The notes under the pieces are model-generated. The model made no database searches. It saw nothing but the letters and a program-made list of their open reading frames with translations, and had not been told where the DNA came from. DNA of 64,000 nt, from contig JAYJMM010000081.1 in NCBI GenBank assembly GCA_037349105.1, positions 1,116,001 to 1,180,000 on the forward strand, in the 5' to 3' direction. Shown piece by piece: positions 1 through 64,000 of the stretch. The first letter of the stretch is position 1; the number at the start of each line of letters is the position of its first letter. This DNA is from Limnomonas spitsbergensis. Its lineage: Eukaryota; Chlorophyta; Chlorophyceae; Chlamydomonadales. A program made the translations under genes and the position numbers.

Positions 1-136
1 CCTGCTCGGGTGCGCCGCGTGGTGTGAAGCAACGTCCGTGTTGCCGCCTCCGCTCTCGCCCAGCCACCGCGGGTCCTCGCGCCACCGCCGCGGGACGCGG
101 TCCACGGCTAGCGTGTAGATTTCCAGGTCGCCCTCC
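1..136 (-). CDS. Metallophosphoesterase exon 25 (partial, runs off window)
   Basis: After acceptor CTGCTAG it reads [18 protein letters not shown] and continues open to base 1. This is the soluble C-terminal segment of the family; the stop codon lies outside the window. Confidence 0.92.
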
Positions 137-3100
137 CTAGCAGGCGGGCAGAAGCAGGTCACACCAGTAAGATCAACAAGTGTGAAATTTGTGATATGAT
201 TATGAGCATTTGACTTACGAGTGCCCGGCAACCCTTCCCCCCCTTCAAGACCCACTTGGTGATGTGCATTCGTGTGACTGCCTTGTGGTCAGGAATGCGC
301 AGCGAAGAAAAGGCCTCGTCGTAATGCACTCCGAACAAGCACGTAGACGCATAGAGGTAGACGCCGAACACCAAGCCCACCACCGGGGTAGCCAGCAGCC
401 AGTAGTAGGCCAGCATGCCGCCATAATATGCCATGGCCTATAGCCAGGGGGGACGGGGCTCAGGGTTCAGGGTTCAGCAGTTGAACACCGATAAATGGCA
501 TGGCCGGAACATGGGGTGTGTGGTTAAGTATTCAGGTTTCAGGATTGGGCAACGTATGGCCATATAAGCCATGGCCTGTTGCCAGGGGAAATGGGGTGAA
601 GTGTCCAGGGTTCAGCAGATTACCAAAAAGAATTGCAGAGCCAAGATATGGGGTATGGGGTTTAGGATTCAGGGTTCAGGATTGCGCAACATATGGGTCA
701 GGGTTCGGCAGCATACTGCCAATAAGTGGTATGGCCAAGACAGGGGGGCGGGGTTTAAGATTCAGGGCTCAGGCCTCAGGGTCCAGAATTTAGCCAGATA
801 CCCCCATAACATGCCTAGGCCTTCAGCTGAGGGCCGCGGTTTGCTTAACCCGCCACCCTGATCTATAAAACCTTAAAACCCTGAACCCATGCCTGGGTCT
901 ACAGCGGAGTGTGGCGGTTTGCAGGGTTTGGCAGCCAGCCTCTGTAACCTGTCATGTGCTTGGGCTGCTGACAGGGCAACTAGCAGCGAACGTAGGCTTC
1001 GCCCGTTTTTGTAGAGGTCCCTGAAGGTGCGGTGTGGCTGCTGGTGTGTGGGCTGACGCAGACCTTGATTGACAGGCCGGCCGCGCACGGCCGGCTCGCT
1101 TGCGCTGTCAGGCACAACGGTAGACCCTCCCCTTCTTTTGCCAAACCCTGTTCACCCAGACCCTGTCAAACCTCCTCACCGATATCCCGTAAATCCTCCT
1201 CATGCGGCGGGGCAAAAGATGACAATCGTATAAGAAAACAAGCAAAGCAGGTCCTCACCTGGACGCGACTCACGGCCTCCAAGCCGCGCTCCGGAGATGC
1301 AGAGCCGTCTGCAGACGTGCCGCACATGGCCGCCCGCGCCACCGCAATGGCCTCGGGCACGTCAAACAGTGCAAATGCAGCCCTGAGGGAGAGGACCAGG
1401 ATCATGAGGGGCACGTCAAATAGCGGAAAATCAACCTTAAGGCGGTGGGAGGTGGACGGCGAGGGGTGGTCTCATGCAACCAGGGTGCAGATCTAGATCT
1501 CCCACCTGATGCAGCCTGAATTCAGATCCAGATACCGCACCTGATGCAACTTAAATGCAGGCCTAACTTCCCACTTGCTTTAAACTGGCTTCAGATCTAG
1601 ATGCCAGGATATTCCACCTGATGCAGCCGGGTGCAGATCTAGATCCCAGGATCCCCCACCTGATGCAGCCGGGGTACAGGCCCAGGGTCCAAGCCTCCAA
1701 GCGGTCTCGGAAACCCATCGGGTCGGGAAAGTGTAGTGCCTCATACGTGCGGTACCAGCGGTACAGGCTGTCGGCACCGTCACGGCCGAGGTGCTCATAC
1801 CTGAGGAGCCAGCGATACAAGGCAGTACATCACAGTACATATCGGTACACCTATGCTCCGCACGTGAGATTGATTCCGGATCAGGCAGGTAGTGGGATTT
1901 GATTCCTGCTAACAAGGTTGACAGACACACGCGGCATTTTCACATCATGTCAACCTTACCCCATGGGCAGCTTGACGTGTACGGTATGAGCCTGCTATCA
2001 TTTTTGGCGGTACAAGCTTGTTATAATTATAAGAGGAGTCAGAGCCACAAGATTCCTCGCACAACCTTTTGTATACATAAATTAATCTAGGGCATGCCAG
2101 CGTGACTGGCACATGCGTCTGGCGGTGCATTAAGCCAAGCATAGGTCAGGCGCCTTATTCAGGCTCCAAGCTTTCCTCCTTCACCTAATGCACGTCTCCA
2201 CGCCTAGCTCCAGCAGCAGCGCCGCCAATATGTGTGCATAGCAGTGCATACAGCCAAGTATAGGGTACACCGTCACGGCGCCTAATTCAGGCTGCAAGCA
2301 ATCCCCCTTAACTTGATACATGTCTCCACACCCAGCTCCAGCAGCAGCATGAGCAGCAGCGCCGCCGATATGTGTGCACAGCAGTGCATGAAGCCAAGAA
2401 TAAGCGACATCGGCGCACCCCCTAGTTTAGGGTCCAGTGTCTCAACCCTCACCTGATGCACGTCTCCACACCCAGCTCCAGCAGCAGCATGAGCAGCAGC
2501 GCCGCCGACACGTGCGCGTAACAGTGCATGAAGCCAAACAGGAGCTGCATCGGCGCTCCGCCGCCGCGCGCCCAAGAGAAGGGGAGGGAGGGAGGCTGAA
2601 CCGGAGCCCACGTCGGAGGGGCCGGGACCTGACCCTCCTTGCTCGCCCCCACGCCGCCTGCAAGGGGAGGCGCAGAGCGGGTCAGACCAAGATCCAAGTT
2701 AAGATCCAGATCCAGGTTGGAATCCAGGTGTTCAATCATTAGGCGAAAGTATTGCTCTATCTCTCCGGGATAGGCGCGCCACAGTCTCCGAACGGTTTGA
2801 AAAATACATTACGGTGAGGTAACTTCTTACATGAAACTTCTTGTCCACTGAGAAACCCTAAACCTAATTCCATAGATGCATCTCCCGTCTCAAACAAATG
2901 AGACTAGTTTAGTGTCTAGGGTTTGTATACAAGTAGGGGCATCCAATCCTCATACAAGATCTGCCCCCCTCTTTCCCCTCCTTCACCTGCTTTAGCCAGT
3001 GCCAGCGTGACTGCCAGCAGCAACAGTGCCACGCCTAATGACAAGTAGCTCTGCAGCAGCAGTGCCAGGAGTGCGTCGCGGTACGCAGCCACAGCGGCGG

Positions 3101-6100
3101 CGGCAGCTTCAAGCAGCGTGTCAGCATCCATTATGGCCGCCACACTTCCACACCTGCAGGGAGGGGTGTGGGAAAAGATGATCACAATTCCACACCTGCA
3201 GCGTGTCATGGTACACAACTATGGCGGCGGATTCGGACACCGTGTCAACGCCCATAATAGCGGCCACACTTCCAAACCTGCAGGGAAGGGGTGTGGGGGT
3301 GTGGGAAGGGGTACCAAACTTTCACACCTGCCGCACGGCCACAGCGGCATGGAACACTTGTGTCAGAATCCATGGTGGCAGCCACACTTCCATACCTGCA
3401 GGGAGGGTGTGGGGTAAGTGGGGAGGGGTGGCCACACTTCCACACCTGCAGGGAGGGTGTGGGGTGGGTGGGGTGGGGTGGCCACACTCCCACACCTGCA
3501 GGGAGGGTGTGGGGTGGGTGGGGTGGGGTGGTCATATTCCCACACCTGCAGGGAGGGTGTGGGGTGGGTGGGGAAGGGTGGCCACACTTCAACACGCGCA
3601 GCCAGGGGGAGCTTTGTGCAGTGCATGCAGTGGGCCCTCTTTGTATATTCATCCCAGGGAAGAGGAGGATGGCATGGCTGCACCGTGGCCCGGCCCAGGC
3701 TGTGCAAGGTAGCTGGAATCGAGCCTAGTCTTTCCCTACCAGCCCCACGTGGCCAAGCGGTCAGCAGGGCCCAGCGGGTATGCACCGTTATAAACCCAAG
3801 GAAGAGGTGCTATGTGCAGAGTATGCAGGAAGCCTGCTCCTCCGCCCACTCTGGCAGCATTTTCAAGACGGGAGGGCGCGGGGACTGCAGATGTGGAAAC
3901 TTATCACAAAACAACTCCCATGCTGCTTCATACTAATCGTCTCTCTTCAGTCAGGGATCAGAGACCATAGTCACACTGGTGACACCTCACTGCCTCAAAC
4001 CACAAGCCCTCAACCCTAAGCCCCAATGAGGTGCACAAGTATGGAACCCTTTATTTCCACACCTTCCTCAAACCATAATCCTTCAACCCCCACTCTTCTG
4101 AACTAGGGCGGGCCAACAGTGCAGAGCTGTCTATTTCCAACCGCCTTCCCCCGACCACCGCCCCCACCTCGGCACTACAGAAATGTGTGGCTTATATGGG
4201 ACGCCAAATTTAATTGTGCACGTTCTGGCAAGCACGTGTACACGCGATGGCCTGCTTGCGTTTGACATCATCACATCATGTTTGGCATGTTATTCCCCCC
4301 CCGACCCCGACCCCCCCTCCCCACCTCAGCACCACAGACATGTGTGGCTTTTATGGGACGCCATATTTAATTCTGCATGCCATTTATTTTTTAATGTTAT
4401 TTCCCCACCGACCCCGAACCCCATCCCCACCTCGGCACCACGGACACGACTAACAGGAAGTAGATCACACCTCCGATGACATCAAACCTACAGACAAAAA
4501 CAGGGCAGGGGTGAGGGGTGGGGGGTAAGGGGTGAGGGGTGTGGGGTAAGGGGTGAGGGGTGAGGGGTGGGGGGTGGGGGACCAGTGAGGAGCAGGCCAA
4601 AGGATAGGGCGGGTGAGGAAGGGAGGGGAGGAGGGAGGGAAGGATGGAGGGAGAGAGGGAGAATGGGATGGAGCATCAGGGGGGGGGGGGGTCTATTATT
4701 CTGAACGCTCAGAGGGAACATTCGATTGCCTTGAACCCTCGACGAGCAGGGTGCCCAGACGCCGTGTGTACCAAGGTTGCATCAGCTACAATCAGCAGCC
4801 ATTCAGCTACACTTCAGCTACACTTAGCATCAATTCAGTAACACTTCTGCTGTAATCTGCAGCAATTCAGCTACTATCAGCAGCACTTCTGCTACAATTA
4901 TGCTACAATCAACAGCAATTCAACTACACTCATGCTGCAATCAGCAGCACTTCAGCTACATTTCTGCTACGATCAGCAGCAACTCAGCTACACTTCTGCT
5001 ACAATTCAGCTGCGTCGCCAAGTCAATCCAAGGCATGCTGACATGTTTTATTATAAGCCAGGGCAACCGTACCTGATGGACTCGGGTTCAGAGTCGATCT
5101 AGGCTTCAGGGTCCATGATCAGTGATGTGCCCATTACCGTCCTTACTGAGGCAGAATAACGTAGCTGAGTGTCAGTCACCGTAATTCCAAGGCAAATTCA
5201 GCTACTTTCACCAGTAAGTTACTGACACAATTTCTGAATTACAACGTCATTGCACCCATGCACAGCACTAGTCCGGATGTTTCAACATCTGATCTCTATG
5301 AGCCGCTCTCACTTACCTCTTCTTCCCTGCCACCCACGCCTCCCTGCCTCAGACACCGCCCTACTAGTACATTACGCGAGCAGGAGCAAGTGTTCTGTGA
5401 CATGACACCGCAACTGTAGTACATTACGCGAGCTAGAGCAAGCGCACTGTGACATGCCAGCATTCTCGCGTACATTTTTCTCGCGTACATTTTTCTGTGA
5501 CACGACAGAACCCTGATTGCGAGCGGGAGCCAGCCATGCGGGCGCACAAGTCGCAAATTGCAATATATTTTGCTAGAGATGCGACAAAGTGTTTCAAAGC
5601 CTGCTCTCTAGAGCCACCCTCACTTATTGTTGCGCAGATGCGTAGGGTAAAGGGCATGCCCCCTTCAAACTCAGGAGCACCTTTGCCTAATGATCTAGTG
5701 TTCAGGCTGTAAACCCGTGAAACCCAGAACCATCTAATGCTTTGCATATGGAACAAATTCAGGATCCAGCACCCTCAGTTGGTGCCGTGTAGGCCCTTGG
5801 AGGGGCAGGTGCGGGACCTAAACCCTAAACACAAAACGTAATCCTAAACCTTCAAAACGTATACGAGTTTGGCTCCTCAACCCTAACAACCCTGTCCCCC
5901 CACCTAGTGCTGAGTTGGTAGAGCAAGTGCATGCTGCTCCAGCACTAAATCATGCATTGGGGTGTCTCCCAATGGAGCTGTGAAGGCATTTCGATGTATG
6001 GGTATAGGACCTTTACCCTAACCAACCTTCGACTTCAGCAAGTGTAGGGTTGGCAAACAAAGTGCAGGTTGCGGCCCCCCCCCCTACGGTGTTTTGTAGT

Positions 6101-9100
6101 CAATGCCAGTCATGGGTGTGGGACCTAACCCTGGCAAAGTTTAGCTTCACCTGGAGTTAAGTTGGTGCAACAGGTTACACTGCCCCCCAAATGGTGCTGT
6201 GACAGCATTAAGATTTGGCACAGCATTTAGGTAGACGGCAAGGCTTTGAAACGGCATACAGGTGACGGCCAGGATTTATCCCCTGACCCCCCGAGCCACG
6301 CTCACCTCGTGTTATGAAGTCGGAAGAGGTGCAGGTTGCGGCGGCCAAGCTTCAGCGAGTGGGCCGGACTGGGGTAACTGGCCTGACAGACATACTGCCC
6401 CTCGGTCTGCTGCATGCCAGCAGCTGCCGCTGCCGTCGCCGTCCAGTCTGCGGAACGGGCTGCATGAGGCGGCGCTTCTTTCGTGGTGCGCGGCGTCGGC
6501 GTTGGAGGAGGAGGGGCGCCCGGCGTTGCGGCAGGGTTGCCTGCCGGGTCGAGCCATGCGGCCGCATCCGGCATGGGCTTGCGGGCCGCGGAGGAGGAGC
6601 TGGCGTGGGCTTGCCGGGCTGCTAAGGAGTAATCCCTAGGACAAGGACGCGGGGCGATGGAGTGCTGGGGTGAAAGGCTGACAGGGTGGCGGAGTAATGG
6701 AGTGATGCAGTGTTGGGGTGAACGAGTGACAGTGTGACTGAGTAATAGAGTGATGGGTGTTGGGGTGGACGGATTTTGAAGTGTTCAGGGTGGAACAGGG
6801 ATAGCCTGATAGGGTGATGCAGTTATATAGTGATGCGGTGATAGTGTGATAGTGTGATGGGGGTGGTTGAGAATGGGGGTATTCAATGGACATCGAACGC
6901 AACGACTGTTTACCAAAAACACAAGACTATGCAAAGAATTTATTCCAAGTATATGGTCTGACGCCTGCCCAAATGTCATCGGCAAACGGCAGCTGTAACT
7001 CTAACTGTAGGTGAAGGGCCGCAGTGCGCTTTAGAGAATCATCGGGCCCCAAGAAGCACAGGAGCTCCTGTGCTTCTTGGGGCCCGATGATTCTCTAAAG
7101 CGCGAGGCGGGCCTCATCTCTATGATTGAATCATATTCTGAAACAAGCTTATTATTTAAATCAAAAACTTGTATTTTTTTAGCTTTCGGCTACTGCATGC
7201 ATGCAACCCATCGGAGGACAGCCGAGCATAGCCAAAGTGCAGCGGATTCAAACAGCCTTCCATCAAAATAACAGTGATATGAGTGAGGCATTCAGTGTTT
7301 TCCCCCTTCTTCCCTTCTTTTTATTTTTATTTACACGGAGGCAAGCTCGGCCGGGGAAGGGGAATCTTAGATCCACACCCAAAGGAGCGTCACCTACCTG
7401 CAGGTGCACTCCAAGTGAGCGCTAGAGTACAGCGCTGCCGTCGCCTCCGCCGCGGCATCCGGTGCAGAGAAAAACGCCGCCCCCGCAAACAAATGGGTGG
7501 GGTGGAGGAACGCACCGCCAGACCCGTTACAGATGAGATGGTCCGGGTCGAGAGGGTGGCTGGAGCGCAGCCGGGCCCTGGCCTCGCTGCCGATAAGAGC
7601 AGGCGGGGGGAGGAAGGGGTGAGTGAAGGGGGTAAGGGTAGGGGGATATGAGAAGGGATGATGAGCTGGCCTAGCTGCCGATAAGCAAAGAAGAGCAGGA
7701 AGGAGGGGGGGAGGGATGGATGGGAGAGAATGGATAGCTGGCCTAGCTGCGAATAAGCAAAGAGGAGCAGGAAGGGCAGGGAGGGGGTGAGGTTAGGGGG
7801 AGATGAGAGAGGATGAGGAGGAGGCCTCGCTGCCGATAGGCAAAGAGGAGCAGGAGGGGGAAGGAAAGGGGGAGTGAAGGGGGAATGAGAGGATAAAGAG
7901 TTGGCCTCCCCGCCAATAAGCAAAGATGAGCAGGAAAGGGAAGAAAGGGGGTGAGGGCGGGGGGAATGAGAGGATTAATAGGTGGCCTCGCTGCGGATAA
8001 GCAAAGAAAAGCAGGAGGGGTGGTAAGGGGGTGAGGGTAGGGGGAGATGAGAAAGGATGAAGTGCCGGCCTCGCTGCGGATAAGCAAGGAAGAGCAGGAG
8101 GGGGAAGGAAGGGAATGAGGGTGGGGGAGGTGAGAGAGGATGAAGGCAGCGGTTAAGAATATTGACAATGCCTTCACCACAATGCTGGACCGGGACCTCT
8201 ACCTGTTTCACATCTGGCATGTTCAAGTTGCCCACCACTGTCATAACGTACTCATCCAACCTGGATGTTATGTGCTCAGACAGGCCGGCCATCATACCTC
8301 CATCTCTCCTGACAAGCGTTTCCACTGATGCTGTGGCCGCAGCGTCCCTTGCCTGCCGAGAGCCTTGAAACCTGGCTTTAAACCCTCGACGCTGGTCCTG
8401 AAACCTCAATAACCGTGCCTGGCAGGCCGCGCACACTGGCCAGAAACCTTCAATCCTGCCCCGAACCTGGCCCTGAACCCTCACCGAGCTTGGCAAGCCG
8501 CACAAGGCGCAGCTTCGGCCCCTCGAGGGTTCCTAGCTGACAGTCCGAGGTCTTCCAGGGTCAGGCCGGCGGGCAACAGCCGGACGTTGGTGGCAGACCC
8601 GCCTCTCTGGAGTGCAGGTGTGGATGCGCCCGGAGGCGGCGACGAGCCAGGAGTGAAACGATAGCTGCGGGATCGACGCTGAGGGTAGAGGTGGGCGAGA
8701 GGGATTGAGCGAAATGGGGGGAGGAGGGGGAGGGAGGGGGAGGGAGAGGGATTTAGGGGAGGGGGGGGCGGGGGGGGAGGGGATTGAGCAGAGGGGGGGG
8801 AGAAGGGGGATTGAGCAGAGGGGGTACAGGGAGGGGAGAGGGATTGAGCAGAAGGGGGGGGGAGGGAGGGGAGGGAGGGGGATTCAGCGGAGGGGAGAGG
8901 GGGCGGGGAGAGGGATTGAGCAAGGGTGGGGGGGAGGGGATACAGGGTGGTACAAGAGGCGTGTATATTGTTATACCAGCACGTCGCTGTACGTCACTAT
9001 TTGTGGCAGTACGTTCCAGTTTGTTGCTATGCGCTATACTTTGTTGCAGTACGTCACCGTGTGTTGCAGTACGTTCCCATTTGTTGCAGTATGTCACTGT

Positions 9101-12100
9101 TGTTACAGTTTATGGCAATGCGCTGCGGTATGTTTTTTTATGATGCAGTGCAGTACAATGTATGCAGGGCAGTACCCTGATGCAGGGCAGTACAATGTAT
9201 GCAGGGCAGTACAATGTATGCAGGGCAGTACCCTGATGCAGGGCAGTACAATGTATGATGCAGGGCAGTACAATGTATGATACAGGGCAGTACAATGAGT
9301 CACTGGTATAAAAATCAACGGTGGATACAGGCTCATTCACACCCCTGGCACCAGCACAAGTAGATACCGTGTTCACACTTCTACATTCTCGTAGACGCTG
9401 CTATCCCAGGGTTCAGGATTTAAACAAAGAATCAATCAGGGTTCAAGGTCCAGGATTAAAACAAACAATTTAGGGTTGAAGGTTAAGGATTTAGGGTTTC
9501 AAAAAAAAAATCCCTTGGTACCGCAAGCTGCCCAACCACCATTGCTGCCCACACTAGCTGCCCACCATAGCTGCACACCATAGCTGCCCACCCACCATAG
9601 CTGCCATCGTCCTCCCCCTCGGCTGGGTGCGACCGCACTCCGAATCCGAGTCGCTGCCCCCACTGATGGACGAGCCGCGTACCACTGCGTAGCCCCCTCC
9701 CCTCCGGCTGCCGCCTCCCCTTCCAGAGCAGAGGCTCTGCGGAGGGCTGACGCCCGCCATGGGGCTCCAGCTACCACCGCCAATGTCGCCCCCGAGCGCC
9801 GATGGGCAAGGGCTTCCGCCGCCGACACCCACCCCGAGCGCCGACGGACACGGGCTGCTGCCAGAGAGGCTGACGCCCTCCCACGGCTCACTGCACGCCG
9901 GCACGCGGGCGGGCTCGCTCGGCGGGAGCCGCGCCGCGGCTCCCGCCGTCGCTGCCGCCGTCCCCTGCGTGCTGCAATGCCAGCGGCTCGGTGCAGCGTT
10001 GCTGGGAGCAGCGGCGCCGGAGCTGCTGCAGGACAGCTGCGGCATGCCCGAGGAGGCATGGCTGGCGGCTGCGGCGGCGATCCGGCCAGTCTGCCAAGCC
10101 TCAGCCTCCGAGTAGGCGGAGGAGCCGACCAATGGGCCGCAGATGCCTGCGACCGGCGCCGCACAGCCAGGGCCAGCAGGGCCAGCATCGCTGTCGCTGC
10201 TGGGCAGCAGAGGCTCGGCCAATGGGCCGGTTCGATCCCCGCGCGGCATCTGCCTAGCAACTTCCGCCCTCGCACCCACCCCAACCTCCTCCGCCCTGGC
10301 ACCCGCCCCAGCTGCTCCTGCATCCGCCCCCGGGGCTGCTGTTTCAGCAGGCTGCGGCTGCGCCGGAGGTGGGCCGGGTGCGGTGCTGTAGGAGTGGCGC
10401 ATGTAGAAGTGCAGGTCCCCTGCCAGATGAACACGCGCACGGCCACGCAAGTGGCCGCGCACGAGCTGCCTACAAGGGTTTGGGGTTCAGGGTCAGGGGT
10501 TTTGGGAGCAGTTATAAAACCTATCAGTGACCTGAAACAGCAGACAGAATGGCTCTAGGGCTCAGGATCAATGGCCTTAAACTTGGTTTAGGGTTAAGGG
10601 TTTAATCCTGAACTGAACCCTAAGCCCTAAGGGTCGAGGTCGGAAGCTTTTCAGTGGTGAAGCTGACAGGGATCTCTGAAGGGGACAAGCAGTAGACAGA
10701 AAGGCAGAGCTAGTCCTGCAGTCTATGCCCAATTGCTCCCCGCCCCTGCTGCCCTACCCGGTAATATAATTTGTAGAAAGTGCAAAATCGTAGAAATAAA
10801 AAAATGAATGGAATTTGAAAAGTGTGTCCCATGAGCCTCCAGCAGCCTGCGACGCCCAGAACCAGCCCCTCCCCCCACTGCCCTCATATTACCTTATCAC
10901 GTCATATATAAGAAACTGTACCACCGCAGAGAGGAAGGTAAATATGAAGACAAGTGTGCAAATGCATACCTCAGGCTGTGTGGTCTCTACGTCTCGAAGA
11001 ACCAGTCCAACAACCCCTCCTCTCTTTGACACTCCCAGCCCCCATACCGTAACTTGTCTAAAATGTACCACCGTAGAGAGAAAGATAAATGAGAAGCAGG
11101 TGTGCAAATGCATACCCGAGGCTGGGCGCCCTCTGAGTCTTGCAGAATCAGTCCTACATCCCCTCCTCTCTTTCGTCCCCCACCCCTGTTGTACTAATAT
11201 CCCCTCATAAATCTAAAATGCACCACCGTAGTAAGAAATATATATATAGCAAACCAGTATGCAAATGCATACCTTAGGCTGGGGGCGGTGGCAGAATCAG
11301 TCCAACAATCCCACTAGTCTTTGACGCTCCCAGCCCCCACCTACATACAGTCATACATCTAAATGCAACACTGAAGAGAAAGATGGGAGATGCATACCTC
11401 AGGCTGGGCGCGCAGGAGTCTCCCAGGACCAGTCCAGCAAACCCTCCTCTCTTTGACACTACTGGCGCCATATACCGTTATGCATCTAATATGTACCGCC
11501 GTAGAGCGAAAGATAAATGAGCAAACAAGTGTGCAGATGCATCCCTCAGGCTGGGCTGCTGGGCGCGCTCTGTGTCACGCAGGACCAATGCAACAACCCG
11601 GCCCCCATACCCCGCCATACATCAATAACATCATACACGGGACGGTACCTGAGGCTGGGCGCGCTCTGTGTCACGTAGAACCAATGCAACAACCCCTCCT
11701 CTCTTTTACCCTTCTAGCCCACATATCCCGTCATACATCTCAACGCATCACCATGGAGAGAAAGATACGGAACATGAGAAACAAATGGAAATAAACACTG
11801 TCAGTGTGCTTTGCCTTCTCTAAAAAATAACGTCATTTGAGGGCGAGGGATACCAAAATGTACTAAATTTCGACCGTCCACGCCAGTTTTCAATGGAAAA
11901 TCTAGAATTGTGGCGCTCCGTTTCGGCCCTCAGGGTGACATAATTAAAATCAAATATAAATTCATACCCGAGGAAAGATAAATCCAATATATGGCACGGT
12001 ACCCGAGGCTGGGCGCGCTCTGAGTCTCCCCGAACCAGTCCAACACCCCCTCATCTCTTTGACTCCCCCACCCTGTCCTCAATGACCGTCATCTATCTCA

Positions 12101-15100
12101 AATTCACCTCCATTAAGAGAGAGAATTATGGGGAAATGCATACCCGAGGCTGGGCGCGCTCTGAGTCTCCCCGAACCAGTCCAACAACCCCTCTTCTCTT
12201 TGAAACTCCCAGTCCCCAATGTACGGTACGGTACCTGAGGCTGGGCGCAATCTGAGTCTCGAAGAACCAGTCCAGCAAGCCCTCTTCTCTATGACCCTCC
12301 CGGCCCCCATATCCCGTCATACACCTAAAATGTACCACCGTAGAGAGAAAGATAAACGGAGCAAACAAGTGTGCAAATGCATCCCTCAGGCTGGGTGCTC
12401 TCCATGACTCTAAGAACCAGTCCAACAACCCCTCCTATTTTTGACACTCCCAGCCCCCATACCGTAATTTGTCTAAAATGTACCACCGTAGAGAGAAAGA
12501 TAAATGAGCAAACAAGTGTGCAGATGCATCCCTCAGGCTGGGCTCCTGGGCGCGCTCTGTGTCGCGCAGAACCAGTCCAACAACCCGGCCCCCATACCCC
12601 GTCATACATCAATAACATCATACACGGGACGGTACCTGAGGCTGGGCGCGCTCTGAGTCTCCCAGAACCAGTCCAGCAGCCACAGCGGTTGGTGAGTCAT
12701 AATCACGACTTGGTCCTCAGGGCCCACGCGCTGCTCAACCACATTGGCAAAGTATCTGAGGGAGAGAGAGGGACATACTACTTAGGAGCACGGGCAGATG
12801 TATGAATCAGAGGGACATACTAATGAGGAGCACGGGCAGATGTATGAATCAGAGGGACATACTAATGAGGAGCACGGGCAGATGTATGAATCAGAGGGAC
12901 ATACTAATGAGGAGCACGGGCAGATGTATGAATCAGAGGGACATACTAATTAGGAGCACGGGCAGATGTATGAATCAGAGGGACATACTAATTAGGAGCA
13001 CGGGCAGATGTATGAATCAGAGGGACATACTAATTAGGAGCACGGGCAGATGTATGAATCAGAGGGACATACTACTTAGGAGCACGGGCAGATGTATGAA
13101 TCAGAGGGACATACTACTTAGGAGCACGGGCAGATGTATGAATCAGAGGGACATACTAATAAGGAGCACGGGCAGATGTATGAATCAGAGGGACAAGTAC
13201 GCGTTAGTGATTGAATTAGGAGCGGGGCAGGTACGTTTAAAAAGAGCTTGGCATACACACTCATTACTCAATTAGCAGTGGGGAGGGCGTGGATGTTTTG
13301 CACATGGTTAGGAACCTGAAAGAAATATCCAGAGACGAAACAAGTAACGATAAATACATACGGGAAGCATGGAGGGTTTAAGGGTTCAGGGTTAAGACAA
13401 ATAGGGAGCAGTGAGTGTTGAGGGTTCAGAGTTGAGACGTACAGGAAGCAGTGAGGGTTTAGGGTTCAGGGTTGACACATACAAAAGCAGTGAGGGTTCA
13501 GGGTTCAGGGTTGAGACGTACAGGAAGCAGTGAGGGTTCAGGGTTATGGGTTAAAAAATACGGGAAGCAGTGAGAAGTGCTGGATGTTGGCAAAGTATGG
13601 AGGAGCTAGCGGGGTGGACAAACAACTGGTGCAGCATAGATGGATAATGGAGCAAATTCCGGTAAGGGCGCGGATGTGGCTTTGGCCCAGGCTGCGCTGT
13701 TTCCTTATCTCTCACGCCTCCCAAAGGGCATAGCTTTCTTTCTTTCTTGCAACATAGATGCATAGATGCATAAAACATTCCCGAGACGATTTAAGGCAGA
13801 GCCACGGGCGTACAGGCCCCCAGACCTGCAGTGGTGGATGCCAATGCCTACCCACCCCGCCTGCCATCCCACATTCCGCACCTCTCACCCCACACACTGC
13901 AAGATAATTGTCTGCCTCCTGCCTGCCCCCTGCCTCCTGCCTGCCCCTGCCCCCTGCCTGTCCCCTTCATGCCCCTTCCCCCTGCCTCCTGACCCCTGCC
14001 TCCTGACCCATGCCTGCCCCCTTCCTGCCCCTGCCTCCTGCCTGCCCCCTGACCTGTACTGGTGGATGTCGATATCGTCTGCCAGGGCGAGGTCCAGCCC
14101 GAATACCCACCAACCCTGAGGCAGCTTGAGGGCAAAGTAGCTTTTCTCCTGTGGGAGCAGCCAGCCGCCCAGCCAGCCCTGCGACGAGGGGAGGAGGAAG
14201 GGGGGGTGTCCAAAGGGGGGGACGAAAACAACATTTCTCCTGTTGAAGCAACCGGCCGCCCATCCAACCCTGCAGCGAGGGGGGGGGGGATGGGGCAGTG
14301 AGTGGAGGCAACTTGAGGGCAAAGTACGTGTTCTCCTGTGGGAGCAGCCAGCCGCACAGCCAGCCCTGCAGGCAGGGGGGGTAGAGGGGGAATGAAGGGA
14401 TCCGAGAATGGTCAGGGTCAGGGTCAGGGTCGGGGTCAGGGTCAGGGTCAGGGTCAGGGTCAGGGTCAGGGTCAGGGTCAGGGTCAGGGTCAGAGTCAGG
14501 GTCAGGGTCAGGGTCAGGGTCAGGGTCAGGGGCAGGGGCAGGGGTAGCACAGCAATTGCCGACGAGGATGAGTTGGGGGATGCGGAGGCATCTATTGATG
14601 AGGACATGCCATCTGAGATTAGGTCAGGGTGTGAGGGTGGTGTGTGAGGCTGCGACAGGGCTCTAAGCAAGCGGAGCTCAGGGAGGAAGAGGAGGAAGAG
14701 GGGGAGTCATTTGATAATGACTGGGGAGTCAGATAACGGGGCAGAAGCTGGCTGAGGCTGCTGCTGAGAGCAAATCTACAGGGTGCAGCAAGAGCAGGTG
14801 GTCTGCAAAGGGCTATGGATCATGCCGAGGATGGCAGTGTTTTTTGGACCCCTGGTTTGAGTCTGATTGAATCAAAGCTGGCGATGTAAATAAGTTAGTG
14901 AATCAATCCGGTAAATAATTTAAATCACTGTCGAAAACACGGCCAAACCCATTAAACAATCTGTGCCCACCATTTTCATATCCATCACTTGTTTTTTTAT
15001 GAATGTTATTGTATCACCAATTCATCGAATCACTACGTTATATCTTATCACTACGTTATATCTTATCACTACGGTAACGGTATCGTATATGCAAACCATG

Positions 15101-18100
15101 AAAATCTCCTCCATCCAATCGTGGCTCCACAAGCTCTGCGGGCCAGCCCCCTCCTGTCATGTCCCAACCCCTTCTTTCCATCACCCACCCGGTTCAGGAT
15201 GAACTCAATGAACGTGAATACTGCCAAATCCCACTAACCCCTTCTCTCCATCACCCACCCTATTCAGAATAAACTCCAAATACCTTACTCAAACGAATAA
15301 TGTGGTATCATAAATTGGTTAACCGTGAACACCGCAAAACTCTCCACCCCTTCTCGCCATCACCAACCCTGTTCAGGATAAACTCAATGTACGTGAACAC
15401 CGCAACATACCCCCCCCCCCCCCTTCTCTCCATCACCCACCCTATTCAGGATAAACTCCATGTACGTGTACAGCCCGTCAATCCAGTCGTGGTTCCCGGG
15501 GATCGCGAAGCAGGTTGGACCGCCGTAGCGGCGCAAGGCAGCGGCCGATGAATGACGGCTCGAGCGCAGGGACTGACCGCCCGGGACGCTGCCCACTGCC
15601 ATACTGCCAGCTGCCTGCTGCGGACAGGATATAAAACGTTTCATAAATGACCTAATGGAGAAAGTATGCAGGTAGGAGTGTAGCGTAGCGGTAAAAGGCA
15701 GCTAAGGAGTGACCGCTGGAGTGTGGGGACTGACTGCCTGGGATGCTGCCTACTGCCGCACCACCAGCTGCCTGCTGCGGACAGGATTAAAAACGTTTCA
15801 TAAATGACTAATGGAGAATGTATGCAGGTAGGAGTGTAGCGGCGAAAGGCAGAGCCCAACCTGCTTATTGACACCGTATACTGGCGGCAGGTCTGGCTTG
15901 TGAACCACCAAGCGCCCGGCGTGATAGTGCGACGGGGGCGGAAGGGCGTCCTCAAAAGGGCGGAACAGGCGGGTCTCGTAGGTCTCCCTGAAATATGAGA
16001 CAGGAGCAGAGTGGGGGGTCACAAAATTAAAATGTCAAAATCATGCTTTGCCTCATAAGGGTGGAACAGGAAGTTTTCGAGGGTTTCCCTGAAAGATAAG
16101 ACAGGGTCAGAGACTCTGGGTCACCTACACCTGCTGGGGCTCAGCACAACTGCTAGGGTTCAGCACACCTGCTAGGGTTCAGCACACCTGTTGGGGTTCA
16201 GCACACCTGCTAGGGTTCAGCACACCTGATAGGATTCAGCACACCTGCTAGGGTTCAGCACACCTGCAAAGGTTCAGCACACCTGCTAGGGTTTGGATAC
16301 GCCAGGTCTCCGCCGATGAGCAGCAGGTCTCCGCGCGGGAGCTCCCTGGAATTCCCCAGGGCCGCCAAGGCAGCCTCGGCCATCCCCCAAGCCTCCCCAC
16401 CGGCGACAGTGCCCCCAGCCAAAGGAGGGCCATGACTGGCGCCTGCAGCGCCCGCGGCGGAGCCGTTGCGGTGCTGGGCGCCTCCACCTGGGCTTGCTCC
16501 GCCGGGAAGGCGCACCTTGAGCGAGGGCGCGGCCAGCGCCCGTGCGACGCTGTATGTGGAGTCGCCGCCGTCGCCTGTGTCCGCGATGAAGTCAATCCAA
16601 GCCTGATAGGGTTTAGGGTTAAGGGTTTAGGGTTTAGGGCTGTGTCCGCGATGAAGTCGATCCAAGCCTGATGGGATAGGAGGTATGTGGGTTAAAGGAA
16701 CGCAAAGTTATGGTTGAGGGTTGAGGGCTGGAGGGTTAGGGTACGGGCTTGAAGTTCCAAGCCTAGTGAGAATGTGGGGGGAATGTAAGGAGGCATAGGG
16801 GGGGGGGGGGATATGTGGAACTACGATGGCGAACGTTGGAAAGACAAAAAGAGAAGACGCGTTCAAGAAGAAATGATTCTTCAGAGTTTTGTTCTCTAAA
16901 AGTGTGATTTGACGTATCCCCCCAAGACAAGTGAGGCCTCGTGAGATTTCCTTGCTTCGCCTTGAGGACTCGGTTGCACCTAAAAGCGCCGGAACCTCTC
17001 TACATCCAAACCGGAAAAAAATTATCTCGTAAGGAGAGGCATGTGGGCAGCTCACGACATTCGTAATAATTTCGTGGCAATTTCAGGTTCAGAGCATCAG
17101 GGTTCAGGAGGCCCGTGTCATCGAAAGGACCATCCAAGCCCGGGAAGGGCACCGATGGAGCGCCAAACCCCTTAACCCTGAACCCCTGTCATCTAACAGT
17201 GACTATCCAAGCTTGAGACAGGCAACGATGGAGCGCGCCAAAACATTGCTTAGTGTTTATGGTTGTGACACCCACCCAAGTGGCCGGGCTGTTTCTTAAG
17301 GATGGTGAGCAAGGGTTCAACAGTTCAGGTTTTGTTCCTTGTTTATTTATTCCTTGCTCATTTATTCCTTTGTTTTATTCAGGGTTTATTTAGGGTTTCA
17401 TTTACGGTTTTACTCAGGGTTTAAGGTGTTCCTTGTTTCTTCCTTGAAGCCTGGAATAAACCCTAAAACCCTGTATTCTACAACTGGATTGCGGGCGACA
17501 TGTCCCGCGGGCAACTAGAGCCAGCTAAAAACGGGATCACGATTTTGGGGTGCAGGTTTAGGGTGCAGGGTTTGGGGTTAGGTTGCACGTACGATGTGCC
17601 ATGCATCCGAATGCCCAGACTGCTACATGACGATCCAGGATCAGGGTGGGGGAGTGAATGGTGCAAGTTTAAAGGTTTGGGTGTGGGGTGTGGGGTGTGT
17701 GCCATTCAGGTTAAAAGGTTAAGGCTTAGGGAGTGTGACTTAGGGTTGTGTGTGGTGTGTGTGTGCGTCATTTAGGGTTACGAGTGTGCGATTTGGGCAC
17801 CTGCGCAACATGCCGCACATTCCAGGCCTTGGCTGCTTCTAATAAAAGCAGTGTCAAGCAATTGGCCCGTAATTCAGAGTGTGTGCAAGTGCTTACAGTC
17901 CCTGACTAGTGAATGTATCAGAATTCCCTTCGATATTACATTGAATGATACTCAGCCATAATATTCAGCCACCGTAAGGACCATCACCGGCGTAGCGCTG
18001 ATTAAAAGGCTTGAGAACATAGGGTGTGAGGACTAGGGTGGAGACCCCTACACCTTGAGAACATAGGGTGTGAGGACTAGGGTGGAGACCCCTACACCTT

Positions 18101-21100
18101 GAGAATATAGGGTGTGAGGACTAGGGTGGAGACCCCTACACCTTGAGAACATAGGGTGTGAGGACTAGGGTGGAGACCCCTACACCTTGAGAACATAGGG
18201 TGTGAGGACTAGGGTGGAGACCCCTACACCTTGAGAATATAGGGTGTGAGGACTAGGGTGGAGACCCCTACACCTTGAGAATATAGGGTGTGAGGACTAG
18301 GGTGGAGACCCCTACACCTTGAGAATATAGGGTGTGAGGACTAGGGTGGAGACCCCTACACCTTGAGAACATAGGGTGTGAGGACTAGGGTGGAGACCCC
18401 TACACCTTGAGAACATAGGGTGTGAGGACTAGGGTGGAGACCCCTACACCTTGAGAATATAGGGTGTGAGGACTAGGGTGGAGACCCCTACACCTTGAGA
18501 ATATAGGGTGTGAGGACTAGGGTGGAGACCCCTACACCTTGAGAACATAGGGTGTGAGGACTAGGGTGGAGACCCCTACACCTTGAGAATATAGGGTGTG
18601 AGGACTAGGGTGGAGACCCCTACACCTTGAGAATATAGGGTGTGAGGACTAGGGTGGAGACCCCTACACCTTGAGAACATAGGGTGTGAGGACTAGGGTG
18701 GAGACCCCTACACCTTGAGAATATAGGGTGTGAGGACTAGGGTGGAGACCCCTACACCTTGAGAATATAGGGTGTGAGGACTAGGGTGGAGACCCCTACA
18801 CCTTGAGAACATAGGGTGTGAGGACTAGGGTGGAGACCCCTACACCTTGAGAATATAGGGTGTGAGGACTAGGGTGGAGACCCCTACACCTTGAGAATAT
18901 AGGGTGTGAGGACTAGGGTGGAGACCCCTACACCTTGAGAACATAGGGTGTGAGGACTAGGGTGGAGACCCCTACACCTTGAGAATATAGGGTGTGAGGA
19001 CTAGGGTGGAGACCCCTACACCTTGAGAATATAGGGTGTGAGGACTAGGGTGGAGACCCCTACACCTTGAGAACATAGGGTGTGAGGACTAGGGTGGAGA
19101 CCCCTACACCTTGAGAATATAGGGTGTGAGGACTAGGGTGGAGACCCCTACACCTTGAGAATATAGGGTGTGAGGACTAGGGTGGAGACCCCTACACCTT
19201 GAGAACATAGGGTGTGAGGACTAGGGTGGAGACCCCTACACCTTGAGAATATAGGGTGTGAGGACTAGGGTGGAGACCCCTACACCTTGAGAATATAGGG
19301 TGTGAGGACTAGGGTGGAGACCCCTACACCTTGAGAACATAGGGTGTGAGGACTAGGGTGGAGACCCCTACACCTTGAGAACATAGGGTGTGAGGACTAG
19401 GGTGGAGACCCCTACACCTTGAGCCACTCATGAAAACAAAAGGCCCAGGCTTGTCAGGCATCTGATAAGGATCAAAGACCCAGAGGTTGAAGATTTAGAT
19501 ACCTGCAGTCCCGCACCTCAGGCCACTCATCCAAGCGCCCAGGCCACTCACACAGATGATCAGGGCTAAGGTTTAAGTGGCTCAAGAGGTTCAAGATTAA
19601 GAAACCCGCAGTCCCTCACCTCAGGCCACTCATTTAAGCGCCCAGGCCCCTCACACAGGTGATCAGGATCTAGGACCAAAGTTTGGGGGCTAAAGGTGAA
19701 GATAACTGCAGTCCCACACCTCAGGTTGCTCATACCAGCGCTCAGGCAGCTCTCACAGGTGATCAGGGTCTAGGTTCAAGTGGCTCAAGAGGTTCAAGAT
19801 TTAGAAGACCGCAGTTCCCCACCTCAGGCCGCTCATCTAAATGCTCGTAGGTGAAACCGTCCCCCTCGCTCGGCACTGAGTTGAAGCCTTCGGCCATAGA
19901 TGAGGCGGTGGCGGCCTGAGGGGGGAGTAGGGCAACAACATGTCAAATCAGCCAAGCAAGACGGGGCGGGACAATGAGGAGAGGTTGCCCCCCTCATAGT
20001 TTTCTGAGTTGAAACAAACAGCCGTGGCAGCCTGAGGGGGGAGGAGAGCGGCAACAGGTCAAGTGGAGGCTGAACGGGACAGGGCATTGAGGGTACGGCG
20101 TCAGCTAAGGATAGGCATTGGCGGCTTGAGGGGAAAGGAGGGCGGCAACAGGTCAAATCAGGCCAGAGCGAGATATGACAGGGCACTGAAGAGAAGCTGT
20201 CGACCATGGAGGGGGCGGAGGCCGCCTGAGGGGGAAGGAGGGCGGCAACTCGGTGCCCAACACTCAGGGCGGTAAGGGGCAGAGAATTGTGGAGCAGCTG
20301 CCCCCCTCGCTGGGCACCGGGTTGTGAGGGAGCCGTTTGCCAGTGAGGGAGCGGTGGCGGCCGAGAAGGGGGAAGGGCAGTGATAGGTCACGTCAGGGCG
20401 AGGGGGGCAGGACAGGGTAGCTGAGGTAGCTGTCGACCATAGACGCGGTGATTGTAGGCAGAGGGACATGACAAGGCTGGACAGCCAACAGACTGTGTCA
20501 GGGGTGGGGTTATAACCAGCCGGTCATACTACAAACAGGGGCAGTATAAGGGCGGGACAGGGCGGGACTAATCAGGGCGGAACTTATCAGGGCGGGACAG
20601 ATCAGGGCGGGGCAGGGCGAAACGGATCAGGGCGAGACGGATCAGGGGAGGACAGATCAGGGCGGGAGGACAGGTTAATGACAGGTCAAGATGGGAAGGG
20701 GAGGGGAGGGGAGGGTGGCGGGTCATTGTGCCCTGATCATCAAGAGCACCATCAGCAAGCCTCTCCTGATCCTCCCCCCGGGATCCTCTGCTCTGCTCAT
20801 CAACATCTTATCCATCTTGGCATCACACTATCTCACACAATCACAGCCACACATCCCATCCACACGTATTCACACCTGCATTGTTCGCATGTCGAACCTG
20901 CCCACAAACAGCTTGAGTGTGACGATGAGGTCAAAGCCTGTTTTGAGAAGGTCCGCGCTTGTACCGCTGCGAGGGGGGTAACGGAGGGGCAGTACAAGAA
21001 ACATCAGTCAAAGAATGGGCAGCACAAGCTGGTGGTGGGACAAATGAGGGGCAGTACAAGCAGATGGTGGAGGAAAGGAGGGGCAGTACAAGCAACAAGT

Positions 21101-24100
21101 GAAGCACAGCAATGACAGTACCGCATGTACCGTATGTACCGATTAGTCAGGGGAAATAGAGAGGCACATGAAGATACCTGAGAACTGACCCAATGAACAG
21201 AGGTGAAAAATAGCCCCAATGAGCGGCTAAGAAACAACGAGACCGTGATTATAAAAAAATGATGAAATGACAGGTAAACCCGGGTATTCTCCCTGCGAAA
21301 CGGAAATAGAAGTGGTCTGAGCGGCGCTGGGTAGTCGTATGCTGTGGCTACGTCAGTGGACCTGATCCCGCTCCCTCACTCCACCAACCTCCCTCCTTCC
21401 TCCCTCCCTTCTCATCCCTCCTTCCTTCCACCCTCCCTCCTCCTCCCCTCCTCCCTCCTCCACCCCCCTCTCCTCCCTCCACCCCCCTTTCCTCTCCCTA
21501 CCTCCCTCCTCCCTCCTCCCTCCTCCTCCTCCTCCCTCCTCCTCCTCCTCCTTCCCTCCTCCTCCTCCTCCCTCCTCCTCCTCCTCCAACCTTCTCCTCC
21601 TCCCTCCCTCCTCCCTCCTCCCTCCTCCCTCCTCCCTCCTCCCTCCTCCCTCCTCCCTCCTCCCTCCTCCCTCCTCCCTCCTCCCTCCTCCCTCCTCCCT
21701 CCTCCTCCTTCTCCTCCTCCCTACCTCCTCCCTCCTCCTCCTCCTCCTCCCTCCTCCTCCCTCCTCCTCCTCCAACCTTCTCCTCCTCCCTCCCTCCTCC
21801 CTTTTCCCTCCTCCCCCCCCTTCTCCTACCTCTTCCTCCCTCCTCCTCCCTCCCTCCGCCCTCCCTCCTCCTACATACCTCCTACCTTCCTCCTCCTACC
21901 TCCCTTCCTCCTCCTACCTCCCTCCTCCCCTCCTTCCTCCTCCTCCTCCTCTCGCGCTCCCTCCACCCTTCCTCCTCCACCCTCCCTCCCTCCGCACCTG
22001 TACCACGGTACCATGGGCATGAACGCAGGCTGTGGGAGCACCCGCCCCTCCACCTGCTCCTCCTCTTCTCCAGCCGTGAGCCAGGGCTCTTCGCCCTCTC
22101 CACCGCCTCCCAACGAACCTGCTGCGCCGTGAAGTCATTGCAGTTTCATCATTGCAGTAACGCTTTTGCAGTTTGGTTATTGCAGTTTGGTTATTGCAGT
22201 TTCGTTATTGCAGTTTGGTAATGACAGTTTCGTTATTGCAGTTTCGTTATTGCAGTTTTGTTACTGGTATTACATTTTCGCCGATGCAGTTTTGCGTTGC
22301 AGTTTTGTTGCTGCGGTCTTGTTACTTTTTCTTTGCAGTCAAAACAAACACTCATCATCAGATCCACCGGGACGTCCCCCCTGCCATCACATGTTCTCAA
22401 TACCTGTACAGCCACAGGCAGCCTGTTGCCCAAGGGTTAAGGGTTAAGGGTTTGGGGTCTGTACAGCCCCAGGCAGCCTGTTGCTTAAGGGTTAAGGGTT
22501 AAGGGTTTGGGGTCTGTACAGCCCCAGGCAGCCTGTTGCTTAAGGGTTAATGGTTAAGGGTTTGGGGTCTGGGGTCTGTACAGCCCCAGGCAGCCTGTTA
22601 CCCAAGGGTTAAGGGTTTGGGGTCTGGGGTCTGTACAGCCCCAGGCAGCCTGTTGCCCAAGGGTTAAGGGTTTGGGGTCTGGGGTCTGTACAGCCCCAGG
22701 CAGCCTGTTGCCCAAGGGTTAAGGGTTTGGGGTCTGGGGTCTGTACAGCCCCAGGCAGCCTGTTACCCAAGGGTTAAGGGTTTGGGGTCTGGGGTCTGTA
22801 CAGCCCCAGGCAGCCTGTTGCCCAAGGGTTAAGGGTTTGGGGTCTGGGGTCTGTACAGCCCCAGGCAGCCTGTTGCCCAAGGGTTAAGGGTTTGGGGTCT
22901 GGGGTCTGTACAGCCCCAGGCAGCCTGTTACCCAAGGGTTAAGGGTTTGGGGTCTGGGGTCTGTACAGCCCCAGGCAGCCTGTTGCCCAAGGGTTAAGGG
23001 TTAAGGGTTAAGGGTTAAGGGTCTGTACAGCCCCAGGCAGCCTGTTGCTTAAGGGTTAAGGGTTAAGGGTTTGGGGTCTGGGGTCTGTACAGCCCCAGGC
23101 AGCCTGTTGCCCAAAGGTTAAGGGTTAAGGGTCTGTACAGCCCCAGGCAGCCTGTTGCCCAAGCAGGAGCATGTGGCACTGGACAAAATACAAGCACATG
23201 ATCTGATTGATCTGGAGACCCTCTTTACGGCCACCTATTCTCCGTTCTTGCGCAGCAGCAGGCAGCCTGCTACCCGACGAGAAGGAGGCAGCAGACGAAT
23301 ACAAGCTGGTCATCTGATCCCCCGGGCCATCCCCCCCGGCCCTCACCTGTCCCGCGTGCTTGCGCAGCCCCAGGCAGCCTGCAGCCCGATGAGGACGCGG
23401 CAGCAAACAAATAATTACAATAAAAGCTGGTCGTGTGATCCCCCAGGCCATACCCCCTGGCCCTCACCTGTCCCGCGTGCTTGTGCAGCCCCAGGCAGCC
23501 TGCAGCCCGATGAGGATGCGGCAGGCGGCGGTTGCGGGGAGGGGGGGTGTGCCGACCGGGTCATCTCGCCAACTAGCGCTCCTAGACCAGGGGCCTTGGT
23601 GGCCATGTGGTCCACGAAGGCGGCTCCAAGAACTGACAGGCTCAGGCGACTGCCGATGGGGAAAGATCCCAGAATCCTAGAGAGGGGAGTGGAAGGGGGG
23701 GAAGGGGAGGAGGGGGATTGGAGGGGGGTATATAGAAGGGACGGGAAAGGGGTAAGTAGGCGTGGGGGGGGGTCCAAAGAAAAAGAAGGGATGGGATAGG
23801 GGAGGTTATTTATGGGTGGTTGAGGGCGGCTCTGTTACCCGTCAGGCTCAGGCGGCTGCGGGTGGGGCAATATCTTCAAACACTGGAGAGGAGTGGGCGC
23901 AACTGCGCAAGGGAGGGGGGGATACTTATCATTATATTTACCAGGGATGGGATAGGGGAGGTAATTTATCGGTGGTTGAGGGCGGCTCTGTTACCCGTCA
24001 GGCTCAGGCGGCTGCGGGTGGGGCAATATCTTCAAACACTGGAGAGGAGTGGGCGCAACTGCGCAAGGGAGGGGGGGATACTTATCATTATATTTACCAG

Positions 24101-27100
24101 GGATGGGATAGGGGAGGTAATTTATCGGTGGTTGAGGGCGGCTCTGTTACCCGTCAGGCTCAGGCGGCTGCGGGAGGGGCAATATCTTCAAACCCTGGAG
24201 AGGAGTGGGCGCAACTGCGCAAGGAAGGGGGGGATACTTATCATTATTTTTACCAGGGATGGGATAGGGGAGGTTGTTTATCGGTGGTTAAGGGCGGCTA
24301 TGAGCCCCGACAGGCTCAGGCGGCTGCGGAAGGGATGGGATAGGATAGGGGGAAATTGTGAGGGTGGGGAGGGCGTATCCAGACAGAGTTCCTTAATAGT
24401 GGTGTGGTCCATGAGGAAGGTTGGGAGACCCGACAGGCTCAGGCGGCTGCAGAAGGGGAAAGATCTTCAAATCAGCGATTGGGGGGAAATCCTAAATCCT
24501 CGAGGGGCGCAAGGGAGGGGGGACCCGGTAGATACAAAAATATTTTCAAGTGAGGGAAGAAGTTTCGAATGTGGCAAGGGCGGCTCCCAGACTAGACGCC
24601 TGTTGATTCTGTTGTGGTCCGCCGCCAGGGCGGGTCAAGGACCCGATAGGCTCAGGCAGTGGCTGGTGGGAAAATAACCTCAAATCACCCTCCCTCTCCG
24701 GCCGTCTCATCTAGACCCTAAACCTCAAACCCTCTCCGGCCGTCTCATCTAGACCCTAAACCTCAAACCCTCTCCGGCCGTCTCATCTAGACCCTAAACC
24801 TCAAACCCTCTCCGGCCGTCTCATCTAGACCCTAAACCTCAAACCGTCACCGGCCGTCTCATCTAGACCCTAAACCTCAAACCGTCACCGGCCGTCTCAT
24901 CTAGACCCTATACCTCAAACCGTCACCGGCCGTCTCATCTAGACCCTAAACCTCAAACCCTCTCCGGCCGTCTCATCTAGACCCTAAACCTCAAACCGTC
25001 ACCGGCCGTCTCATCTAGACCCTAAACCTCAAACCCTCTCCGGCCGTCTCATCTAGACCCTAAACCTCAAACCCTCTCCGGCCGTCTCATCTAGACCCTA
25101 AACCTCAAACCCTCTCCGGCCGTCTCATCTAGACCCTAAACCTCAAACGGTCACCGGCCGTCTCATCTAGACCCTAAACCTCAAACCGTCACCGGCCGTC
25201 TCATCTAGACCCTAAACCTCAAACCGTCACCGGCCGTCTCATCTAGACCCTAAACCTCAAACCCTCTCCGGCCGTCTCATCTAGACCCTAAACCTCAAAC
25301 CGTCACCGGCCGTCTCATCTAGACCCTAAACCTCAAACCCTCTCCGGCCGTCTCATCTAGACCCTAAACCTCAAACCGTCACCGGCCGTCTCATCTAGAC
25401 CCTAAACCTCAAACCGTCACCGGCCGTCTCATCTAGACCCTAAACCTCAAACCGTCACCGGCCGTCTTATCTAGACCCTAAACCTCAAACCGTCACCGGC
25501 CGTCTCATCTAGACCCTTAACCTCAAACCGTCACCGGCCGTCTCATCTAGACCCTAAACCTCAAACCCTCTCCGGCCGTCTCATCTAGACCCTAAACCTC
25601 AAACCGTCACCGGCCGTCTCATCTAGACCCTAAACCTCAAACCGTCACCGGCCGTCTCATCTAGACCCTAAACCTCAAACCGTCACCGGCCGTCTCATCT
25701 AGACCCTAAACCTCAAACCGTCACCGGCCGTCTCATCTAGACCCTAAACCTCAAACCGTCACCGGCCGTCTTATCTAGACCCTAAACCTCAAACCGTCAC
25801 CGGCCGTCTCATCTAGACCCTAAACCTCAAACCGTCACCAGCCGTCTCATCTAGACCCTAAACCTCAAACCGTCACCGGCCGTCTCATCTAGACCCTAAA
25901 CCTCAAACCCTCTCCGGCCGTCTCATCTAGACCCTAAACCTCAAACCCTCTCCGGCCGTCTCATCTAGACCCTAAACCTCAAACCGTCACCGGCCGTCTC
26001 ATCTAGACCCTAAACCTCAAACCCTCTCCGGCCGTCTCATCTAGACCCTAAACCTCAAACCGTCACCGGCCGTCTCATCTAGACCCTAAACCTCAAACCG
26101 TCACCAGCCGTCTCATCTAGACCCTAAACCTCAAACCGTCACCGGCCGTCTCATCTAGACCCTAAACCTCAAACCGTCACCGGCCGTCTCATCTAGACCC
26201 TAAACCTCAAACCGTCACCAGCCGTCTCACCTAGACCCTAAACCTCAAACCGTCACCGGCCGTCTCATCTAGACCCTTAACCTCAAACCGTACCCAGCCG
26301 TCTCATCTAGACCCTAAACCTCAAACCGTCACCGGCCGTCTCATCTAGACCCTAAACCTCAAACCGTCACCAGCCGTCTCATCTAGACCCTAAACCTCAA
26401 ACCGTCACCGGCCGTCTCATCTAGACCCTAAACCTCAAACCGTCACCGGCCGTCTCATCTAGACCCTAAACCTCAAACCGTCACCAGCCGTCTCATCTAG
26501 ACCCTAAACCTCAAACCGTCACCGGCCGTCTCATCTAGACCCTAAACCTCAAACCGTCACCAGCCGTCTCATCTAGACCCTAAACCTCAAACCGTCACCA
26601 GCCGTCTCATCTAGACCCTAAACCTCAAACCCTCTCCGGCCGTCTCATCTAGACCCTAAACCTCAAACCCTCTCCGGCCGTCTCATCTAGACCCTAAACC
26701 TCAAACCCTCTCCGGCCGTCTCATCTAGACCCTAAACCTCAAACCGTCACCGGCCGTCTCATCTAGACCCTAAACCTCAAACCGTCACCGGCCGTCTCAT
26801 CTAGACCCTAAACCTCAAACCGTCACCAGCCGTCTCATCTAGACCCTAAACCTCAAACCGTCACCGGCCGTCTCATCTAGACCCTAAACCTCAAACCGTC
26901 ACCAGCCGTCTCATCTAGACCCTTAACCTCAAACCGTCACCGGCCGTCTCATCTAGACCCTAAACCTCAAACCGTCACCGGCCGTCTCATCTAGACCCTA
27001 AACCTCAAACCGTCACCAGCCGTCTCACCTAGACCCTAAACCTCAAACCGTCACCGGCCGTCTCATCTAGACCCTTAACCTCAAACCGTCACCAGCCGTC

Positions 27101-30100
27101 TCATCTAGACCCTAAACCTCAAACCGTCACCGGCCGTCTCATCTAGACCCTAAACCTCAAACCGTCACCAGCCGTCTCATCTAGACCCTAAACCTCAAAC
27201 CGTCACCGGCCGTCTCATCTAGACCCTAAACCTCAAACCGTCACCGGCCGTCTCATCTAGACCCTAAACCTCAAACCGTCACCGGCCGTCTCATCTAGAC
27301 CCTAAACCTCAAACCGTCACCAGCCGTCTCATCTAGACCCTTAACCTCAAACCGTCACCGGCCGTCTCATCTAGACCCTAAACCTCAAACCGTCACCAGC
27401 CGTCTCACCTAGACCCTAAACCTCAAACCGTCACCAGCCGTCTCATCTAGACCCTAAACCTCAAACCGTCACCGGCCGTCTCATCTAGACCCTAAACCTC
27501 AAACCGTCACCAGCCGTCTCATCTAGACCCTAAACCTCAAACCGTCACCGGCCGTCTCATCTAGACCCTAAACCTCAAACCGTCACCAGCCGTCTCATCT
27601 AGACCCTAAACCTCAAACCGTCACCAGCCGTCTCATCTAGACCCTAAACCTCAAACCGTCACCGGCCGTCTCATCTAGACCCTAAACCTCAAACCGTCAC
27701 CAGCCGTCTCATCTAGACCCTAAACCTCAAACCGTCACCAGCCGTCTCATCTAGACCCTAAACCTCAAACCCTCTCCGGCCGTCTCATCTAGACCCTAAA
27801 CCTCAAACCCTCTCCGGCCGTCTCACCTAGACGCTGAGGCTAGTGTCCAGTCCGAAGCCTTGACACCAGCCTCTGTCACCTGCATCAGGCGAGGTTGGAT
27901 GCCACCTTGGGTGCCTCCCTCCCTCCCCCCTCCTCCCTCCCCCCTCCTCCCTCCCTCCCTCTCCCCTCCTCCCTCCCTCCCTCCCCCCTCCTCCCTCCCC
28001 CTCCCTCCCTCCCCCCCCCCCTCCTAACCTTCCCACCTAGACGCTGAGGCCAGTGCCGAGTCCGCCGCCTTCACTCCTGCCTCAGCCACCTGCATCAGGC
28101 GAGGCTGGAGGCCACCTTGAGAGCCGCCACCACCAGCCCGGCCGGCGCTGCTGCTGCTGCTGGGGCTCCCGCCTTTAAAAATTGTACGCTTGACCTGAAA
28201 TCGGGGTTCATAGGGTTTTAGAGTGTTACAGCAAAATCTGGCATGTACATCTGGCATGTACATATCGCGTGTACATCTGGCATGCACATCTGGCATGTAC
28301 ATCTGGCATGCACATCTGGCATATACATCTACTCATCTAGCAGGTAAATCTGACATGTACATCCAGCATGTATATCTGGCATGTACAACTGGCGTGTACA
28401 TCTGGCATGTATATCTGGTGCGTACATCTGGCGCATACATCTGGCATGCACATCTGGTATGTACATCTGGCTTGTACATCTGACATGTACATCGAGCATG
28501 TACATTTGGCATGTGCATCTGGAATGCACATCTGGCATGCAGATCTGGCATGCACATCTGGCAGAGACAGTACATTTGCTTTGTCTTCCCTCTTAATTAT
28601 CGTTGTTTGGGGTTTTGAGGGATCCATGGCTTTATCATTATATGATGATTATCCATAGTCGATGTCAGTTTTCAGTCCAGCATTAAGAGTTGTTGTCGAT
28701 AATTTGCCCTGAGGGCAGAATCCAAAGAAATCGTTTGTTAATGCCCGAGGGATCGCAAATCAAATTATCGATAGAAGGTGTGCCTGACTGGAGTCACTCG
28801 TACGGTTGCCGCACACCCCACCGACCTCCAGCGCATTCTTTCTTCTCTGAAATAACGGCCGGCCCACGTCCCCACCCGCAACGTCCCCTATGTCGCCAAC
28901 GGCGGAACCGCCGCCGCAGCCGCGTGCAGGCGCCGCAGCCGCGCCACCGGCAGCCGCCGCTGCAGCAGCAGCCCAGCTGCCGCTGCCACCGCTCCCCCTC
29001 AACGGCCGCTGGTTTCGGAACCGTACGAGCGCCGACGATGGCGCCCCCGCTCTGCCCCACCTCTGCATCACCTCGCCCGCGCTACCCCGCGCGCCCGCCG
29101 CCGCGTGGCCGCGCTGCCGCGCCTCCGCGGCATCGTGGTCGCTCACGCATGCCGCCGCCGCCCCGTCCGCGCAACAGTTGATCAAATAAATCATCACGAC
29201 GGTCATCCAAACGGTGAGGACCGGGGACAGAAATGCCCCAGCGGCTGACAGATACTCCACGGCGGGTGGAGCAGGGGCACCCGGTAGAGCTGAGGCTGCT
29301 GCCGCTGGCTGGTGTGGCGGCAGTGGGGAGGGCTTGACTACCTCCCCGTACAACATCCACGAGGAGAACCGCGGGTATCGGTCCGTCGTGATGGGCGGCA
29401 GGATAAAGGAACAGACCGCTCGGCGCAGGAAGTACTCGTCAGCCGCAAGCGGCGCCGCCGCCGCCGCTGCCGCCGCGGCGGCGGGCGCCGACACGTTTGC
29501 ACCTACGTGCGCCCACGCCGCCGCAGGCGCGGGGGGCGCGGCGGCGCTTGCGCCCGCGCCGTTTCCGCAGAAGCTGTGGTAGGTGCTGCAGACAAGCGCG
29601 ATCGTCATTGAGTTGAGCAGCAGCAGCATGATTAGGTCGCGCAGGCCAAGCCCCGCGGTCTGTCGAGCCAGTCGCTGCTTCGCTTGGGGCCCGCGGGGAC
29701 TCGGCTGCGATTCCGGCCTCCGCCAGGCCAAAGGCACCCATGACTTGGGCAGGTGAGTTACTACCAAGTGAGTGCAGTGTACCGTTGCCAGAACCTGCAC
29801 AACCGGAACAGAACAAAATATGTGTGGAACATAAGTGTGGGAAATCCGCGGCATCGGACACACTTTTTCACACACTTGAGATTTGCTACCTACTCGGGCT
29901 TGTGGTGATGGGACAGGCCGCCTTAACGTGCCAGCAAGGATGGGCAATGACTCAGCGCTAGTGTGGACTAGAAAGCAATGGTGGTATGGACAATAATACC
30001 ACACAAGTGTGAACAATATCCCACTGCTGGTGTGCACCATGGCCCATCACTACTGTCGACTGATCATTCACACAAGGCTAGTGTGCACAGGAACTCCACA

Positions 30101-32358
30101 TTCGTGTGAACAACGAGCAAATACTGGGGCGGACAAGAATGTCTCATAAAGCAACAACGTAGGTACCCGTACAATCTCAACAAGCTAAAATAAAAACAAG
30201 CCAAAGATAAGTCTTCAGGGCTCCCCCAAAAAGAATTGTAGCCTACCCATATGTTCAAGCTGAGCTATGGCAGGGTGGGCAACCGTTAAAACCCCACACA
30301 AGTGTGGCCAAGTACCCACCGCAAGTGTGGACAAGAACGCAACAATGAGGAGTGACAGGTCCGCCCGTGCGTTCAAACCGAGAGAGTCCAGGGAGGGCAG
30401 GTGGTAGAACACGGCGCTGCAAAGCCATGCGATGTACAACGAGTGGAAGTTGATGTACGCCCTGAGCAGTAGAAAGTGGGGAGCAGGTGGGCAGTGGGGG
30501 AGGCGATGTACAACGAGCAGAGTGACCACAAATGTACACCCTGAGCAGTGGGGAGTGGGGAGAAGGTGGGCAGTGGGGGGACGATGTACAACGAGTGGAA
30601 GTTGATGTACGCCCTGAGCAGTGGGGACTGGGGAGAAGGTGGGGGGGCGATGTACGACGAGCAGAGTGTACAGCGAATATACGCCGTGAGCAGTGGAAAG
30701 TGGGGAGATGGTGGACAGTCGGGTGGCGATGTACAACGAGTGGAGTGTACAACGAATATACGCCGTGAGCAGTGGAAAGTGGGGAGATGGTGGACAGTCG
30801 GGTGGCGATGTACAACGAGTGGAGTGTACAACGAATATACGCCGTGAGCAGTGGAAAGTGGGGAGATGGTGGACAGTCGGGTGGCGATGTACAACGAGTG
30901 GAGTGTACAACGAATATACGCCGTGAGCAGTGGAACGTGGGGAGATGGTGGACAGTCGGGTGGCGATGTACAACGAGTGGAGTGTACAACGAATATACGC
31001 CGTGAGCAGTGGAACGTGGGGAGATGGTGGACAGTCGGGTGGCGATGTACAACGAGTGGAGTGTACAACGAATATACGCCGTGAGCAGTGGAACGTGGGG
31101 AGATGGTGGACAGTCGGGTGGCGATGTACAACGAGTGGAGTGTACAACGAATGTACAACCTGCCCCCTGGTCATACCTGGAGGCTCCTCCTGTTCAAACC
31201 TGGAGGCTCCCACTGTCCCTACCTGGAGGCCCCCTGTTCAGACCTGGAGGCTCCCCCTGTCCATACCTGGAGGCTCCCCCTGTCCATACCTGGAGGCTCC
31301 CCCTGTCCATACCTGGAGGCTCCCCCTGTCCCTACCTGGAGCCCCCCTGTTCATACCTGGAGGCTCCCCCTGTCCCTACCTGAAGGCCCCCTGTTCATAC
31401 CTGGCGCCCCCTTGTCCCTACCTGGAGGCTCCCACTGTTCATACCTGGAGGCTCCCTATCTTCATACCTGGAGGCCGATCCCAGACGGGACCGGATATGG
31501 GACCGGATATGAGGGCGTGCCCACGAGTGAGCAAAGAAACACAAAGCACCTAAATATGGGAGGGGGGAGGAGGTGTGAACAGTGGGAAAAGCGTGTGGAC
31601 AGAGGGGAGAAGAAGTATAGGACACCAGTACTGGGGGAGGGGGTGAGGGAGGTGTGGACAGTGGGGAGAGGGGTGTGTGCCTGGCTATGAGAGCTCCCTA
31701 GTGACAGATATGCACACACGCGTTTGATGTATCCATGCACGTACGGATAATTTACATATCCATATGTCTTTCAATATCCATACCGCTGTCCATAGGCTCA
31801 ACTGGCGAAGGGGGCTCGGGGGTAGAAACCCCCAAAGTCCAGGCCCCGAAGTCCAGCGGAAATGCGTTAATTGCATGCAAGTGATGGTATTAAATGTCAT
31901 AACGAGGCTAGGGAGGAAGGGGGGCATGGGTAGCTTGGCTTCACGTGGGTCAGGAAGATGTCTCGGCGGTGGGGATTGGGGCGAGGAGTTGTCAGCCACT
32001 GAGCCTGCCCAGGGGAGAACCCTAGGAAGGGAGGCAGGAAATGGGAATAGAGGTGCGGGCAGGCATGGGAGAGCCCCTAGGGGAGGAGGTAGGGAGGGCC
32101 TGGCATGCTCTAGAGAGATCCTTGCAGAGGGGGGGAGTCAAAACCATGGAAAAGCCCTATGCTAGGGAGGTGGGCAGTGGCCGTGCCCATGCAACCCACC
32201 GAAGAGCACGTAGTACTTGCGATTGATTTGCAGCTTGCTGAAAAGGCTCTGTGCGACACGCAAGACTTGTGAGATCCACATGCGGACAGCGAGGCTGAGG
32301 GCACGTCGATTCTCAGAATATTCTGTTTTGAATGCAGCCGCGGTGTCGGCAGCGTCAT
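1..32358 (-). CDS. Plant-type calcineurin-like metallophosphoesterase, multi-pass membrane protein (25 exons resolved, 3' end off window)
   Basis: Spliced gene read from 32358 down to the window edge. The exon chain follows the domain order I know from the plant calcineurin-like phosphoesterase membrane proteins: N-terminal membrane segments, a phosphoesterase core, then C-terminal membrane segments and a soluble tail. The core shows the family metal motifs: ADTGDGG and GGDLAYP (exon 10), PGNHDW (exon 12), THQPLW (exon 14) and [10 protein letters not shown] (exon 15), so it is probably a competent di-metal phosphoesterase; the substrate is unknown. Exons (high to low): 32358-32200, 31549-31468, 30461-30320, 29794-29147, 28194-28037, 23649-23468, 22121-21998, 20966-20876, 19915-19823, 16602-16283, 15987-15861, 15572-15441, 14178-14054, 12755-12636, 10469-9579, 8664-8485, 7586-7398, 6635-6306, 4487-4431, 3153-2987, 2657-2453, 1800-1660, 1382-1259, 437-256, 136-1. 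All have AG/GT borders and compatible phases. The start codon is not found. Exons 5, 6 and 16 rest on phase and openness only. Confidence 0.87.
256..437 (-). CDS. Metallophosphoesterase exon 24: last membrane segment
   Basis: Encodes [20 protein letters not shown], then [20 protein letters not shown]; the second block is a hallmark of the plant proteins. Donor ACCAA|GTGGGT leaves in phase 2. Confidence 0.95.
1259..1382 (-). CDS. Metallophosphoesterase exon 23
   Basis: Encodes [20 protein letters not shown] and an alga-specific tail ending SRVQ before GTGAGG. The FDVPE motif is conserved in the plant family. One acceptor-edge copy lies upstream at about 1400-1425. Confidence 0.87.
1495..1640 (-). 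repeat. Three donor-side copies of exon 22 edge
   Basis: On the minus strand GGCTGCATCAG|GTGG or a close variant recurs at 1615-1627, 1538-1550 and 1501-1513, each just downstream of the real splice site at 1660 and each with an intact GT. Confidence 0.85.
1660..1800 (-). CDS. Metallophosphoesterase exon 22
   Basis: Encodes [20 protein letters not shown], then [16 protein letters not shown], matching the plant FPDP-x-G...WT-x-GLYP-x-CI block. Donor ATCAG|GTGGGG is copied at 1615-1627, 1538-1550 and 1501-1513. Confidence 0.95.
2170..2410 (-). repeat. Two decaying copies of exon 21 in its downstream intron
   Basis: Blocks at 2320-2405 and 2185-2250 still translate as [18 protein letters not shown] and [18 protein letters not shown]. 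The copy next to the real exon is the better preserved one. Confidence 0.88.
2453..2657 (-). CDS. Metallophosphoesterase exon 21: membrane segment
   Basis: A variable Pro/Gly start, then [20 protein letters not shown] and ELGVETCI, the best conserved membrane helix of the C-terminal half. Two further copies of the same coding block, including the donor region, lie downstream in the intron. Confidence 0.95.
2987..3153 (-). CDS. Metallophosphoesterase exon 20: membrane segment
   Basis: Encodes [20 protein letters not shown], then [20 protein letters not shown], a membrane helix. Acceptor CTGCAG|GTG; many acceptor-edge copies lie upstream (3160-3600). Confidence 0.87.
3160..3600 (-). repeat. 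Acceptor-side tandem array of exon 20 edge
   Basis: Units of about 60-80 bp, each carrying CCCTCCCTGCAG|GTGTGGAAG on the minus strand, the same sequence as the real acceptor at 3155-3154. One longer copy (3200-3260) also retains a decayed version of the ATAATGGATGCTGACACG coding stretch. Confidence 0.85.
3655..3800 (+). repeat. LINE-derived fragment in intron 19
   Basis: Resembles 48420-48565 (GGATGGCATGGCTGCACC through CGGGTATGCACCGTT). That second copy runs into a LINE zinc-finger remnant, so this is most likely a piece of the same LINE family. Confidence 0.6.
4150..4350 (-). repeat. Donor-side copies of exon 19 edge
   Basis: CATGTCTGTGGTGCTGAGGT (4327-4345) and a weaker copy at 4168-4190, each followed by similar TTAAAT/GGGACGCC sequence, repeat the exon 19 end at 4431. 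Confidence 0.8.
4431..4487 (-). CDS. Metallophosphoesterase exon 19: membrane segment
   Basis: A 57-bp exon encoding [19 protein letters not shown], a membrane helix nearly identical in position and sequence to the plant family. Donor CCGAG|GTGGGG, with two decayed copies of the exon end at 4327-4345 and 4168-4190. Confidence 0.93.
4500..5020. repeat. G-rich and CAGCTACA-type simple repeats, intron 18
   Basis: GGGGTGAGGGGT-type repeats at 4500-4690, then degenerate ~20-bp units containing CAGCTACACTTCTGCTACAA at 4785-5020. The rest of intron 18 (5020-6305) holds a 62-bp doublet at about 5365-5458 and otherwise nothing I recognise. Confidence 0.75.
6306..6635 (-). CDS. Metallophosphoesterase exon 18
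   Basis: 110 codons. An Ala/Pro-rich insertion is followed by [17 protein letters not shown] and [13 protein letters not shown], corresponding to the conserved AAYPS segment of the plant family. Acceptor TCCTAG|GGA, donor ACGAG|GTGAGC. Confidence 0.85.
6640..7395. repeat. Intron 17: degenerate GTGATGG repeats plus a palindrome
   Basis: 6645-6880 is an irregular tandem of short GAGTGATGCAGTGTTGGGGT-like units. It is followed by unique sequence and the 78-bp palindrome at 7026-7103, listed separately. No gene seen. Confidence 0.7.
7026..7103. repeat. 78-bp perfect palindrome
   Basis: The sequence from GCGCTTTAGAGAATC to GATTCTCTAAAGCGC is its own reverse complement with no spacer; the centre is GGAG|CTCC between 7064 and 7065. 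It could form a 39-bp-stem hairpin in the pre-mRNA. Origin unknown: fold-back element, inverted microduplication or assembly artefact. Confidence 0.95.
7398..7586 (-). CDS. Metallophosphoesterase exon 17
   Basis: Encodes [20 protein letters not shown], the block that closes the phosphoesterase core in the plant proteins ([12 protein letters not shown]). Acceptor ATCGGCAG, donor TGCAG|GTAGGT. About seven acceptor-edge copies sit upstream. Confidence 0.95.
7590..8130 (-). repeat. Acceptor-side tandem array of exon 17 edge
   Basis: About seven units of 70-80 bp, each holding a version of CTTATCGGCAG|CGAGGCC (minus strand), the same sequence as the real acceptor at 7588-7587. The units are otherwise polypyrimidine on the minus strand, so each is a plausible 3' splice site. 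Confidence 0.87.
8360..8475 (-). repeat. Donor-side copy of exon 16 edge
   Basis: The minus strand at about 8385-8450 carries TGTGCGCGGCCTGCCAGGCA, a decayed copy of the exon 16 end near 8485-8520. This supports exon 16 as a real exon of this gene. Confidence 0.65.
8485..8664 (-). CDS. Metallophosphoesterase exon 16 (tentative)
   Basis: Open 60-codon block between CCGCAG and CG|GTGAGG with the phases needed by exons 15 and 17 (in 2, out 2). Ser/Pro/Leu-rich, no recalled homologue. A decayed copy of its donor edge lies downstream at about 8385-8450. Confidence 0.52.
8700..9310. repeat. Intron 15 low-complexity: G-rich block and GCAGTAC-type repeats
   Basis: 8705-8950 is GGGGAGGGGATTGAGCAGAG-type tandem sequence. 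8980-9300 is a set of 18-25 bp repeats built around GCAGTAC and GTATGCAGGGCAGTACAAT. No coding signal. Confidence 0.85.
9535..9612 (-). repeat. Iterated donor of exon 15
   Basis: GGCAGCTATGGTG recurs four times in about 70 bp (minus strand), giving successive GT donors in different phases. It decides where exon 15 ends. Confidence 0.8.
9579..10469 (-). CDS. Metallophosphoesterase exon 15: GDLH motif and long low-complexity insertion
   Basis: Begins [20 protein letters not shown] and HFYMRHSY (GD-x-H metal motif), then about 260 residues rich in Ala, Gly, Ser and Pro with no plant equivalent. The 3' end is ambiguous: four near-identical copies of GCAGCTATG|GTG follow one another, and only the second gives the phase needed by exon 16, so 9579 is chosen. 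Confidence 0.85.
10955..12632 (-). repeat. Donor-side array: 11 copies of exon 14 end
   Basis: Units of roughly 100-160 bp (one gap near 11780-12000) each begin with a version of [15 protein letters not shown] coding sequence running into a GTA/GTAT donor, then intron sequence with CGTAGAGAGAAAGATAAA (plus strand). Copies start near 10968, 11112, 11270, 11395, 11541, 11645, 12000, 12140, 12231, 12380 and 12529. Most keep the GT. The intact exon is at 12636-12755. Confidence 0.92.
12636..12755 (-). CDS. Metallophosphoesterase exon 14: TH motif
   Basis: Encodes [19 protein letters not shown], then [19 protein letters not shown]. The TH is a conserved metal ligand. The last part of this exon plus its GTACC donor is repeated 11 more times in the following intron. 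Confidence 0.96.
12765..13200. repeat. 42-bp minisatellite, about 10 copies
   Basis: Unit AGAGGGACATACTAATGAGG followed by AGCACGGGCAGATGTATGAATC. Copies differ at one or two positions. The unit length is a multiple of three, so a long open frame results by chance; it lies in intron 13 and is not a gene. Confidence 0.95.
13370..13590. repeat. Telomere-like minisatellite, intron 13
   Basis: Four degenerate units of about 50 bp with GAGGGTTCAGGGTTGAGACG and CAGGAAGCAGT. The GGGTT(C/T)AGGG core resembles plant/algal telomere sequence but is interrupted. Confidence 0.85.
13815..14052 (-). repeat. Donor-side copy of exon 13 and pyrimidine minisatellite
   Basis: 13818-13850 (minus GGCATCCACCACTGCAG|GTC) copies the exon 13 end at 14054. 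Between them (13915-14052) lies a CCTGCCCCCTGCCTCCTGCC tandem repeat that starts directly at the real donor. Confidence 0.8.
14054..14178 (-). CDS. Metallophosphoesterase exon 13
   Basis: Encodes [20 protein letters not shown], then [20 protein letters not shown], both almost identical to the plant proteins. Two decayed copies of its first 25-30 bp lie upstream (14255-14375) and one copy of its end lies downstream (13818-13850). Confidence 0.96.
14255..14550. repeat. Two acceptor-side copies of exon 13 and a GGGTCA array
   Basis: Minus-strand copies of the first 25-30 bp of exon 13, with acceptor, lie at 14262-14290 and 14345-14372. 14408-14545 is about 22 copies of the hexamer GGGTCA, a telomere-like variant. 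Confidence 0.87.
15165..15405 (-). repeat. Three donor-side copies of exon 12 edge
   Basis: Blocks near 15172-15225, 15240-15285 and 15352-15405 repeat the exon 12 end (coding EFILNRVG) with the GTGGGTGATGG donor, each progressively changed. Confidence 0.85.
15441..15572 (-). CDS. Metallophosphoesterase exon 12: GNHDW motif
   Basis: Encodes [18 protein letters not shown], then [18 protein letters not shown] is the family's bridging-metal and proton-donor motif. Phase 0 on both sides; donor AGG|GTGGGT, copied three times downstream. Confidence 0.95.
15600..15850 (-). repeat. Acceptor-side copies of exon 12 edge
   Basis: 15690-15790 repeats the sequence spanning the intron end, the CAG acceptor and the first ~50 bp of exon 12 (minus GCAGTCAGTCCCCACACTCC). 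15600-15660 and 15770-15840 share GGACAGGATATAAAACGTTT-type flank. Confidence 0.8.
15861..15987 (-). CDS. Metallophosphoesterase exon 11
   Basis: Encodes [18 protein letters not shown], then [17 protein letters not shown], matching the segment between the GGDLAYP and GNHDW motifs in the plant family. Phase 2 in, phase 0 out. Confidence 0.92.
16055..16282 (-). repeat. Edge copies in intron 10
   Basis: 16120-16282 holds about eight ~20-bp copies of TGAACCCTAGCAG|GTGTGC (donor of exon 10). 16060-16100 holds a decayed copy of the exon 11 start with its acceptor. Confidence 0.85.
16283..16602 (-). CDS. Metallophosphoesterase exon 10: first metal-binding motifs
   Basis: Begins [19 protein letters not shown] and ends [19 protein letters not shown]. 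These are the D-x-x-D-G and GGD-x-x-YP metal motifs of the phosphoesterase core. An inserted Gly/Ala/Pro-rich loop of about 60 residues separates them. Donor CTAGCAG|GTGTGC is followed by about eight copies of itself. Confidence 0.95.
16605..17470. repeat. Intron 9, distal part: exon 10 acceptor copies and telomere-like motifs
   Basis: 16637-16672 repeats the exon 10 start (minus CAGGCTTGGATCGACTTCAT), with weaker copies near 17130 and 17200. GGGTTTAGGGTTAAGGG-type stretches occur at 16608-16640 and 17330-17430. No gene seen. Confidence 0.75.
17470..18009. other. Intron 9, no feature recognised
   Basis: Scattered GTGTGGGGTGTG and GGGTTA motifs only. Confidence 0.5.
18010..19425. repeat. 44-bp satellite, about 32 copies with a 3-unit higher order
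   Basis: Unit CTTGAGAACATAGGGTGTGA, then GGACTAGGGTGGAGACCCCTACAC. Units differ mainly at GAACAT versus GAATAT. Through the middle and right part the variants cycle C-T-T, giving a 132-bp higher-order repeat. It sits in intron 9. Confidence 0.95.
19430..19820 (-). repeat. Donor-side copies of exon 9 edge
   Basis: ATGAGTGGCCTGAG|GTG-type copies occur near 19520, 19612 and 19718 (minus), each with GT and followed by GGGACTGC, repeating the real exon end at 19823. Confidence 0.85.
19823..19915 (-). CDS. Metallophosphoesterase exon 9
   Basis: 31 codons, phase 0 at both ends, ending [16 protein letters not shown] before GTGGGG. Corresponds to the linker directly before the ADTGDGG motif. Edge copies lie on both sides (19930-20460 and 19490-19740). 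Confidence 0.82.
19925..20670 (-). repeat. Acceptor-side copies of exon 9 and an ATCAGGGCGGGAC repeat
   Basis: Four units (about 19990-20050, 20110-20150, 20180-20250, 20330-20380) carry pyrimidine tract, CAG and the start of exon 9 (minus CTCAGGCGGCCTCCGCCCCC type). Next, 20560-20670 is a 13-14 bp AGGGCGGGACAGATC repeat. Confidence 0.82.
20876..20966 (-). CDS. Metallophosphoesterase exon 8
   Basis: Encodes [18 protein letters not shown], then [12 protein letters not shown]. Acceptor CTCGCAG, donor CAG|GTGTGA. Near-identical to the conserved VFVGRFDMR block preceding the catalytic domain in plants. Confidence 0.92.
20990..21120. repeat. Acceptor-side repeats of exon 8
   Basis: GAGGGGCAGTACAAG (plus) recurs four times between 20982 and 21100, repeating the pyrimidine-tract region just upstream of the exon 8 acceptor. 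Confidence 0.7.
21360..21990. repeat. CCTCCT polypyrimidine tract of about 600 bp, intron 7
   Basis: Almost pure C/T on the plus strand (A/G on the coding strand). It ends a few bases below the exon 7 donor. A long Ser/Pro/Leu open frame through it is compositional. Confidence 0.95.
21998..22121 (-). CDS. Metallophosphoesterase exon 7
   Basis: Acidic Gly/Glu-rich start, ending [10 protein letters not shown] plus two bases (AG) before GTGCGG. Joined to exon 8 it gives [19 protein letters not shown], a well conserved segment of the plant family. The acceptor may be 3 bp lower. Confidence 0.8.
22140..22345. repeat. TTATTGCAGTTT repeat, intron 6
   Basis: About a dozen 14-16 bp units of TTTGGTTATTGCAGTTTCG type next to the exon 7 acceptor, whose own intron end reads CTGCAATGACTTC (minus). 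Probably another acceptor-side iteration. Confidence 0.75.
22385..23420 (-). repeat. ~60-bp minisatellite and donor-side copies of exon 6
   Basis: Two copies at about 23240-23400 keep AAGCACGCGGGACAG|GTGAGG. Below them 22400-23160 holds about 13 units with CAGGCTGCCTGGGGCTGTAC (minus), the same words as the exon 6 end, joined to GGGTTAAGGGTTTGGGGTCT. The last unit has a usable GTACAG|GTATTG donor. Confidence 0.88.
23468..23649 (-). CDS. Metallophosphoesterase exon 6 (tentative)
   Basis: Reads [20 protein letters not shown], then a Pro-rich tail ending GAAQARGT before donor GACAG|GTGAGG. Phase 2 in and phase 1 out, exactly what exons 5 and 7 need. Flanked by acceptor-side copies upstream (23690-24690) and donor-side copies downstream (22385-23400). 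Confidence 0.55.
23690..24695 (-). repeat. Acceptor-side array of exon 6 (151-bp units)
   Basis: Three near-identical ~151-bp units (23800-24250) and three shorter, decayed ones each contain a GCAG|CCGCCTGAGCCTG acceptor plus exon start, as at 23651-23630. Confidence 0.88.
24697..27834. repeat. 38-bp satellite, about 82 copies, derived from a splice donor
   Basis: Unit CCGTCTCATCTAGACCCTAA, then ACCTCAAACCGTCACCGG. Variants alternate CCCTCTCCGG, CGTCACCGG and CGTCACCAGC. Read on the minus strand it contains GGGTCTAGATGAGACGG, close to the exon 5 donor copy GCGTCTAG|GTGAGACGG that directly borders the array at 27815-27835. A few units (for example near 26228) regain the GT. Confidence 0.93.
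27835..28030 (-). repeat. Donor-side copy of exon 5 and pyrimidine tract
   Basis: 27838-27895 repeats the last ~60 bp of exon 5 (coding [11 protein letters not shown] words) with GTGAGA donor. 27905-28022 is CTCCCTCCCCCC sequence. Confidence 0.85.
28037..28194 (-). CDS. Metallophosphoesterase exon 5 (tentative)
   Basis: Open frame from acceptor TTTCAG|GTC to donor GCGTCTAG|GTGGGA. Ser/Gly-rich, then [19 protein letters not shown]. No plant counterpart recalled; accepted because its phases join exons 4 and 6 and because its donor edge is copied downstream (27838-27890). Confidence 0.5.
28230..28572. repeat. 13-bp repeat CATCTGGCATGTA
   Basis: About 26 degenerate copies in intron 4. Open frames on both strands with repeating Cys/Met/His are a by-product of the repeat. 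Confidence 0.93.
29147..29794 (-). CDS. Metallophosphoesterase exon 4, two membrane segments and an Ala/Pro-rich loop
   Basis: Open for 216 codons from acceptor GTGCAG|GTT. It holds two hydrophobic helices, [20 protein letters not shown] and [20 protein letters not shown], separated by an Ala/Pro-rich stretch and by [16 protein letters not shown], which corresponds to a conserved block before the second helix in plants. The donor TGC|GTGAGC at 29147 is the best phase-0 choice; a second candidate (GAG|GTGATG) lies about 70 bp further on. Confidence 0.75.
29950..30318 (-). repeat. Donor-side copies of exon 3 edge
   Basis: CTTGTCCACACTTGCGGTGG-type words recur about six times below the exon 3 donor (30320), mixed with CACACAAGTGTGG. 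Confidence 0.72.
30320..30461 (-). CDS. Metallophosphoesterase exon 3, membrane segment
   Basis: Encodes [20 protein letters not shown], then [19 protein letters not shown], a close match in order and spacing to the N-terminal membrane region of the plant family. Acceptor CTCAG|GGCG, donor GCG|GTGGGT, leaves in phase 0. Confidence 0.87.
30470..31165 (-). repeat. 79-bp acceptor-side array of exon 3, about 8 copies
   Basis: Units contain CTCACGGCGTATATTCGTTG then TACACTCCACTCGTTGTACATCG (minus), i.e. the exon 3 acceptor and first ~40 coding bases ([10 protein letters not shown]). Units nearest the exon resemble it best; distant units are homogenised with one another. Confidence 0.92.
31165..31467 (-). 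repeat. ~22-bp donor-side array of exon 2, about 14 copies
   Basis: Plus-strand unit CATACCTGGAGGCTCCCCCTGT. On the minus strand every unit contains CCTCCAG|GTA, the real donor at 31468. Confidence 0.92.
31468..31549 (-). CDS. Metallophosphoesterase exon 2
   Basis: Encodes [16 protein letters not shown] and onwards, entering in phase 1 and leaving in phase 2. Acceptor is TATTTAG at 31551-31550, donor CCTCCAG|GTATGA. Many copies of the donor edge follow in the intron (31165-31467). Confidence 0.65.
31550..32199. other. Intron 1, little structure
   Basis: Contains GGGTGTG-type runs near 31560-31680. The sequence 31700-32199 is unique and I see no exon in it. Confidence 0.45.
32200..32358 (-). 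CDS. Metallophosphoesterase exon 1 of those resolved (N-terminal region)
   Basis: Reads [13 protein letters not shown] through INRKYYVLF and ends in phase 1 at donor G|GTGGGT. It joins exon 2 to give [16 protein letters not shown], which fits the N-terminal part of the plant homologues. A TGA lies just upstream in frame, so an acceptor AG at 32360-32359 is assumed. The exon carrying the initiator ATG must lie upstream and I could not identify it. Confidence 0.6.
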
Positions 32359-32359
32359 C

Positions 32360-34640
32360 TCACCTGAGAGGTCTGTAGCGCTGTGCACACAGCCCATGCT
32401 ATCGAAGCTGCATATAGTCCAAGACGCGTATGGTCATGTTGCTGCGGTTCGTACGCATGTGCCTGCGTCTGCAAGGACATGCTGCTGCTTCCGGTGTGTA
32501 TTTCAAATTCCGAGCGCTACATTATGATGCTCGCGATTGGCGATAGTGGCCCTCGCTGCAGTAATGGCTCGGTCACTTGAGCGCTCGGAACTTTGGACAA
32601 GGGTTTGATTAGTGTGACCAGGCGTGCATCAACGTTCACACCTTCTTTTGGTACGCAACCAAATGACTGAACACGCGGGGTGTGCGTCCGTACTTTCTCA
32701 CTTCCGGCTTCGTCATGGCAAAGATCTATGTTGAAAGAACATCGAAAGGATGTTAACAGTGCATGAGAGCACGAGCGACGGCAGCAGCGGCTGCAACCGT
32801 GTACTTTTGCTTTCATTTTATTTTGCTTGGACTTCAAAAATTCCGGCCGCACATCCCAAATAGAAAACCTGAGACGCAAACACGAAAAAACAACCCGGGT
32901 GCACTTGTGGGTCGCCCTCGTCGACAGCTGAGGAAGGGAGAACAGGAAAAGGAGAGGCACACGACCAACAAGCACTCACACGGCCACAATAGTACATGCG
33001 TCAGAATTAGATTCAGGTCAGAAAAAATACTGGTACCCCACCGCGGCACCCCTCTAGCTTGAGCACGCCACCACAAGGGGCTCACCCAAAAGCGGCACGA
33101 AACATCTCCAACAAGGCCGGAAACGGCAACAAACTGCACTCCAGCAGAAGGAGATAAAATACAGACAGGAAGCCAGAGAGCTGCCTGGACACCAAGAGAG
33201 AAAAGGGCAAAAGTATTATCATAAGACCTGGCCCTCCACCCGCAAAGACGAAGCTGATACACTTACAGCCATAAAGCCCCAAACTACCCAGAGGCCAGGC
33301 TCACAACACGAAGCAAGACTGTAAATATGATATGCACAACCCAAACCAGGGGGGCGTGAAGGGGGAAAGAGACCAAATGCTTTAAAGTAAATTTCCAAGA
33401 AGGTCTCGGATGTTTTGTCCCAGACATAAAATCCCCTTGTTGGCTTTGAAACCGAATTTGCATTTACCCGAACATTTTTCAAATTTGTTTCTCTTCTGCA
33501 CCCATTCCGGGCAACATGACATCTGCACAAGCTGTAGGATATGAGGCGGCTATCTCACAAAACACGCCACTGACACTGCCAGCCGCATCAGGTCGGCAGT
33601 CATCAGCACCCCGTCCCTGCCCCCCAGAATCGAGCTCCGTGCTCAGGCCAAACGACTGACGGCTCTGTTCGGTGGGAAATGGCTCTGTACGGTGGAAAAC
33701 GCAAAAATACGCGGCTTTGTTTGCGCCTGTTTATACGACGAACATTCCCGTCTACACTAACTCGCAAATTTGTGGTCTTGGAGGCCAAAGTCTCGCCACA
33801 ATGCCTGGCGCAATAGTAAACAAATAAAAAATAAAAATCCAGTTTGTTGAGGACAGTCCAAACAAAGCATCACGCATTTGATGCTGACAAATGGAGATGC
33901 AACTCACATGCATCACCTGGTTGTTAAACATGCCTACCCATAGACTTTATATGCCTTTGCGAGGCAATTAAATATATTTTTTTAACTACATGGCACAAAA
34001 TAGTTTTTACTTCAGCCGCAGGGGCCATCAATAATTTTATGTCAATCCTCGAAGCCTCTTAAATTAAATATGGCGCTTCGCTAGCAAGATAAGGGCAACT
34101 GCAAGGGTAGGTGGGATCACATAGAGCATGGCAATACGAATACCGGCACTGCTGTGGGAAAGTGTTGAAAATGTGTACGGTATCGGCACTCACAGGCGAA
34201 AATTTCAGATCTTAATTATTAAGTGAAGCCGCGCGACCCTAAACTGATTAATTAATCAACTGCGTATTATTCTGCACGGTCCAATTAACATTAAACGGTG
34301 CAAAGGCAAAGGCTGCTACGAGTACCGTAGTATCAGTCCGATTTCGTTGTATTGATCGTTTTTCAAGAAAACGAATGGTTGACTTCCACAAAAATATCTA
34401 CCGTAGGACGTACCTTTCCGCACACCGGACAAAAACGTACCAGTAATTGCCGTTTTGAGTGATTCTGGAGCAAAAAAGAACCAGTGGTCGTAAAATTTCC
34501 AGCCTCCGATCAGAAAAACGAACCGTGTAAACGATACCGTTCTTTCGTTATTTAAAAGGTTTCCAGACAAATAGCGAATTTAATATTAAAAGAAAATTGA
34601 CTGATAGTACGGTAGGCCATCTTCCATCAAGCGACCTTTT
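32360..34640. other. Intergenic or 5' region, no gene recognised
   Basis: The initiator exon of the metallophosphoesterase should lie in or above this stretch but no convincing candidate was seen. 33800-34640 is AT-rich. Open frames here are short and unlike any family I know. Confidence 0.4.
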
Positions 34641-36530
34641 TCCTCCTAGGAATTGCATTGGTTTGCAGATTAAAGTTTATACAGTCCTACAGAGCATCAC
34701 ATTTTAATAATTTGATACATGGGACATTTGCCAGTAAACCGGTACATGCACTACATGCTTTCACCAAGGCCTATGACTGTGTGCCACAGAAGCAGCTTTG
34801 GCAGCACCAGTCTGAGCGGCTTCACATGCCTTCTTGCTTCTTACGCGCTGTGCAAGCGCTTTATAACGGTGCCGTCTACACGCTCACAGATGGCCCTAAA
34901 AGCACTGGCCCTGTACCTTGCACCCGCTGTATTAAGCAGGGCTGCCCTCTCAGCCCCCACCTCTTCAGCATCAATATCAGCGACTTGCCAGGCAAGATGG
35001 CAGCCGAGTACCCGGCAGAGGGCATTGCGCTAGGGGCAGGGCGGCGACTAGGATGCCTCTTGTATGCGGATGATCTCTCCCTGCTAGCCAGCAGTCCGGC
35101 AGGGCAGCAGCGCATGCTAGATGCTCTGCATGCGGCGGTCAAACAGCTCCAGGTCAACGTCAGCAATACAGAGATTTTGAAGTTTGGCAGCTCAACGCCG
35201 CCAGCCAGCCTATGCCTGCGTGTACGGCTCGGATAGGACAGTGCTGGAGCGTGTCCAAAAAATAAAATGCTTGGGCATCATTCAGCACGCAAGCGGCAGC
35301 ATGAGGGAAGCCATTCAAGGTAGAGAGGCGCCTCTGGCTGCCGTGTTGCATCATGTTCGCTCCGTGGCTGCCAGGGTACGTTTGAGGCATCATCTGCCTA
35401 CGTGCATCCGGCTAGCGGCTATCTATGCAGCGCCTGCGGCCAACTACGGAGATGTGGTGTGGGCCACCGGTCACCTTCGGCCGCAAAACTGCCTCCGGAG
35501 CAGGATGCAGTCCAGCCTACTCCAGCACTTGCGCCAGGCTGCAGGACTGCCTGCCTCCGCTGCCTACTGGGGGGTTCATGAAAGAGCTGCAGATCCAGCC
35601 GTTACAACGAGATTGGTGGCAGCACGTGCTCCGCTTCTACAACACAGCGGTGGCAAATGTAGCACAGTCCACTCATGGCAGCAGGTATGGCGGCCGACAT
35701 ACAGCTCGCGCTTGGACAGAACACGGTAGGGCGCACATGGTGCGGTGAGCTGATGGAGGCGTTGAAGGAGTTGGAGCGTGGAGCAGCTGCCCCTAAACTG
35801 TGTGAGGTAGTCTCTGACATGCAGCCGCTCCCCGTCCCAGAGGTACCACACCTAGTGAACGCAGCCCACCAGCAGGTGCAGCTTCGGGTGACTGGCAGAG
35901 GAGACCCCAGGGACCCCGCCACCAAGCAGGCGAGCACAGGTCTGCGGCCGCCTACCGCACTTAGTTTCAGTCTTTGGCGGGCGTTGTCTTGGCATAAGCT
36001 GGGAGCCGCACCAGCAAGAGGGCGTGCGCTTGTGTGCGCACAAACTTAAGACTGCTGCTCGGTGCGGATAGCATGGTTGACACGACAGGACGGTGGAGCG
36101 GTCAAGAACGTGAGACACGCTCATGCCAGCGGTGTTGTGCAAGGGGAGATGGCGTGCATGTGGAAGATGCGCTGCATGTCTGCTTTCAGTGCCCTAGCGT
36201 GAAGAACAGGCTTGGGGAGAGAGGTTAGACAGGCCTTCAGGAGGGCGCCACAGACTTTCAGCAGTTGTACCGGGACAGGCTTGGGTGGGAGGCTCTGACT
36301 TTTGTTGAGGCCTAGTTTACTGCTTTTCTTTGCCTTCTTGGGGAATAGGCTTGAGAGGGGCAGGGATACTTCGGGCTGTCTTTTATATTCGTAGGGGTTA
36401 CCGTATCCGTTTTTTTTGTGTTCTTCTCCTTCTTTCCCTCTTACCTTTTCCTTTTCTCCCAACGGGACAGTTCGGCGCCCACGCGGCCGAGCCTTTTTGA
36501 GCAGGGCCCAGAGGCGTTATGTCATTGACT
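34640..36530 (+). pseudogene. LINE-type (non-LTR) retrotransposon reverse transcriptase remnant
   Basis: 5'-truncated element on the plus strand. The first frame (34658-35236) shows reverse transcriptase motif A (AFTKAYDCVPQ), motif B (IKQGCPLSPHLFS) and the YADD box (CLLYADDLSLLASS). The reading frame then shifts near 35200 (an apparent GCCA duplication), continues as the thumb-like region with LERVQKIKCLGI, shifts again near 35690, and after a stop at about 36049 gives a C-terminal zinc-finger-like stretch (CQRCCARGD, then VEDALHVCFQCPS). It ends in a family 3' tail (GGCGCCCACGCGGCCGAGCC) at 36468-36530. With at least three lesions it is dead. No endonuclease domain is left, so the clade is not assigned. 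Confidence 0.87.
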
Positions 36531-36579
36531 GGCGCAGCGGTAATTGACTTGTTATAAGACACCGCAATGAAGTAGGATC

Positions 36580-37010
36580 ATGATGAAAGGAACAAAACAG
36601 CCAGGACAGGAACAAGAAAGGACATGCTCCTGGTCAATGAAGTTTCACCTTTGCGTTCTGCTCAATAAACTCGGCTTCATGGGTGCCCAACTCTTTGGTT
36701 ACAATAAAATAACACATATCTTCTTCGGGCTGCCTTTTCCTTTTAGGGTTATTCCTTTCTCCCTCGTGTTCTTCTCCTTCTTTTACTCTAACCCTAAGTT
36801 TCTCTTCTTTTCTTCAAACGGGACAGTTGGGCGCCCACGCGGCCGAGCCTTTTTGAGTAGGGCTTGAGGTGTAATGTCATTGACCTTTGGGACTTTGGGT
36901 CCTTTGGGACTTTGGGACTTTGCGTCCTGCTCAATAAACCCGGCTTCATGCCATGGGTGCCAGACTCTTTGGTTATAATACAATAACATATGCCTTCTTC
37001 AGGTGATGTT
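36580..37010 (+). mobile_element. Second LINE 3' tail and duplicated flank
   Basis: 36815-36890 is another copy of the tail (TTGGGCGCCCACGCGGCCGA through TAATGTCATTGAC). CTGCTCAATAAACTCGGCTT and following bases at 36658-36720 recur at 36928-36990, so the tail plus flank is duplicated. Confidence 0.75.
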
Positions 37011-37014
37011 GATA

Positions 37015-37085
37015 ATATGGCGGCCGACTGCATGGCCGACTGCATGGCCGACTGCATGGCCGACTGCATGGCGGCCGACTGCAGC
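37015..37085. repeat. CATGGCCGACTG tandem repeat
   Basis: Four 12-bp units flanked by GGCGGCCGACTG variants. Confidence 0.85.
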
Positions 37086-37499
37086 AATCAGACAGAGCTC
37101 CAGAGGGCGCAATTAAAGCGGCGGGAATTGCGTGGAACCTTGATGGACCAGGAGTAGGGAGCAGCCGTCCCCAAACTGGGTCCGACAATGACAATCATAC
37201 AGCCTCTAGCCGCATATACACTGATACATATGTACAGGGGAATCCAATAAATTTGTGATATCTTCAGCAGGTGGCGGTCAGCACTAGGGCCAGAAGCCAA
37301 GTTTCTTGTCCCTGAACCCTGGCCAAGACCGAAGAGTTGCAACCTAGAAACAAACAAGAACACACCACGCGCCTGATGCTTGTGCCTCCTCAAAATTCAA
37401 GGGCTCTTCGAACCCATCGAGGGTTTTTGCCAACATGTCATTTCCCAGTCCAATATTTATATTTTGCTCGCCCCCTTCTTTCCTCAGCGCCACGCAATG

Positions 37500-37720
37500 A
37501 TGAGGTCGTCGAGACGACCTCATCATCAGGCAACGCTGCACCTCCGTGCCTCCAGCCGCTGCTGCCGCCACGCTCATACGTTTCCTTTTTGCCCTGATAA
37601 ACAGCGCCACCGCCATCACCGCGACGACCGCAACGACGCTGGTGGTGGCGCAGCACCGCTGGCAACGGCTGCCGCAAGTCGGATGCTGCCCCAATCGCCA
37701 CTGCTGCTGGTGGCAATGCC
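37500..37720 (-). other. Possible exon encoding a membrane anchor (low confidence)
   Basis: On the minus strand TTSVVAVVAVMAVALFIRAK followed by RKR looks like a single membrane helix with a basic cytosolic tail. It lies just downstream of the oxidase gene on the same strand, so an alternative membrane-anchored end is conceivable. No splice link could be shown. A 30-bp inverted repeat (ATGATGAGGTCGTC arms) is at about 37497-37526. Confidence 0.22.
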
Positions 37721-37773
37721 CTGGGGTTGGAGACGGTGGCCCTGGTGCAGCTAGAGGCCTGATCGGCTGCAGC

Positions 37774-37890
37774 ATGGTAGCACAATCCGGCTGAACCTGC
37801 CGTGCGCCGTATTGCGCCGTATCGTGCCGTATCGTGGCACTTTGGTAGTACAATCCGGCTGAATCGTATCATGCTGTATCGTGCTACCAT
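37774..37890. mobile_element. Small TIR element (MITE-like), copy 1
   Basis: Bounded by ATGGTAGCAC and GTGCTACCAT, with internal repeats of GGTAG(C/T)ACAATCCGGC and CCGTATCGTG. GGCTGCAGC abuts it on the left and lies one base away on the right, a likely 9-bp target duplication. Confidence 0.65.
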
Positions 37891-38088
37891 GGGCTGCAGC
37901 GCACCGTCTGCCCCTGAATGCTGATGAGCTCCGCGGCGCCAAACGCCTTACTTGCGAGGACCGACTCGGAGGTGCCTGCAGAGAGCTTCGCCAAGGCCGG
38001 TTCGATCGCCAAAGAGGTCGTCCACGTCAGTTGCTAGCCTACGTCCCATCCCAGGAGGTTAAACGCTGACGACAGTTTCAGGTGGTTT

Positions 38089-40193
38089 TCATTCCTCCGA
38101 CAGCAATTTGCTCCGCCGTGATCGACGCGGAGAAGCAGCAAAAGGAGTTGGCATCAGGCATTGGTAATCACAACGGTAGCCAACGACGTCTAGCGGTGCA
38201 GCGCCAGGGGGGCTACAGTTAGGTACTGACCCATCCGCATGATGACAGCAGAACGCATTCGAAGCGCAGAACTGGGTACAAGCCTGTGTTTGAGCTACAT
38301 TGCATGTGCCAAATGTAGGGGAAGGAGCGATGGAGGGAACAGGAGGTGGGGAAGGTGAAGGGACGGTGGAGGAGATGGGAAGAGGGACGGGGCGTGGGAC
38401 GGGAGGTGGGGCAGGAGAGGGGATGGGGGATGGGATAGTAAAAGGGGATGGCATCAGGCATTGGTAATCACATCGGTAGCCAGCAACATCCAGCGGTGCA
38501 GCGCCAGGTGGGCTACAGTTGGGTACTGAACCATCAGCATGATGGCAGCAGTACGCATTCGAAGCGCAGAACTGGGTACAAGCCTGGGTCTGAGCTACAT
38601 TGCATGCGCCAAATGTAGGAGGAAGGACAACGGAGGGAGCAGGAGGTGGGGAAGGTGAAGGGACGGTGGAGGAGATGGGAGGAGGGACGGGGCGTGGGAC
38701 GGGAGGTGGGGCTGGAGAGGGGATGGGAGGTGGGGCAGGAGAGGGGACGGGGGGTGGGATAGGAGATGGAATAGCAAAAGGGGATGGCATCAGGCATTGG
38801 TAATCACATCGATAACCAACGAAGTCCAGCAGTGCAGCACCAGGTGGGCTACAGTTAGGTACAGAACCATCCGCGTGGTGGCAGCAGTACGCATTAGAAG
38901 CGCAGAACTGGTTACAAGCCTGCGTCTGCGCTGTGCTGCATGTGCCAAATGTAGGAGAAGGAGCAACGGAGGGAACAGGAGGTGGGGTAGGTGAAGGGAC
39001 GGTGGAGGAGACGGGCGATGGGGCAGGAGAGGGGACAGGAGGTGGGGTGGGAGTGGGGACGGGAGGTGGGGCAGGGGAGGGGACGGGAGGTGGGGTGGGA
39101 GAGGGGACGGGTAAGGGGACGGGAGGTGGGGTGGGAGAAGGGATGGGAGGTGGGGAAGGTGAGGGCAGAGGTACAGGCAAGGCCGTGCATGTCCACCACC
39201 ATACGTTGCCCGGCCCGGTGCACTCGAATCCAGCCAAACAGATATAGTTCGCCCATGGCCCGTCGGTACAGGCGCCACCAGTGCCCCCAGCCTCCTTGCA
39301 GTTGCCGCCGATGCCGCCGCACTGAGAGCCCTTCTCCACGACGACGTAGGACTCCGGGTAGGGCGGGAGGTACACCATAGGGGGTGCGGGAGGAGTGGGT
39401 GGCGGCGAGGCCGGGGGTATATCGCAGGACCACCACCAGACGTCGAGCTCGACACAGGCTAGGCCCGGGTCACAGTCCCACCCAGCCCAGGGTCCGGGAA
39501 AGCACGCACCGCCTGTGCAGCCAACGCAGGCCTCGGCACAGGTTCCTCCGATTCCACCGCACTGGTAGCCCCTGGATACTGTCGGGCGGATGGGGTTGGC
39601 CGCGGGTGGGGGACCAGGAGGCGGTCTGGGCGGAGGGCTGGGCCGGGGGGGTCTGGGCGGCGCGGGGGAAGGATTGGGCGGCGGAGTCGTGTATGGCGGA
39701 GGCGGGCTGCTTATCTTTGCGGTTGCCGGCAGCGAGGAGGGTCCCGAGGTGATGCAGGCGGGGGCGCCTGGTGCGGGCTTCACGAGGGTGATCCACGAGG
39801 CGGCTTTGCATGGCACGTCACTGTTGAGAAGGAACAGCATCCATGCGCCCGCATGGGCAGCGTTTGTGGATTCGCATGGCGCCTGCAACACGATCTTGCC
39901 CGGACGCGTGGGGTCCAGCGGGTCGTACGTGTTGGAGATAATGCGAAGGAACACGACACGCTGACCCATGTCGGTGGAGTGTGTGGTGGCACCTGGGGCG
40001 ACCATCGTGGCGGCCGTGACGTTGCCGCGGTACTCGACTGTGAACTGCGCTCCGAGCGCGATGGTGCCAGGGGTTGGGGCCACGGAGATTGTAGGGCGGT
40101 TGGGTGACGACGCGTACGGGAGCTTGAACTTCTCGGTGCGGAACTCAGCCAGGTATTGGCCGGGGGGATAGCAGAACTTGCTGCCGGGCTCAT
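38089..40193 (-). CDS. Oxidase exon 8: DUF1929-like domain, CBM1-like modules, three Cys-rich modules
   Basis: Enters at TGCAG|ATGAGC. DUF1929-like domain at about 40193-39740, with GATTHSTDMGQRVVFLRI holding the last copper His. A Pro hinge is followed by two CBM1-like modules (39590-39425 and 39345-39185; QCGGIGG, paired Cys, WWW-x-C), a Pro/Ser stalk, and three modules of about 55 residues (38960-38780, 38625-38445, 38320-38140) with ACTQFCASNAYCCHHADGS and GYRCDYQCLM. Ends in a basic tail RRSRRSKLLSEE and TGA. Confidence 0.92.
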
Positions 40194-40913
40194 CTGCAGG
40201 GTTGAGTGTCCAGGGTTCAGGGTCGGGCACGCAAAACTTAGGCCAGGCTCATCTGCTGGGTAAGGGTTAAGGTTTCAGGGCTGCAAATTTAGGAGCGGGT
40301 CCGCACACCTTGTTGTCAGGCTGACGTGTAGGGTTCAGGGTTCAGTGTTTATAGGCGGGTCCGCACACCTTGTATGCAAGGCTCATCTGCTGTGTTTAAG
40401 TATAGGGTTAAGGGTTCAGGGTTTCGGGGCGGGTCCGCACACCTTGTATGCCAGGCTCATCTGCTGTGTTTAAGTATAGGGTTAAGGGTTCAGGGTTTAG
40501 GGGCGGGTCCGCACACCTTGTTGTCAGGCTGACGTGTAGGGTTCAGGGTTCAGTGTTTAGAGGCGGGTCCGCACACCTTGTATGCAAGGCTCATCTGCTG
40601 TGTTTAAGTATAGGGTTAAGGGTTCAGGGTTTAGGGGCGGGTCCGCACACCTTGTTGTCAGGCTGACGTGTAGGGTTCAGGGTTCAGTGTTTAGAGGCGG
40701 GTCCGCACACCTTGTATGCAAGGCTCATCTGCTGTGTTTAAGTATAGGGTTCAAGGGCTCAGGGTGAAGGGGAGAGCGCGCACAACTTATCGGCAGAGCA
40801 TCGTCGCAGTGCAGATGGAGACCCCACCTCCCTCTCTCTCCCCCAGTCTTTCCCCTCCCTTCTCTTCCCTCCCCTCCTACCTTCCCTTCCAACTTGTCTT
40901 TCCTCTCCCTCCC

Positions 40914-40947
<34 letters not shown>

Positions 40948-43900
40948 TATTCCCCCTGCCTCCCTGTCCCTCTCTGCCCCTTCCTCCCTCCCTCCCTTCC
41001 TCTCTCCCTGTCTTTCTCCTCCCTCCCTGTCCGTCCTCTCACCCCCCCCCCCCCCCCTTCTTCATTCCCTCCCTCCCTGTTTGCCCCCTGTTTCCCTCCC
41101 TCCCTCCCTCCTCCCTTCTCCCTCCCTGTCCTTCTCCCTGCCCCCCTCTGCCCCTACCTACCCCCTCTGTCCCTTCCCCTCTGCTCACCTTGCTCTCCGC
41201 CAGCCATCAGCACGTCCCCAGAGGGCAACAGAATCGCAGTGTTGTGGTAGTAGCGATGGATGTTGGATCCTGCAAGGCACGAGTACCGCTGGCCAGCAGG
41301 TGCGTAGGGGTCGTACAAAACCGCGTTCTTCGCTGAAATTCTTCCAGATCCGTAGCCATTGAGGCCGCCACCAGACTTGCCATACTGCAAGTCATAAGAC
41401 AGACACACAGGAGCACTTAAGGCTGACTCGTGGCTAAGGGATAGGGAGAGGGGCAGGGAGAGAGAGAGGGAGAGAAAGAGAGGGCAAAGAAGAAACAGGG
41501 ACTACGAGATGGGGAGGGAGAAGGAGACGGAGACAGTTGCATGTTACCCACTACCCGAGTGGAGACAGTAGCAGGTTACCCACTACCCGAGTGGAGACAG
41601 TAGCATGTTACCCACTACCCGAGTGGAGACAGTAGCAGGTTACCCACTACCCGAGTGGAGACAGTAGCAGGTTACCCACTACCCGAGTGGAGACAGTAGC
41701 AGGTTACCCACTACCCGAGTGGAGACAGTAGCAGGTTACCCAGTCCAAGGTGGACCCAGGAGAGCAGGAGCTGAGGGTTGCTGCACAACAAAATAGGCCT
41801 CCTGTTCATAACGGCGTTTTAGGCGGATACATACCTCCAAAGTGCATCCTGTGGCACTTCACACTTGTAGGTCACTCCCAAGTCACTCGTATGCCATTCA
41901 TCGCCTCTCGTGTGTCACTCTCACGTCACTCCTCTCATGTGTTACTCCCATGCAGCTCATGCGCGACCCCTCCCCTCCTTCACTCTCATGTCACTCGTAT
42001 TTCACTGATATGCGACTCCTCTCATGCATCACTCCCATGCATCATTTTTATTTCACGATTACGTCAACCCTCTCTTGCATCACTCTTATTTCACACATGC
42101 GCAGCCCGCTGACCTGTTTGCCCCGCTCCCATGTGCACATATGCCTCTCTCAACATATATCTTCAATCCCATGCCACTCATATGAAAGTACCATGTCACA
42201 CATGCGCAGCCCGCTCACCTGGTTGCCTCCAATGTCACACTTCACTCATGACACTCATTTGTAATCATTTGTCACTCCTCTTCAACGTCACACAAATGCG
42301 CGGCCCGCTCACCTGGTTGCCTCCTATGAGCAGGACCTTTCCATTGGGCAGCAGCACCGCATAATGCTGAATCCGCTTCAAAGGCATGTCCTCCACCTCC
42401 CACGCGAGACCGGCCGCGCTGCTGGTGGTCAGGTTGCCAGCCGACAGCTTCAGACGGAAGGACTTGTCCAGCGAAGGAATGGCAGCAGTACATCCCCAGT
42501 CCACCGTGACCAGCTTCTGTTGCTCCAGGTCGAAGTAGGAGTTGTCGTTGCTGGTGTGGCCGCCAAACATGGCATACTCCATAGAGTAGCTGTTGCTATC
42601 ATCCTGCGGTCTCAGAGCCAGCATGACAGCCGAGCCCGTTGCACTGTTGGCAGCGCACCAGTTGTTGTTTGGTAGAGGGGGGAGTGCCGCAACCTGCATA
42701 GGAGGAAGGGGGGGGGCGTCTGGGTTAACAAAGAGGGCCAGTGAGGGGCAGGCAGCAGCTTGCGTCTTGAGCACGCAGCCGAAGAAAATGCAGCGTGGAC
42801 GAGAAAGCAGCAGCAACAGCAGCAGGAGAATGCAGCACCAGTGGACGCAGTGAGGATTAGTCTGCAACAGCAGCTGCATCTCGAGCATGCAGAATAAGAG
42901 GATGCAGCGAGGATGAGGCTGTAGAAGTAGTAGCAGGAGTAGTAGCAGCGTCTCCAGCATGCAGCATTAGAGGATGCAGTGAGGATGGCGGCAGTAGCAG
43001 CAGCAGACGGAGGAGGCAGGACAAGCAGAAACAGCAGGGATGAGGCAGCAGCAGCAGCTGGAGCATGCAGCTCAAGAGGACACAGCGTGGATGAGGGAGC
43101 AGTAGCAGCAGCAGCGTATCGAGCATGCAGCGCAAGTACGCGGCGTGGATAAGGCAGTAGCTGCAGTAGCTGGAGCATGCAGCTCAACAGGACACAGCGT
43201 GGAGGAGGAAGCAGTAGCAGCAGCAGCGTATCGAGCATGCAGCGCAAGTACGCGGCGTGGATAAGGCAGTAGCTGCAGTAGCTGGAGCATGCAGCTCAAC
43301 AGGACACAGCGTGGAGGAGGAAGCAGTAGCAGCAGCAGCGTATCGAGCATGCAGCGCAAGTACGCGGCGTGGATAAGGCAGTAGCTGCAGTAGCTGGAGC
43401 ATGCAGCACAACAGGACACAGCGTGGAGGAGGAAGCAGTAGCAGCAGCTGGTGCAGCAAAAGCAGCAGCAAGGACGAGGCAGCAGCAGCGGCAGGTGTAG
43501 TATGCAAAAGGAATGGGGCGCAAAAACAGCGGGACGTGGGGTACCATGGTCGACCAAGGGCTGGGCATCAGGATGCCGCGCCGTTGTTTTTTTACGAGTC
43601 CAATTTTATCAGGCCACCCGGCGGCTGCCGAAGGCCCGATTGGGACCACACCTGGCCTACTAGGGTGGCCTACTAGGGTGGTCAAGGCAGCATGGCTGGC
43701 CACAATCGGGGCCTCCGGCCAGAGGCTGGAGTGTAGCTGCCATGTAGCTGAGTCATGAAAAAAGATACACTGATTGCCCTGGGCAATTTTTCCAGACGGG
43801 TGCAGCACACTGCTTGAGGACACACACTCGCCTTATGCTGCACGTTCTGTGCGTCAATCCTCGTGATCTCTCCCATGTTGCACGAGTACTTCAAGACGTA

Positions 43901-46900
43901 GTAGCTGCCGTCGTTGCCCGCGGCGTTCATCGGGAGCAGCAGGTGCACGGGGTATAGGTTGAATCCTCCCAGTGCCACGAGGAAGGGGTCAATCTGGCTG
44001 CTGACAGTCAGCGGGGACGCCCGGGTGTCAATAATTTCCAAGTAGGGGTTGGGCGGTCCAGTAATGGTGTAGTAGCCTCCGGAAACCAGGACGCGGCCAT
44101 CGGGAAGCGTCAGCTGCGGGCAGCAGGAGAACGAGAGGCGCAGTTCCAAATAAAAGAATGGGTGTGGATTTTAAGCGGAGGCATAGTTCTGCTGATCATT
44201 TAAAAGTAGTACAGTACAGGTTGGATAGCTCGTGATTGGTGAGGCAGCACTTAGAGACCAGGATGCAACCATCAGGCAGACGGAGCTCCTTTTTCCGGCT
44301 ACGGGTCGAATTACATCAGTCCGCCCCGCGGCCACCAAAGGCCCAATTGGGACCAAACCTGGGCCGGCCTGCAAGTGGTGGCCAAGGCAGCATGGCTGGC
44401 CACAAACGAGGTCTCCGGCCAGACGCCAAGTGGAGCTGACATGTAGCTAAGTCACGTAATAGGAACACTGCAGGCAGGTTCAGCTGCTGGCAGCCGGAGC
44501 ACACATGGTGCAGTTCAATACACGTACAAATGGCTGCTGACCCTCAGCCAAGGGTCTAGGGTTTAGGGTTTGCGTCAAAGGTTTAAAAGCACAGCTAGGA
44601 TTGCTTGTGGTTGGGAAAGTGGCCCTAGGAGACAAAGACATGACCATCTGACAGATTCCTTCCGCTGCTGGCCAATGCACCAACTCCAATTTCTCACCTG
44701 CATGGGGTACCAGTGAGCGCACTGGAGCTCCTGAGGGTGGATTGTCCACTCTGGGATTCTGGCACTTCAAACTGAACCCTAAGCCCTGAACCCAAAGTCT
44801 CACCTGCGTTGGGTACCAGTGAGCGTACTGGAGCTCCTGAGGGTGGACCCTCCACTCTGGGATTCTGGCACTACACACTGAACCCTAAGCCCTGAACCCA
44901 AATCCTGAACCCAAATCCTCACCTGCGTAGGGTACCAGTGAGCATACTGGAGCTCCTGAGGGTGAATTGTCCACTCAAGGGATGCGGGGTCAAAGGTGCG
45001 GATGGTATAACGGCCCTCAACCAGCCAGCTGGCGCCCGGCGTCACAACAGTGCTGGAGCCCTTCTCCTCGCCTCCCGTCACCAGGATTGTCCCATCTGCA
45101 AGGTGTGAGTGGCCGGCGCAGAAGGGGTTCTTGGCCATGGGAGCGGGGACGTATCTTCCTGTGTCCGTGTCGTACACCGAAGCCACTGAACGTTCCATGC
45201 CTGGCTCCGGAGCCAGGTTGGCACTGAGCTGCCGGCTGAAGATGAGCAGCTTGCTGGTGCGCGGGATGAGCACGTTGTGCGTTGCGACAATGCCGCTGGA
45301 GCTTCTGCCGGGTGTATCGGGGTTTAGGAGCAGCTCGTAGGCGCCGATGGAGGAAGCGGGGAGATTGGCATCTGGCAGGGGGCAGAGGAAGCCGTTGTCT
45401 GCTTGGATATAGCCGGCGGGGATGGCCTGGAGCAGCTTGTGACCTGAGGACCGAACTGTGTCTGAAAAGGAGATGGAGGGGGCGGCGGTGGCGGACGAGG
45501 CTGAGGACGCGGAGGAAATCAGTCTCCTGGATGGAGCCAGTGGTCCCGCCAGGTCAGCGCAGTAGGCCTGTGCCTCCTTGGTGTAGGCGGGGACTGGGTT
45601 GGCGGTACGGTTGCAGACGATGGGGTCATTGCTGTTCTTGTCTTTGGCACCAAGCATCTGCGGGGAGGGTTCAGAGGAGGGCCAGGGCAGGACAGGGTTA
45701 AGGGCAGGATATACAGGGCGGGAGGGTAGGATCAGGTTCCAGGGCAAGATTTAGGACAGGGTTCTGGGCAGGGTTAATGTCAGGGTTCCAGGCAGGCTTT
45801 ACGTGCAGGGTTTAGGGACGGGTTCCGAGCAGGGTTCATATCAGGGTTCTAGGTAGGCTATTGGTGCAGGATTTGTGGCAGGATCTACAGTAAGGATTAA
45901 GGACAGGGGTGCCCGGGCATCTCTGGGCAACTGAGCGAAATAATGAAAGCTTCTTGTACTCTTACGGCATGAGAGTCGAGGAAGTCGCGCACCTCAGGGC
46001 TGTCAATGAGGTTTAGCTGGGGCTGATGTGCAATCCTGACAGGCATGGTAGCACATTCCGGCCAGACTCTTGCCATTCCTTGCTACCTGGTGGTACAATC
46101 CGGCATAACAGAACCATATCGTGCCGTATTGTGCTACCTTGAAGTGACTTGGCCATAGCTGGGTTGTTGTCGGAGCAGAGTAGGAGGCAGGGGGTGCTGG
46201 CCACTGGTAGCCATACCCTGCCTAGTGCAGCTAACGCATGGATGTTTTTTTTTATTTCCCGGAAAGGCAGGCTTCAGACTTCGTCACGCATGGAATGAAC
46301 CCTGCAGCCGTGATGCCCAGTTAGTTCACTCCCCACAGAGGCCATAAGGGCCATCTGTGTGGTAAGCACATACTTCCTCACGTGAAAGTATGTGCTTGCT
46401 GCACAAGAGGGCAGAGTCCTGTGGCCTATCCACCCACCTGACTCCAAGTTGCGTCCACACATGTGGCCTGTTCTGGGCTGTAAATCTGGATGGTGGGGGA
46501 GTACTCGCAGGTTGGCCATCGCTGCGATCAGGACACGTAAACAATCATGCTGATAATAAGTTTTCTTTGGCCTGTCTAATAGAGCATTGGGCATGTTGCA
46601 GCCCAAGATCTCAGCGAGGCAATGTGCTCGGGGTTTGGAGGATGGACAATTGATCTGTCGAGGGGAAGCATGATGCTCACGAAGACGTAAGTCTGTCGCG
46701 CTAGGCAGAAGCACCCTGCACTATGTTCGGAAAACAAGGTTTGAAATCTTGTCACAACAGGTTTACATCGCCATGTCATATATTAAGATCATGCTTGACA
46801 GGAGGCACAGTTTTTAGTGCAGACGCAGGTGGATAGCAGATTGCATCAGCGCCCTGAACCATGGCGCGATTCAATCTGCGATTCTCCTAAAACCAAGGGT

Positions 46901-47337
46901 GTCAATGTGTCATACTGCCATGCCATGATGGCATGCCATCTCAGCCAGGTTTGTGAAGCACTTACCGGGTCGCATCCAAGGCAGATGACTTCGTGTGCCA
47001 CGCCACCGCAGCAGAAAAAGAAAGTGTCACACGTGAAGGGTGAGGCGACTCGACTGGGAGCCGTCGAAGAAGCGCAAATTGAGTCAATGTCGGAGGAAGG
47101 GGATTGCACCAATTCCCGTCGCCTCAGGCTCGAGTGGGATACCTTGCCCACGACGGTGAAGGTGTCTGGCGATACCCCCGATGATGCAGTTGACAGTTGG
47201 CGGTTGGGAATCAGGTGGAGAATTGTCGAGCTGGATACCTTATCGGCACATTGGAGGCACACGATCAAGCTAACCAGTGCAGTCGATATGAAGGAAAGAG
47301 ACATCGCAAGCCTAGCCATTTTGGTAATTTGCCTCAT
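38089..47337 (-). CDS. Secreted AA5-type copper-radical oxidase with CBM1-like and Cys-rich C-terminal modules (8 exons)
   Basis: Exons: 47337-46966, 46221-46138, 46022-45966, 45657-44923, 44113-43832, 42693-42313, 41384-41189, 40193-38089; phases agree throughout, model about 1,402 residues. The kelch-type core matches the glyoxal/galactose oxidase family, which oxidises aldehydes or alcohols and makes H2O2. Expected ligands are visible: Cys in PFCAGHSH (about residue 351), Tyr in HWYPT (414), the Tyr-His pair in RYYHNTA (683/684) and His in TTHSTDMGQ (774) within the DUF1929-like C-terminal domain. The Cys-Tyr crosslink and copper site are inferred from the family. A signal peptide, Pro-rich hinge and carbohydrate-binding-like modules point to secretion and wall or polysaccharide binding. 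Odd points: one GC-AG intron, exon-edge duplications in introns, triplicated Cys modules. Exon 1 is the least certain part. Confidence 0.87.
40235..40770 (-). repeat. Acceptor-side array of oxidase exon 8 (134-bp double unit)
   Basis: Alternating sub-units carry GCAGATGAGCCTTGCATACA and GTCAGCCTGACAACAAGGTG, both followed by GTGTGCGGACCCGCC (minus). Each is a decayed copy of the acceptor and exon 8 start (CAG|ATGAGCCCGGCAGCAAG), joined to telomere-like GGGTTCAGGGTTTA. Confidence 0.87.
40830..41180. repeat. C-rich polypyrimidine block, intron 7 of the oxidase gene
   Basis: Includes an uninterrupted C run of about 30 near 40917-40947 and another near 41043-41057, with CCCTCCCTCC elsewhere. Confidence 0.9.
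41189..41384 (-). CDS. Oxidase exon 7: Tyr-His ligand pair
   Basis: Encodes AVLYDPYAPAGQRYSCLAGS, then HRYYHNTAILLPSGDVLMAG. YYH supplies the axial Tyr and one His of the copper site. Leaves in phase 1 at CAAG|GTGAGC. Confidence 0.95.
41525..41742. repeat. 32-bp minisatellite, about 7 copies
   Basis: Unit GTGGAGACAGTAGCAGGTTA followed by CCCACTACCCGA, in intron 6 of the oxidase gene. Confidence 0.95.
42095..42312 (-). repeat. Donor-side copies of oxidase exon 6
   Basis: GGCAACCAG|GTGAGCGGGC (minus) at 42206-42225 and GGCAAACAG|GTCAGCGGGC at 42105-42122 repeat the exon end at 42313, along with the adjoining GCGCATGTGTGA words. Confidence 0.85.
42313..42693 (-). CDS. Oxidase exon 6: kelch blades
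   Basis: Encodes VAALPPLPNNNWCAANSATG, then MEYAMFGGHTSND and YAVLLPNGKVLLIGGNQ before GTGAGC. Typical of the family's central repeats. Confidence 0.93.
42760..43480. repeat. GCAGTAGCAGCAGC-rich minisatellite, ~118-bp units, intron 5
   Basis: Three almost identical units (about 43100-43440) of GCGTATCGAGCATGCAGCGC and AAGTACGCGGCGTGGATAAG words, with more diverged units down to 42760. Long Leu/Cys/Ala open frames on the minus strand are repeat artefacts. Confidence 0.92.
43586..43790. repeat. Dispersed ~190-bp intronic repeat, copy 1
   Basis: Shares AAGGCAGCATGGCTGGCCAC, CTCCGGCCAGA, CATGTAGCTGAGTCA and other blocks with 44290-44470, same orientation. No terminal repeats or coding capacity seen. 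Confidence 0.8.
43832..44113 (-). CDS. Oxidase exon 5: kelch blades
   Basis: Begins LTLPDGRVLVSGGYYTI, completing HWYPTQLTLPDGRVLVSGG across the junction, and ends TRIDAQNVQHK. The donor is AAG|GCGAGT, a GC in place of GT; the conserved frame resumes at 42693. Confidence 0.92.
44255..44290 (-). repeat. Acceptor-side copy of oxidase exon 5
   Basis: Minus-strand LRLPDGCILVS-coding words repeat the exon 5 start (LTLPDGRVLVS). A weaker copy is at about 44634-44662. Confidence 0.72.
44290..44470. repeat. Dispersed ~190-bp intronic repeat, copy 2
   Basis: Partner of 43586-43790, in the neighbouring intron of the oxidase gene. Confidence 0.8.
44690..44885 (-). repeat. Two donor-side copies of oxidase exon 4 end
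   Basis: 44695-44760 and 44803-44880 each repeat about 70 bp with HPQELQYAHWYPTQ-type coding (the first has CAHWYPMQ) and the GTGAG donor, followed by the same intron words. With the real end at 44923 this makes three tandem donors. Confidence 0.93.
44923..45657 (-). CDS. Oxidase exon 4: first kelch blades, Cys and first Tyr ligand
   Basis: Starts MLGAKDKNSNDP, carries NPFCAGHSHLADGTILVTGG and ends QELQYAHWYPTQ|GTGAGG. The Cys and the Tyr are the expected crosslinked radical pair (family knowledge). Confidence 0.93.
45966..46022 (-). CDS. Oxidase exon 3
   Basis: 19 codons, PQLNLIDSPEVRDFLDSHA, between ACATCAG and GTAAGA, phase 0 on both sides. Confidence 0.72.
46047..46138. mobile_element. 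Small TIR element (MITE-like), copy 2, forming oxidase intron 2
   Basis: Ends GGTAGCACATTCCGGC and GCCGTATTGTGCTACC are imperfect inverted repeats, and GGTACAATCCGGC recurs inside as in the copy at 37774. The gene-sense end G|GTAGCAC is the 5' splice site of the 115-bp intron 46137-46023. Confidence 0.65.
46138..46221 (-). CDS. Oxidase exon 2
   Basis: 28 codons, AGYGYQWPAPPASYSAPTTT, then QLWPSHFK. Acceptor CACTAG, donor AAG|GTAGCA; the donor bases belong to the TIR of the element filling intron 2. Confidence 0.65.
46274..46965. other. Intron 1 of the oxidase gene, no gene seen
   Basis: Unique sequence with a short hairpin (AGCACATACTT arms) at about 46365-46396. Open frames here are short and unlike known families. 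Confidence 0.5.
46966..47337 (-). CDS. Oxidase exon 1: signal peptide
   Basis: Starts MRQITKMARLAMSLSFISTA followed by LVSLIVCLQCA, a good secretory signal (the second Met at 47319 is an alternative start). Then Ser-rich sequence and a Cys-rich end before the consensus donor CCG|GTAAGT. Phase 0 fits exon 2. No homologue recalled for the mature part. Confidence 0.6.
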
Positions 47338-48240
47338 ATGTCGACTGGTATGCCAGGTAAATGCCGTGCCTTGTTCAATTGAACCGTTTCTGCGCGAGTG
47401 GCGAGTAGTGGCGAGTCAGCACTGGGTATGTACCCGCTATCGGGTCCAGTTTTGTGGGAACGCACTTGTGTGCAACATTTGGGCACACAGATTGTATAGA
47501 AACGCTGGCCACCACGATATGAAGGAAACCAGAGATGCACCTACTGGCAGGGTCCTCGGTGAGCGATATGTGTGGTAGCCTGGTGGGGCTACCGACACTG
47601 CTGGTTCTGCGGTGGACACCCGGCGGGTGGATTTGTGCGGGAGGGGATGTGGTCCGAGGATGCGCTCTTGATGATTCTGTGAAGTTGCTACCAATAGAAA
47701 GGCCTAGTAATCAGAACAATAAACGAATGGCGATCTCCCGCTAAGTACCGATTTCAGGCACGTCAGTGTGTCATGTCGTGACATTTACCATACGAGCCCT
47801 GGATAGATTCCCCTGGTCAGTCAGGTTCATAGATCGTCATCTTCGGCGGAGCCCCCCGAACAACCCGTATGAAGTTGCGGGGCTAATCTCGGTGACTCCC
47901 GCCCCTCACAGCTTTATGACATAAGGAATGCTAAATCAGCCCCCCGGTAGCCATGACAGGGGTCACGCCGTCATTACAATTGCTTGCTTGGGACGTTGAG
48001 TTCGTCATTTTCGGCGGAGCCTCCCATGCATACGAGTATGCGACACCACACGTTCCAGCATGCGCCTATCTAACCAGGTCGTGAGGGGGCGATGCTGCTG
48101 CCGGCGTCATGGCAACGTAGACGCTACCTGTGCCCTGGCGAATCTGACCGAGGCCCCCATATTCGTCAAAGGTGGCATATCAGAAATTTCAGAACCCTAT
48201 CAGCTATACATGGCATACTCCGCCTGATTTCAACTGACGG
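47338..48240. other. Region upstream of the oxidase gene
   Basis: Presumed promoter side of the oxidase gene. CGTCATCTTCGGCGGAGCC at about 47836 is repeated near 48004 with one mismatch, and both lie in diverged duplicates of about 60 bp. No coding signal. Confidence 0.45.
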
Positions 48241-48244
48241 CGGG

Positions 48245-48900
48245 CAGTCCGGGCACATGCCAAGAACCGCACTAGCAAGAGCGCGTGTGTTCGCATGTGC
48301 ATGACCTTCAGGCTGCGGCACGCTAGTGGTACTGCAATCGAACCTGTTACACGATCTTCTCTCTATCTCCCCCCCGCCTACCCCGCCTAGAACGCCGGAT
48401 TCCATGTTCCTGCCCCCTCACATAGGAGGATGGCATGGCTGCACCATGGCCCAGGCTGTGCATGACTGCATGGTAGCTGAAATTGAGCCTAATCATCCCT
48501 ACCAGCCCCACAAGGCCGAGCGCTCAGCAGGTCTCAGTAGTCTCAGCGGGTATGCACCGTTCTAAATGCTAGTGCAACTCAAGAGTGCGAGCGATGCTGG
48601 GGCGCTGGGCTAAGGGACATGGCGATTGGTGAGCATGTAGATGACACGCTCCATGCTTGCTTCCAATGCCCTAGAATCAAGGCGGAACTTATGGTGCGGG
48701 GTGCATGTCTTTCAAATGGGGCTACAGATTGTCACCAGTTGTACCGGGGTAGGTATGAAATGGTTGGGAGGCCCTTCTGGCTGTTGTGGAAGATGCAATG
48801 GTCGAGTGCCCGGTATGGGACGGGTACACTCAAACATTACAGAAGATGTGTTCCACCTTGTTGACCTGATATTTCAACGGGGCTGCTCAACGGGGCTGTA
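48245..48900 (+). pseudogene. LINE C-terminal fragment
   Basis: Resembles 35990-36320: a CACTAGCAAGAGCGCGTGTG-type block, the 3655-type block at 48420-48565, then CERCWGAGLRD with VDDTLHACFQCPRI (zinc-finger-like end of the LINE ORF) and CAGTTGTACCGGGGTAGG. Frame is not continuous. Confidence 0.75.
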
Positions 48901-48919
48901 GATGAATAAGGAGGGTCGC

Positions 48920-49800
48920 AGGCCAGGTGCCACACCAGCAAGAGGGAGTGTGCGTGCGTGTGCACGCATTTTAGGTTGCGGCTCGGCGCAATTAATCGGC
49001 ACTGCAGGAGGGCACAGCGGTCAGCAGCGTGACACAGTGACAGACAATGCTGCCAGGGATGGTGGGCATGGGGAGACGGTGAGCATGGGGAGAACGCGCT
49101 TCATGCTTGCTTCCAATGCCACAGCGTGCACTATCAACTTTGGGAGCGAAGATAGGCACGCCGCAAAGACGGCGATAGAGACCTCACGCATTGTACCAAG
49201 GCTGGCTGGGCGATGCGGTAGATATTGTTGAGGCGCAGACGTTTCAGAGGCTTGGGGTTCCTTAAACTGACCATCTTTCCCGGGGTTTTGTCCCTTGACT
49301 TTATTTTCCCTTCTTCTTCTTTTTCTGAACAACTTATTTCTGATTCGTTTCTCCCAAACCGTTTCAGGAAGGCCGAGAAGTATCACGTCATTGGTAGATG
49401 CAGTAGTATGTGCCAGGAGTGCCATGGCAATTCCGTCGATGTTACGTGAGCAAGTAGCGTGAGAGGCAGCATCTGGGGGCATTTGCGCCTCTGTGACGCC
49501 ACCAAGTATCGAAAATGGTGCTCTACTTTGCCTTCAGAGGGCAGCGGATGAGACTGACTTCTGCGGGAGCAGGGAAGGCCGACATCACCCCTTGCTTGGG
49601 TGTAGACATTTGTGTGTCCCTCTCCTTTATTATTTCCATGGTTTTCCTGACCAACTGCTTGGTTTGTTTGTTTCTTTCCTCTTTGTTGAGGGCTAGGATC
49701 TAGCCTCAAGTTTATTTTCCTCCCGACTTGACAGTCGGGTGCCCATGCGGCCGAGCCTTTTCATCATGGCCCAGCCGCCCAGAGGAGTAATATCATGGGT
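48920..49800 (+). pseudogene. LINE C-terminal fragment with 3' tail
   Basis: Third copy of the same LINE end (CACACCAGCAAGAGGGAGTG), badly decayed zinc-finger region near 49080, then pyrimidine-rich 3' UTR and the tail GGTGCCCATGCGGCCGAGCC at 49738-49795. Confidence 0.72.
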
Positions 49801-50502
49801 TTAGGGTTTAGAATGTAGTGGCCTCCATGCATGGGGAGCTTCTAGCAGGCATGGTGGTTCATATTTATTCTGTAAGGATCTAGCCCCGACTTCCTTCAAG
49901 GGGCATCATAACACATTGTAGGCCGCCGCAAGAGGACTTCCTAGGTACTTAATAATTACAGTTCCGGCTAAGCAGTGTGTGCGAATTGTGTTGACGAGTT
50001 TAGGTTATGAATTCTGTATTACCGGTATCTTTGCTTCTAGCTAGTTTCTGACCTCTGGATTGTTATGGCTCCCGTTGTTTTGTTTGACTTCCGGTTCTTG
50101 ACCTTCGGCTACATCTTCTGGGTTATGCCTTCTTTTTTCTGGTTCAAGACCTGTGCGTGCAACCGAGGGGGGGGCAAAAAAAGCCATGCCAACAGTCAAC
50201 TAAGAATGACTCAGCTGGTTTCGGGGTGTGTCCAATGGAGCCAAACCCTTAGTGTGGGGGGGCAGGAGGGCATGTAGTAATTCAATCAATATTTTTAGAT
50301 GTAAATGGACTCATGCTGGCAAGGAGAGCACATAGGTGCCGCTGCTAGCCTCAACAGACCTACAGAAAAAGAAGGTACGAAGTTTGAAAACAAAATATTG
50401 GATTTTTGGCCTCCCCCCCAACTTTGCCCCCCCATATCTCCCACTCACCCTGGGCCAAAAAATATTTTTAAAACATCTATGGAACGCTCTCGTTAAGCTC
50501 TA
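49800..50502. other. Flank of the retroelement, no gene seen
   Basis: Low-copy AT-richer sequence with a short GGGTTTAGGG at 49798. Confidence 0.45.
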
Positions 50503-51145
50503 TGTCACAGTATATTACCGTATGCGTGACAGAACCGTTTAGACCGCAGTTAGCGGCCGCGGAGCCTCCGCAGCTTATCTGCGGAGTCTCCGGATTTGAA
50601 CTGAGACCCAGAATCCCGCTTAAGTGTGAAGTGTAGCAGATTTCCCGTACTCAGTAAATAGGGCTTGCCGGGACCTTTGAATCCCGGCTTGCACGCTTGA
50701 CACTTACTTCGTTCCTTTTAAGTGGACAGGCCTCTAATTGTAATCAGCAACGGCTATCATCCCAAGATATACCCTGTGAATACCAATAACGCCAGTACCA
50801 CGAAGGCACGAAGACGATCAAGCCTAATTCAGCCTCAGAGCCGACATAGCAACCTACTTATCCTCAGCTAGACGCCCAGCCCGACCTGGGACACCGCCCG
50901 CAGTCTACGGCTACGACATCCCCCGCTTCACGCGGTGAGTGACTCAGCGACCCGTCAGATCAGCTATCTGAAGGGCCAGCAGTTAAGCTTTACAAGTGAC
51001 CAGCTCCGTGTCTGTCATCTAGAAGTTCCAGCCACAGCTTAACGCGCTGCGCATCCGCGGCCAGTGTGTAGTCACTGAGTCCGCCCGTAGGCGTCCGCCA
51101 CTATGTGGGGAAGAAGTCCGCCACGGACCTGAAGCAAACCTCTCG
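50503..51145 (+). repeat. Repeat A1 of the split-repeat element
   Basis: 643 bp, starting TGTCACAGTATATTACCG and ending GAAGCAAACCTCTCG. It carries a local inverted repeat (CCGCGGAGCCTCCGC, then GCGGAGTCTCCGG). Its internal 50706-50728 is complementary to the first 23 bases after A1. Confidence 0.95.
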
Positions 51146-51606
51146 TGTCCACTTAAAAGGAACGAAGTGGATCTTGCCTTATCAGCCTGACCCAACGAAT
51201 CCTGCTAAAGGTGTATGTGCTGTGGAGCTTGGAATTTCTTTTTGAGACAGCGGATCTGCCTTGGACAGCTAGAAATCACTGAGCAGAGGATTTCTCATAG
51301 ATATTCCAAGCCAATCCCTGCTTGCGCTGGGCGTGGTAACCCAGAAGCAGACGTAGCTTGAAGATCAGGCTGTGGAGTTATAAACCCAGCTGATAGTGCC
51401 TGTGCACCTGGACTTGCCTTTGTGGTGGAGTGCAAATTCCCAAGTGTTGACAGAAGTGGATCTTAGGATCAGTGATCAATGGATTGCTGAGGCTGAGATT
51501 TCAGTGGCCCAGAACTGTGTGAACTGTGTGAACTGAAAGGCAGGGCCTGGACTCAGAGCAGCAGATGGCGCTTGAGGGAGAAGAAAGCGTATTTCTCGCG
51601 GGCTAG

Positions 51607-54600
51607 CAGGGATCGAGGATCCTGCAGCTTTGGGGTGCAAGGTGCCCAGTGCAGATCAAGCCCGTTGAGGTGTCGCCCGTTGAGGTGTCGCCCGTTGAGG
51701 TGTCGCAGACCAGTGGCGCAAATCGGGACAGTGGTCCAGAAGGCGCACCAGAGCAGGACTTGCCCAGTGGGGCAGGAGCCGCGCAACGAGTCAAGAACGA
51801 GCCCGATCACGGTGATCAAGGGGCAGGCACCTCGGCAGCCCCAGAGGGGGCAGCAGAGTGCGGGAGAGCAAGAGACCTAGGCAGTGGGCCAGAATACGCG
51901 ACGCAGAAGAGGCTAATGAGAGTGGCAAGTGCTGCGCAGTGCGTTAAAAAGGAGAACGGGACGATGCCCCGTGGTGGAAGTCAGGTGATCAGGAAACCTG
52001 CAGATCTGCAGGCGGTGGGTGGAGCAAAAGCCGCCACTGCGGAATGGCCCCCAGTAAAAAGGAAGGAGGATCTGACTCAGCCAATAGGGTGGAACAGGCT
52101 AGGGCAGTGGGTCACTGGAGTGTGGAAAAGTGTGTGTGACGCAGAGCAGGCGGGGTTAAGCAGTCTGGCTGTGCCCCAGCAGCGCGCACCCTTGGAGGCA
52201 TTGACCAGGTGTATGGAGCAGCCAGGTAATCAGGTGTCCCCCAACGGCTGGTCCATGTTTGATATCCTCAGCAGTGACAGTGAGCCAAGTCCCAGGCACC
52301 TGATCAACTGTATTACGGCAAAGAGTGCCGGCCCACCCAGGCAGGATAGCCTGGTAGCTAGCGAGCAGCTGCACCTGATCAACTGTATTACGGCAGAGAG
52401 TGCCGGCCCACCCAGGCAGGAGAGCCTGGTAGCTAGCGAGCAGCTGCACCTGATCAACTGTATTACGGCAGAGAGTGCCGGCCCACCCAGGCAGGAGAGC
52501 CTGGTAGCTAGCGAGCAGCTGCACCTGATCAACTGTATTACGGCAGAGAGTGCCGGCCCACCCAGGCAGGATAGCCCGGTAGCTAGCGAGCAGCTGCACC
52601 TGATCAACTGTGTTCCGATAGGGAATGCTTTTTCACCCAAACCAGTGGCCGGTGGCTGCGAGCCAAGCCAACTGCAGGTGCAGGCGTCACGGCTGTATTT
52701 GCAGAGAGAGGCAGTTCCTGTGACACCTGTAGGGATCGGTGGCTGTGAGCCAGGCCAACTGCAGGTGCAGGCGTCACGGCTGTGTTTGCAGAAGGAGGCA
52801 GTTCCTGTGAAAACTGTGGTGGCCGGTGGCTGTGAGCCAGGCCAACTGCAGTTGCAGGCGTCACGACGGTGCTTGCAGAGGGAGGCAATTCATGTGACAC
52901 CTGTAGGGATCGGTGGCTGTGAGCCAGGCCAACTGCAGGTGCAGGCGTCACGTTTGTGTTTGTCGAGGGAGGCAGCCCATGTGACACCTGTGGTGGCCGG
53001 CGGCTGCGAGCCGGACCAACTGCATCCGTGGGAGCAGAAGCTGAACCAACAGGTGGCTGAGGGACCAGTTGGACCAAGTGAGGTTGAGGACCACGAGCAC
53101 AGGCAGGCGCCGGTGCTGGTGCAGATGCACCAGCCAGAAGAGGATGGGCCTGTCACACCACCAGTGGCAGCAGCTCTAGGAGGGGTCCAGGTGCCAATAT
53201 CAGAACCAGGGGCGGCCCAGCAGGCCAGCAAACAGCTGGAGGCGGCAGAGAATCCTGAGGGGTCAGAGGAGCAGGGAATCTCCATACCCATGCTGAGGGA
53301 AAAGGTGAACTGGTACCAGCAGAAGCTCAAAGGAATGGCCAGGCAGCTGTGGATGGCCAGGCAGCCAGGGATTGCCTGGCAGATGAGAATGACCAGGCAG
53401 CTGAGGATGATGAAGCGTCGCTTGGCAAAGAAACTGCAGACGCTGTTGCCACAAGACAGGGCAGCTGACAGTGACGTGGATGAAGCTAGGAGCAGCAGGT
53501 CTCCGGTGCCAGCACCCGTGAACAACAGCAGCAGCAGGAATGTGTGCCTGGTAGCATTCCCTGCTGCGGTGCCTGCAGATGTGGAGCTGGCCAGGCTCTG
53601 GGAGGATTGCGCAACAGGTGACCGCCAGCAGCAGATGGACACCCGCAATGCCATGCGTCAGGCCATGAGGTATTACCCCGGAAGAGTATGCATGTTCTGC
53701 GGGTTCGAGTGCGAGCACAGCGACAGGGCATGTGAGCACCTCATGGATGCCAACATCCAGAGGGGGCTGGAGCCGGGTGAGGACCCGGCTGAGGCCAGTG
53801 ATGCAGAGATCAAGCACGAGGGAGCTGAGATCAAGCCTGCTGTGACCAGGCAGGCCCCGCAGAGCAGCAAAGAACCACAGGAAAAGTCAGCTGTACCGGT
53901 GGGAAAGCCGTGGGCTGACCTAATATCTGAGGAAGAGCTGCCTGATCCGATACAAGAAGAGAAGGGGCGGCAGCCAGTGACAGGGCTGCGCCCAAGGCAG
54001 CCAATGCGACCACGCAGGGTGCCGGTTCAAAGAGGGGCGGGATCCACAGTTTACGGGACGCCGCTGTCCAAGTTTACGCCCAGTGTGGGCAGACCTGTGC
54101 AGACACCCAAGGAGGGATCTAGCAGCCAGATGCGAGCAGGCGGCAGCCACAAGGAAATCCTGCGCGGATTTTATCAAGGTACAGCACAGGCGCAGGATAC
54201 CAGACCTAGAGAGCCAGAGCGCTCCGGGACTGGGGGAGTAGTGTGCGGCAATGAGGAGTCAGAAGGACCGATCGGTTGGGCAGGAATTTTGCAGTGGGCA
54301 ACAGACCTGTGGAAGCAAGTTTGCTCCAGGACGTTCTTGCATTTCCAGGACCAGGTCACAGCCATTGAGGAGTTGAAGGCCCATCATCTGAGGGGATGGG
54401 CAACAAAGGCCATGCTGGGTATCCCCCACACAGGGCAGGACAGGGCGACGCTGTTAAGCGCCCTTGGACAGGTATCCAAGGGAAGGGCTGGACGCGAAGC
54501 AGCCCTGGCTGTTAAGGCCTTCGCAGATGAGTGGTGCAATGAGGTAACAGGAAATCAGGTGGAACCGGGATCCGAGCCAGAAGATGAGGAGGACCAGGCA

Positions 54601-56607
54601 TGGGAAGGATTTGAAACAGCGGGGCAGCGGCCTGAGGAGCTCAGGGAAGTCCAAAGGTGGCAGCAGCAAGCAAGAACCGCGCCAACCCTCAGATCTGAGG
54701 TTTTTGAGGTCAGCAGCGAGCCAAGCCTCAGGGGGCGGCCAAGGGGCAGGGAAGAGCCCAGGGCCAGTAGCCCAGCCGCCAGCGAAAGGGCGGAGTTGAC
54801 TAGCCGATCGCTGGCCAGGATGGCTGAGCAAGGCGTAGCAACGCGCAGAGCAAACAGGCAAGAGTCTTATGCACTCCTGCGCATAATCGAGGACAAAGAG
54901 AACACATGCCAGGAAACCCAGGTGGATTACATCGAGGAGTTCCTGAGGAAAAGGCAAGAGGGCGCAGCAAGAGGAACACAACAGGACGAGCCTGCAGGCA
55001 GTGTACGCAGCAGTGGACCAAGAAGGCAGGAAACCAGAGGGGAAACGCAATCTGATGCCTACATCAGGAATTACACAGGAGGGAAACAGCCAAGCTGGCA
55101 GAGCCAGGAGCCGCCCAGGGGGCAGGCAGACGGCAGGGAACAGCCAAAATGGCAGAGCCAGAAGCCACCCAGGGGGCCGGCAGAATACGGCAGGAGGACA
55201 CAGCCAGGCGAGCCAAACCAGAAGCTGCCCAGGGGGCAGGCAGAATCCGGCAGAGGATCACAGCCGAGGGAATCTGGCCCAGAGGAGAGAAAAAGCAGAG
55301 ATGAGGCTGATCAGCCGCCACCCGAGAGGAGCAGAGGCTCCGCGAGCGGGGCCGGCAGACAGTCGTCCGGGGGCGGACAAGCCCAGGATGGGGCTGGCCG
55401 CAGAAACAGCCAGTACCAGCGCAGTCGCAGCCCATCAGGGGGCGACAGTAGCGGATCTGGATCAGACTCCAGTTTAGACGAGTCGGGGTCCGGTGGAGCG
55501 GACAGGCGCGGGCCAAGGGCCAGGCGGGAGTCCAGCGACCAGGAAATGAAGAGGCTCGATAGGGAGCAGGCAAGGGTGAACATGCAGCTGCTGCAGCAGA
55601 TGGTCCTGCAGCTGGCAGGGGTGGCCAAATATACCAAAATCCCAGCTATCCAAGGCAACGTGCCGGTGTTGGATATGTCACACCCGGGCGCGGTTGCAGC
55701 CAAGAAATATTGCCAAGCGTGTGGCTATTGGGGATCACACAACAGACTGGCGCTGTCGGATGAACCACCGGCGCTGGCCGTGGTGGCAGGGGAAATTGTT
55801 GGATCCTGCCAGTCACCCTCGGCCATGGCCATGCTCGTGCGATCCCTGGCCAGGTTGTGGAACAACAAGCCTGCCAGTGTGGGGCCGTTGATGGTGGCCA
55901 TCAGGGCAGCGCCCCATGCAGGGGACAGGGCCACCAAGGAGGTGGAAAGGATCAGGGGGCAGTGGGCCGCTCCAGCAGAGGAGCAGTGCTGTGCGGTTTC
56001 CCTGCTTACCCTGTGGATCAGGGTGGTAAAGGAGGAGGTGGGGAAGCCGACCTCGGATGAGAGATCCGCGATCACCAACCTCAAGCTGGGAGTCAAAACA
56101 ACCTTGGATCCAGAGGTCAAGCCAGAGGAGACAGTGGAGGCGTTTGCGCACAGAGTACTGTCCACAGCAGAGCTGCTGCAGATCTCGAGGGATGCAGTGG
56201 ACTACTTTGGCAGAAGGCACTCGGTCTCGCACATGTTCTATGAGGGGCTGCCAGTGGCCACCAGGGTCAAGCTGAGCAAGTTCGTGATCACTGTGCCAGG
56301 GTACTTGTGCATGACCGATGAGGAGCAGATCACTGTGCTGACGCAGCAGGTGGTGCTGTGGGAGAAGTTCGCCCTGGAAATGGGGGACCTGATGGTCACA
56401 GATCACAGGCCTACGGCAGAAGAGGAGAATGAGATGGAAGAGGCAGAAGAGGAGAATGAGATGGAAGAGGAGGAAGAGGCGGATGAGGAGGAGGAGGCGC
56501 GAGGGGCTTCTTGGAGGAAGAGACTTTTTGAAGAAAGATATTCCTTGGATGAAGAGAAGCCAATGTCACCCAGCGAGCGGTCCATAAATGGGCCAAGGTG
56601 GCGCTAG
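51607..56607 (+). CDS. Gag-like protein of the split-repeat element
   Basis: Open from just after an in-frame TAG (51604) to TAG at 56605. The first in-frame ATG inside is 51916; an upstream ATG at 51565 (context GCAGATGG) is in the same frame but is cut off by the 51604 TAG after 13 codons, so readthrough, splicing or mutation must be considered. N-terminal half: four ~25-residue repeats (INCITAESAGPPRQ, 52280-52600) and five ~29-residue repeats (GGCEPGQLQVQASRL, 52650-53010). Middle: Cys/His motif CMFCGFECEH (about 53690). Then a charged Ser/Arg/Gln-rich region with three QPKWQSQKPPRG-type repeats (55090-55270). C-terminal part (55560-56400) is alpha-helical, with YCQACGYWGSHNR and FYEGLPVATRVKL, capsid-like in feel, and ends in an acidic tail. 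Presumed nucleic-acid-binding coat protein; family assignment is inference. Confidence 0.75.
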   Translation, partial: QGSRILQLWGARCPVQIKPVEVSPVEVSPVEVSQTSGANRDSGPEGAPEQDLPSGAGAAQRVKNEPDHGDQGAGTSAAPEGAAECGRARDLGSGPEYATQKRLMRVASAAQCVKKENGTMPRGGSQVIRKPADLQAVGGAKAATAEWPPVKRKEDLTQPIGWNRLGQWVTGVWKSVCDAEQAGLSSLAVPQQRAPLEALTRCMEQPGNQVSPNGWSMFDILSSDSEPSPRHLINCITAKSAGPPRQDSLVASEQLHLINCITAESAGPPRQESLVASEQLHLINCITAESAGPPRQESLVASEQLHLINCITAESAGPPRQDSPVASEQLHLINCVPIGNAFSPKPVAGGCEPSQLQVQASRLYLQREAVPVTPVGIGGCEPGQLQVQASRLCLQKEAVPVKTVVAGGCEPGQLQLQASRRCLQREAIHVTPVGIGGCEPGQLQVQASRLCLSREAAHVTPVVAGGCEPDQLHPWEQKLNQQVAEGPVGPSEVEDHEHRQAPVLVQMHQPEEDGPVTPPVAAALGGVQVPISEPGAAQQASKQLEAAENPEGSEEQGISIPMLREKVNWYQQKLKGMARQLWMARQPGIAWQMRMTRQLRMMKRRLAKKLQTLLPQDRAADSDVDEARSSRSPVPAPVNNSSSRNVCLVAFPAAVPADVELARLWEDCATGDRQQQMDTRNAMRQAMRYYPGRVCMFCGFECEHSDRACEHLMDANIQRGLEPGEDPAEASDAEIKHEGAEIKPAVTRQAPQSSKEPQEKSAVPVGKPWADLISEEELPDPIQEEKGRQPVTGLRPRQPMRPRRVPVQRGAGSTVYGTPLSKFTPSVGRPVQTPKEGSSSQMRAGGSHKEILRGFYQGTAQAQDTRPREPERSGTGGVVCGNEESEGPIGWAGILQWATDLWKQVCSRTFLHFQDQVTAIEELKAHHLRGWATKAMLGIPHTGQDRATLLSALGQVSKGRAGREAALAVKAFADEWCNEVTGNQVEPGSEPEDEEDQAWEGFETAGQRPEELREVQRWQQQARTAPTLRSEVFEVSSEPSLRGRPRGREEPRASSPAASERAELTSRSLARMAEQGVATRRANRQESYALLRIIEDKENTCQETQVDYIEEFLRKRQEGAARGTQQDEPAGSVRSSGPRRQETRGETQSDAYIRNYTGGKQPSWQSQEPPRGQADGREQPKWQSQKPPRGPAEYGRRTQPGEPNQKLPRGQAESGRGSQPRESGPEERKSRDEADQPPPERSRGSASGAGRQSSGGGQAQDGAGRRNSQYQRSRSPSGGDSSGSGSDSSLDESGSGGADRRGPRARRESSDQEMKRLDREQARVNMQLLQQMVLQLAGVAKYTKIPAIQGNVPVLDMSHPGAVAAKKYCQACGYWGSHNRLALSDEPPALAVVAGEIVGSCQSPSAMAMLVRSLARLWNNKPASVGPLMVAIRAAPHAGDRATKEVERIRGQWAAPAEEQCCAVSLLTLWIRVVKEEVGKPTSDERSAITNLKLGVKTTLDPEVKPEETVEAFAHRVLSTAELLQISRDAVDYFGRRHSVSHMFYEGLPVATRVKLSKFVITVPGYLCMTDEEQITVLTQQVVLWEKFALEMGDLMVTDHRPTAEEENEMEEAEEENEMEEEEEADEEEEARGASWRKRLFEERYSLDEEKPMSPSERSINGPRWR

Positions 56608-57832
56608 GCTTCCAACGAAGAGGAGGAGTCAGCCCTTGCGGGGTTTATCGACACCTGATACTCAGGGAAGGCCGAGCCCAGAGCGGCAAGGCCGCTGAGC
56701 ACGTGACGCTACCCGCGCCGTAACTGGCTAGGAGCGGGCAGGCGCCTACAGAGCAGAAAATGCAGACGCAGCGCGGCTTGTCCTAGTACCCGGCAGGCAG
56801 TGGGCCGGCAGCCAGCGGACCGAAGACGGAAGATGCAGGATTGGAGTTAAAGCTATCGCAGCAACATAGTGAAAATTTGTTTCTCAAACACCGTAGCAGC
56901 AAGGCTACGGTAGTATATATGTTATGAAGATGATGAGCGAGGAGAATTAGTCAACTCGGGCGATGATAACACAGCAGGGGGCGGATCACGCTGCTACGGC
57001 ACACATTTCCTGTGGCCATTGAAGACCAGGCGGCTATGGCGCAGTGGGGCGAGAGCAGCGGTTGTTCTTAGCTTAACCTGATAACTTTGAAAATTTCTCT
57101 GTTTGCTAGCCAGTAGTGGGCTGAACAGCCTGGATTTGTAGGATTCTGAGCATTGCGCTTCAGCTGAGACTCGGTGGATTTTTTTTAGTTCTGATTGAAG
57201 AAGGCCTGAACCAGGCAGATTTGCTAAGACGATTTGAGCTTCTACGTACATATTTTCCAGAAGTTTAAAGATTCTGATTTCTCATGACTTCTGATGGTTT
57301 CTGATGGTTTCTGATGATTTCTGATGGTTTCTGATGGTTGCTGAGGGTTTCTGATGGGTTCTGACCCTTTATTGCCTGCAACCAAGCATGACACTGGTGA
57401 CGGTACCGGATTCTGTGTGCCCCGATCAGGCCGGAGAGAGGTCAGGGTCCGAGAACCGTGGGTGGACCTAGGGTCCGCCACGGGTTTCAGTTAATTTTTT
57501 CTTTGGTGAATTTCCTTTTGTGGATGTCCTGCAGCACATTTCCTGCAGTGGATTTTCTTCAGGTTTTTTTTTACATACTGGCTGGATTGCAGTCAGATGT
57601 TTAGGAGGCTTCAGTGTTAGGGAACTGACGAGTTCTGGGCGTACAGATTTTGCTTTGAAAATAGCCTGAACCAGGCAGATGCGGAGGACGGCCTGAACCA
57701 GGCAGGTTTGCTTTGATATTTTGATCTTCTGAGGTGTACATATTGCCAGAAGTTTCTTTCTTACAGTACCGACCCCTTTTTCCGGCTCCCAGCGCATGCC
57801 CGATAGGCTTAACGCTGAGGAGCGGGGGGGCG
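56608..57832 (+). other. Non-coding 3' body of the split-repeat element
   Basis: 1.2 kb with stops in all frames. GCCTGAACCAGGCAG occurs three times (about 57206, 57665, 57691), followed twice by GTACATATT plus CCAGAAGTTT, so a ~100-bp segment is duplicated. A TTTCTGATGG mini-repeat is at 57290-57362. Confidence 0.7.
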
Positions 57833-58074
57833 AGTGAAGTAGTAGGGGCGGTACCCACGAGACAGGGACACCCAGACTTACCCCTAGGCAGAGAGACTTC
57901 CTGCTAGGGCCGAACCTTACAGTAGCCAGTTAACAGCTCTTGTCTGAAGTACAAGGAGTCTGTGTGTACGGTAATGTACCGTGTTTATGAGTAGAAGGAC
58001 ACTTCTCTAAGGCGCCTTTACCGGAGATTCCGGAGTTTACCATATTGGCACGTTTACTGCTTTATGGTGCGACA
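57833..58074 (+). repeat. Repeat B1 of the split-repeat element
   Basis: 242 bp, AGTGAAGTAGTAGGGGCGG to TTTATGGTGCGACA. Followed by GC, then A2. Confidence 0.95.
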
Positions 58075-58076
58075 GC

Positions 58077-58719
58077 TGTCACAGTATATTACCGTATGCG
58101 TGACAGAACCGTTTAGACCGCAGTTAGCGGCCGCGGAGCCTCCGCAGCTTATCTGCGGAGTCTCCGGATTTGAACTGAGACCCAGAATCCCGCTTAAGTG
58201 TGAAGTGTAGCAGATTTCCCGTACTCAGTAAATAGGGCTTGTCGGGACCTTTGAATCCCGGCTTGCACGCTTGACACTTACTTCGTTCCTTTTAAGTGGA
58301 CAGGCCTCTAATTGTAATCAGCAACGGCTATCATCCCAAGATATACCCTGTGAATACCAATAACGCCAGTACCACGAAGGCACGAAGACGATCAAGCCTA
58401 ATTCAGCCTCAGAGCCGACATAGCAACCTACTTATCCTCAGCTAGACGCCCAGCCCGACCTGGGACACCGCCCGCAGTCTACGGCTACGACATCCCCCGC
58501 TTCACGCGGTGAGTGACTCAGCGACCCGTCAGATCAGCTATCTGAAGGGCCAGCAGTTAAGCTTTACAAGTGACCAGCTCCGTGTCTGTCATCTAGAAGT
58601 TCCAGCCACAGCTTAACGCGCTGCGCATCCGCGGCCAGTGTGTAGTCACTGAGTCCGCCCGTAGGCGTCCGCCACTATGTGGGGAAGAAGTCCGCCACGG
58701 ACCTGAAGCAAACCTCTCG
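58077..58719 (+). repeat. Repeat A2 of the split-repeat element
   Basis: 643-bp copy of A1 with one difference noted. Joined directly to B2 with no spacer. Confidence 0.95.
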
Positions 58720-58961
58720 AGTGAAGTAGTAGGGGCGGTACCCACGAGACAGGGACACCCAGACTTACCCCTAGGCAGAGAGACTTCCTGCTAGGGCCGA
58801 ACCTTACAGTAGCCAGTTAACAGCTCTTGTCTGAAGTACAAGGAGTCTGTGTGTACGGTAATGTACCGTGTTTATGAGTAGAAGGACACTTCTCTAAGGC
58901 GCCTTTACCGGAGATTCCGGAGTTTACCATATTGGCACGTTTACTGCTTTATGGTGCGACA
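58720..58961 (+). repeat. Repeat B2 of the split-repeat element
   Basis: 242-bp copy of B1. Its last base borders the flanking TCTA. Confidence 0.95.
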
Positions 58962-59179
58962 TCTACAAAAAGGGGGGCGGGGTCGATTTTTTTGTTTTTG
59001 CCCCCCCTCTCGCGTGCAACAATTATTTTATGGTTTCCATTTCTACCTTCATGACTTCTGACACTGACTCATGATTCTTTTGTCGAGGGATGGCTATACC
59101 CAAACAATTGCCTCAGCTGCCTTCAAATAATTGATTCGGCCACCCTCATCGAAGTAGTAGCGATTTGCATTAGAAGTTA

Positions 59180-59480
59180 TGATCCCAGTTGTACCAGGGC
59201 AGGCTTGGGTGGGATGCCTTGGCTTTTATGGAAGATGTGGTAGACATCGTTGAGGCGTAGACATTTTTCAGAGGCCTGGAACTCCCTTTGTCTTTCTTTC
59301 CCAGTCTGCTGTTGTCTGTCCCTTCACTTCGTTACCCACTTTTCCTCTCTCCCCCCCATCCCCCTGTCCCCTGGTTTCTGTTTCGTCCTTTCTTCGCAAC
59401 CCTTTAATTAGGCGCCCACGCGGCCGGTCCTTTTTAGGAGGGCCCAGATGTGCGTGTAACGTCATTGACTAAAAGTAATT
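59180..59480 (+). mobile_element. LINE 3' end fragment
   Basis: CCAGTTGTACCAGGGCAGGC (59187) matches 36258, followed by pyrimidine-rich UTR and the tail GGCGCCCACGCGGCCGGTCC through TAACGTCATTGAC (59410-59470). Confidence 0.75.
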
Positions 59481-59848
59481 GGTGTGGTAGCGAGATGAGT
59501 TCATACGTAGTTGCTTTTTGATTGAGGATTAAGTGCCCCAATAATGCCCGATTGAAGTCGGTTGGCGATCCCTTTCCTGCCTTTCAATAAGTGAAGTCTA
59601 CTTAGGGCCTACAACCCAGCAATGGGTGAGAAATTTCCAGAAATTGGAAGGGCACCCGCCGCCCGGCCCTATGCAATGAAGGTTGTCAGCCAGACGCCCA
59701 CGCATGACATAACCATTCAACACTCACTTCTTTATTTGGGAAATGTTGCACATGTCAGGGCTACATGCCTTTTTTGCGATACATGCATCAATTGCTAGTT
59801 TCTTGCCAGATTGAACGAGTTGGAGAACGGGAAAGTCAGTTTTTGCTA

Positions 59849-59900
59849 GTCAGTGACGTTACATCTCTGGGCCCTCCTCAAGAAGGCTCAGCCAAAAAGT
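59849..59900 (-). mobile_element. LINE 3' tail, inverted
   Basis: Minus strand GGCTGAGCCTTCTTGAGGAG, GGCCCAGAGATGTAACGTCA; a 5'-truncated copy. The rest of 59480-60296 shows no feature. Confidence 0.65.
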
Positions 59901-60296
59901 CTCTGCTAATCAAGGATGTCCCAGCTACTTGGCTGATAGACACTACCACATCCCTTCAACTGTATTTCCGATGAAGTGACACCACTCGGACGAAGGTATA
60001 TCATCGGCCACATCCCCATTCTTTAAAATATGCAACCAACTTGAAGTGACATACAAAAGCAAGTGCAGATTCCAGCTAATTAAATGGTAAACTAGGTAAA
60101 CAACAGAAAAAGAAGCGAATGTGCATGCTCAATGAGTTTTTTAGTTTGAATAGAATTAGACATGAGTCCGGAGGTTTTGTTGCCAATGAAATAATACCAA
60201 GCCTTTACTGACTGAGTCCATGATAAAGAGACGCATGGAAGAATATCTTACCTACCGGTAATGCTTGACGTACGGCGTACACATGTGGCCCCAAAC

Positions 60297-61315
60297 TCAT
60301 GCACCGCCAGATCTACGCAAAAAATAAAACATTGATAATATTGCATGTGCAATAACGATATAGCAGCAATAAAAGGACAAGACACATCCTACAGCGGAAA
60401 TTCCTAGCGTGGCAAAAGGATGCGAATACATCCACATGTATAAACGTAATGGCCAGTCATCCAGGGGTACCTGGGGCGCATGCTCGGGCCACTCGAGGAG
60501 AATATGCACCACATCTTTGTGGCCATAATCTGCGAAAGTCTGGGATCCCTTTAAAGATGCCCACTTCAATGCCTTACCATCCTGGCAGTCTGCATGAGGT
60601 GCATGCTCTGGCCAATTAAGAAGCATCTGCACCAATTGCGCGTCACCTCGCTGCGCTGCCTGACACAAAGCCTCGCCATCTCCTGGCAATCCGCATGAGG
60701 TGCATGCTCCGGCCACTCAAGAAGCATGCGCACCAATGCCACATGGCCAAGCTCAGCTGCCAGTACCAAGGCCAGGCCGTTTCTACAGTCTGCATGAGGC
60801 GCATGCTCCGGCCAATGTAGAAGCATACGCGCAACTTCCTCACGGCCACCCGCTATTGCTGTAAGGAGCGCAAAATGCATACAGTCTGCATGAGGTACAT
60901 GAACCTGCTGCTCGAGCCATATTCGGACTGTAGTTTTGCGACCATAAATAAGCATCCATTCCTCTTTGCAGTCCACCCTCCAAAACTTTAGGAGCGGCCT
61001 CACAAGTGCGCATGTGTCCACTGCCTGGCTGTTGCACTGGACAACAAACCGCTTGAACGCCTCCTCAGCGCCGTGAACCTCGATCATGAGGTCGCCCAGG
61101 CGTGACGGATTGCCGCGCACGCAGTCACGCCACTCCTTGCACACGTTCCATGCTGCAATGGTGTTCTTAGTCTGAGACCAACTCCAGGTAGGACCACCAG
61201 CTGTCTGCCATGTTCCCGCCCGAATAAGGATGGTGCCTAGCAGGTCCGCAGAGAGGTCATGCACTGTCGTTTCGGCAAGATTCATACCTACGTTAAATGC
61301 TCTCTCGTTTTCCAT
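60297..61315 (-). pseudogene. F-box-like/ankyrin-repeat protein with a frameshift and C-terminal membrane helix
   Basis: From MENERAFNVGMNL (ATG 61315) an F-box-like start (VHDLSADLLGTILIRAG) is followed by ankyrin units with the recurring ending LLEWPEHAPHADC. After two clear units the frame breaks near 60685: CAGGAGATGGC should read CAGGATGGC, an apparent 2-bp GA duplication. The other frame continues with GEALCQAAQRGDAQLVQMLL, two more WPEHAP units and a final helix (LGISAVGCVLSFYCCYIVIA). Either a recent pseudogene, a sequence error or a spliced/short product. Such ankyrin/F-box proteins usually bind protein partners; no specific role can be given. Confidence 0.75.
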
Positions 61316-61516
61316 TCGTTAATAGATTCAGATCTATCGGGGTGATCGAGTTGATTTAGGATTATCAGATCAGTCGGCTAAAATGTTGACGCAGGTCGAG
61401 TCAGATGGAACGTTGATAATAATAAATATGGCTGTGGGTGGACACTGCCGAAGCAGCACAGCCAGGCCCTACCCGAGTTTCGACAGAGGTCATGTGCTGT
61501 GGGCTTGCCGCCCAAA

Positions 61517-61565
61517 TTAATGACATTACACCTCTGGGCCATGCTGAAATAAAGCTCGGCCACGT
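61517..61565 (-). mobile_element. LINE 3' tail, inverted
   Basis: Minus GGCCGAGCTTTATTTCAGCA then TGGCCCAGAGGTGTAATGTCATTA, a decayed tail. Confidence 0.65.
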
Positions 61566-61794
61566 CGGCAAACAGAAAGACAGCTAGGAAAGTCAAGGGA
61601 GAAGGCATACGAGGAAGTTCACTCACCGAACAAAAATAACACAAGGTCGGGCAAACCGTGTCCCCTGCCCCTGAAGTGACTAGCCAAACTCTGAAGTGCT
61701 GATGGCGTATCTCGTCACAACTGCCTCCTGCAGCTCCTGGCCGGGGAGGGCTTGCTCCATGTTCATAACGTTACACATTTTGAGCTCCTTTTAG

Positions 61795-62070
61795 TTTGGT
61801 GCCCACGCAGCCGAGCCTATTTTAGCAGGGCCCAGAGGTCAATGACGTTACACCTCTGGGTCCGCGTGGGCGCCCAACTGTTCAGAAGGGAGAAAAGAAT
61901 AAACTACAAGGAAGAGGGGGGGAAAGGAACAAAAGGAGAGGCCGGGATGGCAGAGAAGACCAAGTGCGACACGTGAGTTCCACTAGAGAGTAGCCCTGAA
62001 CAAAGCCTCTCAAAAAAAAAGCCACAAAAGCAAGCATAGGGCCCAGAGGTGTCGGTAACGTCATTGACAT
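61795..62070. mobile_element. Nested head-to-head LINE tails
   Basis: Plus-strand tail 61799-61838 abuts a minus-strand tail 61839-61880 at TCAATGACGTTA; the minus copy extends into its purine-rich UTR to about 61950. Another plus-strand tail end (GGGCCCAGAGGTG, GTAACGTCATTGAC) is at 62038-62068. Confidence 0.72.
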
Positions 62071-63080
62071 ACATAAGAGCAGATGGCACCCGTAATGCTC
62101 ATGCAGATGGTGCAAGGCGTTAGCCTGTTGTTACATGGACTATCGCCACATTCGTTCTCACCAGCCGCATCCCGTTATGACATCTGTTGTTCATGGGGCC
62201 GAGGGACTTGACTGCCAGCGTACTTCTGTTAGAGCCTCTGCCCATGTCCGTTTTGCACCGGCCTGTTGCCCTGTCTCCACACACAACGTCTTTGACTGTT
62301 TTTATCGCTCTCTTTTCTAGTTTCTTGTGCTTGAACCCGTTTTCTGATACCTGTTCCATGCATCGGTCACATATGTTAAGTACTTAACATACCGTAGACT
62401 TTATTTGTCTCCGCAAACGCCCAGATTTTTTTTTTGTTTATTACTCGGAATATGCAGAAAACACGTCATCGTAAGGCGCTCGGGCCGAAATCAATACTTT
62501 TATTAGCTGCGCACCACACTGGGCAACTGCCCCTAACCCCACCGAACGGTACTCAAACTTGGGTTGCGCAGTACCGTTGTTGCATCTGGTAAACTGGTCG
62601 CGGTGCAGATATTGCGTGTGCATCTGTACGGTACCGGTGTGTGGACAAGGTGTGACGCGCGTGCGCGCGCGCACAAGCAATCGTTTAATATTGCGTGATC
62701 AGCCGCAAATGCGTCTATGAGGTAATTGTTTAAGTATTTATTAAGCCGCGAGGGCAAATTAATATTGATTTCTTGCGGAGGCAAAGCGCGTCTACGGTAC
62801 CATAGAACGTCTTTGACTCCGCTCGTAATTAAATAATTATTGGAGTGCGCGGACATGGCTGCGCGCTAATCTTAATTCAAAATTGCCGCTGCGCGGAGCG
62901 TCAGTCAGGTGCCCATACAATTATTTTGGGGGTGCGCGGTATGAATTTAAAACAGCACTTTTTACACACACAAAATTGCGCGCTAGCGCGCGACTGTTTG
63001 ATTCGACATCCGTTCAATCATCCTTGTTAAGTGTGCCCAAATAGCCCTGCATAGTAAAACTACTGGTGACTCAGAGGAGC
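62071..63080. other. No gene recognised
   Basis: AT-rich stretches with CG-alternating words (GCGCGTGCGCGCGCGC near 62655). Short open frames only. Confidence 0.4.
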
Positions 63081-63081
63081 A

Positions 63082-63399
63082 CTACCGGTACTCGTAGCTA
63101 ATATTACTGCTCAGGTTAGCTTCCATCCACTGGGCTCGCCAGTCGACTCGCCAACGCCTCTCCTCGGCCTGCTCGGCCTGCCAATCCTCCTCATCCTCCC
63201 GCACCTCCCTCGCCTCCTCCTCCTCCTCCCCCTCCTCCTCCTCCTTCTTCTTGTCCTCCTTCTTCTCGTCCTCCTTCTCAGGATCAGGGGAATCAGGAGG
63301 ATCTGGAGGATCAAAAGCAAGAGGAGCAGGTGGAGGAGCAGGTGGAGGAGGAGGGGGAGGAGGGGAGGAGGAGGAGGAGACGGAGGAGGAGGAGGACAC
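63082..63399 (-). other. Low-complexity open frame (Ser/Pro then Glu/Lys-rich)
   Basis: Minus-strand frame with [17 protein letters not shown], then EEEEGEEEEEAREV. Derived from a CCTCCT/GGAGGA-rich stretch on a repeat-like background; coding status doubtful. Confidence 0.2.
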
Positions 63400-64000
63400 G
63401 GAGGATGATGATGATGATAACTATGCTGACTTTTGCTGACCGTGTACCGGAGGAGGATGACTACGATATGCTGATGTTTGCTGCCCGTGTCGGTACCGGA
63501 CGTGGATGAATTTTGACTACAGTATGATGACGGTTGCTGACCTTGAGGGTTTGAACTAACTTTTACTGTACTGCCTGAAAGTGCTGCGCGGAAGGAAATT
63601 TAAATTATTTCCAGTGATGCGCGATGTTAAATTAAATTACTGCTGCGCGACGTTAAATTATATGAAAATTTCGTCGCTGCGCGACCGTTTTTTAAATTCT
63701 TTTTGGGGTGCGCGGCGGAATAAAAAAACTCTTTTTGGGGGGGTGCGCGGAGTCTAAGAGGTTCTACGGTGCCCTATGGGCTCTGCTGAACGCTCGGACG
63801 CGTGGGGCTGGTAGGGAATGACGAAACTCAGTTCCAGCTTCCATGCACAGCCTAGACAATGGTGCAGCCGTGCCAACTTCCCATGTGAGCGGGGCAGGAA
63901 CATGGAGCCCGATGATCTAGACAGTAGGAGAGAGAGAGGATCGTTTATCATGTTCGATCCTTCTTCAACCTATGAGATACCGGTATGGATGCCATAAGCC
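63400..64000. other. Terminal stretch with CTGCGCGA/GTGCGCGG motifs
   Basis: CTGCGCGACGTTAAATTA, CGCTGCGCGACCG, GGGGTGCGCGGCGG and GGGGTGCGCGGAG recur within 63580-63760, alternating with AAATTA runs, and similar words occur at 62840-62940. A dispersed low-copy motif of unknown meaning. Confidence 0.4.

What the first reader, a model, noticed from the sequence alone, without database searches (positions are those of the whole stretch)
1..32358. Exon-intron boundaries are systematically iterated into neighbouring introns
At most introns of the metallophosphoesterase gene, the intron contains one to eleven decaying tandem copies of an exon edge including its splice site. Acceptor-edge copies lie upstream (exons 3, 6, 9, 10, 11, 12, 13, 17, 20, 23) and donor-edge copies downstream (exons 2, 3, 5, 6, 9, 10, 12, 13, 14, 15, 16, 19, 21, 22). 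Copies keep pieces of recognisable coding sequence. Tandem duplication across a splice junction with only one copy kept under selection would explain the geometry, but the frequency is striking and I know of no description of it as a genome-wide mode of intron growth.
Basis: partly seen in the sequence, partly recalled or inferred. Interest (0 to 1): 0.9.

Follow-up and report, generated by a model that had tools for sequence, protein, structure and literature searches.

The report
Tandem duplications spilling over exon edges
In this green alga short stretches of DNA are often duplicated side by side, and when that happens across the end of an exon the spare copy of the exon edge is left decaying in the intron; in the genes examined exon edges are hit about as often as other spots in introns, so this looks like a by-product of a general mutational process rather than a special mechanism.

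Summary
In the metallophosphoesterase gene 21 of 52 exon edges (22 of 50 after correcting the model) have a junction-spanning copy in the adjacent intron, far above shuffles. It recurs in a second window gene (4/8), 14 chaperonin genes (35/267) and 5 kinesin genes (18/46). Mid-exon segments (5/211) and non-adjacent introns (0/132) rarely match. But edges are not special. Over 20 genes a junction window is copied in 79/265 cases, an intron window 67 bases in, in 80/265 (paired p = 1.0). Six random loci reach 89/360. The fall-off into exons roughly follows a one-parameter model of random tandem duplication. Copies show no significant excess retention of GT or AG and no reading-frame preference. 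Best explanation: pervasive short tandem duplication, with selection keeping only the outer, functional edge. The genome is very probably Limnomonas spitsbergensis. Most interesting residue: junctions show no depletion, as if duplicating a splice junction were nearly cost-free.

The parts
1..32480 (-). Membrane calcineurin-like metallophosphoesterase gene, about 27 exons; 3' end runs off the window at base 1
   Evidence: Homologues; spliced model
31171..31388 (-). 5 junction-spanning copies of donor edge of exon 3 (edge at 31468), in a 23-bp array
   Evidence: TRF
30532..31100 (-). 8 copies of acceptor edge of exon 4 (edge at 30461), in a 79-bp array
29936..30100 (-). 3 copies of donor edge of exon 4 (edge at 30320)
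27808..27851 (-). 1 copy of donor edge of exon 7 (edge at 28037; exon uncertain)
23843..24679 (-). 6 copies of acceptor edge of exon 8 (edge at 23649)
23327..23371 (-). 1 copy of donor edge of exon 8 (edge at 23468)
20021..20379 (-). 4 copies of acceptor edge of exon 11 (edge at 19915)
19502..19733 (-). 3 copies of donor edge of exon 11 (edge at 19823)
16643..16675 (-). 1 copy of acceptor edge of exon 12 (edge at 16602)
16150..16255 (-). 3 copies of donor edge of exon 12 (edge at 16283), in a 19-bp array
16064..16105 (-). 1 copy of acceptor edge of exon 13 (edge at 15987)
15668..15782 (-). Copy of acceptor edge of exon 15 (edge at 15595), first mistaken for exon 14; coordinates worked out by hand from the printed alignment
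15169..15392 (-). 3 copies of donor edge of exon 15 (edge at 15441)
14247..14381 (-). 2 copies of acceptor edge of exon 16 (edge at 14178)
13816..13845 (-). 1 copy of donor edge of exon 16 (edge at 14054)
11629..12259 (-). 3 junction-spanning copies of donor edge of exon 17 (edge at 12636), of 11 matches
8396..8433 (-). 1 copy of donor edge of exon 19 (edge at 8485)
4149..4340 (-). 2 copies of donor edge of exon 22 (edge at 4431)
3183..3608 (-). 7 copies of acceptor edge of exon 23 (edge at 3153)
2165..2337 (-). 2 copies of donor edge of exon 24 (edge at 2453)
1496..1636 (-). 3 copies of donor edge of exon 25 (edge at 1660)
559..833 (-). 3 copies of acceptor edge of exon 27 (edge at 437)
39694..45593 (-). 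Galactose/glyoxal oxidase-like gene, 5 exons modelled; true ends not determined
44683..44828 (-). 2 copies of donor edge of its exon 1 (edge at 44923)
44473..44502 (-). 1 copy of acceptor edge of its exon 2 (edge at 44113)
41959..42234 (-). 3 copies of donor edge of its exon 3 (edge at 42313)
40231..40738 (-). 8 copies of acceptor edge of its exon 5 (edge at 40193)

Best explanation
Short tandem duplications arise widely in this genome. For the copies nearest to edges the spacing has median 111 bp (range 31-401, 78 edges). When a duplicated unit happens to straddle an exon-intron junction, the result is exon-edge + intron-edge repeated. If the exon-proximal (outer) splice site goes on being used, the message is unchanged and the inner copy becomes intron. 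It then decays by substitution and is sometimes re-duplicated into an array. A unit lying wholly in an exon changes the protein and is mostly removed. Shown: the copies, their polarity, their locality, the flat profile, the decay and the similar level at random loci. Inferred: that the outer site is the one used, and that the duplications come from break repair or slippage.
For: Copies run through the junction and include intron bases, so a spliced RNA was not the template. Copies lie in the adjacent intron: 0/132 in non-adjacent introns, 55/252 right side against 2/265 wrong side. Flat profile over 265 edges of 20 genes: junction 0.30, first 45 intron bases 0.29, +67 0.30, +120 0.29; paired test 36 junction-only against 37 intron-only. 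Fall-off into exons 0.24, 0.16, 0.07 at -45, -67, -90 against 0.21-0.23, 0.16-0.17, 0.11 predicted by a model with the rate as only fitted parameter. Background: six random loci 89/360, introns of 14 other genes 107/485. Decay: in the best copies GT 71/76 against exon flank 295/331 (p = 0.40), AG 67/79 against neighbours (p = 0.87). Offsets modulo 3 are 27/24/27; 20 of 78 extensions are open in frame.
Against: The -35 window lies above the model (0.31 against 0.24-0.25) and the -90 window below it (0.07 against 0.11). In the five kinesin genes junctions (19/41) look higher than intron windows (12/41 at +67), though n is small. Rates differ strongly between genes: four chaperonin genes have 0 of 65 edges positive, and the six random loci range from 1 to 40 of 60, so the random background rests mainly on three loci. 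No RNA evidence was examined. Breakpoint microhomology could not be measured: only 6 young two-copy arrays were usable.
Confidence: 0.86

Rival explanations
1. An edge-specific process (splicing-linked breaks, R-loops at splice sites or reverse splicing) preferentially copies exon-intron boundaries into introns.
For: Many edges are affected in some genes: 22/50 in the metallophosphoesterase, 18/46 in five kinesins; kinesin junctions 19/41 against 12/41 at +67; -35 window above the random model.
Against: Flat profile and paired test p = 1.0 over 265 edges; random genomic loci show a copy level similar to introns; in this gene alone, a 50-bp scan gave intron windows 0.64 and junction windows 0.49.
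Confidence: 0.07
2. The copies are kept as decoy or alternative splice sites, giving regulated splicing or a reservoir of spare edges.
For: GT is intact in 103 of 115 donor copies and AG in 69 of 107 acceptor copies (40 of the 115 donor copies come from one edge, L007 D8), so many could still act as sites.
Against: GT and AG are not retained significantly above neighbours; no frame preference and 20/78 extensions open; of 8 edges in matched introns of the L011/L012 paralogues that bear a copy in at least one, 3 bear one in both.
Confidence: 0.04
3. Assembly or polishing artefact: long-read errors or misassembled repeats have created false tandem copies.
For: The assembly that this matches was built from PacBio CLR reads, and tandem arrays are hard to assemble (recalled).
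Against: Copies differ from their source, 69-100% identity over the aligned part, some with indels; the pattern recurs on many contigs; the published assembly used reads with L50 33 kb and Illumina polishing.
Confidence: 0.02
4. Introner-like or transposable elements carrying splice sites have inserted repeatedly.
For: The copies carry splice sites and lie in introns.
Against: Copies contain the host gene's own coding sequence, and donor edges do not match non-adjacent introns of the same gene (0/132).
Confidence: 0.01

Closest known systems
Small tandem duplications from break repair (Schimmel et al. 2021, PMC8355091; it cites Vaughn and Bennetzen 2014 on rice)
   Same: Short head-to-tail copies; the overhangs induced there were as small as 43 bp (abstract start and passages seen).
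   Different: Here they are mostly old and often amplified into arrays; the enzyme and the breakpoints are unknown. No claim that CST/Pol alpha acts here.
Intron gain by tandem genomic duplication (reviewed in Yenerall and Zhou 2012, PMC3443670; Lehmann et al. 2010, PMC2891723)
   Same: Tandem duplication in a gene plus choice of splice sites so that the message stays intact (passages seen).
   Different: There an exonic AGGT is duplicated and a new intron arises. Here an existing junction with its intron sequence is duplicated, and an existing intron grows.
Internal gene duplication (Gao and Lynch 2009; title seen in reference lists, paper not held; content recalled)
   Same: Duplications inside genes that take in exon and intron pieces.
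   Different: As I recall it concerns larger segments and intron creation; I could not check whether it treats decaying edge copies.
Intronic minisatellites
   Same: Many arrays here are minisatellites by Tandem Repeats Finder.
   Different: Here the unit contains an exon edge with its splice site, in 78 of 373 edges tested.

Membership tests
Short tandem duplication (generic) | Head-to-tail copy near its source | tested here: met
   Copies in the adjacent intron at median 111 bp; 0/132 in non-adjacent introns
Short tandem duplication (generic) | Copy continuous across the junction (DNA-level) | tested here: met
   A junction-spanning copy was required for each edge counted
Short tandem duplication (generic) | Similar frequency inside and outside introns | tested here: met
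   Six unannotated random loci 89/360, introns of 14 other genes 107/485, but 46/100 in this gene
Short tandem duplication (generic) | Breakpoint signature (microhomology or none) | tested here: inconclusive
   Only 6 young two-copy arrays
Exon-edge-specific iteration | Junctions copied more often than intron interiors | tested here: not met
   79/265 against 80/265, p = 1.0
Introner-like elements | Near-identical units dispersed among introns of many genes | tested here: inconclusive
   0/132 non-adjacent introns within the same genes; introns of other genes were not compared
Whole-exon (alternative exon) duplication | Copy carries both splice sites of the exon | tested here: not met
   Wrong-side edge matches 2/265, so at most a few cases
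Intron gain by tandem genomic duplication | Intron absent from relatives at that position | not tested
   No genomic DNA of relatives was compared
Functional alternative splice sites | Use in transcripts | not testable with these tools
   No RNA data here; public IsoSeq and RNA-seq are described in the genome paper

The most novel reading that the evidence does not exclude
In this alga duplicating a whole splice junction is close to cost-free: junction-spanning duplications survive at the same rate as duplications deeper in the intron, for donors and for acceptors, so splicing must almost always take the exon-proximal copy even when an intact rival lies about 100 bases away. Introns can then grow by tandem duplication right up to and through the exon edge, and the arrays are a natural experiment on splice-site choice (strong exon definition).
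Probability: 0.35. Interest if true: 0.6.

Novelty: new member of a known kind. Interest (0 to 1): 0.42.

Why it matters
It shows that a striking gene-structure pattern can come from background tandem duplication plus selection, and it gives the control that tells the two apart (junction against intron interior, not against mid-exon). It also warns that gene finders may take decayed edge copies for exons, as mine did once. If the lack of depletion at junctions holds genome-wide, it measures how well the spliceosome tolerates duplicated splice sites, which could be checked directly with existing full-length transcripts.

Tried and rejected
Rejected as a sole control: mid-exon segments (5/211), because a duplication lying wholly in an exon cannot land in an intron. 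A Pfam scan of stop-masked translations, one frame each of window 20001-32400 and 8000-20000 (minus), found nothing. A first self-BLAST missed short-unit arrays; a 50-bp window scan gave, in this gene, intron 0.64, junction 0.49, exon interior 0.16, and rest of window 0.25, and led to the matched tests. Splice-site retention looked raised for GT in this gene alone (0.97 against 0.89) but was not significant over all 78 positive edges. Paralogue pairs are too diverged (4-fold differences 0.31-0.46) to date single duplications. Breakpoint microhomology failed for lack of young arrays. Other eukaryote genomes could not be compared with the collections I used, so I cannot say how unusual the rate is. 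Ten paper searches, read as listings of at most 10 to 30 rows, showed no paper that from title or abstract start describes decaying exon-edge copies as a genome-wide feature; Gao and Lynch 2009 is not held. Passages of PMC3488318 and PMC7605655 added nothing decisive.

Full report
What the window is. The window is G000:C81:1116001-1180000, in a genome of 260,226,709 bases and 124 contigs. The published assembly of the Arctic snow alga Limnomonas spitsbergensis has 260,248,090 bp in 124 contigs and a largest contig of 10.736 Mb (abstract, passages and most of the Results section seen). G000 has a contig of 10,736,355 bp. For one chaperonin the best protein in the database is 92% identical, so the species' own proteins did not appear there.

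The gene. Homologues and a spliced alignment written for this purpose give a gene of 28 modelled exons on the minus strand, window 32480 to 1, coding for a membrane calcineurin-like phosphoesterase. Exons 6 and 7 are uncertain. Exon 14 turned out to be a decayed copy of the acceptor edge of exon 15, so the true number is nearer 27.

Check of the observation. For each exon edge I compared 25 exon plus 20 intron bases with the rest of the adjacent intron, against 100 dinucleotide shuffles of that intron. 13 of 26 donors and 8 of 26 acceptors have a significant copy that spans the junction; with exon 14 removed, 22 of 50 edges. 15 of 27 modelled introns are affected. Examples are the 79-bp array carrying the exon 4 acceptor edge at 30532-31100 and the 23-bp array carrying the exon 3 donor edge at 31171-31388.

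Other genes. The galactose oxidase-like gene in the same window: 4 of 8 edges. Fourteen chaperonin genes fetched from other contigs, out of about 17 match clusters listed: 15/133 donors and 20/134 acceptors (exons under 25 bases dropped). Five kinesin genes, out of more than forty match clusters: 8/23 donors and 10/23 acceptors (exons under 30 bases dropped). Together 78 of 373 edges in 21 genes. From then on, 50 shuffles were used. The chaperonin and kinesin profiles were built from the genome's own matches, so small exons there, above all in the Hsp60-type loci L013-L017, are less certain.

Controls. Mid-exon 45-mers against adjacent introns: 5/211. Donor edges against an intron two further on: 0/132. 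Intron-internal 45-mers against their own intron: 94/402. Edges against the wrong neighbouring intron: 2/265, right side 55/252. These controls cover the 16 genes then in hand, without the kinesins. So the copies are local, in tandem, and with the stated polarity.

Are edges special? Not in these data. I slid a 45-base window from 90 bases inside the exon to 160 bases inside the intron, for introns of at least 250 bases, which 20 of the 21 genes have. The copied fraction is 0.07 at -90, 0.16 at -67, 0.24 at -45, 0.31 at -35, 0.30 at -25 (junction), 0.31 at -10, 0.29 at 0, 0.25 at +22, 0.27 at +45, 0.30 at +67, 0.29 at +90, 0.29 at +120, 0.28 at +160. Junction and +67 windows of the same edge disagree equally often in both directions (36 and 37, p = 1.0); against +120 it is 32 and 27 (p = 0.60). 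Six random genomic loci give 89/360, two loci flanking the window 31/120, introns of 14 other genes 107/485, introns of the metallophosphoesterase 46/100. This gene is thus richer than average, but the process is not confined to introns or to edges. The random loci are very uneven (1 to 40 of 60), and I do not know what they code for. A simple model with random unit positions, unit lengths taken from the observed spacings corrected for size bias, and only the rate fitted, predicts 0.11, 0.16-0.17 and 0.21-0.23 at -90, -67 and -45. It runs low at -35 and high at -90.

Are the copies functional? Nothing seen says so. In the best copies GT is kept at 71/76 positions against 295/331 for exon positions -12 to -4 (p = 0.40), and AG at 67/79 against neighbours (p = 0.87). 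Distances from edge to nearest copy are spread evenly modulo 3 (27/24/27), and 20 of 78 would keep an open frame if the copy were used. Counting all copies, 103/115 keep GT and 69/107 keep AG; copies within an array are not independent, and 40 of the 115 come from one edge. Between the diverged paralogues L011 and L012, 8 edges of matched introns carry a copy in at least one and 3 in both.

How it most likely works. A tandem duplication that straddles a junction leaves two edges. If splicing keeps to the outer one, the coding sequence is unchanged and the inner one is free to decay. Duplications wholly inside exons are mostly lost. This accounts for the geometry, the polarity, the flat profile and the fall-off. 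The molecular source is open. Small tandem duplications are known from repair of breaks with complementary 3' overhangs (Schimmel et al. 2021, passages seen). Too few young arrays were available to test breakpoints.

What is left that is interesting. Junctions are not depleted relative to intron interiors: 79/265 against 501/1786 for all windows at 0 or beyond (summed). In the data without kinesins this holds roughly for donors (31/112 against 37/112 at +67) and acceptors (30/112 against 32/112) separately. If a duplicated splice site often misled splicing, one would expect fewer. One caution: the exon side of an edge evolves more slowly, so its copies stay recognisable for longer, which could hide some depletion.

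Relation to what is known. Tandem duplication as a source of introns is well described (passages only). Mean intron length in the published annotation is 788 bp; medians in six core-Reinhardtinia relatives are 198-343 bp (passages), but means and medians are not directly comparable. The genome paper classes 22.78% of the genome as unclassified repeats; whether that includes these arrays I did not test. I found no description of decaying exon-edge copies as a genome-wide feature in ten searches of the held library, read as listings; most subscription papers are not held, and Gao and Lynch 2009 could not be read. I rate it a new member of a known kind.

Noticed in passing
window and L004-L028; contig ends L029, L032, L034, L036, L038: Telomere repeat at 5 of 10 contig ends looked at is TTTAGGG. 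Short telomere-like pieces are scattered through the genome: TTTAGGGTT 14 times in the window against 0.4 in shuffles, TTCAGGGTT 16 against 0.6; they may be repair scars, and some lie inside array units.
   Followed up: partly
window 24698-27832, 18010-19423, 12767-13195: Long, nearly uniform minisatellites: 38 bp x 82, 44 bp x 32, 42 bp x 10 copies, all within introns of the metallophosphoesterase gene.
   Followed up: no
L011/L012, L013/L014, L015/L016: Chaperonin genes occur as diverged paralogue pairs (4-fold differences 0.31-0.46); introns mostly unalignable in two pairs, two short introns still largely alignable in L013/L014. Suggests an old duplication of genes or genome.
   Followed up: partly
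window 38089-40248 (minus): C-terminal part of the galactose oxidase-like gene has proline-rich linkers and repeated Cys-rich QCGGIGG modules that resemble fungal cellulose-binding domains (resemblance recalled, not searched; ORF).
   Followed up: no
window 51607-56607 (plus) and 34616-35236 (plus): A 1666-aa open frame with internal repeats and a reverse-transcriptase-like fragment, perhaps retroelement remains (judged by eye, not searched).
   Followed up: no
window about 7027-7102: An inverted repeat with arms of about 38 bp around GGAGCTCC, in an intron of the metallophosphoesterase gene (read by eye).
   Followed up: no
L004, L005, L008, L010 against L020: Tandem duplication load differs greatly between genes: none of 65 edges in four chaperonin genes, 5 of 6 edges in one kinesin gene.
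   Followed up: no
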